Assembly: GCF_037038585.1 (NCBI RefSeq)
Contig: NC_092523.1
Coordinates: forward strand, 1,121,001-1,185,000
Direction of reading: 5' to 3'
DNA from: Patagioenas fasciata
Lineage: Eukaryota > Chordata > Aves > Columbiformes > Columbidae
Length of the DNA: 64,000 bases
The notes under the pieces: generated by a model
Told to the model about the DNA's origin: nothing
Seen by the model: the letters and a program-made list of their open reading frames with translations, nothing else
Database searches by the model: none
Translations under genes and position numbers: made by a program
Shown: positions 1-64,000 of the stretch, piece by piece
How positions within the stretch are numbered: the first letter of the stretch is position 1
Layout: each line of letters begins with the position of its first letter

Positions 1-354
1 AGGGTCATTTTGGTTGGAAAAGCCCTCAAGACCAATTCTGACCGTTACCGCTGTCACCGAGCGATGTCCCCAGGGCTCTGCTCCCGCTCCCAAGCTGCCT
101 TCTGGTCTCGCCACGCTCGGCATTCCTGGTTTCATTCTGCCCAGCCCAGTTCCACGCGTGGTTCACGGGCGCCGGCGCCGTCCCGTTGCGCCTGTCCCTC
201 CTCCTCCTCCCCTCGCCCGCTTCATCGCCATTCGGAACAGGTGCTGGAATTCATTTTCATGATGATTTTGGAGACTCTGAGCAGAGCGTCTGTGGGGGAA
301 ACACGTAACCACCGCAGAAACGGGTTTGAAGGGGTGTCCGTCTGCTGGGAAAGA

Positions 355-421
355 TGTCCATCTGTCCGTCTGTCCGTCTGTCCCTCTGTCCGTCTGTCCG
401 TCTGTCCGTCTGTCCGTCTCC
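355..421. repeat. TCTGTCCG-type microsatellite
   Basis: About 67 bp of tandem TGTCCGTC/TGTCCCTC units, periodic at 4 and 8 bp. Confidence 0.95.
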
Positions 422-605
422 CAGCCCAGCTCCGCGGGCGGATGTTCCAGCCCAGCGTGAGGGGAGCGTGTCCCCAGTAACCCCAGTTCCCTCCCAGCAG
501 CGGGGATGCAGGGGGTTCAGACTGAGCCTCCAGCACCCACCACCCCACAGGGGACCCGGCCGTGGTGCCACCGCTCAGCTCCTTTGAGAGCTGCGTTTAA
601 AACAC

Positions 606-1176
606 TGAATCACAGAACCACAGGATGTCAGGGGTTGAAGGGCCCTGGAAAGCTCATCCAGTGCAATCCCCCCATGGAGCAGGAACACCCAGCTGAGGTT
701 CCACAGGAAGGGGTCCAGGCGGGTTTGAATGTCTGCAGAGAAGGAGACTCCACAACCTCCCTGGGCAGCCTGGGCCAGGCTCTGACACCCTCACCATGAA
801 CAAGTTTCTTCTCAAATCTAAATGGAACCTCCTGTGTTCCAGTTTGCACCCATTGCCCCTTGTCCTGTCACTGGTTGTCACCCAGAAGAGCCTGGCTCCA
901 TCCTCCTGACGCTGCCCCTTTCCATATTGATCCCCAGGAATGAGTCCCCCCTCAGTCTCCTCTTCTCCAGCTCCAGAGCCCCAGCTCCCTCAGCCTTTCC
1001 TCACACGGGAGATGCTCCACTCCCTTCAGCATCTTGGTGGCTGCGCTGGACTCTCTCCAGCAGTTCCCTGTCCTTCTGGAGCTGAGGGGCCACAACTGGA
1101 CACAATATTCCAGGTGTGGTCTCCCCAGGGCAGAGCAGAGGGGCAGGAGAACCTCTCTGACCCACTGACCAGCCAC
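606..1176 (-). mobile_element. CR1 retroposon fragment (antisense)
   Basis: The complement encodes the C-terminal end of CR1 ORF2 and the 3' tail, with frameshifts. The same region in sense appears at 48000-48500 and 62550-63110 in this window. The 3' end lies at the low coordinate (CACAGAACCACAGGATGTCAG). Confidence 0.85.
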
Positions 1177-2587
1177 CAAGCCCCTGTTGCAAGCAGGACG
1201 TGCTTGGAGGGCGGTTATTGTTTTGGTGGGGCAGGAGGAACTGTGGCTAATTTTGGGTATTTTGGGACGTGATGGGGTGTGCGGGAGGGGGATGTCCCGG
1301 TCCCTCTGTCCCCTCTGCTCCCAGCTCTGTGACATCCACGGCAGCGACCGTGTCCCCCCAGTCCTCCCAGCCCTTTCTTTGGGGCGAACGGCTCTTGTGC
1401 GGGGTAAGCGCCCGAATTCCCGCTCCCCGACCGCATCTGGCGCTGTACAACCCGGTAATTACAGCCGAACCCTTGCAGTCCGGGGCTGAGACGACGCGCG
1501 GTGTCACACGGAGCAGGGACAGCGCCAGGTCTGCTGTGTCACGGGAAGGGAATGTGGCTGTTAACACCCGTCAGCCCGGAGCGGGACCGGATCGGGGGAA
1601 GCGCATCGGGGCTTTGGGCAAAGCTCGACAGCGTGGTGGGGATGGGAGCGGGGTGGTTCGGTCGAGTGGGCAAACACCTACCCGAGCCACCTCCGTGGCA
1701 CATCGGCTCCTGCCCAAATCCGCCATTTCCAGCTGTTCTGGGACACGGAGCCGCTGTCCTGTGTCACCCGGTGGCGCTCGGGTGTCTCCTGGTGTTGTCT
1801 GCGGAGCAGGTTCTATGCTCAGGGGACTTTGTTTTAAGCCAGAGCAGCAGGTTCTGTGCTGAAGGGGCGAAGACACTTTGGGATCACTGAGCACCCCGAG
1901 GAAGAGCTGAATTCCTCCTCGTGTTCTCACACCCGTGTCCCTTGTGTTTCAAATATTCTCATGAATTTTATGTGCTTGTTGCCCATTTCATGGTTAAAAT
2001 GATCAAAACCAGCGTATCCCTGGGCTGCTTCGCGCTGGGTTTGCAAAGGGCCGTTTGGAGCCTCCGGCCGCGGCTCCGGCGCCGTCCGCCACATCTGGAA
2101 CACGGAGCATCTGGCAAAGAACCAGCAAACACCCAAACGGGCTCCGCACGGGTTCCGTCACCGGAGCAAGGACACCGCTGACCCTGCCTGGGGCTCTTAT
2201 CAAACTACGGGACGTTCATTTCAGTCCCCTTGCATCTCCCAGATTTTGCAGCGGGTGAGGGGAGGTCCCGCAGAAACGGGTGCTCCGGGTGCCCAGCCCC
2301 GGGCTCCGGTGTCACATCAGGTAACTGGAGATCGTGTGGGGACACCAGGACACCTCCGACAGCTTGGGCTGCACAGGAGCCCTAAATATTGACAATTCCC
2401 AGAGGTCTTAGTGCTTAATTCAGTTTCACCCTCTTAACGATGCCTTTTAAGACAGCCCTGCTGTAGTTGCTACTGGATATTTAGCAAAGAGACCGGGGAT
2501 GAGATTCCAGCCTTGTTTGCGCACGGACCTCAGCGCCTTTGGACTGAAACTGCATTATTTCAGCTGTAAATCATGCAGCTGCCAGGA
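1177..2587. other. Intergenic sequence with no recognised feature
   Basis: Moderately GC-rich single-copy DNA. Overlapping open frames of up to 197 codons on both strands lack family resemblance or splice context, so I do not call a gene. It may belong to flanking sequence or to untranslated parts of a neighbour outside the window. Confidence 0.5.
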
Positions 2588-3572
2588 CAGCCCACGGGAG
2601 CAGGGCAGAGCCACGGGAGCAACGGGAGCAGGAGCAGGGCAGAGCCACGGGAGCAGGACAGAGCCACGGGAGCAGGACAGAGCCGTGGGAGCAGGACAGA
2701 GCCGTGGGAGCAGGACAGAGCCGTGGGAGCAACGGGAGCAGGACAGAGCCGTGGGAGCAGGACAGAGCCGTGGGAGCAGGACAGAGCCGTGGGAGCAACG
2801 GGAGCAGGACAGAGCCGTGGGAGCAACGGGAGCAGGACAGAGCCGTGGGAGCAGGACAGAGCCGTGGGAGCAGGACAGAGCCGTGGGAGCAACGGGAGCA
2901 GGACAGAACCACGGGAGCAGGACAGAGCCATGGGAGCCGTGGGAGCAGGACAGCGCCACGGGAGCAGGACAGAGCCATGGGAGCAGGAGCAGGACAGTGC
3001 CACGGGAGCTGTGGGAGCGGGAGCAGGAGCAGGGCAGAGCCACAGGAGCAACAGGAGCAGGACAGAGCCATGGGAGCAGGACAGAGCCATGGGAGGAGGA
3101 TGGCGCCACAGGAGCAGGAGCAGGACAGAGCCACGGGACAGCACCACGGGAGCAGGACGGAGCCATAGGAAAGCACCACAGGAGCCACGGGAGCAGGACA
3201 GCGCCACGGGAGCCATGGGAGCAGGATGGAGCCACGGGAGTAGCGGGAGCAGGAGCAGGACAGAGCCATGGGAGCAGAACAGCCCAAGGGAGCAGGACAG
3301 AGCCACGGGAGCCACGGGAGCAGGGCAGAGCCACAGAAGCAGGACAGAGCCACGGGAGCAGGACAGAGCCACGGGAACAGGACGGAGCCACGGGAACAGG
3401 ACGGAGCCACGGGAGCAACGGGAGCAGGAGCAGGACAGAGCCACAGGAGCAGAACAGCCCAAGGGAGCAGGACAGAGCCACGGGAGCAATGGGAGCAGGA
3501 CAGTGCTCAAGCCCCACGGGAGCAGGGCAGCGCTCAAGCCCCACGGGAGCAGGGCAGCGCTCAAGCCCCACG
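2588..3572. repeat. 19-bp minisatellite (GGGAGCAGGACAGAGCCNN)
   Basis: About 1 kb of tandem units near 19 bp (GAGCAGGACAGAGCCRYGG), interspersed with shorter GAGCAACGG and GAGCAGGAG pieces. The unit is almost free of stop codons, so every plus-strand frame and several minus-strand frames stay open for hundreds of codons; this is not evidence of coding. The final three units change to a CTCAAGCCCCACGGGAGCAGGGCAG-type variant. Confidence 0.95.
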
Positions 3573-4048
3573 CAGGCAGCGCGCCCGTCTCCTCTTTCTT
3601 TGTTCAGCCTTTGACCCAGAAGACTGTTTCCCACCAAGATGTTAAAGTCTCCACAGCAGGTGCCGGGTTCGCTCTGCCCTCGGGTGCTCCTAGAACCAGA
3701 ATTATCTCTGCCAGAGCCCCGTGGTCTCGCCGGAAAAGCTGAGCCTACCGTGCAGCTCACGGCTGATGCTCCCTCCATAGTATCGCGTCAGTGGAGACCT
3801 TCAGGCTGGCCCGAGGATGCCAGAACACACGCGGGCACGTAGAGCATAACTTAGCTGTAAATTTGCTTCAGAAGCTTGGGAAGCACAGCAGCCAGCTCTT
3901 CAAATCAATCCCAGCTTTTCTCTTCCCCTTGTTGGGAGCGAGGAACGCCTGTGGGCCACGGGAGCGGGTGGCTTGAAGCAGGGTAGAAGTTTAACTTTGC
4001 TGGGTTGTTGGTGTTGCCACGTGCTGGAGAGGAACCGCGCGGGTTTGG
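3573..4048. other. Intergenic sequence with no recognised feature
   Basis: About 480 bp between the minisatellite and a CR1 element. No coding, RNA or repeat signal could be supported. Confidence 0.5.
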
Positions 4049-5022
4049 GGACAGGGGCCTCAGGGGTCAGTACTGGGGCCAATATTATTCAATATATTCA
4101 TTAACGATTTAGACGAGGGAATTGAGTGTACTATCAGCAAGTTTGCTGATGACACTAAGCTGGGAGGAGTGGCTGACACGCCAGAGGCTGTGCTGCCATC
4201 CAGCGGGACCTGGACAGGCTGGAGAGTTGGGCGGGGGATAACCTGATGGAATTTAACAAGGGAAAGTGTAGAGTCCTGCATCTGGGTAGGAACAACCCCA
4301 GGGTCCAGTATAGGTTGGGGAATGAGCTATTAGAGAGCAGTGTAGGGGAAAGGGACCTGGGGGTCCTGGTGGACAACAGGATGACCATGAGCCAGCACTG
4401 GGCCCTTGTGGCCAGGAAGGCCAATGGCATCCTTGGGTGTATTACAAGGGGGGTGGTCAGTAGATCGAGAGAGGTTCTCCTTCCCCTCTACTCCGCCCTG
4501 GTGAGACCCCATCTGGAATATTGTGTCCAGTTCTGGGCCCCTCAGTTCAAGAAGGACAGGGAACTGCTGGAGAGGGTCCAGCGCAGGGCAACAAAGATGA
4601 TTAAGGGAGTGGAGCATCTCCCTTATGAAGAAAGGCTGAGGGAGCTGGGGCTCTTTAGTTTGGAGGAAACTGAGGGGTGACCTTATTAATGTTTATAAAT
4701 ATATAAAGGGTGAGTGCCACGAGGATGGAGCCAGGCTCTTCTCAGTGGCAAACAATGATAGGACAAGGGGCAATGGGATCAAGCTGGAACACAAGAGGTT
4801 CCACTTAAATTTGAGAAAGAACTTCTTCTCAGTGAGGGTAACAGAGCACTGGAACAGGCTACCCAGGGAGGTTGTGGAGTCTCCTTCCCTGGAGACATTC
4901 AAACCCCCCTGGACACCTTCCTGTGCGACCTCACCCAGGCGTTCCTGCTCCAGCAGGGGGATTGGACTGGATGATCTTTTGAGGTCCCTTCCAATCCCAA
5001 ACATACTGTGATACTGTGACAG
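4049..5022 (+). mobile_element. CR1 retroposon, 3' ~970 bp, 5'-truncated
   Basis: The best-preserved CR1 in the window. It starts abruptly inside the reverse-transcriptase region ([15 protein letters not shown], broken) and runs through a long open segment at 4246-4678 ([20 protein letters not shown] and [20 protein letters not shown]). It then continues after a frameshift to [20 protein letters not shown] and [15 protein letters not shown]. The tail ends CATACTGTGATACTGTGA, the typical CR1 8-bp repeat terminus. It is a dead, truncated copy. Confidence 0.95.
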
Positions 5023-5711
5023 CAGTGGGTTTGGGGACAGCAGCGGGTTTGGGGACAGCAGCGGTTTCCATGCCAGGAGCGCAGCGATCGCTTCTGCTGG
5101 GTGTGCGCAAAGCGCCCGCGGGATCTCAAATACTACGCTGTTTTCGGGAAATAACGCAGCGGCTTCTGCAGGCGTTGGTGTCTCGGAGATGCCTGTGGCT
5201 CCATGAAGGTGCCTCCCGGGCTACAGCACAACAGAGCGGGTTTTTAAGATGCTCCTTTTCAGGGCAGCGCCAGCACCATGGACCATGTTTAGGGGGAAGG
5301 CTGAATGTGGGGACAGCGGCTCATCGCACGTCCAGGGAAATCAGCTTGCTGGAGGGACCAGGTGTGAACGCTGCTGCTCTGAAAGCAAACAACAGCAGGA
5401 CGGACAAGCCCGGGAGCCAGCGGCACACAAGTCTCGCGCTCTGTGCTGGTTTCCAGTGGAAAACTGGGGCGGTTGCTGCCCCCCAGTCATGTCCAGGGCA
5501 CGTTGGAGAGCAATTGGCAGAGGGGGTCCACAGGTTCCACTGTGGCCCAGTGCATGAGGCTGAACACACACTGGAGAAATGGTCCTGTGAGGTGGGAACC
5601 AGCAGAGGTGACAACGCCACAGGCTCATGGTGTTGCTGAGGGGTCACGGTGAAGCGCAGCCTGGCGGCCACATGGGCCATGGCAGAGGAAACGGGGTCAC
5701 CCTGGGTGGAA
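5023..5711. other. Intergenic sequence, nothing recognised
   Basis: Begins with two or three 20-bp repeats (GGTTTGGGGACAGCAGC) next to the CR1 tail, then about 650 bp of unassigned sequence. An open 207-codon plus-strand frame at 5016-5639 has no recognisable domain and is considered accidental. Confidence 0.5.
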
Positions 5712-6075
5712 AAGCCCATTGAGATCATGGAGTCCACCCATAATGCACCCCTGTCCCTGCCCCATGTCCTGAGAACCTCCTGTCCATCTGTCCAGCCCTC
5801 CAGGGATGGTGACTCCAGCACTGCCCTGGGCAGCCTGTTCCAATGCCCCACAGCCCTTTGGGGAGGAATTGTTCCCAAATCCAAGCTCAACCTCCCCTGG
5901 GCAACTTGAGGCCGTTTCCTCTGCTCCCGGCGCTTGTTCCTGGGGAGCAGAGCCCGACCCCCCTGGCTCCAAGCTCCTTTCAGGCAGTTCAGAGATCAGA
6001 AGGTCTCCCCTCAGCTCCTGTTCTCCAGCTGAACCCCCCAGGTCCCTCAGCTGCTCCTGGGGAATGAGGAACCCG
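5712..6075 (-). mobile_element. CR1-like fragment (antisense)
   Basis: Reads in complement as the CR1 3' region of the subfamily with ...LGTISSPKGCGALNRLPRAV...; the same subfamily occurs in sense at 35870-36192 and 42176-42404. Confidence 0.8.
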
Positions 6076-6103
6076 AGGAGGGTGTTGAAAAGCTGCTGAA
6101 ACA

Positions 6104-6242
6104 GGCAGCACACAAGAGGGGCTGCCCAGGGCAGTGCTGGAGTCACCGTCCCTGGAGGGTTGGACAGACGGACACGAGGTTCTCAGGACATGGGGCACTG
6201 ACGGGGATGGGGGAACTTGATGAGCTTGAGGTTTTCCAACCG
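6104..6242 (+). mobile_element. CR1-like 3' tail (sense)
   Basis: GGCTGCCCAGGGCAGTGCTG through TTGATGAGCTTGAGGTTTTC matches the last ~140 bp of the CR1 subfamily seen at 42250-42380. With 5712-6075 it forms two oppositely oriented insertions. Confidence 0.75.
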
Positions 6243-6300
6243 AAGCGCTTCTGTGAACAGCGCCGCCTACGAGAAGCAAAGGGAAGCAGCATCAATGCGC

Positions 6301-6552
6301 GGAGAGGCGCGCGGAGAGGCGCGCGGAGAGGCGCGCGGAGAGGCGCGCGGAGAGGCGCGCGGAGAGGCGCGCGGAGAGGCGCGCGGAGAGGCGCGCGGAG
6401 AGGCGCGCGGAGAGGCGCGCGGAGAGGCGCGCGGAGAGGCGCGCGGAGAGGCGCGCGGAGAGGCGCGCGGAGAGGCGCGCGGAGAGGCGCGCGGAGAGGC
6501 GCGCGGAGAGGCGCGCGGAGAGGCGCGCGGAGAGGCGCGCGGAGAGGCGCCC
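6301..6552. repeat. 12-bp GC minisatellite, 21 near-perfect copies
   Basis: Exactly 252 bp of GGAGAGGCGCGC; only the last unit is altered (GGAGAGGCGCCC). Homogeneity is extreme compared with the other minisatellites here, suggesting recent expansion or conversion. It abuts the CpG-island promoter and adds two or more CpGs per unit. Confidence 0.98.
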
Positions 6553-6559
6553 ACCGGCG

Positions 6560-7250
6560 CTATGGGGCAGTGGTGCCGCAGCGGGCGCTTATATAGGGGA
6601 ATATTCCCGGCATGCTCTGCGCAATTCCCCTCAACATCGGGCGCATGCGCACCTGTCTCTGCTGAGGCCAGTGCGGGCGATTGCGCATGCGCACCTCAAC
6701 CACCGTGCCCACACTGAAAGTGCCAACCCGCCGTGGCTTCGCGGCGCTTAGTGCGCCTGCGCGGATGGCGCTGCTCGCACACGTGTGTCCAGCGCATGCG
6801 CTCTCCGCTGCCCCTCGCGGCGCGCAGGCGCAGTGCCCGTTGCTCCCGGCGGCGGCAGCTCGCGGGCCGCGGGACCCGGCGCGGCGGCGGCGCCACGGGC
6901 GGCAGCGGGCAGCGCGCTGGGCTGCGCCCCGCCGCAGGTAGGAGCTCGGCGCCGGCCGCTCCCCGGCCCTGCGGGGCGCAGCGAGGAGGGGGACGCACAA
7001 GATGGCTGCGGGTGGGGGCGGCCGGGGCGCCCGCGGTGGGGACGATGCCCCCGGCAGCCCCTACGGCGACCCCCCGGGCCCGGCCCCTCTCCCACCGGCC
7101 CCTGGGCCGCCTTCCCGCCTTGGTGGCTGCAAGGCCCTGGCGCAGCCGGTTGTTGCCGGGGAGCCACGCTGCCGGCTGTTGGGGCCGGGGCTGCCGCCTC
7201 CCGAGCGCTGGGCCGGTTACCGGGGGCGGAGCGGCCGCTCGTCCCGCCGG
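6560..7250 (+). promoter_or_regulatory. ZNF638: CpG-island promoter with cluster of NRF1-like sites
   Basis: The segment is very rich in CpG. It holds five copies of the NRF1-type palindrome GCGC-N-TGCGC or close variants: 6641-6652, 6682-6693, 6752-6763, 6791-6802 and 6822-6833. The first two are followed by AC, the classic form. A TATA-like TATATAGG lies at 6590-6597, just upstream of the cluster. A YY1-like AAGATGGCTGC lies at about 7000-7010. It sits at the 5' end of the only gene in the window, directly beside a 12-bp GC repeat array. The start of transcription cannot be read from sequence; between about 6620 and 6880 is likely. Confidence 0.75.
6840..6937 (+). other. ZNF638: Probable non-coding first exon of ZNF638 (5' end uncertain)
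   Basis: A plausible splice donor, CCGCAG followed by GTAGGAG, closes a GC-rich segment at 6937, directly downstream of the NRF1-like cluster. The next convincing acceptor on the plus strand is at 15406, giving an 8.5-kb first intron. No reading frame here joins the family's start, so the exon is probably untranslated. The 5' boundary is arbitrary. An alternative first exon could use the ATG at 7002 in a YY1-like context, but no good donor follows it. Confidence 0.45.
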
Positions 7251-7610
7251 GCGCTGCGGTCACCACGTGTGCCCCCAACCCCCCGGCCCCTCCTGGCCCT
7301 CCCGTCATTCCCCGGTCCCCCTGTCCCCTGCTTGTCCCCCCATCCCGCTGTCCTTCCACCATCCCCCGTCTCTCCTGCTTTCCCCTTGCCCTCCCGTGTC
7401 TCTTCTGCCATCTCCTGACCCTCCCGTGTCCCCTCTGATCCCCGTATCCCCCATCCTCCCGTGTCCCCCCCCACCTTGATCCACTTTGTATCCCCTTGAT
7501 CCCCTCTGTTCCCCCGTCGCTCTCTCCTGTTCCCCCTCTGCTGGCCCTGCAGTCGGTTTTCTTGCCTCATCAAAGGCAGGTGCATGAACACCCTGTGTTG
7601 AACAGCAGCA
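7251..7610. other. C/T-rich start of intron 1
   Basis: Strongly pyrimidine-rich (repeated CCCTCCCGTGTCCCC-type phrases) between the CpG island and the 33-bp minisatellite. It resembles degraded simple repeat; no gene seen. Confidence 0.6.
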
Positions 7611-8118
7611 TAACATGTGTCCTGTCGGTGTTAACCAGCGGTGTAACGTTTGTCCCGTCGGTGTTAACCAGCGGTGTAACGTTTGTCCCGTCGGTGTTAA
7701 CCAGCGGTGTAATGTTTGTCCCGTCGGTGTTAACCAGCGGTGTAACGTTTGTCCCGTCGGTGTTAACCAGCGGTGTAATGTTTGCTGTGTCAATGTTAAC
7801 CAGCGGTGTAACGTTTGTCCCGTCGGTGTTAACCAGCGGTGTAACGTTTGTCCCGTCGGTGTTAACCAGCGGTGTAACATTTGCCCCGTCGGTGTTAACC
7901 AGCGGTGTAACGTTTGTCCCGTCGGTGTTAACCAGCGGTGTAACGTTTGTCCCGTCGGTGTTAACCAGCGGTGTAATGTTTGCTGTGTCAATGTTAACCA
8001 GCGGTGTAACGTTTGTCCCGTCGGTGTTAACCAGCGGTGTAACGTTTGCCCTGTCGGTGTTAACCAGCGGTGTAACGCTTGCCGTGTCAATGTTAACCAG
8101 CGGTGTAACGTTTGCCGT
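7611..8118. repeat. 33-bp minisatellite in intron 1
   Basis: About 15 copies of a 33-bp unit (TAACGTTTGTCCCGTCGG followed by TGTTAACCAGCGGTG). Variant units with TGCTGTGTCAATG recur at non-random spacing. Since 33 is divisible by three, frames stay open on both strands (VGVNQRCNVCP repeats); this is not coding. Confidence 0.97.
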
Positions 8119-8389
8119 GGTCGCAGCCGCAGTCTGGACAGCCAGCGGGGATTTAACGGGGTCGATGGCACAACACGCGTTTGCTCCATCTCAGGTTTTA
8201 CATGTTTGTTGAGTTTGGGAAGTGCACCATTTGCTCTCTGCTTCTCACCTCTGTCACCTGTGTTTCGGTGCAAGCTCAGACCTTTAGTTAAATCTATACA
8301 TTTAGCCCGTTGCATTAAAACCAAACTAGCTGGCTGTTTGGGAACAGTGGGTTTGGCTTTAAAAGTGGCTGTTGAATGAAGTAATAGTC

Positions 8390-8580
8390 TCTCCGGGTCC
8401 TGGTTTTGGCTGGAATAGAGTTAATTTCCTTCCTAGCGCTGTGCTTTGCAATTAGAATGAGAAGAATGTTGATAAGACGCTGATGTTGTGGTTGTTGCCA
8501 AGGGATGTTCATCCCAAGTCAAGGACTTTGATAAACTTGGGGAGGTTGGGAGGGGTCCAAAGAAGTGAAACAGTGTCTAA
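8390..8580 (+). mobile_element. ERVL-type LTR fragment, 5' portion
   Basis: GTCCTGGTTTTGGCTGGAATAG-type start, then GAGAAGAATGTTGATAAGAC and CAAGTCAAGGACT, resembling the 5' part of the common avian ERVL LTR. Ancient and non-coding; subfamily not assigned. Confidence 0.7.
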
Positions 8581-8679
8581 AATTCTTCTTCAATCCAGCC
8601 AGAGTGGTTTTGCCCCAGTTCGTAGTGCTCACCCAGGAACCTCATGTGTTTGGAGATTTGACTTTATTTTTGAAACTTA

Positions 8680-9190
8680 GTGTACTGGTTTTACTGGGAT
8701 TGAGCTCATTTCCCTTCCTTTTGGTAGCTAGCACAGTCTTTTGTTTGGATGCAGTGTGAGATGATGGTGACACATGCATGTCCCATCCCTTGGCTGGGGA
8801 CAGAGCTCACGCCAGGCTGGGATTTGGGCTGGGGATGAAAAGCAGGTGAGAACCCCCTGATCTTTGGGCTGTTGCCAAGGAAACCGAGGACTTTTTCACC
8901 TGCTCAGGGCCGGGAGGAGCGGAGCATCCAGACCAGGCAGCACGGTGCTCCCTGCCCCGTTCCCTGAGAGCAGGGCCCGGCTTGGCTGGCTCATCCGGTC
9001 AGGGGGTTTTACTTGTTTTGTTATTTTTGTAACAAATTGTTATTTTTCTCCACCATTGGCCGTTTGGGGCCAGTTGTTGTGATCGCTGCCTGGGATGGGC
9101 TGGGTGTTGGTCACCGGGTGGTGAGCAAATCTCACACTTCAACTGCTTTAGGGTTTTCGCTCAGTTACAATTATTTTAATATAGTAATGT
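8680..9190 (+). mobile_element. ERVL-type LTR, degraded
   Basis: A second LTR-like start (CTGGTTTTACTGGGATTGAG, CCTTTTGGTAGCTAGCACAG), a middle with GATGAAAAGCAGGTGAG, and a later GGTCACCGGGTGGTGAGCAA phrase followed by AT-rich sequence, in the order expected of these LTRs. Boundaries approximate. Confidence 0.6.
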
Positions 9191-9954
9191 CATATGGGTT
9201 GCTCACTTTTTAAAATGTCTTTTTCTCTAGGGTTATTTCTAGAAGTATGTAACTGATTAAAGTGCGTCTTATTTAAAGCCAATCATCCATCCTGGTTTGT
9301 AGCCCAGAGCTGGTGTTGGAACACATGTCCGGCTTTGGGCCGTGTCGGGCTCGGCTTTGGGCCATGTCTGGCTGGCTTTGGCTGGGGCACAGTTAATGTG
9401 GTGGTGCTGGGTGATTGTGGCAACACAGCCGAAGTTGTTGAGAAAGGAAAGGTTTAACTCCTACTGAAGCTGGTTTTGCCCTAAGACAAAGTGAGGTGAA
9501 GGGACCTGCGGAGGAGATTCAGCTTTTAGCAATAAGGCCGCGAGATGGGTGTTGTCAGATCCCAGATCAATGAACAGCAACTGTGTCTCCTCCGGCTGGT
9601 GAAAAGGAAACACAAACGGTTGTAGGTGTTGTGGTTTTTGGAGAATGCACATTCCAAATAACAGTCAGATCGTGACCCCTCTCTATCGAGTGACTCGGAA
9701 AATGAACCATTTGGAGGGAAACCCTGAGCCTTTGGACAAATTAAGGGGGAGAGGATCCGCTCAGGAGCTCTTGGGCCAGTCCAGGCAGGACAAGATGTAA
9801 AAAACGTGCTTTATAGCAGCCCAGAGCCTCGGGCAGACAGCGCTGGGGAGACTCGAGGTCGCCCCGTGGGGTTTTGGACATTCTGAGTAAAAAGGAGCTT
9901 GGGGCAGCGTGTGAGGGGTCAGAGCCGCTTCGGGAGCAGTTGGTACCGAGGGGC
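9191..9954. other. Intron 1 segment, no clear feature
   Basis: Possible further LTR remnant near 9370-9400 (TGGCTTTGGCTGGGGCACAG), otherwise unassigned intronic DNA. Confidence 0.45.
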
Positions 9955-10262
9955 AGCTCCTCCTGGATGGGACATGGCCGGACAGCTGACCCGAACCGAC
10001 CAAAGGGACCTTTCTTACCATATCGTGTCGCGCTCTGTGTGTAAGGTGGAGGTGGCTGGGGGACAAACGTTCCTGCCGGGCAATTGGTGTTGCTTGCTTT
10101 GTGCATATATCACTATTATTGTTTATTTTCTTTTCCTTTGGTGTCCTATTAAGCAATTCTTGTCTCAACCCATGAGGTTTTTTCCCTCTCCTAGTCTCTC
10201 CCCATCCGGCTTGGGGAAGGAGTGAGTGAGCGGCTGCGTGGTCCTGGTTGCCGGCTGGCGTT
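9955..10262 (+). mobile_element. ERVL-type LTR fragment, 3' portion
   Basis: GACAGCTGACCCGAACCGAC, then CAAAGGGACC, the AT-rich ATTATTGTTTATTTTC stretch and GTGAGTGAGCGGCTGCGTGG match the 3' half of the avian ERVL LTR in order. Confidence 0.75.
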
Positions 10263-12145
10263 CAGCTGTGACACCGAGGCTTTAAAAGTTGTCCGTGTTT
10301 GTGCCGTGCAGCCCTCAGTGACTCTGAAACCTCTGCAGCGAAACATTCACGACTTTACTCAGCGCACAATAAGGCAAATATACTCGAGCACACCTACAAC
10401 GCTCGTTTCCGTGTGACCTGGCCATAAGTGCACCCTGAAGTCGCAGGAAACGGAGGCCAAGCGCTGGAAGCGGTTCCTCCCGTGGAGGTCGATGTGCAGC
10501 CCGTGTCCTGCTGTTGTGCGACAGACAGTGTGCGATGGAGCTGTGTGGGCTGCGTGTCCCCGCTGACCCCAGGAGAAACGCTGCAAGGTCAAGCGATGCC
10601 AAGACTAAGGAAACAAGAAGATATCTGAGGCTCGATTCTCACCTTCCTCTTCAAAAGAACCAATTCTGGGGGTGTTTGGGATCCTCTAGCCGCTTTCCTG
10701 GTGCGGTGACATCCTGACCTTGCCAATGCTTCATCAGAAGTGAATGAAACGGGTGGAATTCCCTGGAGCCCACTGCGCTCACCTCGAACCTTCACGTTTC
10801 AGCGCATCCCAGAGCAGCCGAACGCCACCCTCCCTGCTTTCCATTCAGCTTCATCAGTTCGCTTTGCCAAGTGGCCCAACGCGGGTGGATGAGCGGAAAG
10901 CTCTGTCTCCTGACGCAGGCGCTGGGGAGGTTAACGATGACGTTTGTTCATCTGGTGACTCCGGGACGGTCTCACACCCTCCCTGGATGGAGGATACGGC
11001 TCGAATGAGCTTTTACCCTCTCCCTCCCACCAGCTCAAGGGTTTCAAAGGAAAAATGTGAACTGAGAATAGTAAAAAAAAATACTAAAGAGAAGAAAACG
11101 TACAGGGAGACGGTGACAGCAACGTAAGTCAGGAGCCCTTTTGGGGAGCAGCGCGACCGCCTGTTCCCGTTGCCCATGTGGTCATACTGGGAGCAATGGA
11201 AACACTGACACTTCCACCAGCGATCTGCTGAATCCTACCAGCCTGAGCGCGTATTTAGCAATAAAGAATTGAGTTTGCGTTTTTAAGCTCTCTCCAGCCT
11301 GCTTGCAGCGTTTCTGTGTGCAGAGGTAATGCTGCCAAACCAAAGGGACCCGGACGGGGACGGTAAGAAAGCCGAAAGTTCACTATGCCAATACAAATGT
11401 GTAGAAAACTCCTTTTTCTTATAGGTACAGGGCACAACAGCCACAAGCAGTGGGTGCTTGCGGATTTCAGGCAAATACGAGGAGTCCTGGGAGTGGAAAG
11501 GAGAAAACACAGCACTGAGCAGTGAGGCTGCTGGTTCAGGCTCTTAGTTTTGAAGGTGAGGAGTACCAATGGTACTTGTGTCTCGAAGCTGTGCTGTTGG
11601 AGCCTGTGAGGACCGGGAGCAGCTCTGAGCCAGCCGTGCAGTGCAAGAATCAGTCACAAAACAGGAGGCTGAGTTACAGGTTTGGCAGTGAGACCTTGTG
11701 AGAATGTGGAAGCTGCTTTCTGTAGTCACAAGAGAAGGTTTGATCAGGAGAGAAAATCTCGCACAGTCACTGAAGGGATAATTTTTGCCGGTTTGTCTCT
11801 ATAAACAGTATGGAATTTTCTGGATGTGTGCTACTTACAGTCAAGCGAAGGTTGCGTTTCAATATATTGACATTGTGGGAACGCGGGTGCGCCGCAGAGC
11901 CCGGAGCTGTGGCTGTGAAATGTGAAGATGGAGCCACGGCAAGGCCGGGAGCTGGGGACGGTCACACTGCAGGGACAGCAACGTGACATTAACCGTGCGG
12001 GGTGACCCCGGCCGGCAGCCACGCAGCCGCTCACTCGCTCAGCGGGACAGGAAAAGGGAGGTGAAGTGATAGAAAACTCGTGGGATGAGATGGAGACGGT
12101 GTGGAAAGTGAAATAGGGACAGTCAGGCAAAGGATGTCACCACCT
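10263..12145. other. Intron 1 sequence with no recognised feature
   Basis: About 1.9 kb of unassigned intronic DNA. No frame, RNA structure or repeat on either strand was convincing. Confidence 0.5.
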
Positions 12146-12372
12146 TAGAGTCATTGAATCACAGCTGGTCTGTGTTGGAGGGACCTTACAGCCCCCTGGT
12201 CAGGGGGCTGGCATGACAGGGACATCTTCACCAGCTCAGGGTGCTCGGAGCCCCGTCCAGCCTGGCCTGGGATGTCTCAGGGATGGTTCATCCACCACCT
12301 CTCTCGGAACCTGCCCAGGCTCTCACCCCCTTGGAAGCCCAAACTCTCCCTCTTTCTTCCTCCACCCCACTT
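12146..12372 (-). mobile_element. CR1 fragment (antisense)
   Basis: GGTCTGTGTTGGAGGGACCT at the low end is the complement of a CR1 3' tail; GCCCCGTCCAGCCTGGCCTG and the downstream text match the antisense CR1 at 50387 onward. Confidence 0.75.
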
Positions 12373-12375
12373 ACA

Positions 12376-12607
12376 CTGCTGAGCGTGACATTACATGGTG
12401 TGGAACATCCCTGTGGCTGTGTCGGGTGTTCCCCCCAAGCCGTGTCCCCCCAGCCACTCTGGTGGGCCCAGAGCAGCAGAAAGCAGCAGCCCGGACACCG
12501 TTGTGTGCCCAGCGCTGGCCCTGGCTTAGCAGCGCTGACCCTGGTTTAACAGCTCTGTACCACCTACCAGGAGGAAAATGACCTCTATCCCAACCAAAAC
12601 CAGGACA
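12376..12607 (-). mobile_element. ERVL-type LTR fragment (antisense)
   Basis: Complement of the LTR phrases seen in sense elsewhere: CTGAGCGTGACATTACATGG, GAACATCCCTGTGGC and finally CTATCCCAACCAAAACCAGG, which is the reversed LTR start. Confidence 0.7.
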
Positions 12608-13844
12608 CACAGCGAGGTGACTTTAAATGGTGGCGTCGCGTCTCTACCTGAGCAGCCTGTTCCCAGCGCTGGGTTCCGGCACCACGGGGACCGGGCCGGT
12701 GGCTCTGCTGGCTCTGGGTTTAAAGAGAAGCTGCTGCTTTGGGTGTTACCGTTCCTGGAGGGTCCGTTTGCGGGCTCAGGGTGACCGTGTCCTGAACACA
12801 CTGCAGCGTGTTGTTGCGTTCTGAGGAAAGCCTCCCTTTGACTATTCTGCTTAATGAACATCGCAGGTAGAATGGCATTACAGCCCTTAGACCGTTAACT
12901 GAAGGAAGCTTCGGGACTTAGAGAGTACATGGACGTATAGCGTGGGCTGCACGCAGGGTGTTGAACCTCTGCCCTACCTCAGTAAGGCTATTTTAATGTT
13001 TTTAGTGTCCAAAATGGAAGGTGTTTTTCCCCTTATGTTCCTAAAACAAAGGAAGAAGTTATCTGAGATTTTAGTTCCGAATATTCACTGAAAACCAAAA
13101 GCAATGTAATCTGGTTTGCTCTCAATAGGTTATCCCAGCAGCACGCCCTGGGGTGAAGTGGGTATGTACCTGTATTGCCTGTCCAACAGCCACGTGCATG
13201 AGGAATTTGCTTTAAGAATTGTCCCAAAGCAGCAGAAGTGCCCCGGTGCCGCTGGATACTGAGCTGACTGTTCAGTGCTCGGCTGTCCTGCCCGCGGTGC
13301 AGAACCGAAGGGCCAGAGGTTATTTTGTGGATGTTTGCTGAACAATCTGTTTGGAAACTGTCTCAAAGGAACTTGGCTGAACATGCAGAGCGTTTCAATG
13401 TGATTTAATTTGTTGACAGGGGAGGAATATTGGGTGAGGAGCCCTGGATGAGAGGCCGGACTTCTGGGCTTGTTTTCTGCGGGGAAGCTTTATTGTGGCT
13501 TTTTTGTATTGGAGAAGAGATGTATTAATGTTTCTGTAGCTGCTGTTTCTCCTTGACCTGACTTCAGTTTGTGCTTAAATTAACATTAAATAATTATTAA
13601 TAGAACTTAAAAAGAAAGTTTAACGTAGGGATGGTAAGAAGCGGCAGAAATTCAGCTGTAAAGTGGGGGTTTGCCGCAGCTTGTCCACGGTTCAGCTCTC
13701 ACGCCGGAGCTGCGTGCCGTTGGTATTTGTGGGGCTGTGCTGCTCGCGCTTCGGACCTTCAGTCCCTACAGGTGACAGAGCAGAGAGGCACCCCCCGCAG
13801 ACCGGCAAGGCGTGCTGCTTCGGCTGGGATCCGCGTCCTGTTCT
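12608..13844. other. Intron 1 sequence with no recognised feature
   Basis: About 1.2 kb of single-copy-looking intron with AT-rich parts near 13500-13620. Nothing supportable as a gene. Confidence 0.5.
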
Positions 13845-14021
13845 TCGTGGGTTTGGTAGCTAGAGTGGGCCTTTGGGTTGGGTTTAGCATGAGAATGGTG
13901 TGGTCACACCTGACAGGCCGGGGTGCAGGTCTGCTCCCGGCAGCCAGGCTGTGCTTCCGAGTTGGGGTGAAAAGCAGGTGAGGGCTCCCTGACATTTGGG
14001 CTTTTTCGGCTGGGCACTGAG

Positions 14022-14092
14022 ATATGGGGGACTGGACTAGATGATCTTTAGAGGTCCCTTCAGATCCCTAACATACTGTGATGTTCTGTACC
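14022..14092 (+). mobile_element. CR1 3' tail
   Basis: ACTGGACTAGATGATCTTTA then GAGGTCCCTTCAGATCCC is the diagnostic CR1 3' end, ending CATACTGTGATGTTCTG. Only about 70 bp remains. Confidence 0.85.
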
Positions 14093-14104
14093 ATTAGCAT
14101 CATT

Positions 14105-14150
14105 CTGCATATATATATATATCTATGTGTGTGTATATATATATATATGT
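14105..14150. repeat. TA/TG microsatellite
   Basis: ATATATATATAT, TGTGTGTGTA and again ATATATATATAT over about 45 bp. Confidence 0.9.
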
Positions 14151-14497
14151 AGGTGAAGCCAGATTTCCTGGCTCATGCTTTAGCCTTTTGCTCGCTTCTC
14201 TTCCCAGGACCGGCTGTTTGGGCCCGGGACCGCCGTTCAGCGCGATGGTGTTTGAGTGTGAACCGCTGTCCGTGTCTCCTGGGGTGGGCTGGGCGGGACC
14301 GTTGTGCATCACTTATTCTGTATATGTATTGTGGATGCTTTTATTATGACGATTATTTTCTCTTCCTTTACTGTCTTATTAAACTGTTCTCTCACCCCGC
14401 GAGGTTTTGTTTCCCCCTTTCCGATTCTGCCCCGTCTCCCTTGGGTGGGGTGACTGAGCGGCTGCGTGGTCCCGGTTGCCAGCCGGGGTCGCACCAC

Positions 14498-15406
14498 CAC
14501 ACAGAGATGGCGCGAGGACTTCTCCGGATCCTTTTGACTTCAGGTTCTGCACTTTTGGAGTATTATACATGAACGCATTACCCAAATTCTGTGCTATTTC
14601 TTATTTTGTTAGTGTGAGCATCGCTTTATCTTACTCCACCTGTACTTGTACATTCTTCTCCTGCCTTACAGGATTTTCTCGGTGGTTTCAGCTGACTAAA
14701 AGCCGGCAGTTCCCGTTGCCATTGTGCTTTTTTACGCCTGTATGTAGACGGTCCCAGTTCTGTATGGTTTGACACCTGTTTAAAGCTGTTGCAGTGTAAG
14801 ATGGTGCCTTTAACATGTGGGCGACGGGAGGTTTGTGGCCGCAGAGCTCCCGGCCCGTCCCGCCCTTCGGATGCTTTCAGGGTATGGTAGTTTACCCGGG
14901 AGAGCGCTGGGGAGTGGCCGGCCTGGAAAACCATCTCTGGGCTTCGCTTCCACCAGGGCTTGACGTCTGAGCTGTAACGGGTTTGAACTCTTTCTGTGAC
15001 GGTTTCCCTCCCAGTCTGTACCTCAGCAGTATCTCCAGGCGCTTTCGGTGCTTTGCCTTGTTGCTCAGAAAACAGCTCTGACTGTAAATAGATTCAAACT
15101 GTGCTGTCGTTAACTGGAACACCGAGTTTTGGAGAACGCTGTTGGAAGAGTGTGTTATGAGACATTGAACTTGTCGGGTAAAGCTCATTTGCTGATTATC
15201 TGTTATTTATTCAGTGCATATTAAGATTTTATGCAGTGAAAGGAAACGTTTTTGTTCAACGCAATTTCGGATTCAGAAAGTACCATTTAACCTGTCACGA
15301 AAATACCGTTTGGTGACTTGAGTTGTGTTTCTCACCGGGTATAGAATCCGCTGTGTAAAGCAGGTGCAAAGAGAAAATAATCTAATACTTGTGTTTTAAC
15401 TTTCAG
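14498..15406. other. ZNF638: 3' end of intron 1, no feature recognised
   Basis: About 900 bp of intron leading to the exon 2 acceptor. The last 60 bp include a pyrimidine-containing tract and TTTCAG. No other exon supported. Confidence 0.5.
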
Positions 15407-17042
15407 CTTTGTGTTATTCTTGGAAAGTTTCGCACCACTTGTGAATTCCTTGAACCTTGGCATTGCGAGCCCGCTCGTGCCGGGCCCTCCTCCTTTACAG
15501 CTCGCGCACATTAAGACCCGCCTGGCTCTTCAGCAATTGACCTCGGGTGCCGGCCCCGCGCCGCCGCATGCCTGGACACAGCAGGCGTTGCTGAAGAACA
15601 TCATGTTCGGCCCCAGAGGAGCTTCGCCTCAGCGGCCCAGAGAAGCGAACCCCTCCGGCGCGATGCCCCCGGGACCCTTCCCCGCAGGAGATGCCGCCGA
15701 CCTGCAGCGCAAACCTGCGCCCACAGCGCCACAAGGGCCCCCCCGGGGGCTCTCGGGACAGGAGTCCTTCCAGTCGACGCTTTCGCACAGGATAAAGGTG
15801 CTGGTGACTCTGCACAGACCCGATCCGAGGCAGGTCAAGGAGAAGCCGAACCTGCACCCGGAGCAGAAGGCGGAAGCTCGCTCGGCGCGCTGGGACGGGG
15901 CCCCGCGCTCGGCGGGGACGGCGGGGCCCAAGCCGCCCGGCCCGGCCCGGGGTGCGGAGCAGAGCTCCAACGCCCAGAACCGCTACACGCCAGAAAGCGC
16001 TTCCAGTATTTTGGCGAGTTTCGGGCTGTCTAACGAAGATCTGGAGGAGCTCAGCCGCTATCCAGACGACCAGTTAACGCCTGAGAACATGCCGCTCATC
16101 CTGAGAGAAATCCGGATCCGTAAGATGGGTCATTCTGCGGCTGGGGCGCGTTCCCAGAGACGAGGGGAAGAAACGGTTGGTGGTACGAGTGGTGCGGCCG
16201 TCAAGAGTAAAGTGATCGATTATGGGCACGCGAGTAAATACGGTTACACCGAAGATCCTCTGGAAGCGCGTGCGTACGACCCCGAAGAGCCGACAGAAGA
16301 TCCTCTGGAAGCGTCCGTCTATAATCCCGAAGCGCTGGGCAGGGAGAACAGGGAAGACTTCCAGCGGGAGCAGAACGTGCCCGTGGTCGTCCCCCCGCCC
16401 AGCGTGCCGTGCAGCCCCGTGTTTCCAGTCGAAGATTTGATCAAACCGCCCGTGTTCCAGAACGGTTCGTCGAACCCCGGCTCCTTTTTTCCGGCCGTGC
16501 CCGCCAGAAAGGTCCCCCCGCTGTGCCCGTCGCCCGTGGGGCTCCCCGTGGTGAAGCCGGTGGCGCAGCCGGCCCTGCCGGCCATGCCGCCCGTGCTGCC
16601 GCCCATCCTGCCGCCCATCCTGCCGCCGCTGGCGCAGCCCATCCTGCCGCCCGTCATGCCGCCCCTGGTCCAGCAGTCCGTCACCCAGCACATCATCTCC
16701 CCGCTGCCCCAGCCGCCCTTTTCCGCCGTTCTCATCACCACCGTGAGCCAGCACGAGCAGATCCCGCACGAACGGATCGCGCACGAGCCAGGGCCGAGCC
16801 AGCCCGGCGCCCAGAGCGGCCCGGCGCCCGGCCCCAAGCCCTTCCAGCCGGAGCCCGAGGGGCCCATCCGCTCCCCGTTCGGGATCGTGAAGGCGTCCTG
16901 GCTCCCCGCCTTCCTGCAGCGCGGCGCGCACAGGACCAAGCGCTGGCCCACGTCCACCATGATGAACGACTACTACGCCACGTCGCCGCGAGCGTTTCCG
17001 CACGTGTGTTCTCTGTGTAGCATTGAGTGCACTCACATGGAG
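15407..17042 (+). CDS. ZNF638: ZNF638 exon 2: N-terminal region and first half of matrin-type zinc finger 1
   Basis: The acceptor TTTCAG ends at 15406 and the donor GGAG/GTAAGT follows 17042. I place translation start at the ATG at 15603, the first ATG in the frame, giving 480 codons and ending in phase 0. The encoded start, MFGPRG...NPSG...PPGPF, parallels the human N-terminus. Conserved blocks follow: SASSILASFGLSNEDLEEL, LTPENMPLILREI and VIDYGHASKYGYTEDPLE. Then come a proline-rich stretch, IRSPFGIVKASWLP and the finger half CSLCSIECTHME, which supplies the two Cys ligands of the C2H2 matrin-type finger. The two His are in exon 3. The frame is also open for 64 codons upstream of the ATG (15411-15602) with no ATG. 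That part may be 5'UTR or may continue from an unseen exon. Confidence 0.93.
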
Positions 17043-18169
17043 GTAAGTGTCTTTCCCAGATTATTGCATAAGCTTGTACTCGACATCTCACCCGCTGCTC
17101 TGTTTGATCAACTAATTCTTTCCTTTACGGTGCGCTAAACGAATTGTGATGCTGGTCGCCAGTTTGGGGCTTCCGTGCAAATTCCACAGTGCCAGAAACA
17201 GTGCTAGTGAGTTATTGTAACTGCTGCACAGCGTGTCCTGTTGCAAATTGCTTTTCAAAGTTTTTCTTTTTTATATTAAAAATGGTTTCTGTGTTCTGCG
17301 ATGGGTTTCAAATGACAAAACAAAGCCTTTGTCAGTGGAGTGAATCCCGACGCCATCTGGGTGACTGCAGCGTGTGCGCACGTGGGCTGCGGACCTCGGT
17401 GGGACAGGGGGAGGCTCGTGCGCTCAGCCCTCCCGCAAAGTCCGCGATGAAACAAAGCAGCCTGTTGATCCGCAGAAACGTCCTCTCCCAAATGTGGGGT
17501 TTGTGCCGTTGCCTGTTCCAGAGGCGAAGAGCAGCGCTGGGGGACACACAGAATGCTTCATTCATCTGCCGAGCCCTCCGCGCTGAAGCAAATAACAGTT
17601 GCAGCTCTTGGAGGAAGAGAAGGAAGGAGCTGGTGAACCCTGGGAGAGAGAACCATACCGAAAGCTGTGGATTTGTCTTGAAAGACGTAGGCTTGGTGTG
17701 TCAGAAATACAGGAGAAAGGCATTTTAAATAACCGAATGATGATGGTTTGTTTCTGTGTTTAAAGAGCGCTCAGTGATGGTGCGGAGAGCCCAGGGGAGC
17801 GTTCGCTGCGGTCTGGGGAGTGAATGCGAGAGCGCCAGCCCCTGTTTGCGCTGGGGTGAATGGGGAAGACGGGGACAGCGCGCGGGGGCTGCAGGGAAGT
17901 GCACCCTCAAGTGCTCTCACGCGGGAGCGGCTGCGGCTGCTCCGCCAGACCTGGAAACTTAAAGGGAAGTTTGAAAATAAAACTGGGTAAAATCCAACAG
18001 GGCAACCAGTTTGGGTCTGTGTTAATAAATGGACGAAGCAGATTGGGAAAGTGTAATCCACTGAAATGTGAATTATTCAGTAGTTTGCTTACTGGTACTT
18101 CCTAAAAGTAAGTAAATGTTTCTGCTGACAATTCCTGACAAATTAGCGGTGAATTTTTCCAAGCAGCTG
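17043..18169. other. ZNF638: Intron 2, first part, no feature recognised
   Basis: Unassigned intronic DNA. The open frame at 17189-17728 (179 codons) has no domain resemblance and no splice context. Confidence 0.5.
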
Positions 18170-18591
18170 TGCTGGTTTGCTGGTGTTGAGTTAATTGGCT
18201 TCACAGTTGGTAGAATCTTTGCAGTAGCTGGCATGGTCTTTTGGTTTGGGTTTTGCTGGCGTTTCCAGCCCAGCCCTTTGCTTTGCTCCCTTCTCTTCCT
18301 GGGACCGGCTGTTGGGGACCAGGACGCTCTTTTCCCGGGACCGGCTGTTCAGGGCGATTGTCTTTGAGGTCTCTGCTCTTCTGGGATGGGCTGTGAGCAG
18401 TTGCACTGTGCATCACTTTTTAGATCTGTATTATTATTATGATTTTCTCTTCTTTCCAGCCCTATTAGACCGTTCTTACCTCAGCCCACAAGCTCTCCCT
18501 TCCCTTTCTGTTCTCTCCCCATCCCAGCCGCTGAGGGAGCGAGCGAGTGGCTGCGTGCTCCCAGTTGCTGGTTGTGGTTAAATCACAACAG
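18170..18591 (+). mobile_element. ERVL-type solo LTR, near full length
   Basis: Starts TGTGCTGGTTTGCTGGTG and ends GTGGTTAAATCACAACA, the expected TG...CA termini. Between them are GTTGAGTTAATTGGC, GGGACCGGCTGTT, CACTGTGCATCACTTT, the AT-rich segment and GCGAGCGAGTGGCTGCG in LTR order. No clear 5-bp target duplication is visible at these ends. Confidence 0.8.
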
Positions 18592-21488
18592 GGGACTCCA
18601 GGTTACAGCTGGTCCTGCCGGCACCGGTGTAGCCCGTGTTCTGCAGCCACTCCACAGCCCTCCCCCTGTCACGGCGGCCTCTGCCTCTGCCTCATGTTAT
18701 CTTGATTCCGTATGGTGTTTTTTGCTTTGTGTTACTCCTGCTGTGGGCAGATCAGAGTGGTTGAGATGGCGTGGGACAAGGCACGTTTAGACAGCCGTGT
18801 TGAACAATAACCACAAGAGTGACTCTTTTTTCTTACTGGGAAAAAAACCCCGATTGTTCAAGAAGCGTCAGCCTCGTGTATTTATGAATTCTGAAGAACA
18901 AAAGATCGCTCTTGCTTTCAGCGTCACGGTTTGTTTCACAAACACAGGTGTGTTTGTCTTGGCCGCGCGGTTCCCGGTGACCTGGACGTGCGGTTATTTT
19001 GGTCTTAGAGGAAGCACGTGGAGCGGCCCCTTCGCACGGCGGAACGGGCGGCGGGCAGGCGGAGCCGCGGGCCCACACGCGGTGTCGGTGCCGTCTGCCG
19101 CGGCCTTGTGACAGCTCAAATAAAAGAACAGATGAGCGGCGGTAGTTCAGAGAATGGCAGCCGGGCTGGGTGGAAGGGACCGTGCCAGCCTGGCTCAGAG
19201 GGACGTTCCTCCTGCTCCGCACCTCTAGTGAACCGGCTCTTAGCTCCAAATAACCGGGCGCACACGGTGATTTCTGGTGTGTCCTACCGAGTCACAACAA
19301 GCAGTTTAGGAATTCGTGTTATAACCAGGTATCTTTGTGGGAAGCTGGGGAGAAAACAGGCAAGCGAAGTGGAATAAGAATGGATGGAGATGATGGAAGA
19401 TGCCAGTTGAGGAAAACCTTCCCTTTATCCAACGCTTGAAGAGGTTGGATACGTGAAGAACAAAGTTTTGGTGACGTTACACTGATGGATTTCAGGTTCA
19501 GAGTACTCACAGTGACAAACCATCTGATTGTGGGTTCTTTCAATGCAGTCTGGTACTGCCACAGCGACCGTTCATCCCCGGCTGAGGCTGGAGCAGAAGC
19601 TGCGTGCCGGAGAATCCAGGTGAGTTAGCGGGTGTTAGTTCACCCCAACACCAGGGCCAGGGCTGGATGGGAGACCCGGCTCCTGCTCCCGGACCCTCAC
19701 TCTGCACCGACCGACAGCGGCCACAGTTCTGGATTTGCTCCTCTGAACCGTGTCCCCCTCGTTCCTTCAGCTCGGCTACTTTGCCTTTGTTGGTTTGCCT
19801 TTTCTGCCAGGACGTTGTTTGGGAGTTGGAAGTGACGGTGTCTTCCATCCGCGTGGCACAGCTCACCCTGGAAAACAGGTTTTGAGGGCAGCAGGGCTGA
19901 ACGCGCTCCTGTAGCGTTGGAAAAGCTCTGTGTAGCATTTCTCTTCCTCCCCAAAGTGCCCCTGGACCTTTAGCGATAAGCGGGGGAGGCTCCGTTACTT
20001 GGCGCTGTTTCCAGCCGCCTCCGCTGGGCTTTGCTGAGACGTTTGTTCTGGGGTGAGATTCTGCATTTTGGATCCACGGCGCACGTCCAGAGCTGGTCCT
20101 GCAGCGGGTGTCCGCGCTCCGACAGGCTGCCCGGAATACTGCGGGCTGGGGATAAACGACGATGGATTACCATGGAGTTGAAAGCTGATTGTTAGCGGAG
20201 CAGCGTCGGAAGTGTGCAGGATTTGTCCTCGTTGGTACCTTGTGTCACCAGGTGTCTGTGTGGCCTGTCAGGGGTGGCTGGACACACGCGTTACAAAACT
20301 GGCTCTGTAGGAAGACGGCTTTTGGAGCTTCAGAACATTGATTTGGAGAGGTAACTGATGCTGAGGCTCCTTGCTGACCTGGAGGCTTCTCAACAACTCC
20401 TGCATTTGTGTCCTGCGGATTCCTGAGGGCAGAGTGCCCCGTTCTGCCCTCAGGTGGCTGTGTCGTCTTCTTTCAACTGTATTTACAAAACCCCTGACTT
20501 ACTGAGACATTTTCTAAGTATTTCACAGAGCAGCTTCATTTTCAGCTTGAAACTGGGAATAATAAAGCGTGATTCCTCTCTTTGCACGTCACTTTTGGAC
20601 CCAAGTAGATTTGCGCTGTTGCCAGCACGAGGGGTCCTGTTTACGGTGTGTTACAGGTTTTGTTTTCTAGCTGAACTAGAGGCGAATGTGGAGACTGGAG
20701 ACACTCGGCTCTGTCACCTGCTTCTTCAGCCCCTTTGTGCTGGGGATGCGCAAGGTCTCCAGAAGTTAAAAAGATTGAGGAGCTGCTGCTGTAAGAAACC
20801 GCCCGCGAATTCTGCCCCATCCAGGACGCGCTGCAGCGTTTGTGCTGGGGAGGGATCCCGTCCCGCTGGGGAGGAGGATCCGTCTGTGCGGACACACGGA
20901 CCGGGGGGGTGTTTCTGCAGACACTGAGGGGCAATGGAGGAACCGAAGAGGAGGGATGTGCAGCAATGGAGATGCCTGGGGTTCTGGGAGACGCCAGCGG
21001 GCACTGGTGTGGGGAAGACGAGAAGCCGAGAAGCCTGTTGTGTTGGTTAGGGAGGAGAAAACCCCTTTGCAGACCTGCTGCTCTCGTTAGTGCTCATCAG
21101 GCTGGCGGCTGGAGACGCTTGGAAGCAAAATACCCTCGGTCCTCGCGGCCCCTGCCTGTGTTTCTGTGCGAGTGGGTATCTGAAGCCTGATTTTCTTTCA
21201 TTTCTACACACCAAGTTGCTTTAGCCCTTGAGTAACAGTTTTCCCGAACTTGAAGACTCTAGAAAAATAGAATTCTTAAGAATGGGGTTGCTCAGTGAGG
21301 GGTTGTTATGAGGAAGAGAAGTGTCTGATGGTCCGTTGTGGCTCTTTCCCCGTGTTCACTGTGCCCGTGGTTTCTCACCCTTCCCTCTGTCCCTTCAGAC
21401 GCTGATGCAGAGGGGATTCCAAGGGGTGCTTTTCTGTCTGTATTTGAACAGCTGGGGTGCTTTTGTGAACACAACCACTGAAATCTCC
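18592..21488. other. ZNF638: Intron 2, remainder up to the duplication
   Basis: About 2.9 kb of mostly unassigned intron. One cryptic exon-like segment with good splice sites lies at 19549-19619 (see findings). Nothing else supportable. Confidence 0.5.
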
Positions 21489-22025
21489 CAGTGCCTTGGT
21501 TTGCTGGTTGCGCAGTGTGTCTGCTCCTCCAGGAAATCACCAGCCTTGTGCTCCCAGCGTGGCCGAGTGTCTTTAACCCCCGGTTTTGTGTTCCCGAGCA
21601 GTGGGGCAGCTCTGGTGCAGCCGCACGTTTGCTGTGGCTGGGCTGGGGGTCAGTGCAGGCGCAGCTGTTTGCACCAGCTCCGTGCTGCCTGGCGCTCAGG
21701 AGGAGCCGGGCTGGTCACGGTTTCCCACCTCCCAGCCCAGGGGAACCAGCACCAGCTTTGCCTTGCACCACATAGACGGGAGAGATTGATTCTGCCAGCC
21801 ACACATTTCATAACCTTTTGTGTTACAAACCAGCGTGGGCTTAGAAAAAGTCATGTGTAATTTCACAACCTGAGTTATTTTACAAAGCCTTGTCTGTCAG
21901 TTGTGTTATTCAAGCATTTTTACCTATTTTAAAATGTTAAAGCGGCTGGAAGTTGTGTTTTGGAGGCTGCTTAGTCCTGGTGGTGGCTGAGGTGACACCG
22001 GCAGCGGCAGAGCTGCACCTGGTTT

Positions 22026-22130
22026 CAGCACAGCTGGGGTCACTGTCACCGGCACAGCTGGGGTCACTGTCACCGGCACAGCTCAGGTCACTGTCACCTG
22101 CACAGCTGGGGTCACTGTCACCAGCACCGC
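22026..22130. repeat. 24-bp tandem repeat, about four copies
   Basis: CACAGCTGGGGTCACTGTCA plus CCGG, repeated about four times with GCTCAGG and CTGC variants. Present in copy A only; the corresponding region is deleted in copy B. Confidence 0.9.
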
Positions 22131-22791
22131 TCTGCAATGAAGTCGTTTCTCCTGCTGGACACTGAATCTGTGTTTAAAGTTAAACCTGTGCTTTAAGTAA
22201 TTTTCAAGATTAAGGGTTTGCGTTGTACCCCTGGATAGATCTCATGCTTAACCTGCCGGTGATTCCCAATTAAAACTCTTGTCAAGTTATTATTGTTAAT
22301 ATAAAACAAATAAGGGTGTGTATGAGGAATTTCCTCAGACTTTGTGAGTGACCGTTAGCTGGAACATCATTAGGGGTGGGTGTTCTAGAGCTGAAGGCCT
22401 GAGAAGCGCTGCCTCTGGAGAAATGATGTTTGACTTACAGAGCCCGTGTTGTGTTGGGTTCTCCGACGTATTCAGCTGAATTTCCTGTGTGTGTTCATCA
22501 GTCCGGGCAGGCTGCAGGGCGTTTCTTGTCTTCTAATACAGATGGATTCATTTAATATGATGTATTTTGTTCGAGTTCCACTTAGACGCTTTTCTGTTCT
22601 TTAACAGCTTTTGATAATCAATGAGGATTTTAGTCTTTTGCGTAAAGAGGAATAATCCTATAAGGGAGAAATTTGATGTTGATGTCAGATTGTTTGAGGG
22701 AAGGTCGAGTATGGGGCGACGTAGCCAGGAGTGTGAAATGCGGCCGTTGGATGCACTAATGAAGCTTCTCTGGGTGTTTTTGTGCCCTCAG

Positions 22792-22853
22792 GACTGGATT
22801 CTGCACCAGAACTCCACCTCTCACATCGAGAGCTGCCGGCAGCTGCGCCAACA
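22792..22853 (+). CDS. ZNF638: ZNF638 exon 3A: second half of matrin-type zinc finger 1
   Basis: CCCTCAG precedes 22792 and GTAAGAG follows 22853; 62 nt, entering in phase 0 and leaving after two bases of a Gln codon. It encodes DWILHQNSTSHIESCRQLRQ, which carries the two His ligands (LHQN and SHIESC) completing the finger whose CSLC half ends exon 2. The exon is identical to exon 3B. Confidence 0.93.
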
Positions 22854-23083
22854 GTAAGAGCTGCTTGGGGTGCGGGTGCCGGGCGTGCGCTGCGCAGAGG
22901 CAGCGGCTGCGCCAGCGCGGGCCGGGGTGTCCGACTGTGCCCGGCGCTGGCTCGGGAGGGAAGGGCCGAGCTCGGCGCTTCGGGAGCGCAGGGCAGGGCC
23001 CGTGGCTGAAGCGCTGCCGCGCGTGGGCAGAGCTGGGGCTGCAGCGGCGGCTTTGTCACTGACGGATGTGTTCCCCTGCACAG

Positions 23084-23122
23084 GTACCCCGACTGGAACC
23101 CCGAGTCTTATTCCTCCAAGAG
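23084..23122 (+). CDS. ZNF638: ZNF638 exon 4A
   Basis: A 39-nt exon between TGCACAG and GTAACT. It completes the Gln codon and encodes YPDWNPESYSSKR, a very conserved tail of the matrin-type finger in ZNF638. The phase matches exons 3A and 5A. It is identical to exon 4B, as is the intron before it. Confidence 0.92.
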
Positions 23123-23561
23123 GTAACTGCTTGTTACTTTCGTTTTTACCTTGTTGCTCTTAGAAACATAGTAATGCCATTAATTTTCCCATTCTGCTCC
23201 CTGACAAGCTCTGTTAGTGGTGTCGTATTTTCATTCTCAAATGGTGTGGGTGCTTGTGTGGTTTTTGACCTGAGTTATTGAATACTCTGAGTGTCCTGGC
23301 ATTGCAAAGTGTGTCCAAGGCTGAGAGTGGAGTCTGTGGAAAAGGCTGAGGGTGAATCTTGTTACCCCTTGACTCTTCTGCCTGTGCCTGGGTTTGCTGT
23401 GAGGGACTGAACTGAGACAGCGGTGACGGAGGAGACCGAGACCGGTGTGACATCCTGATTAAACCAGGGAACTGCTTTTGTTCAGGAAGGCTGTTTCAAT
23501 AGTCTTGGGTTAATTACTGCTTTCTGCCTTGTCCAAACTCACTCTGTGTTTGTTCCACTAG

Positions 23562-23875
23562 AAATGCGGGTGAGAGGAAGGAGAACCAGACCCCGAAGCG
23601 CCGTTCAGGCTCCGGCAGCCGCAGCCCCAGCCCCCGGCGCTCGCGGGGCTCCAGCTCCAGCTCCGCTCGGCGCCGCTCGCGCTCCAGGTCCAGGAACCCC
23701 GGCCGGTACTGGCCAACGCGGCCGAGATGCTGGAGCCCGCGGCCCATGCGGCGACCGAGCCCCAGACACAGGTCCCGCTCACCGCAGCGATCCAGGAACC
23801 CGCTGAGAACCAGCCCCCGGCCCCGCAGATCCGCCAGTAACGACTGGGCAGCCCGGAGATCCAGCGGCTCCCAAG
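23562..23875 (+). CDS. ZNF638: ZNF638 exon 5A: arginine/serine-rich region
   Basis: A 314-nt exon between CCACTAG and GTAAAG. It starts NAGERKENQTPKRRSGSG and continues with dense RS and SP dipeptides (RSRSRS, SPRRSR, SPRHRSRSPQRSRNP). RS regions of this family drive nuclear speckle localisation and splicing-factor contacts. Compared with copy B it reads SSSSS for GSSS and RNPGR for RSPGR, and SSGSQ for SNGSQ. The donor context is slightly weaker than that of 5B (GTAAAG against GTAAGG). Confidence 0.92.
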
Positions 23876-24786
23876 GTAAAGGGGCCGACGCGCCGCCCAA
23901 GTGGAACGGCCTTCCAGTGCGGGAAAACTGACTTGGTTTCAAGAGGTTTATTTTCAGGGGTCATCCAGGTGCTTTTCTTTCTGGTTTTGAAGAGAACCTT
24001 TTGCTGTTGCTTTGTGAGCAGCTGGGAGGAGAATGGGCGCTCTGGAAGGTCTGAAGTTTCCCTGCCCTGCTGTCACAGTTGGTTCATCACAGCAGTAACT
24101 GCTGAGCAGGGGCTGCTCCACGCGTGCTCAGGTTTTAAGCCAGCGAGGGTAGTCAGGGATTGAAGAGAACTGAAATGTCATCTTTATCGTTAAAACCAGT
24201 TCTGCAAAGGCAACAGAGCTGAGGGGCAGACTATGGGCTGCCCGGGTGCTGCGCTGAAACACCCATGAACACCCTTTGTAACAGTGACGCTTGTTGTACC
24301 GTGTTGTGCCTGTTCAACTCCCTCCAGTTCGCAGCTCTGGGAAATTCCGGGTGAGCTCCGTCGGTTCCTTGTGCCTCAGTTAGAGTTCGGTCTCTGCCTG
24401 AAATACCCGTTTGTTCGGAGTTTTTGTTTCTTTTTGAATTCTGAAGAGAAAACAACAGGACTGTTAGAGGTTTGCTTTTCGTGGTGTGCAGGCTGCGCTG
24501 TCTGTGCACGTTCAGAGAATGGAGAGGTGCCGAGCTCTCCTCGAGGTGAAAGGTTGCGAAGGGACAGGCAGTTTCCAAAAGATCTTCTTCTTAAGGGTCC
24601 AAAGCAACTGTAGGAAAGATGAGAGGAAGAGGTGATTAAGAACCAAAACATCAGTTTTCCTCAGAAAGCAAGCGTGCAGGAAAGAAATGTGGTGTCAGAT
24701 TGTAAAAGAAGAATTTAAAAGAATGGTCTGTAGGGCAGAGAGCGAGACAGAGGATGATACAGGGTATATTAAAGAATCCTTCCTTG

Positions 24787-25216
24787 CTGCAGCTGGCAGG
24801 GCGTCCTGTGCAGGGGCAGCAGTTGGGCCCCATGGCCCTGCGGGTCCTTCCAGCTCAGCTCGTTCTGCGATTCTCCCCCCACTCCATGGTGCAGCCAGGA
24901 TTGTTTGGTCATGTAAATGAACCGCGGTTCTAGGTCTCTCTCAGGGCCATTAAGCCAGGGACAGGACACGCGGGAATGGTTCAAAGCTGTGCCAGGGATG
25001 TTGAGGCTTGACAAAAGGCAACATTCCTTTCCTGTGTGGGCAGTCACACACGAACAGGCTTTCCAAGGAGGTGGTCGGCGCCCCAGACCTGTCAGTGTTT
25101 AAGAGGCACTTGGATAATGTCCTTAATAATGTTCTTGAACATTTGGTCAGCCCTGAATTGCTCAGGCAGTTGGACTAGATGATCACTGCAGGGCCCTACC
25201 AACTCAACTATTCTAT
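24787..25216 (+). mobile_element. CR1-like fragments in intron 5A
   Basis: Two pieces in sense: about 24787-24882 (ending in GTCCTTCCAGCTCAGCTCG and TCTGCGATTCT) and 24940-25216 (GTTTAAGAGGCACTTGGATA then GTTGGACTAGATGATCACTG). Absent from copy B. Confidence 0.7.
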
Positions 25217-25389
25217 TAACGTTTATAGACCATCTCTGCCGGAGCGTGATTGAAGTTCTTGAGCGGCTCTCGAGATGGAATGGGGAGTGGGTGCTGAAAG
25301 TACAGCTGCAGAAAACCAAACAGTGATATATGTGCCTTTTCTCCTCAAAACAAACCAACCCACCCCGTTTGTTTCCCCTCCGCTCACAG

Positions 25390-25718
25390 ACAGAAAACCT
25401 TCTCTGGAGACGGTGGTGAAAACGCTGAGACCCGACTTCGTAGCCGAGATCACCAAGCACAAGTCGCTTCAGGCCGGCGGGCCAGGGCCTTCGGGCTCGG
25501 GCAAAGCGCCGCGCTCGCACCCGCTGGTGGGGAAGAAGCCGCTGAAAGCACGAGTTTCTGCCAAGGCTTCGAAGAAAGGTGGGACTGCGGTACCTGGGTC
25601 GAGTTCCTCGCCTCCTGAAGCGGATGATTTACCCCAGAGCCAAGAAGTGGAAGAGGAGGAGGAAGAGGAAGAGGCGTCCCCAGGAGGCGGCGGAGCTCAT
25701 CCCGCTGCTGACAACAGG
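25390..25718 (+). CDS. ZNF638: ZNF638 exon 6A: linker with acidic tract
   Basis: A 329-nt exon between CGCTCACAG and GTGAGC, ending on a codon boundary. It encodes DRKPSLETVVKTLRPDFVAE and then a basic Ser/Lys stretch. A poly-Glu run (VEEEEEEEEASPG) and a Gly/Ala-rich end follow. The Glu run is two residues shorter than in copy B, where an Asp-containing 6-bp insertion is present. Copy A also reads KASKKGG where copy B reads KALKKGG. Confidence 0.92.
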
Positions 25719-26036
25719 GTGAGCGCCTGCAGGTTTTCTCTGTTTTCCGAATTGGGTTCGTGTCTCAGTGCGGGGGTCACTTGTGGACAGATGAACCGTT
25801 CTGTTTGCTGATCCTGTGCAACAGACAATGGGTGTTCATGCAGGATTGCTGGCTGCAGCAATGGTCATTTACACTGCGGGGATTTTGTAACAGCTCTGAA
25901 GCAAAATCTCTCCAGAGCTTTGCAACAGCGGAGACAAAAGTCTGCTAATTTGGGTTCTGGTTGTACTGGGTACTTGTTTCTATAAAACGTGAGTGATGAG
26001 CTCTGTGGGGAGGAGCTTATTGTGTAGTTAAAAGTA

Positions 26037-26595
26037 TAAAATCCTAGAATGTCCTGAGCTGGAGGGACACACAGGATCATGGAGTCCAGCTCCTGTCCCT
26101 GCACAGGACACCCCACAGGTCACCCCGTGTGTCTGAGGACGCTGTCCAGTCTCTTCTTGAACACTGTCAGGTTGGGCCGTGACACCTCCCTGGGAGCCTG
26201 TTCAGTGTCCAGCACCTCTGGGTGAAGAACCTTTGCCTCATGTCCCACTGACCCTCCCTGGCACATCTGCCGTTCCCTGGGCTCTGTCACTGTCACAGAG
26301 CAGAGCTCACCCTGCCCCTCCTGCTCCTGCTGAGGAACCTGCAGCCCATGGGCTCTGCCCTCAGTCTGCTCTGCTCCAGCTGAGCAAACCCAGGGACTGC
26401 AGCCGCTGCTCACACGGCTTCATCTCCAAACCTTCACCGACTTCACAGCCTCCTCTGGACACTCCAGTAGCTTTATCTCCTTTTCCCTGTGTCCCCAGCC
26501 CTGCACACAGTGAATGCTCCAGGTGAGGCCGCCCCAGCGCAGAGCAGAGCGGGACAATCTCCCCCTGCCCGGCTGGGGATGATGTGCTTGGAGTC
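26037..26595 (-). mobile_element. CR1 fragment (antisense) in intron 6A
   Basis: GTCCTGAGCTGGAGGGACAC at the low end is a reversed 3' tail; the rest (TCCAGTCTCTTCTTGAACAC, GACACCTCCCTGGGAGCCTG) is the complement of CR1 ORF2 3' sequence. Absent from copy B. Confidence 0.75.
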
Positions 26596-28545
26596 ACAGA
26601 TCGGTTTGGGTTGAATCACAGATCAGTTTGGGTTGGAAGGGACCTTTAAAGGTCATGTCATCCATTCCTGATGCACCCCAGGGTGCTGGATGCGCCAGGA
26701 CACGGGTCCCTCTTGGTGCCCGGGACACTGTTGGCTCATGTTCAACTTGTCATCCACCAACCCCCAGATCCCTCTGCACGGAGCTGCTCTGCAGCATCTC
26801 ATCCCCCATCTGTCTGTACAGCCAGGGCTGCCGTGTCCCACATCACCTCAGCGCGCAAGATGGCGGCCCCAGGGGCACCCAGATCACCTCAGAGCTCAGA
26901 GCGGTGTCACCAGGGACACCCAGATCACCTCAGAGCTCAGAGCGGTGTCACCAGGGACACCCAGATCACCTCAGGGTTCAGAGCGGTGTCACCAGGGACA
27001 CCCAGATCACCTCAGGGTTCAGAGCGGTGTCACCAGGGGCACCCAGATCACCTCAGGACTTGGAATGGCGGCCACAGGGACACCCAGATCACCTCAGGGC
27101 CCAGAACGGCGGCCCCAGGGGCACCCAGATCACCTCAGGACTTGGAATGGCGGCCACAGGGACACCCAGATCACCTCAGGGCCCAGAACGGTGTCACCAG
27201 GGGCACCCAGATCACCTCAGGACTTGGAATGGCGGCCACAGGGACACCCAGATCACCTCAGGGCCCAGAGCGGTGTCACCAGGGGCACCCAGATCACCTC
27301 AGGACTTGGAACGGCGGCCACAGGGACACCCAGATCACCTCAGGGCCCAGAGCGGTGTCACCAGGGGCACCCAGATCACCTCAGGACTTGGAATGGCGGC
27401 CCCAGGGACACCCAGATCACCTCAGGGCCCAGAGCGGTGTCACCAGGGGCACCCAGATCACCTCAGGGCCCAGAACGGCGGCCCCAGGGGCACCCAGATC
27501 ACCTCAGGGCTCAGAGCGGTGTCACCAGGGGCACCCAGATCACCTCAGGACCCAGAACGGTGTCACCGGGGGCACCCAGATCACCTCGGGACTTGGAACG
27601 GCAGCCCCAGGGGCACCCAGATCACCTCAGGACCCAGAACGATGTCACCGGGGGCACCCAGATCACCTCAGGGCTCGGAATGGCGGCCCCAGGGGCGCCC
27701 AGATCACCTCAGGGCCCAGAACGATGTCACCAGGAACACCCAGATCACCTCAGGACTCAGAGCGGTGTCACCAGGGGCACCCAGATCACCTCAGGGCTCA
27801 GAGCGGTGTCACCAGGGGCACCCAGATCACTTCAGGGCTCAGAGCGGTATCACCAGGGACACCCAGATCACCTCAGGGCTCAGAGCGGTATCACCAGGGA
27901 CACCCAGATCACCTCAGGGCTCAGAGCGGTATCACCAGGGACACCCAGATCACCTCAGGGCTCAGAGCGGTATCACCAGGGACACCCAGATCACCTCAGG
28001 GCTCAGAGCGGTATCACCAGGGACACCCAGATCACCTCAGGGCTCGGAATGGCAGCCTCAGGGGTGGCAGGATCAGCTCCCAACAAGACAGACCTTGTCC
28101 CAGATGCAAACTCCATCACTTGCCCTTGTTGAGCTTCCTGCGGCTGGTGGTTGCCCAGTTCTCCAGTTTGTCCAGGTCCCTGTCGGGGCCTCTCAGCCCT
28201 CCGCAGTGTCCACAGCTCCTCTCAGTTTAGTGTCCTCAGCAAACTTACTTAGAATTCCCTCGAGTCCTGTGCCCAAGTCATTGATGAAGACGTTAGTGTT
28301 GGATCCTGTGGAACCCGACATGACCCCCTTTCCCAGAACCCTTGGACCATGAGCCCATCACTCACCCACCGCCCGCTGTGCTCCCCCAGCCCTGTGGGGA
28401 CACCTTGTCCAGGAGGGTCCTGTGGGAGACGCCATCAAAGGCTTTGCTTGAATCCAAACCCATCACATCGACAGGGGTGGGATCATGGAGCTACTCAGGA
28501 GCTGCCCAGGCAGTCAGGGCTGTGTGGATCTGCAGGACTTGATGG
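26596..28545 (-). mobile_element. CR1-like element (antisense) split by a 41-bp minisatellite
   Basis: Left part 26596-26858 starts with a reversed CR1 tail (GTTTGGGTTGGAAGGGACCT) and reaches GGGCTGCCGTGTCCCA. Right part 28063-28545 continues GTCCCAGATGCAAACTCC, GTGGTTGCCCAGTTCTCC and TGTCCTCAGCAAACTTACTT. The minisatellite lies between them, so it expanded inside the element. Confidence 0.7.
26859..28062. repeat. 41-bp minisatellite, about 29 copies, with 82-bp higher order
   Basis: Unit: CACCCAGATCACCTCAGGGC followed by TCAGAGCGGTGTCACCAGGGG. From about 27040 to 27420 two unit types alternate (TCAGAGCGGTGTCACC and ACTTGGAATGGCGGCCAC), giving an 82-bp higher-order period. The last seven or so units (27840-28050) are nearly uniform with GGTATCACC. 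As 41 x 3 = 123, all frames stay open; not coding. Confidence 0.97.
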
Positions 28546-28786
28546 AAACTAAAAGGTGATGTTGTGTCTCTTGGTGATGCCGTGTCCTGGCTTCTGGGCC
28601 CTGAGGAATGGGGCAGAGCAGGAGAACAACAATATTACGGCTCTGTCCTCGTGTTAAAAAGCAAGAAACTCCAAATACCACGGTGACTTAAGCAGTCCGA
28701 CTGCTTCGGGGTAATTTATATTACTCATCCTTTTTGCTTGTTGTTACTTGACTTGCAAAGCGTTTACTTTTGGTTTTACTTTGCAG

Positions 28787-28933
28787 CTGTTGAGTGAGGA
28801 GCTGCTGAGTTTTGGGACAGTCCTTCAGATCTCCGATTTACCGGACGACGGCTTCACAGACCAAGACATTAAGAACATTTTCCAGCCGTTCGGCAAAGTC
28901 AGTGACATCCTTGTGCTTCGCTCCAGGAACGAG
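28787..28933 (+). CDS. ZNF638: ZNF638 exon 7A: RRM1, first half
   Basis: A 147-nt exon (49 codons, phase 0 to 0) between TTTGCAG and GTGAGT. It encodes LLSEELLSFGTVLQISDLPD and KNIFQPFGKVSDILVLRSRNE. LQISDL is the RNP2 strand of an RNA-recognition motif and FQPFGKVSD is the typical helix-to-strand turn. The family's usual split of RRM1 at this point is preserved, with RNP1 in the next exon. Confidence 0.94.
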
Positions 28934-29280
28934 GTGAGTTTCCTCGGAAAGCGCTGTCAGGCAATGGAAAAGTGTCATTTTTGGATGCCCAGCTGAACAG
29001 GCTTCCTGAAGAGCGTGTCGTTAAAGATCACGTACATAATTGCGGAATGGCTGTGAATTTAACTTATTAAATTCAGCCTTGCTTGCTACTGAGTCTTAAA
29101 TGTCAGAGGAATTAGGATAGTATTTGTATAATACTGAAATCCTGACTTTTTCATCGGACTCCCCGTGAACTTAGAAAGCTTGTGCAGTTCTGCTGGGAGC
29201 AGCTTTGCTCGGCAAAACTGCAGCAAAGTCTGTCCTGTGTCTGTGGTGTCAACAAGGACTGAAAGGACCGTTTATTTTAG

Positions 29281-29412
29281 GCTTTCTTGGAAATGAACTA
29301 CAAGGAAGCCGTGATCGCAGCTGTGAAATACGGAGAGACCGTGCCCGTGCTGGTGAACGGGAAGCGGGTGAAGATCAGCGTCGCGGAGAAGCCAAAGGAG
29401 CCTCCTGGGCCG
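29281..29412 (+). CDS. ZNF638: ZNF638 exon 8A: RRM1, second half
   Basis: A 132-nt exon (44 codons) between TTTATTTTAG and GTGAGT. It encodes AFLEMNYKEAVIAAVKYGET and then VPVLVNGKRVKISVAEKPK. AFLEMNYK is the RNP1-like strand, with Leu/Met where canonical RNP1 has aromatic residues, as usual for matrin-family RRMs. Copy B differs at K/E, E/K and the last residue (P/L). Confidence 0.93.
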
Positions 29413-29745
29413 GTGAGTGCGGGAGACTGCGTGTGGCCGTGGGCGCTGCCTGCTCTGCTCCACAAAACACGCTTAGGAGTTGAGTTTATGTATTATTTGA
29501 TATTTTTAAATTTCCTTTTTCTAACCATCGGTCTAAAACACACATAAAAACACACTTCATAGCTCAGGTTCCTTGTTTTATTTTGCTAAGTTTGGTATTT
29601 GCGAATATAATCGGTGGCAAGCGAGAGATAACCCGTATGTTAATATCTATACACACTTAATAATATTTATGTATGCGTATATACACACACATTTGTATGT
29701 GAAGTATGAAGGATGCAGTAAATTTCTCCTTTCTGTCCCTTTCAG

Positions 29746-29804
29746 GCCAAAACTGTGATCAAAAAACGGGCTCAGACTCCTAAAAAAGCCGCACCGAGTA
29801 CAAA
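29746..29804 (+). CDS. ZNF638: ZNF638 exon 9A: basic linker
   Basis: A 59-nt exon between CTTTCAG and GTGAGT, encoding AKTVIKKRAQTPKKAAPST. It differs from exon 9B at six of 59 bases, five of them changing residues. This is by far the most diverged exon pair in the duplication, although the splice sites match exactly. Confidence 0.88.
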
Positions 29805-29987
29805 GTGAGTGTTGCCTCGCGTGTTTGTGGTAGCGACAACCACTGCAAACCACGCACTTCATATCAGTTTGGCTTTGTGTTTTCCCGGGTCTGGGTTTTT
29901 TTAGCTGTTTGAATATTGTTGTTGAATATTGTTGAAATCCGTTGTCTCTGACGCTGGTTTCTGTGTTTCGCCCCCTGCTCGCTCCAG

Positions 29988-30031
29988 GAAGCACCGGGCG
30001 CCCTCCACCAAGACAACAAAAGCCCTTCCAG
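29988..30031 (+). CDS. ZNF638: ZNF638 exon 10A: basic linker
   Basis: A 44-nt exon between CGCTCCAG and GTGAGC, encoding KHRAPSTKTTKALP; phases match both neighbours. Copy B encodes KHRTPSTKPTKPLP, three residues different. Confidence 0.88.
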
Positions 30032-31417
30032 GTGAGCTGCTGCCCCTTTCTCTATCAAACCCCCCATTGTTGCCTCCAGCTTTGTTCCCATGTCTGCGGT
30101 TTATGGACATGATTTCATTAATAGTGACTGAAACCGAGTCCAGAGCATTACAAGAAAACAACAGGTTTATACTTTCAAGTATCTTCATTTTCACATCACC
30201 CTATTTTTTTTCCCTTTAAAAAACCCCACAGAAAACAACCCTCAAGTAGCAAGAAAACCCCACCTTGGCCTGTGCTTGTGCTCTGTCTTTTTAAACGATT
30301 GCCTCATTGTTAAATAGAATTGTGGCACTTGTGCTCCATAAAGCTGACTTAAAGCTCGTGTGTATGTGCCGCTCTCTTTCGCAGTTGGTGCTGGGGCTCC
30401 CCGGTGCCTCATGTTCCTGTGGCTTCCACATGCTTAGAGGGTTCTGCCCTCATGCAGACAGAAGTTATTGCAATTACTATTAGTGCTTGGTCTGGCAGAG
30501 AAACTTCATGTCGTGAATTGTATTTTTAAATACTTCATTGAAAACAGGACAGACTGCAGTAAATATAGCAAAAGCCAATGAAACTTCACAAGGATTTGGC
30601 ATTATTAAGACATTGGAAATAACAGCCATATCATTTTATTTTGCTGATTTTATTGGCTTTTGTGAGCAGAGGTGGGGACCAAACGTTATTTTGAGGGAAA
30701 TGGTGCCTTTTAAACATGGTATTGGTCTTGGTTTGTGCGTCAGCGTCGTCGCGCCCAGCCCAGGCTCCAGCGGGAGCAGAGCTGCGTGTCACCGCGTCCC
30801 ACGGCCATCTCACACAGGAAAACACCACCCTGCTGCAGGAGGGAGCTTTTGCCCCCGGAATGCTAAAGAAACTCTCAAAGATGCTCTGTGGCTTCCAGTA
30901 GTTCGTTGGAATTAACTTACCCTTCAGTTTGGGGTTTTCTGTGTCTGATATGACACAAATGGAGTTGCTGCACAATAGTTTTGGATGTGGTTTTTTACTC
31001 TTACTTGACAAATGCAAGACTACAGAAATAAGCGTTTCTGTTGACTTACTTGGTTTTGGATATTTTACGTAGGTGAAAAGAGAATACTACATATGGGCAG
31101 GGACAGGAGACAGTGAATTCAGGCACCTTTCTTGCTGCTGGCTCACACTACCATAATTAACGGTGTTTGTAGATGCAGAACAGCAAAGAGCTGGGGAAAG
31201 GAGGCGAGACTGGGGCAGCAGAGCAGCCACAGAGCCACAGCCAGACCTTCGCTCCACAAAGCTTTTCCTGCAGGTTTCATCACGAGGAGCAGGGATTTAT
31301 GTGATTCTACCTCTGCATATCTGGCAGAAAAATGTATAGCGTTGTTCATTCTTGTTTTACAAATGGATGAGTTGAATGTACTGAACTGAGCAATGGTTTT
31401 CCTGCTGTTCCCCTCAG

Positions 31418-31579
31418 CAAAGCCCCCGGAAGGCACGGAGGCGGCAGCAGCCGGAGCGGCTGGCGCGGAAGCGCAGGCGGCAGAGCCAGAGAGCGGGAGC
31501 GGAGGGGACAGACGGACGGAGCCCGCGGCGGCAGCGCCGACGCAGCACAGCGGGGCGGCCGAGCCGGGCCCTGCGCCGG
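31418..31579 (+). CDS. ZNF638: ZNF638 exon 11A: Ala/Glu-rich linker
   Basis: A 162-nt exon between CCCCTCAG and GTAATT. In the phase carried from exon 10 it encodes AKPPEGTEAAAAGAAGAEAQ, then a Ser/Gly and Ala/Pro-rich stretch ending AAEPGPAP. The low-complexity composition prevents family matching on its own. The assignment rests on phase, splice sites and the near-identical exon 11B (T/A and A/G changes). Confidence 0.85.
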
Positions 31580-31675
31580 GTAATTCCCGGGCCGGCGGTT
31601 GAACTCGCGGTGCCGCTGGTGAGCGACGGGCAGTTTGACATCCTGGCGTCTTCTCAAACCTGTTCTTGGTTTCAG

Positions 31676-31747
31676 AGCCGCTTGCGCAGGCGCCGGAGGC
31701 GGCGGTGGCGGACGTGGGTGCGGTTGATGAAGCTGTGGCTGATCAAG
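31676..31747 (+). CDS. ZNF638: ZNF638 exon 12A: acidic Ala/Val-rich linker
   Basis: A 72-nt exon between GGTTTCAG and GTACGC. It encodes EPLAQAPEAAVADVGAVDEA followed by VADQ in the inherited phase. It is identical to exon 12B, and the short intron before it is also essentially identical. Confidence 0.85.
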
Positions 31748-31924
31748 GTACGCTGCAAACTGCTGGGTTTTTGTCTTTTCTGTCCTAAACCGTTCTGCTC
31801 TGTGAACTGAAGGAGAAGCTTTTGCGGCCGGGAAATTCAGACGGCAGAGGTGTCAGGAAAGAAGCTCTGTTAGAACAGGTTCAGTGGCTGAAACCTGAAA
31901 CAGCAGTTCATTGTGGTGACTGAA

Positions 31925-32385
31925 GTGGCCAAAACCACCCAAGATTTACGCTCCTCTCCCAATGTATCCTTGTGCCTGGTTGTTACTCCATCCCAGCTGC
32001 AGAATCCAGCCTTTCAACTTGTTAAAGTCTGTCCCACTAATGGGTGCGCAATGCCCTGATCTATCCAGATCTCTCCATGGCCTCCTGTCCCTTGGAGCGT
32101 CAGCAGCACCGCCGGGTTTGGGCTCATCAGCACATTTGCTAATGCTGTGTCCATGGCTGATCCGGTGGTCGATAAAGGGATTGTCCAGCAGACGGAGCCT
32201 GGGAAGAGCCCGTGCTGCCCGGGCACCAGCCAGGGCGGCCACGTTCACCACAGCCCTTAACCTGCTCCTCTCCCAGCTGACGCCTGCTCTGGGGGGAACA
32301 GGGTCAAAAACCTTCCCAAAATCCAGAAAAACTACATCCCCCACCTTCCCTTTGTCCAGAGGAGCGTGACCTTATCCTAGAAACA
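31925..32385 (-). mobile_element. CR1-like fragment (antisense) in intron 12A
   Basis: The complement reads VGDVVFLDFGKVFDPVPP, a broken version of the reverse-transcriptase DFSKAFDxV block, and ends toward 31925. Not found at the equivalent place in copy B. Confidence 0.7.
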
Positions 32386-32584
32386 TACTGCGGTGTTTCA
32401 ACAGGACTGCAGAGCTCAGGCCCCATGGACTTGTGACCGTTCGGCTGTTAGAGCTGGGTTACTAACAGATTGATTAGTAACGGACTTGCTTTTAAACACA
32501 CCATGGATGTGAATTAATTCTCAGCTCTGTGCATGTGGTAGTGGAGATGCAGCAAGGCTGGAGTTGCTGAGCCTGTTATAGAAA

Positions 32585-32662
32585 CCTGGACTTGGCAGCA
32601 CTGGGTTGACGGTTGGACTCGATCTTAAAGGGCTTTCCCAACCCAAATGATCCTGTGATAAC
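32585..32662 (+). mobile_element. CR1 3' tail in intron 12A
   Basis: GTTGGACTCGATCTTAAAGG then CTTTCCCAACCCAAATGATC, ending CTGTGAT. The same 3' junction is present in copy B (42404), so this insertion predates the duplication, but the bodies differ in length. Confidence 0.75.
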
Positions 32663-33137
32663 CATTTGACAGCAGCAGTGATTCTCCTTCAGCTGCCCTG
32701 TGTCACTGCTGGTTTCCTGGCTCTGGTTTCCTGAGCCTCTCACATGGCACTGTGGGCTTTTCCCAGGAAAACAAAAGAGAAAGATTTTTGTGAACACACA
32801 CTGGGCACCTCCATGGGAGACTTGTGGCCGTGGTTGTTCCACTGGTAAAGCCTTAATGGCAGCAAAGTGTTCTCTGTTAGTTAAGGGATTTTAGTTATTT
32901 TTGTTATCCCTACTTAACGCTCTTCCCTGTGGAAGCATTTCTAGAACTGTACATTTCCATAACTGCACATGTATACCTGTGTGTGTCTCAGCAGTGCCAT
33001 TAGTCGCTGTACATGAAATGAAGGGCTGTGTCACGTCCGCAATGGCAGCAGTGATCAGGCGCCATGCGGGGGGCTCTGACGCCGTGCAGGGTCCCAGGGA
33101 CTCTGCCGAGCTCTCAGCCCCCGCCCGTTTGTTTCAG

Positions 33138-33190
33138 AAGCTCCGCGAGCGGCTGTGAAGAGCGAGGAGCCCCCGGTCCCCGGCGGCAAG
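33138..33190 (+). CDS. ZNF638: ZNF638 exon 13A: last exon of copy A
   Basis: A 53-nt exon between TTGTTTCAG and GTCAGT, encoding EAPRAAVKSEEPPVPGGK and ending on a codon boundary. Because exon 3 begins on a codon boundary, exon 13A can join either exon 3B (retaining both copies) or exon 14 (skipping copy B) without a frameshift. Copy B has P for V in PPVPG. Confidence 0.87.
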
Positions 33191-34277
33191 GTCAGTGTCC
33201 CTGCGCCCCGGAGCTACTCCTGCGCACGGCCCCTGCCCGGCCCTGCCTGCGCGTCCTGCGCACAACAGGGAGCGCCGGGCACTCTCTGGGTGCTGTTCGG
33301 GATCTGGTGGGCATCGACCACTTCACTCTTTGGCTGTTTGCTTTTCCAGGGGTTTTTATTGACCCCGAAGCTGCTTTGTTCTCTGATCACCCGCGTTGCC
33401 CTGCTCGGGGGTTCTTCAGATGCCATAGTTGCAATCCTTGTACATTTTAAAATCTTGCAGTGCCTTGGTTTGCTGGTTGCGCAGTGTGTCTGCTCCTCCA
33501 GGAAATCACCAGCCTGGTGCTCCCAGCGTGGCCGAGTGTCTTTAACCCCCGGTTTTGTGTTCCCGAGCAGTAGGGCAGCTCCGGTGCAGCCGCACGTTTG
33601 CTGTGGCTGGGCTGGGGGTCAGTGCAGGCGCAGCTGTTTGCACCAGCTCCGTGCTGCCCGGCGCTCAGGAGGAGCCGGGCTGGTCACGGTTTCCCACCTC
33701 CCAGCCCAGGGGAACCAGCACCAGCTTTGCCTTGCACCACATAGACGGGAGAGATTGATTCTGCCAGCCACACATTTCATAACCTTTTGTGTTACAAACC
33801 AGCGTGGGCTTAGGAAAAATCATGTGTGATTTCACAACCCGACTTATTTTACAAAGCCTTGTCTGTCAGTTGCATTGGTGTTTTGGGTTCTCTGATTTAT
33901 TCAGCTTAATTTACAGTGTGTGTCCATCAGTCTGGGCAGACTGCAGGTAGTTGTTTTCTTCTCCTACAGCCAGCTGTTGGATCAAGTTGTGCATTAGGAG
34001 TGTGGTGACAACAACCAGGGTGTTACTGGAAGCATTGACTTCATTTAATACGTTTTGTTCAACTTCCACTTAGGCGCTTTTCTGTTCTTTAACAGCTTTT
34101 GATAATCAATGGGTATTTTAGTCTTTTGCGTAAAGAGGAATAATCCTAAGGGAGAGATTTGATGTTGATGTCAGATTGTTTGAGGGCAGGTCGAGTATGG
34201 GCAGACGTAGCCAGGAGTGTGAAATGCGGCCGTTGGATGCACTAATGAAGCTTCTCTGGGTGTTTTTGTGCCCTCAG

Positions 34278-34339
34278 GACTGGATTCTGCACCAGAACTC
34301 CACCTCTCACATCGAGAGCTGCCGGCAGCTGCGCCAACA
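34278..34339 (+). CDS. ZNF638: ZNF638 exon 3B: duplicate of zinc finger 1 second half
   Basis: Identical to exon 3A, with the same splice sites and phase 0 entry. If it follows exon 13A in the transcript, the His half of the finger has no CSLC partner, so the second copy would not form a normal finger. If exon 2 splices directly to 3B, a normal finger results. Confidence 0.92.
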
Positions 34340-34569
34340 GTAAGAGCTGCTTGGGGTGCGGGTGCCGGGCGTGCGCTGCGCAGAGGCAGCGGCTGCGCCA
34401 GCGCGGGCCGGGGTGTCCGACTGTGCCCGGCGCTGGCTCGGGAGGGAAGGGCCGAGCTCGGCGCTTCGGGAGCGCAGGGCAGGGCCCGTGGCTGAAGCGC
34501 TGCCGCGCGTGGGCAGAGCTGGGGCTGCAGCGGCGGCTTTGTCACTGACGGATGTGTTCCCCTGCACAG

Positions 34570-34608
34570 GTACCCCGACTGGAACCCCGAGTCTTATTCC
34601 TCCAAGAG
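34570..34608 (+). CDS. ZNF638: ZNF638 exon 4B
   Basis: 39 nt, identical to exon 4A, encoding YPDWNPESYSSKR between a TGCACAG acceptor and a GTAACT donor. Confidence 0.91.
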
Positions 34609-35869
34609 GTAACTGCTTGTTACTTTCGTTTTTACCTTGTTGCTCTTAGAAACATAGTAATGCCATTAATTTTCCCATTCTGCTCCCTGACAAGCTCTGT
34701 TAGTGGTGTTGTATTTTCATTCTCAAATGGTGTGGGTGCTTGTGTGGTTTTTGTCCTGAGTTCATTGAACACTGTAAGTGGTGCAGGATTGCAAAGTGTG
34801 TCCAAGGCTGAGAGTGGAGTCTGTGGAAAAGGCTGAGGGTGAATCTTGTTACCCCTTGACCCTTCTGCCTGTGCCTGGGTTTGCTGTGAGGGACTGAACG
34901 GAGACAGCGGTGACGGAGGAGACCGAGACCGGTGTGACATCCTGATTAAACCGCATGATTTCTGACTTGTAGGTTTAATCTTTGTCCACTTAGGCCACTC
35001 GGTGTGACCGCAGGCGTGTGCGTGTACAGCTGCTGGCAGCGGGTGCCGCGCCGGCCCCTCCGGCCCCAGGCCCCTGGGGAGCTACGTGAGCACAAGCTGA
35101 GAACACTCAGAATTCATGAGCTCATGTCTCTTCTGGCCTTAAAAATATGCTGTTTACTATTAACTTTTTTAAAAACCCCCACACCCTGTGGACTAATTCT
35201 TCCTGAACCTCAGCAAGATTGGATTATTTTACTGGTTCAATATTTGTATCTTGCATCCAAATAGGTATCATAGGACTGAAATTGGTGCTGGATTTTCCTG
35301 TGACTTTGTGTTAATTAGTTTGACACACTTCTGGGAGTTAACTATTCCCTTTAAAAAATGATGTTACAGAGCTGAATGTGTAGGTCAGGTAGGTCGGGTC
35401 AGTTTGCAGAGCGCAGCTGAGGTCTCTCCAAGGGGAAATGAAGCTTTAGAAGAGAAAGAAGAGGAAGAAAGCTCATAATAATTATCCTCACAAAAGTTTC
35501 TAAAGATGGTGTTTTCAAACCTCACTCTGCAACAGCTGCCCGGTGCTGCTGGTGGTGCAGCTGGGGCAAAGGGAGCTGATTTCACTGCAGCACATCAGTG
35601 AATGGGAGAAGTTCTGGTGAGCGAGGGCTGGGCTGTGCAAGGGTCGCGGTGCTTCCTGCAGCCCTTCCTGACAGCAGCACATCTGCTCCGATGGATATTC
35701 TGGGATGTTCTGTCCCAATGTGGCTCTGTGCTCTCGGGCAGGGTCAATGAGCCGCCCGCCCTTACCCTCCAGGAACCCCAGAAATTGGGAGGGTTGGGTA
35801 ATACATTCAAACAGTTTTATTTGGCACAGGAATAATGGGGTTTAAATGGATTGTTAGTGATGTTTGGAG

Positions 35870-36192
35870 TGAATGGGACATCGCTCCGTGGGGTGGGACA
35901 TGGTTGAGGTGGGAGCTGGCCGGTCGGGCTCTGCTCCAGGCAGCAAGTGACAGGACAAGAGCGGCCTCAGGTTGCCCAGGGGAGGCTGAGGTTGGATCTG
36001 GGAACAATTTCTTCCCCAAAGGGCTGTGGGGCATTGAACAGGCTGCCCAGGGCAGTGCTGGAGTCAACATCCCTGGAGGGCTGGACAGACGGACAGGAGG
36101 TTCTCAGGACAGGGGGGCAGGGACAGACTGAGGTTAAGTTGGACTCGATGATCCTGAGGGTCTTTTCCAACCAATTCTATGATTCTATGGGA
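35870..36192 (+). mobile_element. CR1-like element in intron 4B
   Basis: GAGGTTGGATCTGGGAACAA, GGCTGCCCAGGGCAGTGCTG and a tail ending TTCTATGATTCTATGG. Private to copy B. Confidence 0.85.
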
Positions 36193-36766
36193 AGTTCACC
36201 AAAAATGTTGAGGATATTTAAGCACAACTCTGTCCGTTTTCAGGGTTTCCCTTTGCCTGCTGGGGTCTGTCCTGGCAGGGCTCCTGTGCCTGACAGCTTC
36301 CCGTGTCTCTAGGGGACGCGGTTTCCTCCCTGGATCTCCTCACTGTTGCTTCTTTCCATGCTCTTCCTCAGTTTAACATTTCTAGGCAGGATCAAAATGT
36401 AGAGGACGTGTATTTATGTATCCTCCCCAGTCTCTCGGTCTCTTTTAGCTGTAATATCTCAAGGTTGCTTATTTCCAAACTAAATTCGGAAGAAGCCAGG
36501 GAAGTATCTTAATTCTTTACTCTTTCATGTATCCTTTTGTCTTTGTGTTATTTTTCCACAGCGTTGCAGCTTGTAACTTTAGTTTTCTTTACAGCTTTGT
36601 CTTGTTCCGTGCAGGTTTTCCTCTCCTCCTTGCACCTTTTCAGTTGTGTCTGCCTGTCCTAAATGAATATGGACACGTGTTACCAGTATGTAAAGTACGT
36701 TTAGTAACAAAAAGTTCGTTCGTTAACAGACAGACTCTAAACTTTGTCACTTTGGGTTTCTGTTAG

Positions 36767-37080
36767 AAATGCGGGTGAGAGGAAGGAGAACCAGACCCCG
36801 AAGCGCCGTTCGGGCTCCGGCAGCCGCAGCCCCAGCCCCCGGCGCTCGCGGGGCTCCGGCTCCAGCTCCGCTCGGCGCCGCTCGCGCTCCAGGTCCAGGA
36901 GCCCCGGCCGGTACTGGCCAACGCGGCCGAGATGCTGGAGCCCGCGACCCATGCGGCGGCCGAGCCCCAGACACAGGTCCCGCTCACCGCAGCGATCCAG
37001 GAACCCGCTGAGAACCAGCCCCCGGCCCCGCAGATCCGCCAGTAACGACTGGGCAGCCCGGAGATCCAACGGCTCCCAAG
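36767..37080 (+). CDS. ZNF638: ZNF638 exon 5B: duplicate RS region
   Basis: 314 nt between CTGTTAG and GTAAGG, the same length and frame as 5A, with a few substitutions that keep the RS/SP pattern (RSRSRSRSPGR). The intron before it is unrelated to the short intron 4A, so the homology of this exon begins very close to the acceptor. Confidence 0.92.
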
Positions 37081-37152
37081 GTAAGGGGGCCGACGCGCCG
37101 CCCAAGTGGAACGGCCTTCCAGTGCGGGAAAACTGACTTGGTTTCAAGAGGT

Positions 37153-37606
37153 TTATCGCAGGGCAACAGAGATGCTGAAGGGAGTGGAGCATCTCCCGTG
37201 TGAGGAAAGGCTGAGGGAGCTGGGGCTCTGGAGCTGTTTAGAGAAGAGGAGACTGAGGGGGGACTCATTCCTGGGGATCAATATGGAAAGGGGCAGTGTC
37301 AGGAGGATGGAGCCAGGCTCTTCTGGGTGACAACCAGTGACAGGACAAGGGGCAATGGGTGCAAACTGGAACACAGGAGGTTCCACTGAAAGATGAGAAA
37401 CAACTTGTTTGGGGTGAGGGTGTCAGAGCCTGGCCCAGGCTGCCCAGGGGGGTTGTGGAGTCTCCTTCTCTGCAGACATTCAAACCCGCCTGGACACCTT
37501 CCTGTGGAACCTCAGCTGGGTGTTCCTGCTCCAGGGGGGCTTGCACTGGATGGGCTTTTGAGGTCCCTTCAACCCCTGACACTCTGGGGTCTTGTGATCT
37601 GTCAGG
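37153..37606 (+). mobile_element. CR1 insertion in intron 5B, private to copy B
   Basis: A 5'-truncated CR1 (begins CGCAGGGCAACAGAGATGCT) ending in a tail at about 37605. It splits sequence continuous in copy A: AAGAGGTTTAT then TTTCAGGGGTCATCC in A, AAGAGGTTTAT then CR1 then CTGTCAGGGGTCATCC in B. Copy A therefore shows the empty site. Confidence 0.93.
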
Positions 37607-38641
37607 GGTCATCCAGGTGCTTTTCTTTCTGGTTTTGAAAAGAACCTTTTGCTGTTGCTTTGTGAGCAGCTGGGAGGAGAATGGGCGCTCTGGAAGGTCT
37701 GAAGTTTCCTGCCCTGCTCTCACAGTTGGTTCATCACAGCAGTAACTGCTGAGCAGGGGCTGCTCCACGCGTGCTCAGGTTTTAAGCCAGCGAGGGTAGT
37801 CGGGGATTGAAGAGAACTGAAATGTCATCTTTATCGTTAAAACCAGTTCTGCAAAGGCAACATGTTGACTTCATTCAGAGCTCGGTCTCTGGCTCGAACA
37901 CCGGTTTGTTTGGCGTTGTTCTTCTTTTTACATTCTGAAAGGGAAAAAAAGAACAGAGGCGTTTTTGGAGGTCCGTTTGGTTTGTTCTCCTCGGGTCTGT
38001 TCTGTGGCTGTTGTCTGTGTGCTCTCCGAAAATCAAGAGGTGCCGAGCCCTTGTGGCGAAAATGTGGAGGTGAAGAGTTGTGAAGGGACAGGCAGCTCCA
38101 AAAGCATCTTAAGGATAAACCTCAGACCATTGTAATGCAGAAGAAATGAGAGGAAAAAGCAATTAATAACCCAAATATAAATTTTCCCCTGAAAGCAAGT
38201 GTACAGGAAATAAATGTTATATCAGGTCATTAAAGGTTAACTGAAAACAACGGTCTGTAGGGCAAAGAGCAGGCAGGAGGGTGCAGAGTTCAGCAGCTCC
38301 TGCTGTCTATCGCTGTGTGAGAAGAGAACCAAAGGCTCAAAAACTTCTTTTATTTTCTTCCATTCCATGACGTAGTAAATTAACCAATCATTCTCTTGCT
38401 CCAGCCCGTAGGGTTTTTGTAGATAACATGGTCAGTTTAAAACACACAGTGAAAATAGCACAGAGGGTTATTATTTAGAGACCATCTCTGCCGCAGCGTG
38501 ATTGAAGTTCTTGAGCGGCTCTCGAGATGGAATGGGGAGTGGGTGCTGAAAGTACAGCTGCAGAAAACCAAACAGTGATATATGTGCCTTTTCTCCTCAA
38601 AACAAACCAGCCCACCCCGTTTGTTTCCCCTCCGCTCACAG

Positions 38642-38976
38642 ACAGAAAACCTTCTCTGGAGACGGTGGTGAAAACGCTGAGACCCGACTTCGTAGCCGAG
38701 ATCACCAAGCACAAGTCGCTTCAGGCCGGCGGGCCAGGGCCTTCGGGCTCGGGCAAAGCGCCGCGCTCGCACCCGCTGGTGGGGAAGAAGCCGCTGAAAG
38801 CACGAGTTTCTGCCAAGGCTTTGAAGAAAGGTGGGACTGCGGTACCTGGGTCGAGTTCCTCGCCTCCTGAAGCGGATGATTTACCCCAGAGCCAAGAAGT
38901 GGAAGAGGAGGAGGACGAGGAAGAGGAAGAGGCGTCCCCAGGAGGCGGCGGAGCTCATCCCGCTGCTGACAACAGG
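38642..38976 (+). CDS. ZNF638: ZNF638 exon 6B: duplicate linker with acidic tract
   Basis: 335 nt between CGCTCACAG and GTGAGC. It differs from 6A mainly by a 6-bp insertion lengthening the Glu run (VEEEEDEEEEEASPG) and by S/L in KALKKGG. Frame and phase are kept. Confidence 0.92.
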
Positions 38977-39499
38977 GTGAGCGCCTGCAGGTTTTCTCTG
39001 TTTTCCGAATTGGGTTCGTGTCTCAGTGCGGGGGTCACTTGTGGAAAGGTCTCTGAGAAACAGCACCTGGAAAGCAGCCGGAGCTGTGGTTGCTGTAGAC
39101 ACCATGGTGCTTGGAGGCTGGAAACCTCCCAGCGGCGAGCAGAGAGGACATCGCCTGTGCTGCCGAGGGGAAGGGTGGCGCTGGAAGGAGAGTGGTGGGC
39201 TCGTGGAGCTCCTCAGCAGCCACCCGACACTCAGGGCTCTGTGGATCTGTAGGGCTTGAGAGAAACTCAAAGGTGATGTTGTGTCACTCGGTAATGCCCT
39301 GTGCTGGCTTCTGGGCTCTGGAGAATGAGGCAGAGCAGGGGAACAAGGAAATATCAGCTGTGTCCTTGCGCTTTTATTCAGAATACCCCAGTGAACTGGG
39401 CAGATCGACTAATTCAGAGCAATTCTTACTACACGTCCTTTCCTGTCTCCTTTACTGGACTTGGAAGGTGTCTATTTTTGTTCTGTTTGTACTCCGTAG

Positions 39500-39646
39500 C
39501 TGTTGAGTGAGGAGCTGCTGAGTTTTGGGACAGTCCTTCAGATCTCCGATTTACCAGATGATGGCTTCACAGACCAAGACATTAAGAACATTTTCCAGCC
39601 GTTCGGCAAAGTCAGTGACATCCTTGTGCTTCGCTCCAGGAACGAG
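39500..39646 (+). CDS. ZNF638: ZNF638 exon 7B: duplicate RRM1, first half
   Basis: 147 nt between TCCGTAG and GTGAGT. It encodes the same protein as 7A with only silent differences seen (for example CCAGATGAT for CCGGACGAC). RNP2 LQISDL is intact. Confidence 0.93.
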
Positions 39647-39781
39647 GTGAGTTTCCCGCAGGACGTTTTGCTGTCGGGATGCAGAAAAAACGCTGTGAGC
39701 CGGTTTGCTCGGGCAAAACTGCAGCAAAGTCTGTCTTGTGTCTGTGATGTCAATAAAGACTGAAAGGGCCGTTTATTTTAG

Positions 39782-39913
39782 GCTTTCTTGGAAATGAACT
39801 ACAAGGAAGCCGTGATCGCAGCTGTGGAATATGGCAAAACTGTGCCCGTGCTGGTGAACGGGAAGCGGGTGAAGATCAGCGTCGCGGAGAAGCCAAAGGA
39901 GCCTCCTGGGCTG
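39782..39913 (+). CDS. ZNF638: ZNF638 exon 8B: duplicate RRM1, second half
   Basis: 132 nt between TTTATTTTAG and GTGAGT, encoding AFLEMNYKEAVIAAVEYGKT then VPVLVNGKRVKISVAEKPK. Differences from 8A are K/E, E/K and terminal P/L. The RNP1-like strand is intact, so a full RRM1 is encoded in each copy. Confidence 0.93.
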
Positions 39914-40065
39914 GTGAGTGCGGGAGACTGCGTGTGGCCATGGGCGCTGCCTGCTCTGCTCCACAAAACACGCTTAGGAGTTTTAATGGATTTTTAAATT
40001 TCCTTTTCACAACCATCAGTCTAAAATATGTATGAAAGCACACTTTCTGATTCCTGTATCCAAAC

Positions 40066-40650
40066 TAGCATGGTCAGCAGGACAAGGGCAGTGATCCTTC
40101 CCCTGTGCTCCGCATTGGGGAGGCCACAGCTGGAGTGTTGTGTTCAGTTCTGGGCCCCTCAGCTCAGGAAAGAGATTGAAGTGCTGGAGCGGGTCCAGAG
40201 AAGAGCAACAAGACTGGGGAAGGGACTTGAGCACAAGCCCTATGGGGAGAGGCTGAGGGAGCTGGGCTTGTTCAGTCTGGAGCAGAGGAGGCTTAGAGGT
40301 GAGCTCAGCACTCTCTAGAACGACCTGAAGGGCAGTTCTAGCCAGGGGGGATTGGGCTCTTCTCCCAGGCAGTCAGCAATAGGACAAGGGGGCATGGGCT
40401 TCAACTCTGCCAGGGGCAATTGAGGCTGGAGATGAGAAAGCAATTCTGTGCAGAGAGAGTGGTCAGCATTGGAATGGCTGCCCAGGGAGGTGCTGGACTC
40501 ACCGGCCCTGGAGGTTTGTAAACTGAGATTGGCCATGGCACTTAGTGCCATGATCTGGTCAATGGGCTGGAGTTGGACCAAGGGTTGGACTGGATGAGCT
40601 CTGAGGGCTTTTCCAGCCCAGTCCATTCTGCGATTCTGTCATTCTGGTTT
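40066..40650 (+). mobile_element. CR1-like element in intron 8B, private to copy B
   Basis: CTGGAGTGTTGTGTTCAGTT, the GAGAGGCTGAGGGAGCTGGG block and a tail GATTCTGTCATTCT. Intron 8A has no counterpart, although its flanks (TCTAAAACACACATAAAAAC against TCTAAAATATGTATGAAAGC) align. Confidence 0.88.
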
Positions 40651-40813
40651 TTTTGGATGAGTTTCCTATTTTTGAATAGTGTCTGTCACCAGTGAAAGAT
40701 AACCCCTGTATTAATACACACGTAATTAATGGTATCTATACATACATATACACACACATTTGTATGTGAAGTATAAAGGATGCAGTAAAAGTTCTCCTTT
40801 CTGTCCATTTCAG

Positions 40814-40872
40814 GCCAAACCTGTGACCAAAAAACAGGCTCAGAATCCTAAAAGAGCTGCACCGAGTACAAA
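40814..40872 (+). CDS. ZNF638: ZNF638 exon 9B: basic linker
   Basis: 59 nt between ATTTCAG and GTGAGT, encoding AKPVTKKQAQNPKRAAPST. Six base changes from 9A within 59 nt, five of them altering residues. Confidence 0.87.
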
Positions 40873-41041
40873 GTGAGTGTTGCCAACTGCTTTTTAGTGT
40901 TAGTGACAACTATTGGAAACCAGATGGGTCATATCAGTTTGGCTTTGTGCTTTACTGGTTTTCGGCTTCTTTTAGCTGTTTCAATACTCAATTGTCTTTG
41001 AAGCTGATTTTTCTGTATCTTCCCTCCCCTGCTCACTCCAG

Positions 41042-41085
41042 GAAGCACCGGACGCCTTCCACCAAGCCAACAAAACCCCTTCCAG
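41042..41085 (+). CDS. ZNF638: ZNF638 exon 10B: basic linker
   Basis: 44 nt between CACTCCAG and GTGAGT, encoding KHRTPSTKPTKPLP, in phase with exons 9B and 11B. Confidence 0.87.
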
Positions 41086-41298
41086 GTGAGTTTGGGCAGC
41101 AGAACTGCAGCCGCACATTCGCTTGGCAAAGCTTTTCCTGTAGGGACATTTTCATCACATTTGTCACGAGAAGGAATTTATGTGATTGTACCTCTGCATA
41201 TCTGGCAGAAAAATGTATAGCGTTGTTCATTCTTGTTTTACAAATGGATGAGTTGAATGTACTGAACTGAGCAATGGTTTTCCTGCTGTTCCCCTCAG

Positions 41299-41460
41299 CA
41301 AAGCCCCCGGAAGGCGCGGAGGCGGCAGCAGCCGGAGCGGCCGGTGGGGAAGCGCAGGCGGCAGAGCCAGAGAGCGGGAGCGGAGGGGACAGACGGACGG
41401 AGCCCGCGGCGGCAGCGCCGACGCAGCACAGCGGGGCGGCCGAGCCGGGCCCTGCGCCGG
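41299..41460 (+). CDS. ZNF638: ZNF638 exon 11B: Ala/Glu-rich linker
   Basis: 162 nt between CCCCTCAG and GTAATT, the same length as 11A, beginning AKPPEGAEAAAAGAAGGEAQ. The intron before it is only 213 bp, against about 1.4 kb in copy A. Confidence 0.85.
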
Positions 41461-41556
41461 GTAATTCCCGGGCCGGCGGTTGAACTCGCGGTGCCGCTGG
41501 TGAGCGACGGGCAGTTTGACATCCTGGCGTCTTCTCAAACCTGTTCTTGGTTTCAG

Positions 41557-41628
41557 AGCCGCTTGCGCAGGCGCCGGAGGCGGCGGTGGCGGACGTGGGT
41601 GCGGTTGATGAAGCTGTGGCTGATCAAG
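41557..41628 (+). CDS. ZNF638: ZNF638 exon 12B: acidic linker
   Basis: 72 nt between GGTTTCAG and GTACGC, identical to exon 12A. Confidence 0.85.
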
Positions 41629-42049
41629 GTACGCTGCAAACTGCTGGGTTTTGTCTTTTCTGTCCTAAACCGTTCTGCTGTGTGAACTGAAGGAGAAGCT
41701 TTTGCGGCCGGGAAATTCAGACGGCAGAGGTGTCAGGAAAGAAGCTCTGTTAGAATAGGTTAGATGGCTGAAACCTGAAACAGCAGTTCATTGTGGTGAC
41801 TGAAGTGGCCAAAACCCCCCAGATTTCCATCTTTCAGCAGAGATAGTGTTTTTACATAGACCCGTTCAGTGCCACATGGAGACTTCTATTTACAGCCCAT
41901 TGGAGCAAAGGATTCGGGGTGTCTGTGTGTTCTGTTTGCAGCTGCACCACTGACTCCATTAACCCCAGCGCTTCCATTGCCCGCTCAGCTGCTGCAATAG
42001 GTGCTGTTTTCCCCAGATTTTATAACTCAGTAGGGTAGAATATCTAATA

Positions 42050-42404
42050 TTGAGTTGGAACAGATCTACAGCGATCATCTCATCTGCCTGCCTGACAAAT
42101 CCAGGGCTGACCAGAAGTTAAAGTGAATTATTTAGGGCTTTGACCAAATGCCTCTTAAACACTGAGGGGCTTGGGGCATCAAGTTCTACCTGGAGAGGTT
42201 GAGGTTGGATCTGGGAACAATTTCTTCCCCAAAGGGCTGTGGGGCATTGAACAGGCTGCCCAGGGCAGTGCTGGAGTCACCATCCCTGGAGGGCTGGACA
42301 GACGGACATGGGGTTCTCAGGACATGGGGCAGGGACAGGGTGGGTTATGGGTGGACTCCATGATCTTAAATATCTTTCCCAACCCAAATGATCCTGTGAT
42401 AACC
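42050..42404. mobile_element. Two CR1 tails in intron 12B
   Basis: A reversed CR1 tail (about 42050-42175, GATCATCTCATCTGCC, GCCTCTTAAACACTGA) directly followed by a sense fragment (42176-42404) ending CCCAAATGATCCTGTGAT. The sense tail shares its 3' junction with 32662 in copy A. Confidence 0.7.
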
Positions 42405-42901
42405 ATTTGACAGCAGCAGTGATTCTCCTTCAGCTGCCCTGTGTCACTGCTGGTTTCCTGGCTCTGGTTTCCTGAGCCTCTCGCATGGCACTGTGGGCTT
42501 TTCCCAGGAAAAAGAAAGAACACCAAAGATTTTTGTGGGCACACACTGGGCACCTCCACAGTCCCTGGGTGCCCACGGGAGACTCTTGTGGCCGTGGTTG
42601 TTCCACTGGTAAAGCCTTAATGGCAGCAGAGTGTTCTGTGTTAATTAAGGGATTTTAGTTATTTTTTTAATCTCTACTTAACGCTCTTCCCTGTGGAAGC
42701 ATTTCTAGAACCGTACATTTCCATAACTGCACATGTATACCTGTGTGTGTCTCAGCAGTGCCATTAGTCGCTGTACATGAAATGAAGGGCTGTGTCACGT
42801 CCGCAATGACAGCAGTGATCAGGCGCCACGCGGGGGGCTCTGACGCCGTGCAGGGTCCCAGGGACTCTGCCGAGCTCTCAGCCCCCGCCCGTTTGTTTCA
42901 G

Positions 42902-42954
42902 AAGCTCCGCGAGCGGCTGTGAAGAGCGAGGAGCCCCCGGCCCCCGGCGGCAAG
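42902..42954 (+). CDS. ZNF638: ZNF638 exon 13B
   Basis: 53 nt between TTGTTTCAG and GTCAGT, encoding EAPRAAVKSEEPPAPGGK and ending on a codon boundary, which matches the phase-0 start of exon 14 (RRM2). Confidence 0.88.
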
Positions 42955-43174
42955 GTCAGTGTCCCTGCGCCCCGGAGCTGCTCCTGCGCACGGCCCCTGC
43001 CCGGCCCTGCCTGCGCGTCCTGCGCACAACAGGGAGCGCCGGGCACTCTCTGGGTGCTGTTCGGGATCTGGTGGACGTCGACCACTTCACTCTTTGGCTG
43101 TTTGCTTTTCCAGGGGTTTTTATTGACCCCGAAGCTGCTTTGTTCTCTGATCACCCGCATTGCCCTGCTCGGGG

Positions 43175-43566
43175 TGATACCGTCCTGCAGGCCTTGGAGT
43201 GTGGGATATAAAATAGCGACTAAATCACAGGGGAATGTGGTTTGGTTTGTATTTTTTAATCATATAAAGTAACATGAGACAACCTAAGGTTTGTGCAGCA
43301 TTAGCTCAGGTGTGGATACATCCACAGTCAAGCAGTGTTTAAGGTTATTACACAGCGTAATTAGAGAAAAGGTTTTTAAAAATTGTTTAATATGCTCTGC
43401 TGTGAAATCCTGAAAAGGCCTAAATGACCTTTGGCTTTGCCGCGATTGCCAGTGTTGTAACCGCTTTGGAGCGATTGCGTCGTTCAGTTCGGTGGTGGTT
43501 GTACATGGCAGAAATCCCTGTGGTCAATAACTCGGTGCCGGTAACATTCAGTTCCGGGGTTTGCAG
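43175..43566. other. ZNF638: Intron 13B after the duplication boundary
   Basis: About 390 bp of single-copy intron, the original downstream flank of the duplicated block. Only splice signals seen. Confidence 0.6.
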
Positions 43567-43698
43567 GAGCCCGATGATACGTGTGTGGTTCTCATTTCCA
43601 ACCTGCCTGAGAAGGGTTATTCTGTGGAGGAGATCTTCAACCTGGCGAAGCCGTTTGGGGGCCTGAGGGACGTGCTCATCCTGTCATCGCACAAGAAG
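43567..43698 (+). CDS. ZNF638: ZNF638 exon 14: RRM2, first half
   Basis: 132 nt (44 codons) between GTTTGCAG and GTACCT. It encodes [20 protein letters not shown] then [31 protein letters not shown] is RNP2; the [17 protein letters not shown] block is a strong ZNF638/matrin-3 family signature. It is present once. Confidence 0.95.
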
Positions 43699-43845
43699 GT
43701 ACCTCATTGGGATCTGTTCCTACCTAGACGAACAACAAATGTGTTTCCAACACAAGTGGGACGCTATGATGCAGCAAGTGTTGATGGAAGGTGCTTTTGA
43801 TAAATCGCTGCTTGTTGTAACACTTTGTTTTCTGTATTTTGGAAG

Positions 43846-43974
43846 GCGTATCTGGAAATAAGCAGGAAATCTGCTGATTCCATGGTGAAGTTTTACACCT
43901 GCTTTGCGATATCGCTGGATGGCAGCCAGCTCTGCATCAGCATGGTGCCGCACTTTCAGACCATACAGGATGAG
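43846..43974 (+). CDS. ZNF638: ZNF638 exon 15: RRM2, second half
   Basis: 129 nt (43 codons) between TTGGAAG and GTAAGT, encoding [20 protein letters not shown] then [31 protein letters not shown] is the RNP1-like strand. Confidence 0.94.
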
Positions 43975-44291
43975 GTAAGTAACGAAACAGATTGAAGTTC
44001 TAGGATATGTGGTAACATTCGCATCCAGAGCGGGGTTTGGTATTTAAGGCGGCTTTCATACCCTGCCTGGTTGATATGCTCTGATGGTGTGTCCTGGTGG
44101 AGACCAGTTCTGCTCAGTGTCTTTTTGGGTCCCGGCCTTTGGATACAGGAATAACAGCGACGTCCAAAGTGCTGACGGTGTAATTAAGAAAGCAGTAATT
44201 AGAGAGCTGTGGAGACGGCTGCTCAGCTGCTGCTCCAGAGCTGCCTTTTCCAGCTCAAGTCTCACAGTGTCTTTCCTTTTTCCTTTTTTAG

Positions 44292-44333
44292 GAAGCAATC
44301 TTCACTACTCTAATTAAGGATTCGGACCCGAAG
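44292..44333 (+). CDS. ZNF638: ZNF638 exon 16
   Basis: A 42-nt exon between CTTTTTTAG and GTGAGT, encoding EAIFTTLIKDSDPK. It corresponds to the conserved EEAIFITLVKENDPE segment linking RRM2 and RRM3 in mammals. Confidence 0.92.
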
Positions 44334-45749
44334 GTGAGTTGCGAGCAGTGTAACTTCTCCTCTCCGTGCTATCAAAATAGCGTCCTCTGTACTGAAACGT
44401 TAGCTAATTGAATTGTTATCCAAGCTTTCACTTGAATTAAGTGTTTTTATGTGTTTTCCTGGGCGAATGAGTAAATGTTCACTGGGTTTAGCTCCGTGAT
44501 GCGTGAGGTGGAAGGAAAGAGACATTTCTGGGAGCCCTTGGAGACCGTCCCCTTGTGGCATGGTTTGTTGTGCTCAGAAAGGCTGGAGGATCGGGGTGTG
44601 CGCCCGTCGGTAGCGCCACCCGCTAGGCAGATATTTGGTTTAACTGTCACAGTTATCTCCGTGCTGTGTTTGGTGCCGCGTCCCCCTTGTCCCTCCTCCT
44701 ACCTCCCTGGCAGGTGATGTGCGAACCATTTGTACATGGCGCAGGTGGGGAGAGGATGAGATCAGAGCTTCATGTCTTCTGCAGAATACATCTTGAGGAT
44801 ATTCCCGCTAGAGCATCGGTTGTGGGTGTGAACCTGAGTCTCTGGGCTCCAACACTTGGCACAGGAGCTCCCCAAGAGTCACTTTGAGAGCAGCAGCGGC
44901 AGCTCGGCGGGTTTGGTTCAAAAATACATTGCAGGAGCCCTGCCAACAAGAAACGGGGTTGTGAGAAACCCCTGGAGGCTTGAGATTTCCTGCAAAGGGC
45001 GGGGGTTCTGCTGTGTCCTGGTGCTCTGGCACAGCCAGACACGGGGGTTTCGTGCCGGCCCGTCCTGCTGCTGCTCCTCAGCCGAAACGGTGCTTCTGCG
45101 CTCCTGCTGGAGCGATGGCAAACGCACCAGAGCCCAGCAGACCCGAGAGAGGGGCGGGAGGGTCTCCGGCCCCTTGGGCGTCTTGTGGTCCTGAAGGGCA
45201 CGCGGCTGTCCTGTGTTCAAAGACCGGGGTGCTGAAGGTTCCCAAGTACCTCGGGCTGTTGTGTCCCAGGGCCCTCGGGACACAGAAATCCTCCAGGATT
45301 TTGTGGTTTGTTGTTACAAATGGATCAAGTAAAACAAACTCCAATTTAAAGCCAGGATTGGGGTTTTTTGGGTAGGTTTTTGTGCCTTGACTGATTTATA
45401 ATCTCATTAGATAATGTCTACCTTTCAAAATACCAGATTTTAGTTAGACTTCAGCTGTATTTTGCAGTGTTTGTTGAAGAGACTTTTACAAGTTAAAAAA
45501 TAATAATAATTAAAAGTAGAACGCTTATTTGACTTTTGTTATTCTGTACTGGGAAGTGTAGCTGGTTCTACTGACATAGGAGATGGAAAAGCCGATTTGA
45601 ACCCAGATACGTGGGCGCTGGGTGTGCGGGTGTTGTTTACGGATGGTTCTGGGTGCCACACCGACCTCATGGGGGCTCCTCCAGCCCCCGCAGCTGCTCC
45701 CGGCCTCTGTTCCGGAGCTCAGGGAGCTGTCGTGTCCCCTGGTTTGCAG
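44334..45749. other. ZNF638: Intron 16, no feature recognised
   Basis: About 1.4 kb, AT-rich at 45370-45560. Open frames on both strands near 44770-45375 lack any family resemblance. Confidence 0.5.
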
Positions 45750-45890
45750 GTGAACACCGACACCATCCACAAGCAGTTCGTGCACCTGGGGAACCTGCCG
45801 GACGACGGGTACAGGGAGCTCGAGGTCGTCTGCGTGGGACTGCGGTTTGGGAGGGTGGATCACTACGTTATACTGAAGAATAAAAATAAG
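45750..45890 (+). CDS. ZNF638: ZNF638 exon 17: RRM3, first half
   Basis: 141 nt (47 codons) between GTTTGCAG and GTAAAG. It encodes VNTDTIHKQFVHLGNLPDDG then YRELEVVCVGLRFGRVDHYVILKNKNK. FVHLGNL is the RNP2-like strand; LRFGRVDHY matches the family's third RRM. Confidence 0.94.
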
Positions 45891-46852
45891 GTAAAGGGGT
45901 TTTGTTGGCCTTTGGTGCAAAATGCTCTATTAGGAAGAAACAATAAATCAGAAAGTAGGTTTTTATCTCCAAGTACCAAGGATGTTCCGTTGACCAGAGA
46001 TGAAGTTTTTGGCTCTTTCTGCTCATCCCGAACAAGAAAATAGTCTGTCCTGTTTGCCGAGGGCAGCGAGAAGTGAGGAAACAACCAGGCAGCCCAACCT
46101 TGAGGCTTTTAGTGAGGCTGAACAACACGGGGCGGCTCGGTGAGCTCTGGAAGGGAGCTCAGAGCTGCCCGAGGGGCTGGAAGAGTCATCAGCTCCGGCA
46201 CCAGAGCGGAGGTTGGGGAAGAGTCATGGTACGAGAAGCCAAAGTGTCAGCATTGCCGTAACTGCTTTTGGTTGCGGGGCGTTTCAAAATGTAGTGACTC
46301 GATTTTCAATTAAAAAAAAATGTTATTTTAATTTGTAATGTTGCTTTTTTGCACTTAACGTTGGATTTTTATTTGATTTAATCGATTGGTTACGTACATA
46401 TATATATTAACAGTTCAAAGCGATTGTGTTCCCGTTATTACGAGCTATCCAAAGTGTCCACCTGCTAATAGACCATCAACCAGGTGAAGCTGCTTTTAGG
46501 AAGCGTTTGTCTTTTCTGAACCTGAACCTGCCCACGTGCAGTGAAGTAAAACACCCAGCGCCCACTTCTAGACCTTCGCGGACTGTGTTGGGTTGAACAT
46601 CAAATCCTTTAATTCCATTGAATGGGCACAGGTAAAATCAGCTTCACAACACAACTTCTTAATTAATTGGCATGGTCATTGCTGACTGTTGCAAATTCTG
46701 GTTGTGACTTGGTCTCCCTGGTTGTCTGGCAGGTGAGCGTTTGCTGGTTTCTCCCTGGAGCTGTGATAACCTGAGTTGTCTGTGCCCAGAGGATCCTACA
46801 AGAGTCTCTGGTGCTGGGGGATTCCTGAAAAGTTCTGCTTTAAACCCACACA

Positions 46853-46990
46853 TTGGGGCGTGTGGACACAGGGGAGGTTCAGTTTGTATATGGGTTTAAC
46901 GGGGGCGTGTGGACACAGGGAAGGTTCAGTTTGTATATGGGTTTAACGGGGGTGTGTGGACACAGGGAAGGTTCAGTTTGTATGTGGGAG
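46853..46990. repeat. 47-bp tandem repeat, three copies, plus 26-bp repeat nearby
   Basis: GGGGGCGTGTGGACACAGGG then AAGGTTCAGTTTGTATATGGGTTTAAC, three times. A 26-bp unit (GTGTTAATGTCTGTACCATA then ACGTTG) is doubled at 47041-47091. Confidence 0.92.
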
Positions 46991-47307
46991 CAACAGGGCA
47001 ACGGAGACAAATACTAGAGTTTATCAGTGACCTCAGGCGGGTGTTAATGTCTGTACCATAACGTTGGTGTTAATGTCTGTACCATAACGTGGAGGTGCAG
47101 CCCTCCAGGAAATCAGCATTAACCATTCACTCTTGTTCAAGTGTTTCTTACAGCGTGACCTCTTGCACCCAGCATGTTTGTGTTATGGCATTTTTAGCTG
47201 AGGTTCTTTCCACGGGGCTGTTCATGGCAGGGCCCTGTGGCAAAGAAAACCGACCCGGAGCTTGTTCCGCTGTTTCGAGTGAGGCAGATAATCAGCAGTG
47301 CCAGGTT

Positions 47308-47362
47308 TGCCGTTGGACTCCAGGATCCTAAGGGTCTTTTCCAACCAAATCAGTTCTGTGGT
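47308..47362 (+). mobile_element. CR1 3' tail
   Basis: CGTTGGACTCCAGGATCCTA then AGGGTCTTTTCCAACCAAAT matches the CR1 tail of the 36140-36180 subfamily. Confidence 0.7.
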
Positions 47363-47644
47363 TGTGCAGCAGAACCAAAGCTGAGCCAGAATTCGGGCAC
47401 TGTGGCTGGGGAGCTCCAGACCCGCTGCTTTGGGATGGATCGTGGGTCCTTATTTAGTTACAGAGAGAATTTCACATGGAGAGCTTCTCTCCTTCAGCCT
47501 CTCACAAGAAAGAGAGGCCACTGTTCCCTGTGGACTTCCTCAATAAATGCTGCTTATACCTGGTTTAAAATACAAATAGTGAAACTCTACAGGAATATCA
47601 CAAGCTCCACCAGCTGACTTTCCTGAACTTGCTCTGCAAGCAGA

Positions 47645-48518
47645 AAAGAGAATGATGACACCAAGCTGGGAGCAGTGGTGACACTGGAGGCTGTGCTGCC
47701 ATCCAGAGACCTGGACAGGCTGGAGAGTTCAGCCGGGAAACATTTGATGAAATAGAACAGGGGAAAGTGCAGAGTCTTGAATCTGGGCAGGAACAACCCC
47801 AGGTTTCAGTGTAAGTTGGGGAATGAGCTATTAGAGAGCAGTGTAGGGGAAAGGGACCTGGGGGTCCTGGGGACAGCAGGGTGAGCATGAGCCAGCACTG
47901 GGCCCTTGTGGCCAGGAAGGCCAATGGTACCTGGGGTGGTTTAGAAGGGGGTGGTCAGTAGGTCAGAGAGGTTCTCCTGCCCCTCTGCTCTGCCCTGGGG
48001 AGACCACACCTGGAATCTTGTGTCCAGTTGTGGCCCCTCAGTTCCAGAAGGACAGGGAACTGCTGCAGAGAGTCCAGCGCAGCCACCAAGATGCTGAAGG
48101 GAGTGGAGCATCTCCCGTGGGAGGAAAGGCTGAGGGAGCTGGGGCTCTGGAGCTGGAGAAGAGGAGACTGAGGGGGGACTCATTCCTGGGGATCAATATG
48201 GAAAGGGGCAGTGTCAGGAGGATGGAGCCAGGCTCTTCTGGGTGACAACCAGTGACAGGACAAGGGGCAATGGGTGCAAACTGGAACACAGGAGGTTCCA
48301 TTTAAATGTGAGAAGCAACTTGTTGGGGGTGAGGGTGTCAGAGCCTGGTCCAGGCTGCCCAGGGAGGTTGTGGAGTCTCCTTCTGTGCAGACATTCAAAC
48401 CCGCCTGGACACCTTCCTGTGGAACCTCAGCTGGGTGTTCCTGCTCCATGGGGGGATTGCACTGGATGAGCTTTCCCGGTCCCTTCCACCGCTGGCGCTC
48501 TGGGGCTCTGGGGTGCTG
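47645..48518 (+). mobile_element. CR1 retroposon, 5'-truncated, next to exon 18
   Basis: Begins GATGACACCAAGCTGGGAGC (reverse transcriptase ADDTKLG region, frame broken) and runs to CACTGGATGAGCTTTCC. Very similar to the 3' 830 bp at 62286-63113. Its end lies about 40 bp from the exon 18 acceptor. Confidence 0.92.
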
Positions 48519-48555
48519 TAACAGTTCACTGCAGCCCGTGCTCTGTTCCCCGCAG

Positions 48556-48681
48556 GCCATCCTGCAGCTGGACAGCCCCCGCTCGGCCCGCTCCATGCAC
48601 AGCTCCCTGCAGCACCAGCCCTACACCTTGGGCGAGCACACGCTGACCTGCGCCCTGTCGCCCCGCGGACACGCCGCCCAG
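48556..48681 (+). CDS. ZNF638: ZNF638 exon 18: RRM3, second half
   Basis: 126 nt (42 codons) between TCCCCGCAG and GTCAGA, encoding [20 protein letters not shown] then [22 protein letters not shown]. It corresponds to the mammalian [18 protein letters not shown] block. The acceptor lies only about 40 bp after the 3' end of a CR1 insertion. Confidence 0.94.
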
Positions 48682-48861
48682 GTCAGATTCCTTCTTTTCC
48701 ATAGCACGTTGATTTTTGTGACCTCCAACAACCGGCTGGTGGTGACGGCATCGGGGTTTCCTGTGCTGTTTGCTGGAATCCCGGCAGCGCTGGGAGCCGG
48801 ATCAGCCGGTCCGTGCTCCAGGGTTGAGCAGAGGTGCAGAAGCACCCTGTGGTGTTTGTCT

Positions 48862-48890
48862 TTCTTTTCTTTCTTTCTTTCTTTCTTTCT
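48862..48890. repeat. TTTC microsatellite
   Basis: About seven TTTC units in intron 18. Confidence 0.9.
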
Positions 48891-50386
48891 ATATTTTACA
48901 ACTGCGTATGGAATCTCTTTCCACCGCTGGAAGTATTTCTTAATGAAGGATAAGATAAAAAAGAAGAAAGGAGGGAAGCAACTCTTTCCTACTGGTCAGA
49001 AAAGATCAATGATTAAAATCAGTAGTATTTTCTGAGGTAGTGTGATTCACCTTTAGCAGCTCATCGGCTTTAGTCCCCTTGATTCCAGACCCAGTTACTG
49101 CAGCAGGAGACAAAGGAGCTTAGTGCCCGTTGCACTGGGTGCATAAAGAGCTTTAAGCAAGAAATACAAATACCAGCCACATCCTAATAGCATTGTGGCT
49201 TCCAGGGTGGAGAATGTGAATCCAGACGTGGTGTGAGGATTGAGACCAAAGTATGTATGGACTTTTGCGTTCTGTTCTTGGTTTTTTTGCCTTTTTTTGA
49301 AGCGCTGGTCCCTGTGAGCCCCGTTGCAGAGCTCCCAGTCCCTGCTCGTGGCTGCTCCTGCTCGGCCACACGGCTTTGGGATCCCGGCCCGCGCTTGAGC
49401 TTTTCCCCTTCGCTTTTGTTCAGCACCAGAGAAAGTTTAACTTGAGGTGTCCATGTCACAAGGAGCTTCAGTCCGTTACTACAACAGGGAGGGATCAAAC
49501 ATCATCCGCACGCGTAACTGTCCGTCCCGCGCTGGCAGAGCCGTCAGTGGTGTTTGCACTGAGCATCATGGTGAATTTCCGATGTATTTTTAACCAGTAG
49601 GTTCCGTACTGACCATTGGCCTGGATCGTGGTCTGGTTTGTACTGGCACTTTCTTCTGCTTTACTGAAAAGCATCCTTAATTATCAAGTCCGCAGGGCGG
49701 CTGTGTGGTGTGTGGGATTCCCGTTTTTAACGACATTCGGCGCCAATAGGACATCTCTGGTAGGGCTCTCTCACCGTAGTTGTTAAATAACGTCTGTGAT
49801 GGTTCAAGACACAGGACGATACCCAGGCTGAGATTTGGGACACAGGTAGCTCTGGGAGCAGGCTGAAAACGCCCCTTTCCGAGCAAGTCCGTAGCTCCTG
49901 CGCACGTGTAGAGCCGTTCAGCGAAGAGCAGTGCTGCACCGCTCTGCGCGGCGCTGCGGCCGTCAGCCCCCCTCCTGTCCTTACACTGGCTTTGTAGCTG
50001 CGGAAAACAACCGCATCCTCAGACTGATGAGCTTGCCCTCGAGTCCAGAAAACACAAAAAATAAGCTCCTTCAGCACTGGAAAATAAGCAAAATATCGTT
50101 CCTTGAAGTGCTCCCGCTGAGGAACGTCTGCCCAGGGTGCATTGTGCGATTCACCTCCGCTTTGTGTAGCGGTGCCCTATACCTCGTGTAACCGCAGATC
50201 AACGTGCCTTTGTCACTGTAGATGTTTGATCAGAGCAGAGTTCAGCGCTGACAAAGAGCTGTGTTCACACGCTCTTCTCAGAATAATATGTCCTTCTAGC
50301 TGCGCACTTGGTGATATAGAGAGAGGCCGAAACTGGTGCCAGCGGCGCAGTCACAGTGGTCATGTAGGTGCTCGTTTAATTACGTT
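48891..50386. other. ZNF638: Intron 18, first part, no feature recognised
   Basis: About 1.5 kb of unassigned intron, no exon signal supported. Confidence 0.5.
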
Positions 50387-51500
50387 ATCACAGATGGTTT
50401 GGGTTGGAGGGACCTTCCCAGCCCCCCCAGTGCCACCCCTGCCATGACAGGGACATCTTCACCAGCTCAGGTTGCTCAGAGCCCCGTCCAGCCTGGCCTG
50501 GGATGTCTCCAGGGATGGTTCAGCCACCACCTCTCTGGGTACCTGAGTCCCCTCACGGCCAACAATTTCTTCCTTATGTCCAACCTGAGTCTTCCTCCTT
50601 TAGTTTAAAACCATCACCCCTTGTCCTGTCACAACAGGCCCTGCTCAAAAGTCTGTCCCCATCTTTCTTATTGGCCCCTTTTAAGTCCAGAAAGGCCGCA
50701 CTAAGGTCTCCCTGGAGCTTCTCTCCTCCAGCTGAACACCCCAGCTCTCTCACCTGTCCCCAGCAGAGCTGTTCCAGCCTCGGCTCATTCCTGGGGCTCC
50801 TCTGGTCCCTTTCAGCAGGTCCGTGTGTCCTGTGCTGTCCCAGCACTGCAGAGGGACTCACCAGGGGGACAGTCCCCTCCATCCACCTGCTGTGGGTGAC
50901 ACAGCCCAGGACATAGTTTGTTTCTGAGCTGCAGACTCACATTGAGCTTCTCATCACCACTTGTCACTGGTCTCCGCTTGGACATGGAGCCATTGACTCT
51001 TTGAGTGCCGCCACCAGCCAACTGCTCCCCCTGCGAGTGTCCGTCCCTCCAATCCCCATCTCCGCTTTGGAGACGAGGGTCGTGCGGCACGGTGTCAGAC
51101 TCTTGCACGAGCCCGGGTTGCTGGTGTCAGTCGCTCTTCCCTTATCCCCCAGCGCATTGACCCCTCCTGGAAGGCTGGGTTTGTCAGGTATGATTTGCTG
51201 TCACCAATCTCCTCATTTTCCACGTGTCTCAGCGCAGTTTCCAGGAGGGTCTGCTCCATCATCCTGCCGCTGGCTGGCCTGTGTTTCCCCAGGTCTGCCT
51301 TTCATCCCTCGTTAAAAATGAGGGGTTATTTCCCTTTTTGTGGCCGGTGAGAGCTTCACCGCTGCCACGGCTTCTCCAGCGTGATGGGCAGCGGCTCAGC
51401 AGCTTCATCCCCCCGAACCTTGGGGCGCATCTCACCGCGTCCCCTGGGCTCGTGCACCTCCAGTTTCCTTGCATGGGCTCCAACCTGACTTTCCTGCAAC
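50387..51500 (-). mobile_element. Long CR1-like element (antisense)
   Basis: Starts with a reversed tail (GGTTTGGGTTGGAGGGACCT) and continues through antisense 3' ORF2 text (CATCACCCCTTGTCCTGTCA). It then shows more 5' CR1-like material (GGCTGGCCTGTGTTTCCCCA). The 5' limit is uncertain; the first 550 bp are clear. Confidence 0.7.
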
Positions 51501-52633
51501 AGGAGTTTTGTTTCTGTAATTTTGCTGCTAACGTCTGAACTCGGTACTGCTGAGATACCAAAAATGTGGGGGAGCTCCTGTGCCGGTGAAGGAGGATGTG
51601 CAGCCGGGGTGTGGGTTCGGAGCGCGGCTGCAGCTGCTGTCGCCCCGGTCGCGGTCGATGCGCTGGCACAGCTCTGCACCAACGCTAAATCCAGCTGTGC
51701 TTCGTGGATGAATTCCTTGCCTTTCTTGTTATCTGTGAGGTGGTCGTATTGGTAAATCTGAGTTTCTGCATCTGTTCTTGGCTGCGGTTGGGTCCGGCCC
51801 CTCTCGCCCATCGGTTCTGTGCCGGTGCCGCGGCAGCGCTGAGCTCGAGGCTCCGTTTGCCGTGGGCATCTTCTCTGGGAGCCTTTAACTCAGTCTGAAG
51901 GAAAAAGCCCTCATCTTTAATTCATTCTAATGTGTCCAAATGACTGCTGGCACTGACCTCTGGAATAGGTGTTCTTAGAAAGGGAAGGCGGAAGGCTTTG
52001 GAATTATGCGTGTAAGTAAAAGATGAACACAAATTCCATGTATCCATTTATCCAATGCTCTTTCTAATAGTGATAAACTTCAAGTAGGTTTAGAATACCT
52101 TCAGAAAAAGAGACTGAGATTCCAACTCTGAGTTTTTAAAGGTTTTTTCAGTTATTTGGACCTACACTACTGACTGCAGAGCTCGGGCGCTTCGGCATCT
52201 TCTTTTCAGGAGCCATGATTTCGTTGCATGTTCATTGTACATCACAGACGGGTGCAGTCGCCCCACGAGAAACGAGCGCTGCATGAGCAGGTTCTCAGGG
52301 CTAGCGTCTGGCCTTGGGTTTTCTGGAGACAATTGGTCAACAGGGGATATAATAATAACAACAATTGTGCTCAGAAATGGGATGAGCAGACCCCTCACTG
52401 GTGCATCACCCAGTGAACTTGGTGCAAAATCCCTTACGCTGCCGTGCACTGTGGTTCGCTGGCCTATGAAGTGCATTCCGTGGGACACAGTTTTACAGCA
52501 GCTCCCAGGCGTTTGCTCTCTCAGGTGATTCGTGCCCAGGTTTTGGGTTGTGGCGTCGCTTATTCACCGCGTTACACAAATCCACACTGCTGCTGCAAGC
52601 CCGTGATACTGAACCCTCATCTTTGCCTTTCAG
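51501..52633. other. ZNF638: Intron 18, last part, no feature recognised
   Basis: GC-rich stretch at 51530-51900, then AT-rich to 52170. A minus-strand open frame of 108 codons at 52162-52488 has no recognised domain. Confidence 0.5.
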
Positions 52634-52680
52634 GCTGAAGCTGTGAAGACAGAAGTGGAGCAGGAGCCCAGGGGAGGAAG
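52634..52680 (+). CDS. ZNF638: ZNF638 exon 19: short acidic exon
   Basis: 47 nt between CCTTTCAG and GTATGG, encoding AEAVKTEVEQEPRGG, leaving in phase 2. Phase agrees with exons 18 and 20. Divergent sequence; the assignment rests on position, phase and splice sites. Confidence 0.82.
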
Positions 52681-52864
52681 GTATGGCTTCTGTCTTTCCA
52701 CTGATGATGTTTCAGCTTTTCTTTGCGTTGTTTTTCCTCTTAGCAAGAAGAAGGCTTTTAGCTGGTTGTTCCTGTGGAGGATTCTTTAGTGTGTTTTGAA
52801 TCCTCTCTATGAAAGCTGCTGGGAGCCCCGCGCTGGGTCCGTCCCCTTGGAGCTGCTGCCAGCT

Positions 52865-52920
52865 CTGGGGTGCCCCGTGTCCCGTGTCCCGTGTCCCGTG
52901 CCCCGTGTCCCGTGCTGCTG
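52865..52920. repeat. 7-bp CCCGTGT repeat
   Basis: GTGTCCCGTGTCCCGTGTCC-type repeat with CCCC variants, about 50 bp, in intron 19. Confidence 0.9.
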
Positions 52921-53112
52921 CCGAGCTGTGACCGCTGCTGTTTCCCTGGAATCCGGGGCTCTCGCACAACACGGACAAATGGGGTAAAATCCCAGTGTCT
53001 GTGTAGTTTGCTGAGCTATCATTGTTGTACTCACTGTGACCAGGATTTTACCCCAGGTCCTGCAGTTTGTTTGGAGAGGCTTGGTAAGACAGTTTCTGTT
53101 GTATTTAACCGG

Positions 53113-53245
53113 GTGGTGGTTGCTTTATCTCGTTGTATTTAACGGGGCACTGATAGCTTTATCTCGTTGTATTTAACGGGGCAGTGGGGGCAGTGATAGC
53201 TTTATCTCGTTGTATTTAACGGGGCACTGATAGCCTTATCTCGTC
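53113..53245. repeat. 34-bp tandem repeat, about three copies
   Basis: GCTTTATCTCGTTGTATTTA then ACGGGGCACTGATA, repeated; one unit carries an extra GTGGGGGCA. Confidence 0.92.
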
Positions 53246-54119
53246 TTTCCTCTGTCAGAACGTCTGGCTCTATTGGTTTTGTTTCCAAATGCTAAAAATA
53301 AACCGAATCTTCCTTGTTTAACTTATTAACATTAATTTCCTGCTGCGATACGTGTCCCTGAATTGATTTTCAAAAGTGTTTAGATGCTCCATCAGAACCT
53401 GGAGATGTAAACCGGTGGTTTTGGTGTGTTCCATTTCAGGTTGGTTTACGGATTGTAGCAAATTTTCCGATTGTACAGTAACTATTTGTTGGGTTTAGAG
53501 CTCGATTCATGTTTTGGGAAAGCTGTTAGAGATGGGTAGATCGTTCCAAGAGCTCTTGTTACCAAATGTGACTTAAAGCAGCTGGTGTGACAGTGCGGTT
53601 GGAGCCTGGCCGTGTGTTTTGGGGACCAGTGGGGTCTGTGGGAGGCAGGGGGTGGGTGTTGGTGTGGAAGGAGGCATAAGTGGGGTACGTTGAGCACAGC
53701 ACCAAAGCTTGGGTTTAATTAAGCTTTCTGTGCCACCGTGCCAAACCTGGGCCTTGAGCTGCGTTCTGGGCTTTGTGCCCTGACTTGTCCAGGTCCTGTT
53801 GTGCTGCACAGATGGAAATCTCGGTGGTCTGTAGGACAAACGAGGTTTAATCTGTGTTAAAATATCTTCTGTGCTGTAAACCAACACTCTGGCAGAAAAA
53901 CCAGATCAGCCCTGACTGCTTAGACAGCCCCGAGCCGCACTGAGCCTGAAACGTCTGTGAGTGACGGGTTTGAACCGGGGACAGGTCTGAGCGGCCCCTT
54001 GGAGACGAGCGTGGTCCTTGGAGCAGAATTCGCATCCCTTCTTGTCTCTCCTCTCACATTTCACAGAGCCCCAGGCTGGTGGGGCTGCAGGAGCTCTGTG
54101 GGTCCCCATGCCAGCCCTG
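53246..54119. other. ZNF638: Intron 19 segment, no feature recognised
   Basis: About 870 bp of unassigned intron. Confidence 0.5.
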
Positions 54120-54123
54120 CTCA

Positions 54124-54237
54124 CACAGGGTCCCAGAGCAGATCATGCAGGGTCCCCAGAGCGGATCACGCAGGGTCCCCAGAGCAGATCACGCAGGGTC
54201 CCCAGAGCGGATCACGCAGGGTCACAGAGCAGATCAC
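54124..54237. repeat. 23-bp tandem repeat, five copies
   Basis: CAGAGCGGATCACGCAGGGT then CCC, alternating GCGG and GCAG, giving a hint of a 46-bp dimer. It ends at an antisense CR1. Confidence 0.93.
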
Positions 54238-54664
54238 ACAAGATCCCAGGTGGGTTTGAATGTCTCAGAGAAGGAGACTCCACACCATCTCTGGGCAGCC
54301 TGGGCCAGGCTCTGGCACCTCCCAGCAAAGAAGTTTCTGCTCATGTTGAGATGGAGCCTCCTGTGGTTCAGTCTGTGCCCGTTGCCCCTCACCCTGGCGC
54401 TGGGCACCACTGAACAGTCTGCTCCATCCTCTGACACCCACCCTGAGATATTGATCATTGATCACATCCCTCTCAGCTTCTCTTCTCCAGCTGAGCAGCC
54501 CCAGCTCTCTCAGTCTCCTCACACAAAGATGCTCCAGACCCCTCAGCATCTCTGTGTCCCTCCCTGAACTCTCTCCAGTGATTTCTTGTCCTTCTCAAAC
54601 TGGGGAGCCCAGCACTGGACCTCGTTCTGCAGATGTGGCCTCCCCAGGACAGAGCATATCCATC
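54238..54664 (-). mobile_element. CR1 fragment (antisense)
   Basis: GTGGGTTTGAATGTCTCAGA, GGGCAGCCTGGGCCAGGCTC and TTCTCTTCCAGCTGA-type text are complements of the CR1 3' ORF2 region; the extreme 3' tail is missing. Confidence 0.85.
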
Positions 54665-55552
54665 GGTTCTGAGATGCCATAGCACAGGCTGCTCCATTGT
54701 GCGTAACCACCCATTAATTATGTGTATTTGCCGCTTTGTGTCTTTCCCAGCGCTTGGCGAGACTGTCGGCGTTGTTATCTGGGCTCCTTTCCCTCTAGGG
54801 ACGTGCGAGGTGTCGGGATGCTTGTTTTCTCGAGCTTTGGGGAAAGGGACACAGACACCTCCAGTTTCCCAGGGCCATGCACAGTTTGTTTCTTACCAAC
54901 GCGCTTCCCGTAACCAAAGTGCTCTGAACGCTCCGTCCTCTGCTTTGTCACCCTGGGCTCTGTTAGGCTGGGGTTAGTCGGTGAAAGCAGAGCCTGGCCC
55001 AAGGGATGGCTCCTGTTCCCGCTCTTGTGCCAGGTCCCTGCGGTTCAGAACCAAAGCGACCTCTCCCTCCCCTTAAACTTGAAACACAAACACAAAATGA
55101 AGCTTCTCAGTGTCCTGGCTGCTGGGAGAGCTCCCCAGGCCTGTGGCTGCAGAGCCTGCCCTCTCCAACAAAGCTGCCCTAACCCCTTTGGGCAGGGAGA
55201 CTGAAGCTTTATTTTCGCTCTGTATGTGCTTGTGCACTCTGCTTTGTGTCCGGGGATCTGAATTTTGGGGGTTCGTGGCAGTGCCGAGCTCACAGGGCGG
55301 CAGGTCTGACTGCACGTCGTGTAATCGGACATGTAAGAGCCTTGTGGTACTGAGGTGGATTGGACAGAAGCATAAAATGAGTCAGCTCGATATTTTTAAC
55401 CATTTTAACCTGGACAGGTGAGATTTCCAAATGTGAAGCGCTAATGCACCAGGAGATCCTCCCACCGCCGGCGTCAGGAGGTTCCCGGTAACTGTAGAGT
55501 TCTCAATGTAGTTTGATTTCTTCTTTTCTTGTTTTTTTTTAAATGCATTTAG
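54665..55552. other. ZNF638: Intron 19, last part, no feature recognised
   Basis: About 890 bp, ending in a good polypyrimidine tract (TTCTTTTCTTGTTTTTTTTT) before the exon 20 acceptor. Confidence 0.6.
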
Positions 55553-56909
55553 CTCTGGCTTCAAAACTGATCCAGAGGCATCAGGAGCAGCGCAGACGGC
55601 AGCTGCTCAGCCTCCAGCAGAGCCCAGCGTGGCCAAGCAAGGACCCGCTTCCCCCTCTCCCAGCGCAGAGGAGGCGTTGGCGCTGCAGACAGGGCCCTCA
55701 GAGTCCCGGCGCGATGGAGCAACCGCGGCAGCTCCCCCAGGACCGGCACCGGTGGCCATGGAGAAGGTGAACGCTGGAGGTGAAGCCCCTGTGCTGTCTG
55801 TTGAACCCACTGCTGCTGAACCATCCCAGGTGAGGTCGGAAGCGGCGCCGCTGCCGTCCAGTGCTGAGAAAGAAGAGGCGGTTAAAGATCGTCCTGGACC
55901 AGCGTTGTGTGAACCCGCTGTTGTATCCGCATCGGAGGAGGACGTTGCAGAGCAGGAGGAAGCGCTCTCTGCCCCTGCCCTTGGCTCAGCAGGATCGCTG
56001 GCCGCGGGCCGGGATGAAGCTGTCCCGTTGGAGGGTTTGGCAGCGGGGGAACCCACCGGAGCCGTCCCTGCGGCGCTGCCCCCCGAGCCCGACGCGCCCG
56101 CGGTGGAGACGGCGCCAGCCGGCGTCGCGCAAACAAATGAGTCGGATGCACCCCAAAAAAATACTGTTTCTGATGCTGTGAAAACTGAGCAAGAAATTGC
56201 TGTAATTGCGATAGCAGAGCAGAAACCTGTGCTTCACACCGCGGCGGCCACGGAGGAGCAACCGGATGCGGCTGGAGCAGACGCGGAGCTGAAAGCAGAA
56301 GAGCCCACGGTTGGAAGAGATGCAGAAGAGAACCCCCAAGAGCTTTTGGTCAAAACTGAGGCAGAAATGGAGAAGAAACTTGAAAACTTGGTAAGCAAGG
56401 TTGGCACTGCTATGGAAGATGCTCCAAATGCTGTCAGTGAGAACGACGAGGGAAGTTCAACCAAAGCTCATCAAAGTAAAGGAGCAGGAGCAGCAAAAAC
56501 TGATGAAACCCGCAAAGCGGTGACGTTGAACTCCTCTCTGTCCATCAAAGACTCGTCCTGTGTGGGTAAGACGATTTTAAAGGCGGTGGTGTATCTGCCG
56601 GATATCTCCAAGTCCAGGTGTCCGGCCTGGAGGAACCAGCCTTGCCTCTGGAAAGGGGGCGAGCAGAAAACGCCCTCGAAGCCGGAGACCCGGAGCCAGA
56701 CGGCGCTGGCGAGGAGAACGGCGTCGAAGGAAGAGGCTCATCCGCGGCCCGGCAGGTGCAGGGCGAGCAGGGCTTGTGCTGCGGCTGGAAAGGGAGGAAA
56801 CGGGAGGAATTCATCGCAGCAGGAGAAGGAACCTTGGGCTGGGTCCAAACCGGCCCAAGAGGGGGAGAGCAGAGTCTGCAGCGGGAAGAAAGGCGCCGGC
56901 AGCACTAAG
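55553..56909 (+). CDS. ZNF638: ZNF638 exon 20: long acidic, low-complexity region
   Basis: A 1,357-nt exon between TGCATTTAG and GTGAGG, completing an AGC codon and ending in phase 0. It is rich in Glu, Ala and Pro; for most of its length it corresponds to the poorly conserved acidic region after RRM3. Family-like pieces near the end include KAHQSKGAGAAKTDETRKAV and IKDSSCVGKTILKAVVYL. The last 110 codons are rich in Arg, Lys and Gly. Without splicing the frame stops at 56967. The C-terminal third has a competing open plus-strand frame, but only this frame chains in phase into exons 21 and 22. Confidence 0.87.
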
Positions 56910-57553
56910 GTGAGGAGGGCAGGAAGGCTGGTTCAGTCCCCGATACTGTCATTGTCACATACAGAATGAATGCTGCCTGCGTTTGCTAAAGATTTGTAAA
57001 TCCTTTCGGGTTTAGGGCAGTCTGATAAGGGTGACGTGCAAACCATCTAATCAGGCTGTCCTTGCACCTTCACACCTTTTGAACCCGCACAATTAGTCGA
57101 GTCACTTTAACACCCATCTCGAGACCACTGGATGAAGCGTCCTTTAGCTGAACGTTGTTCATTACACACTACAATGAATACGTAACCCATGTGCAAATGT
57201 GTGGCCAGCTGGCTCTTCAGGTGTGACTGTAATAAGAGTTTGTATACAGCGGCTGTTCCCTTTCTCGCTGGCTTTGTTCAGCACCCAGACTTGTGCGACT
57301 CTGTAACAAACAACACCTCCCCTCTGTGTGCTGAATTGGGCTCGTTTGCATGCACACCCCGTGAAGAACCTGTTGGGGACGAGAGTTGCGTGCTGCTCGC
57401 AGACGAGCGTGGGACAAGGGGGTGATGCTCCCTCCATGAACCTCAGCGCTGGCTTGGGCCAGCAGAGCAGTCGCAGTAGCGAACCAGTTGCTCCTGGATG
57501 CCGTGTGTGCAGCGCAAGCGCGGGGCTGCTTGGAAACAACGCAGGAAGGTATT

Positions 57554-57712
57554 TCTGAAGCGAGTCTTTACTGAGTGCGGTAACTTCATGTCCTTGGATT
57601 TGCTCGGAATGGGAATTACGAAGTTGTTCTGTCCTTTGTGAGCGGATATTTGCTCTGTCGAGTCCTGTGCAGATGCTGGTGCTGCCCAGAGGCTGCGACG
57701 CGCTGTGACCGT
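57554..57712. repeat. Local intronic duplication, copy 1
   Basis: GAAGCGAGTCTTTACTGAGT through CAGAGGCTGCGACGCGCTGTG matches 58049-58188 at roughly 85%. Copy 1 lies in intron 20, copy 2 in intron 21, so exon 21 sits between direct repeats. Confidence 0.88.
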
Positions 57713-57890
57713 GGCTCAGGCGCTGCTGCCCTGCCTCTGGTTGCACAGCCAGTCAGCACAAGCAGCAATCCGGACAACTTCAAAGCTTCGTTACAGGAAA
57801 ATATAGCTGCTTTCGGTTTATTGTTTGTTTTCTCTTGTGGGCGGGTTAGTTGACTGAACAGATCTCATGTCTTTTGTCTCAATTCTGCAG

Positions 57891-57956
57891 GTTTCTGTTG
57901 CTGGCAATACTAAACCTGGCAAAGGTGGCAGCAGCAGCAGCGCGAAACAGAAAGAG
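57891..57956 (+). CDS. ZNF638: ZNF638 exon 21
   Basis: 66 nt (22 codons) between TTCTGCAG and GTGAGG, encoding VSVAGNTKPGKGGSSSSAKQ and then KE. It corresponds to the Ser/Lys-rich stretch (NTKNPKSTTGRSSKSKEE in human) just before the LFPFNLDEF block. It is flanked on both sides by copies of a local ~140-bp intronic duplication. Confidence 0.88.
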
Positions 57957-58048
57957 GTGAGGAGGGAACCACAGCTCAGGCTGAGATCCGATGGTCCTGG
58001 ATGCGCGTGTGTGTTTGGAGAGTCCTTAGTGTCCTTCACCAGGGACTT

Positions 58049-58188
58049 TTTGAAGCGAGTCTTTACCGAGCGTGGGAACTTCGTGTCCTTGCATTTGCTC
58101 AGAATGGGAATTACAAAGTTGTTCTGTCCTTTTGTGAGCTGATATTCACAGATGCTGGTGCTGCTCAGAGGCTGCGACGTGCCGTGGT
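58049..58188. repeat. Local intronic duplication, copy 2
   Basis: GAAGCGAGTCTTTACCGAGC through CAGAGGCTGCGACGTGCCGTG, the partner of 57554-57712. Confidence 0.88.
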
Positions 58189-58841
58189 AGGATGGAATAT
58201 TTTGAAAACCAACTTCAGAACAGTTCAGTGCAGAAATGGAATGCGTAGCTTGGGGTGGAGTGGAGATTTGGATGAGTCTTACTGTCTAAACTGAATGTAT
58301 TGGTTGATTTCAAGCACCCATCTCGCCCCCCTTGCCCCCCGTCCCGCCGTGGGGCTGGAGCTGGAGCCAGTGGGACACACGATCAGTTTGCTGGATCGAA
58401 ATGTGTCATTAGTCTCCTGGTCCATAGCAGTGGATACTTAGGGAAGAGACAGAGGTGTGGACACAGAATAATGGGATTTTTGAAGGATGCTCTGGGGCTC
58501 TCAGATTTTCACTCGTCCCCTGCAAGTGACTGCAAAAGTGCACGTGGGGTTTTCAGGGCCTGGGTGTTGTAGCAGACACGCGCTTTGTCGGATCAGCTGC
58601 TGGCTTTTTAAAGATGCTTTGGGTTTCTGCACTAAGTGTGCTGACTTAACGCAAATCGTGGTGATGAAAACGCTGAGGCTGAAGGCCTGGCAGTTGTTTT
58701 TGTACCCTCGAGTTGCGTTTCCTTCTTTCCTTCTTTCTGGCTTCAGCGCCTGGATGCTGTTCATCGGCACCATGTGCCTGGAGGCGTTGGGCGCTGGCTG
58801 AGCGTTAAACCCGGTTTAACTCCCGTTTTTACCCTCCCTAG

Positions 58842-59763
58842 GAAGAGAAGCTGTTTCCGTTTAACCTGGATGAGTTTGTGACGGTGGACGAGGTCGTGGA
58901 GGAGACGGAGCCCCCGGTTCGACCGCGGCGGAACCCCCCCCGGGCCAAGAGGAAAGACGCTGGCCGGCCCCAGCCGAGCTGCGAGCCGGCTGCCAAGAGG
59001 AGGAGAGCCAAGGGCTGCGTGGGCCGCGGCGCCGAGCGCCAGCCCTCCTTCCTCACGCTGGATGAGACCGAGGAGGAGGAGGAGGAGGTGACCGCGCAGC
59101 TCATGGCCGTGGCCAATCTGGAGGCGCTGAGCGAGCTGCAGGGCCTGGTGGTGGTGGACGAGGTGATGGAGGAGGAGGAACCTCTCTCGGAAGCCGTGAA
59201 GGACCCGCAGGCGCTCGTCACCTTGGACGAGCTGTCGGAGCAGGATGAGCCGGGCTCCCAGAAGGACGTTCCCGGGTCGGCGTTTGAGGAGCCGGATTTA
59301 AAAGCCGAGCCCTTGGTGACTGTGGATGAGATCGGGGAGGTGGAGGAGCTGCCGCTGAACGAGCCCACAGGCCTGAGCACCGAGGACGCCATGAAGCACA
59401 AGGAGGACGAGAAGGGGGATCCCGCAGACGCCTCCTCGCAGGTCCCCGACGACCCCAGCACCTTGGTGACGGTGGACGAGATCCAGGAGGACGCGGACGA
59501 CAACCCTCTGGTGACCCTGGACGAGGTCAACGAGGACGAGGACGATTTTCTGGCCGATTTCAATCGTCTGAAAGAAGAACTGAACTTCGTGACGGTCGAC
59601 GAAGTCGGAGAGGAGGACAAGGAGGAGGAAAATCCTTTCCCGGGGAAACTCCTGAGCAGGGGGGAGGAGGATGAAGATGTTGTGGCTGCAGCAGGGCCAG
59701 AAGAAACGGGAGGTGTGGGAAATACCAGGCCAGAAGTTGTGCCTGCAAACACAAAGCCCAGAG
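58842..59763 (+). CDS. ZNF638: ZNF638 exon 22: VTVDE acidic repeat region
   Basis: A 922-nt exon between CCCTCCCTAG and GTAAGG. It opens EEKLFPFNLDEFVTVDEVVE and contains eight VTVDE-type repeats: FVTVDEV, FLTLDET, LVVVDEV, LVTLDEL, LVTVDEI, LVTVDEI, LVTLDEV and FVTVDEV. The blocks EIGEVEELPLNE and SSQVPDDPSTLVTVDEIQED are near-identical to mammalian ZNF638. The exon leaves in phase 1 after TKPR. In mammals this region is followed by about 190 residues ending in a second matrin-type finger; I cannot find that part downstream. Confidence 0.95.
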
Positions 59764-59928
59764 GTAAGGAGGCTCTCCTGGGTTCTAGAAAAGTAGTAGA
59801 AAATAGGAATATAAAATGCACAATAAGCTGCTTGTGCTCAGTGCTGAGCGCACAGAGATCCTTGATGCCAATGGGGGACTGGGAAATCCCACATCTTTGG
59901 CAAAGTTAATGAAAGAGATGCTGGGGAA

Positions 59929-60420
59929 AACAAATAAAACCGCCCCAAAAAACCAAACCCAAACCCCCACCAAAACCAAACCCAACCCCCAGACAACACC
60001 AAAACCCCCCCCAACACCAAACCAAACCCCCCCCCACAACACCAAACCCGACCCCCCCACAACACGAAACCAAACGCCCCCCCCAACACGAAACCAAACG
60101 CCCCCCCCAACACCAAACCTGACCCCCCCCAACACCAAACCAACCCCCCTCCTCCAACACCAAACCTGACTCCCCCACAACACCAAACTCGATAGCCCCC
60201 AACACCAAACCTGACCCCCCCCAACACCAAACCACCACCCCCCCCAACACCAAACCTGACCCCCCCACAACACCAAACTTGATCCCCCCACAACACCAAA
60301 CCAAACCCCCCCCAACACCAAAACCAAACCCCCCCAAAACCAAAACCAAATTCCCCCCGCCTCCAAAAACCAAAACCAAACCCCCACACAACACCAAACC
60401 AAACCCCCACCAAAAACGCA
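59929..60420. repeat. C-rich degenerate tandem array (CAACACCAAACC + C runs)
   Basis: About 490 bp made of ACACCAAACC phrases joined by runs of 5-10 C, preceded by CCAAACCCAAACCCCCACC. The plus strand has almost no G. The minus strand therefore has dozens of G-runs and should form G-quadruplexes. Minus-strand frames stay open (191-315 codons of Gly/Val/Trp/Phe) only because of composition. Confidence 0.96.
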
Positions 60421-61529
60421 GAGAAACCCGCAGCAGCGCGGGTCCCGGGGCTGCCCCCGAGCAGGATCCTCTCCCCAGGGCTCCGGGGCGGTTACGGGGG
60501 CAGCGCAGCCCCGGTTGCCGTGTTCATCGTCCGCAGCGGCCCGGCCCGGCCCGGCCCGGCACCACGGGGACGCCGCGTTCCCCAGGGGGGACCCGGGATG
60601 CCACCCCAACCGCTCCAACTTTCCTGCCCCATTAAACACCTCTTTCACCTCCTTACCACCTTTAATTTCAAAGCCACAGCCCATAATTTGTGTCCTTAGC
60701 TCCTGTGAAAGCGCCTTTAGCAACAAAACCAAATTCTTTTTTCCTAAAATTTACAAATACGGGCCGATTAATTTCTAATGAGCACAGTGCGATATCCGCT
60801 CGCTGTTCTAATCCCCTTAGGAGTTCTATTGCCAGCTTTCAGTGTGTGGAAACGCAGCTTACATAGTTCTAAAAATGTGTATATATATATATATCTATAT
60901 ATGTATTTTTGTACAAAAGCATTGAACAAGCCTTGAGCTCCCCAAGGAGCTGCTGGGACACACGGGCGCTCCCGGGGGCTCGCGAGGAGGTGGCAGCGGC
61001 AGAAAACCCTGTGTGACAAAGGGTTCAACGCGGCAGTGAATGGCTTGGTGAGGCCAACACGGGTCCTGGGACCAGCTCCTGCTTCCCCATCATCTTTAAG
61101 ACATTTGTAAAAACCCCGTGGTGTCCAGAGACGCGCTGGGCGGGTTCCCTGCTCCGCTGCGGCTGCCTTGGGCCTCACACATAGAAAACTTCACGTCTCA
61201 CAGACAGAAGATGGGCAAAAAGTCCATTTGGCAGCCAGAAAACTGGCGCTGATTGAGTATTTTCCATTTCCTCACGCTCACAGGTCCCTGTCACCGTGAG
61301 CACCTGATCATTGCTGTTTTGCCCTGTGTCCTGGGAGCACCCTGTGTGGTGACTGCGCCGGTTTGGGAGCAAAACTCGGGCTGTTTTTTGGGTGCAGATC
61401 ACACGTTATTGGTATACAGAGCACGGTGGCTTTTGGGCGCCGCATTTCTGAACCCACCGCTGGTTTTACAGCGCGGTCTTGGCGCGGGTTGGTGAATAAC
61501 GTGGTGTTTTTTCACCTTTATTCCTGCAG
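60421..61529. other. ZNF638: Last intron, remainder
   Basis: GC-rich to about 60600 (with GGCCC repeats near 60540), then AT-rich with a TA microsatellite at about 60876-60904. I looked for the mammalian C-terminal finger block (FCPICSLFY, HCKSTRHKQ) in all frames and saw no match. Confidence 0.55.
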
Positions 61530-61825
61530 CGATTCCCGGCCCCGCGCAGGCCTGAGGGGACAGCGGGGTCCAGGTGACGCCAGGAGAGGAGGAGGATTCT
61601 TCAGTGAATCAAACCTTGGGGTCCAGTCCATTTTGTGTACTTTGTTATGACCGGATTTGTAGTTTTGTTTCAGAAACGAACATCCACGTTGTATAAATTT
61701 TGAGCTCCGTAGAGACTAAAAAAAACAAACCCAACCCAAAAAAGGTGGCTTTGTTGTATAGAAATCATCCACAGAGAGGGACTTTTACAGGTGTCGACAT
61801 GGAATAAATGTTCTTACTGTATAGT
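61530..61825 (+). other. ZNF638: Probable 3' terminal exon and 3'UTR of ZNF638
   Basis: A good acceptor (TTTATTCCTGCAG) ends at 61529. Joined directly to exon 22 (phase 1) it adds AIPGPAQA and a stop at 61553-61555. Entered in phase 0, which would need a missing exon, it reads RFPAPRRPEGTAGSR and a stop. The second ending loosely recalls the mammalian terminus (EERSSR-stop). The following AT-richer sequence looks like a 3'UTR and ends with AATAAA at 61803-61808 and a GT-rich downstream element from about 61836. Confidence 0.6.
61803..61808 (+). terminator. ZNF638: Polyadenylation signal AATAAA
   Basis: A canonical AATAAA followed 25-70 bp later by a GT-rich stretch, the usual cleavage/polyadenylation arrangement. 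It sits at the end of the presumed 3'UTR, before intergenic repeats resume. Confidence 0.65.
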
Positions 61826-61870
61826 TAACAGGGGCGCGTTCGGTGTGGTTTGTTGCGTTTGGGTCGCTGT

Positions 61871-61945
61871 GGGTGTGCGGGAGCCCTGGGTGTGCGGGAG
61901 CCCTGGGTGTGCGGGAGCCCTGGGTATGTGGGAGCCCTGGCTGTG
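61871..61945. repeat. 18-bp repeat, about four copies
   Basis: GTGTGCGGGAGCCCTGGG repeated, with a final GTATGTGGGAGCCCTGG variant, just downstream of the poly(A) signal; it also contributes GT-rich sequence. Confidence 0.93.
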
Positions 61946-62285
61946 GGTGTGCGGGGCAGAGCTCACCAGGTTTCTGTTGGTTTTGGGTCGTTTTCCCCAC
62001 TTTGTTCCAGTCTATAGGTCCGTGGAGCTCTCAGCGCTTTGCCCTCTGCTCCGGAGCATCGCGGAGCCGCATTCAGTGCCGGCCGGGTCACATTGCAGCC
62101 TGGATCGTTCTGTTTCCCTTGCTTTTTACATTTTACATGGATTGAAAAGACTTTTTGAAACCACCGTTGTCTCTGTGCCCCTCTGGACTTCGGGGAGTCG
62201 CCTTGTGCTGGATTCTGTTCTGGAGCAGCAGCGACGTGCCCAAGAAAACAAGCGGCTGTGCGGGGACATTACGAAGAGACCAGGA

Positions 62286-63113
62286 GGCTGCGCTGCCATC
62301 CAGAGAGCTGGGCAGGCTGGAGAGCTGGGTGGGGAATAACCTGATGGAATTTAACAAGGGCAAGTGTAGAGTCCTGCATCTGGGCAGGAACAACCCCAGG
62401 TTCCAGTGTAAGTTGGGGAATGAGCTATTAGAGAGCAGTGTAGGGGAAAGGGAGCTGGGGGTCCTGGGGACAGCAGGGTGACCATGAGCCAGCACTGGGC
62501 CCTTGTGGCCAGGAAGCCAATGGTACCTGGGGTGGGTTAGAAGGGGGTGGTCAGTAGGTCAGAGAGGTTCTCCTGCCCCTCTGCTCTGCCCTGGGGAGAC
62601 CACACCTGGAATATTGTGTCCAGTTGTGGCCCCTCAGCTCCAGAAGGACAGGGAACTGCTGGAGAGAGTCCAGCGCAGCCACCAAGATGCTGGAGGGAGT
62701 GGAGCATCTCCCGTGTGAGGAAAGGCTGAGGGAGCTGGGGCTCTGGAGCTGGAGAAGAGGAGACTGAGGGGGGACTCATTCATGGGGATCAATATGGAAA
62801 GGGGCAGTGTCAGGAGGATGGAGCCAGGCTCTTCTGGGTGACAACCAGTGACAGGACAAGGGGCAATGGGTGCAAACTGGAACACAGGAGGTTCCACTTA
62901 AATTTGAGAAGGAACTTCTTCATGGTGAGGGTGTCAGAGCCTGGCCCAGGCTGCCCAGGGAGGTTGTGGAGTCTCCTTCTCTGCAGACATTCAAACCCGC
63001 CTGGACACCTTCCTGTGGAACCTCAGCTGGGTGTTCCTGCTCCATGGGGGGATTGCACTGGATGAGCTTTCCAGGGCCCTTCCAATCCCAAGCATTCTGT
63101 GATACTGTGAGTG
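62286..63113 (+). mobile_element. CR1 retroposon 3' ~830 bp, intact tail
   Basis: 5'-truncated (starts GCTGCGCTGCCATCCAGAGA), contains the [20 protein letters not shown] segment with frameshifts, and ends CATTCTGTGATACTGTGA. Close sister of the element at 47645-48518. Confidence 0.95.
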
Positions 63114-64000
63114 GTCCCAGTGCCGGAGCTGCCGCACAAACCTTCAGACCATGACAGGTAAAACACCAAAATCCCCCAAGTCGCGGTTTGGTGAAGGAAG
63201 CGGCCGCGTGTCCCCAGTGTTGATCCACGGGAGGAGCCTCAGGAGCCGGGACGAGCGTGAACTTCGTGAGTTGGATTGTGGATGATCGGAGCATCTCTGA
63301 CATCTGTAATTGCAGCCGTGCTGAGGCGCAGGGGATGGAGCCCGAGGCTCCAAACCCCACGTGGCTCTGGGCTCTCGGTGCCAGGGCAGCGTGCGCAGAA
63401 CCTCACAGAGCGCGCGTTCTTCTGCGCTGGGCTGGCTTTTTGCTTCTCTCTTCTCCCTCTTTCCGAGCCCCTCGTGCTGGGCTGAACTCGGTGAGCAGGA
63501 TGCGCGGGGGGACTTGCAGCAGCAAATAGGGGGTGATTCGGGGAGCAGGGAGTGTCCCCCTGCGTGTCCCCCGATGCTCTTTACCCGCTCGGTTCTCCGG
63601 TTGCTTGGCAGCGATTGGCGCATGAGAGAATTGAAAACCCCCATCTGAAATAATGGGCTGCAAAGTGGATTTTGGCACAGAGAACAGGAGAATTCGTGGG
63701 GTGCGGGGTGGTGGAAGCAGTTGAACCCCATCCTCCCAGTGCTTCCCTCTCCCTGCTCCACCTCCCCTTCTTGCACCCCCTTCCCTGGATCGATCTGGGG
63801 TAACCCCCTCCTCACCAAGCTCTGGAATGGAAACCCAGCTCTTCCTGCGATGCTGAGAACGCTCCCGAGATGTGAGCGGCTCCCTTTAAAGGCTCCGAGG
63901 ATCTTTGGCGGGTTTTGGGGGCATTTCTCGCCCCTCCCTGGGTGCACCCGGCAGCACAACTGGGGTGCTGGGGGGGGAGGGGGCGGCAGGGGGGATCCAG
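63114..64000. other. Downstream intergenic sequence, nothing recognised
   Basis: A 271-codon minus-strand frame at 63144-63959 has no domain I recognise, no splice context and skewed composition; I do not call it a gene. The window ends in G-rich sequence. Confidence 0.5.

Follow-up and report, generated by a model that had tools for sequence, protein, structure and literature searches.

Does a single gene of Patagioenas fasciata really carry one block of eleven coding exons twice, and if so, how old are the two copies and are both of them used? The block lies in ZNF638, the gene of a vertebrate silencing factor, and codes for a portion of its nucleic-acid-binding region; the locus is within a 64,000-nucleotide stretch of contig NC_092523.1 (hereinafter, the window). 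ZNF638 has been reported to recruit HUSH, silencing foreign and mobile DNA, and to bind cytidine-rich DNA. The two copies, A and B, look old, real and partly overwritten by each other. The reading that we favour, with a probability of roughly 0.8, is a genuine old tandem duplication within ZNF638 followed by gene conversion between the copies, both of which would have stayed under constraint. It is weighed below, on sequence comparisons, against one-block isoforms, decay of one copy, a recent duplication, and an assembly artefact.

Gene identity and domain composition

When the RRM1 domain was compared with PDB, zinc finger protein 638 (6sxw_A) ranked first among 16 sequences (E 4.6e-23), the next best being RBM20 (1e-15) and Matrin-3 (2.7e-11). 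The entry 6sxw is a human ZNF638 structure, and RRM1 here matches it most closely among solved structures; it is thus alike in the single-block human form (NP220), in which, however, exons 3-13 occur once and not twice. Further features common to the locus and ZNF638 are a zinc finger 1 split by an exon junction, an RS region, a later RRM-like domain and acidic repeats on the C-terminal side.

By eye, the translation of exons 2 and 3 contains a matrin/U1-type zinc finger (CxxC...H...H) preceding the RS region; in Pfam it scores 16.2 bits with zf-C2H2_jaz, under the cut-off of 22.6. Exons 14-15 match ZNF638 RRM1 in PDB (4e-9), as well as RBM20 and Matrin-3, and remain under the Pfam cut-off, while no Pfam family was matched by the exon 17-18 piece or by the piece in which 13A is fused to 3B. 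ZNF638 has a C-terminal zinc finger, whereas our motif scan, limited to patterns that split or altered fingers escape, gave none: of the four regular-expression matches to a matrin-type finger in the 184-kb region, none was downstream of the gene, and there was no match on the plus strand in 57000-64000 and the following 60 kb. The paralogues Matrin-3 and RBM20, each of which in PDB matches RRM1 as well as the RRM-like domain after it, are described as having a common domain organisation with ZNF638 (PMC12795506).

Structure of the duplicated block

Copies A and B are collinear, in direct orientation, head to tail and without N (Table 1); the filler at their junction matches neither flank. The first-pass annotation had proposed two direct copies, which are indeed present, collinear and gap-free, except that the left edges are 8 bases further left, at 21481 and 33450. 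Each copy comprises exons 3-13 in frame (471 codons in A and 473 in B), forming a phase 0-0 block. As the annotation had it, all eleven exons of either copy are bounded by AG/GT sites, giving GT-AG introns, and the exon lengths coincide except for exon 6 (329 nt in A, 335 nt in B). Exon 2, which has a single copy in the window, ends in phase 0, and the A-only, B-only and A+B translations each contain one stop, at the end. The block is about 10-12 kb long and internal, in the middle of the coding sequence.

BLAST aligns A with B in five blocks, 262-921 bp long and 96.9-98.5% identical, as well as in additional collinear blocks at 68-95%, hence the likeness is not due to chance. In the favoured scenario, breaks in introns 2 and 13 would have led to the head-to-tail copying of the eleven-exon block.

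Table 1. Features of the ZNF638 locus (positions in the window)
Feature	Position	Strand	Remarks
exon 2	15407..17042	+	N-terminal region and CxxC half of zinc finger 1; AG/GTAAGT, open frame
copy A	21481..33410	+	spans from late intron 2 to early intron 13
exon 3A	22792..22853	+	zinc finger 1, second half; identical to 3B
exon 4A	23084..23122	+	identical to 4B
exon 5A	23562..23875	+	RS region
exon 6A	25390..25718	+	acidic linker
exon 7A	28787..28933	+	RRM1, first half
exon 8A	29281..29412	+	RRM1, second half
exon 9A	29746..29804	+	
exon 10A	29988..30031	+	
exon 11A	31418..31579	+	Ala/Glu linker
exon 12A	31676..31747	+	identical to 12B
exon 13A	33138..33190	+	phase 0 at end
filler at A/B junction	33411..33449	+	39 nt
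copy B	33450..43174	+	
exon 3B	34278..34339	+	orphan half finger after 13A; complete finger after exon 2
exon 4B	34570..34608	+	
exon 5B	36767..37080	+	second RS region
exon 6B	38642..38976	+	acidic linker; exceeds 6A by 6 nt
exon 7B	39500..39646	+	second RRM1, first half
exon 8B	39782..39913	+	second RRM1, second half; two charge changes relative to 8A
exon 9B	40814..40872	+	
exon 10B	41042..41085	+	
exon 11B	41299..41460	+	
exon 12B	41557..41628	+	
exon 13B	42902..42954	+	phase 0 at end
exon 14	43567..43698	+	single copy; next RRM-like domain, first half; phase 0 at start
exon 15	43846..43974	+	single copy; next RRM-like domain, second half
diverged intron-5 tract, copy A	24368..24743	+	partner 37863-38270 in B
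diverged intron-6 tract, copy A	28480..28786	+	partner 39190-39499; 77.3% identity without gap columns
high-identity tract, copy A	22587..23282	+	pairs with 34075-34769 in B; noncoding columns 98.7% identical; probably produced by gene conversion
dispersed-repeat insert, copy B only	37157..37601	+	within high-identity tract; presumably CR1-like

Predicted splicing and protein product

The default product is probably a single transcript in which block A is followed by block B, coding for a ZNF638 in which the RS region and the RRM1 domain each occur twice. More RNA/DNA contacts and more RS sequence per molecule could then provide a higher avidity for the ZNF638/HUSH silencing targets. In this A+B isoform the second half-finger would be an orphan lacking a CxxC partner, and it looks useless.

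Vice versa, the blocks could be alternatives, exon 2 being joined to 3A or 3B and exon 14 to 13A or 13B, so that each isoform contains one block and both predicted isoforms have a complete zinc finger. Every combination is in frame; exon 3 and 22 bases upstream are identical in A and B, the CxxC half coming from exon 2 only; and the copies are unlike in the charges of RRM1 and in the linker from exons 9-10. On the other hand, the identity of exon 3 is explicable by conversion, and nearest-neighbour splicing favours A followed by B, the introns being 5749 (2-3A), 1087 (13A-3B) and 612 nt (13B-14) in this order versus 17235 (2-3B) and 10376 nt (13A-14) when a block is skipped. We thus consider one-block isoforms rather unlikely.

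Constraint on both copies

One of the copies could be a decaying, unused block. Against this, exons 7-10 have 20 substitutions per 382 positions and no indels, compared to 179 per 810 and 26 indels in three intron segments (Fisher test, p 5e-15 for substitutions and 6e-5 for indels). Hence both copies have stayed constrained. The three differences in exon 7 are all synonymous. The acceptors of exons 5 and 7 lie in dissimilar intron context in A and B, yet in both copies AG follows a pyrimidine-rich stretch. Neither copy has a stop, a frameshift or a lost AG/GT, and both RRM1 domains score above the RRM cut-off of Pfam (30.3 and 31 bits against 20.7). As each copy has kept its frame open, its splice sites intact and its RRM1 conserved, both are probably in use.

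In exons 9-10 eight differences change amino acids and two are silent (dN 0.110, dS 0.079, 35 codons), so that purifying selection is not visible there; together with the half-finger that is partnerless in the A+B isoform, this is what could be said for decay, which nevertheless appears improbable. At synonymous sites, exons 7-10 have diverged by 0.106, well under the intron value, therefore these exons may be partly converted, or the synonymous sites themselves may be constrained.

Identity mosaic, probable gene conversion and age

The identity between A and B forms a mosaic of approximately 98% and 77% tracts, a feature absent from the first-pass annotation. With tracts called by an HMM whose identity levels were set by hand (0.985, 0.76 and 0.48), the high-identity tracts comprise 3032 noncoding columns with p 0.0195 (2.0% differing), and the diverged ones, 1419 noncoding columns with p 0.256. 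The longest identical noncoding run is 405, while in 2000 permutations the mean was 65.5 and the maximum 136; thus, the mosaic exceeds chance.

A and B differ by 21-23% in each of three collinear intron segments (79/357, 66/291 and 34/162 substitutions; K2P 0.27, 0.28 and 0.25). The segments were chosen as cleanly alignable, diverged stretches of introns 2, 7, 8, 10 and 12 being excluded, and their identities of 77-79% exclude gap columns. Their homology is significant, given the BLAST scores of 130 bits, 431 bits (exon 7 included) and 339 bits (exons 9-10 included) and the E-value of 3.9e-28 for the intron-5 segment. The latter is 77.9% identical without gap columns (24376-24743) and 68% by BLAST with gap columns. 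In the 1.45-Gb genome it has two scored matches, itself and its partner copy, which rules out a dispersed repeat as the source of this tract. Whole introns were aligned with cheap end gaps and compared to 10 shuffles each; because of these gaps, the means for shuffled introns are as high as 68-83%. Intron 9 is alignable throughout (79.0% versus a shuffled mean of 67.7 and maximum of 71.2), whereas intron 6 as a whole is no more similar between A and B than shuffled sequence (83.8% versus mean 81.9, maximum 83.8), being alignable at its two ends only. Several of the stretches that cannot be aligned represent insertions or repeats present in one copy, such as the minisatellite at 26869-28045 and inserts that we take to be CR1-like.

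At published neutral rates in birds (2-3.9e-9 per site per year; PMC2946954), the distances of the diverged introns would place the duplication at about 32-69 My. Under the favoured reading, the copies would have been diverging over tens of millions of years, as the introns suggest, and gene conversion between these neighbours would have overwritten some of exons 3-6, some of exons 11-13 and portions of the introns that go with them. Tandem exon arrays of the UGT1 or protocadherin kind are known to be homogenised by gene conversion. Here conversion is suggested by the mosaic between the two copies; strong purifying selection across 3 kb of intron sequence would give a similar picture but is unlikely.

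A recent duplication (2-5 My) with no gene conversion, the diverged tracts being due to local mutation or later insertions, would agree with the prevalence of the approximately 98% identical columns among the alignable noncoding ones and with the insertions and one-copy repeats that account for several of the stretches without alignment. However, the diverged segments are collinear and include the entire intron 9, the one in intron 5 is not a repeat, and the local rate would have to rise about ten-fold, on and off several times. We regard such a history as highly improbable.

An assembly artefact as an unlikely alternative

Two alleles placed end to end by the assembler, the explanation that the first-pass annotation had set as its refuting case, would also produce tandem near-identical blocks, and many blocks here are about 98% identical, but allelic divergence is low and even, whereas here intron segments 21-23% apart with 26 indels adjoin tracts of 98-100%, the junction carries its filler and no N, and no duplication on this scale was seen in the surrounding 184 kb; given this intron divergence, the non-repeat intron-5 segment and the absence of extra copies of RRM1 or the flank from the assembly, false haplotype duplication is very unlikely. 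We rejected it on the 2%/22% mosaic, so that the proposed tandem exon-block duplication within ZNF638 is supported. In the assembly, the RRM1 exons have four matches, all in A and B, and the exon 14-15 flank has one; any further copy of RRM1 or of this flank was thereby rejected.

Among same-strand matches in the 184 kb around the window, taken from 200 bp upwards and at spacings below 40 kb, we saw no second collinear duplication on this scale. The remaining self-matches look like minisatellites and dispersed repeats, apart from one small tandem pair of about 0.6 kb, made up of two pieces (98.7% and 89.9%) and located downstream, some 49 kb past the window.

Parallels and biological meaning

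For Matrin-3 and RBM20, to our knowledge, no tandem copy of an exon block is known. Among the titles and beginnings of abstracts that our searches of open-licence PMC papers brought up, an exon-block duplication in ZNF638 is undescribed, an absence that is weak evidence. Tandem exon arrays of the UGT1 and protocadherin sort (PMC1885805, PMC2764143) likewise have neighbouring exon copies in one gene, but those are alternative variable exons, whereas here an internal eleven-exon block in the middle of the coding sequence is repeated.

It is a tentative and, in our view, doubtful possibility that the double-block ZNF638 is clade-wide and homogenised by conversion, and that the two RS-RRM1 modules, acting jointly or alternately, widen or strengthen the range of DNA/RNA, retroelement or viral, that HUSH recognises, an adaptation to an arms race between host and parasite. 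Should the age hold, many related species are expected to carry the duplication. The locus would also be a clear case of likely gene conversion within a single coding gene, and a natural ZNF638 variant with a doubled RS-RRM1 module, both copies open and largely constrained, provides a ready experiment on the role of this module.

Duplication structure

Comparison of the window with itself shows copies A and B as direct and collinear, separated by 39 bases without a match, hence the earlier claim of two direct copies in tandem is borne out. There are no Ns in the window. The genome searches covered the 1.45-Gb assembly (359 contigs; the window spans positions 1121001-1185000 of an 81.5-Mb contig), scoring the best candidates only and skipping very common words. 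A 301-base query across the junction matched at three places: the junction itself, where A begins and where B ends. The RRM1 exons were found twice, the single-copy flank with exons 14-15 once, and the diverged intron-5 stretch had two scored matches, itself and its partner (68% with gap columns counted).

Among same-strand hits of at least 200 bp within 40 kb, the 184 kb surrounding the locus showed no further collinear duplication of similar size; the remaining hits read as minisatellites and dispersed repeats, plus a small tandem pair in two pieces (about 0.6 kb).

Features of the ZNF638 locus (window positions unless stated)
Feature	Position	Description
12-bp tandem repeat	6297-6550	upstream of ZNF638; 21 copies, 100% identity
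Copy A	21481-33410	edges from self-comparison
Minisatellite	26869-28045	intron 6, copy A only; 41 bp, 28.7 copies
Exon 8 cluster	29326-29340 (A), 39827-39841 (B)	6 of 15 bases differ, among them changes that swap charges from K/E to E/K; both sides near-identical
Copy B	33450-43174	edges from self-comparison
Repeat insert	40071-40640	intron 8, copy B only; presumably CR1-like; about 69-76% identity to other elements in the window
Last exon of the model	61530-61555	short, low-confidence
AATAAA	about 61803	
Small tandem pair	contig 1234040-1235717	about 49 kb past the downstream end of the window; two pieces, 236 bp (98.7% identity) and 238 bp (89.9%); spacing about 1.0-1.2 kb

Identity mosaic and age

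The identity between A and B is uneven along the block. Introns 3 (230 bases) and 11 (96 bases) are identical, intron 9 has 79% identity (162 aligned bases), and a 357-column stretch of intron 5 has 78%, gap columns being left out in both latter cases. As intron stretches at 98-100% and 77-79% stand side by side, it is very unlikely under ordinary variation that A and B are two haplotypes of one site. The pattern fits an old duplication that was partly overwritten by conversion.

A three-state segmentation of noncoding columns yielded high tracts of about 98% identity (3032 columns, proportion of differences 0.0195) and diverged tracts (1419 columns, 0.256, a figure that takes in some poor alignment). 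Identical noncoding runs reach 405 columns, compared with a maximum of 136 in 2000 permutations. Even when permutation is confined to the high tracts, runs of at least 405 columns are rare (30 of 2000), which hints at more than one conversion event. In hand-chosen noncoding ranges of copy A, GC content is 0.531 in high-identity and 0.447 in diverged ranges, as GC-biased conversion would give, although one diverged tract (26533-28784, with the minisatellite) shows the opposite trend (0.60).

The K2P distance of the diverged intron segments is 0.25-0.28. Under the neutral rates that PMC2946954 gives for birds (2-3.9e-9 per site per year), A and B would have split about 32-69 My ago, and the average for the high tracts would be about 2.5-5 My. 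A bird as the source, as suggested by the first-pass annotation, would agree with the genome size and the CR1-like repeats. With the slower rates that PMC4263362 quotes for crocodilians and turtles, the split would only get older. The insert in intron 8 of copy B is a possible lower bound on age.

Constraint on exons

In exons 7-10, 20 of 382 positions are substituted and indels are absent, whereas the three intron segments have 179 substitutions in 810 positions and 26 indels (Fisher p = 5e-15 for substitutions and 6e-5 for indels). For all block exons, dS is 0.040 and dN 0.017. In exons 7-8 dN is low (dS 0.119, dN 0.014), while in exons 9-10 (35 codons) it is high (dS 0.079, dN 0.110); thus RRM1 is conserved between the copies, and the basic linker of exons 9-10 is free or changing. 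The residues at block codons 313 and 316 are K and E in A, as in the aligned human 6sxw, and E and K in B. RRM1 of both copies scores above the Pfam RRM cut-off. Among solved structures, RRM1 from exons 7-8 has human ZNF638 (6sxw) as the top match, followed by RBM20 and Matrin-3.

Reading frame, splicing and predicted product

All AG and GT sites are retained, as the first-pass annotation had stated for both copies, including acceptors 5 and 7, whose intron surroundings are dissimilar between A and B. Codons give phase 0 at the end of exon 2, start of exon 3, end of exon 13 and start of exon 14. The block comprises 1413 nt (471 aa) in A and 1419 nt (473 aa) in B. On translation, all four combinations are open as far as one terminal stop (A-only, 2012 codons; B-only, 2014; A+B, 2485; neither, 1541; counted from inside exon 2, with the stop).

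After exon 22, motif scans revealed no C-terminal matrin-type zinc finger in 59764-64000 and 60 kb downstream; the finger may be lost, divergent, or missed by the scans.

The main rival to serial inclusion is that the A and B blocks are used alternatively. Exons 2 and 3 together form the complete zinc finger 1, and the junction of exon 13A with exon 3B would leave a half finger without CxxC. Nearest-neighbour intron sizes favour serial inclusion. The predicted product, with A and B spliced in series, is a ZNF638 lengthened by a second RS-RRM1 module. ZNF638/NP220 is described in PMC11910234 and PMC8865469 as a HUSH recruiter promoting H3K9me3 silencing of unintegrated viral DNA.
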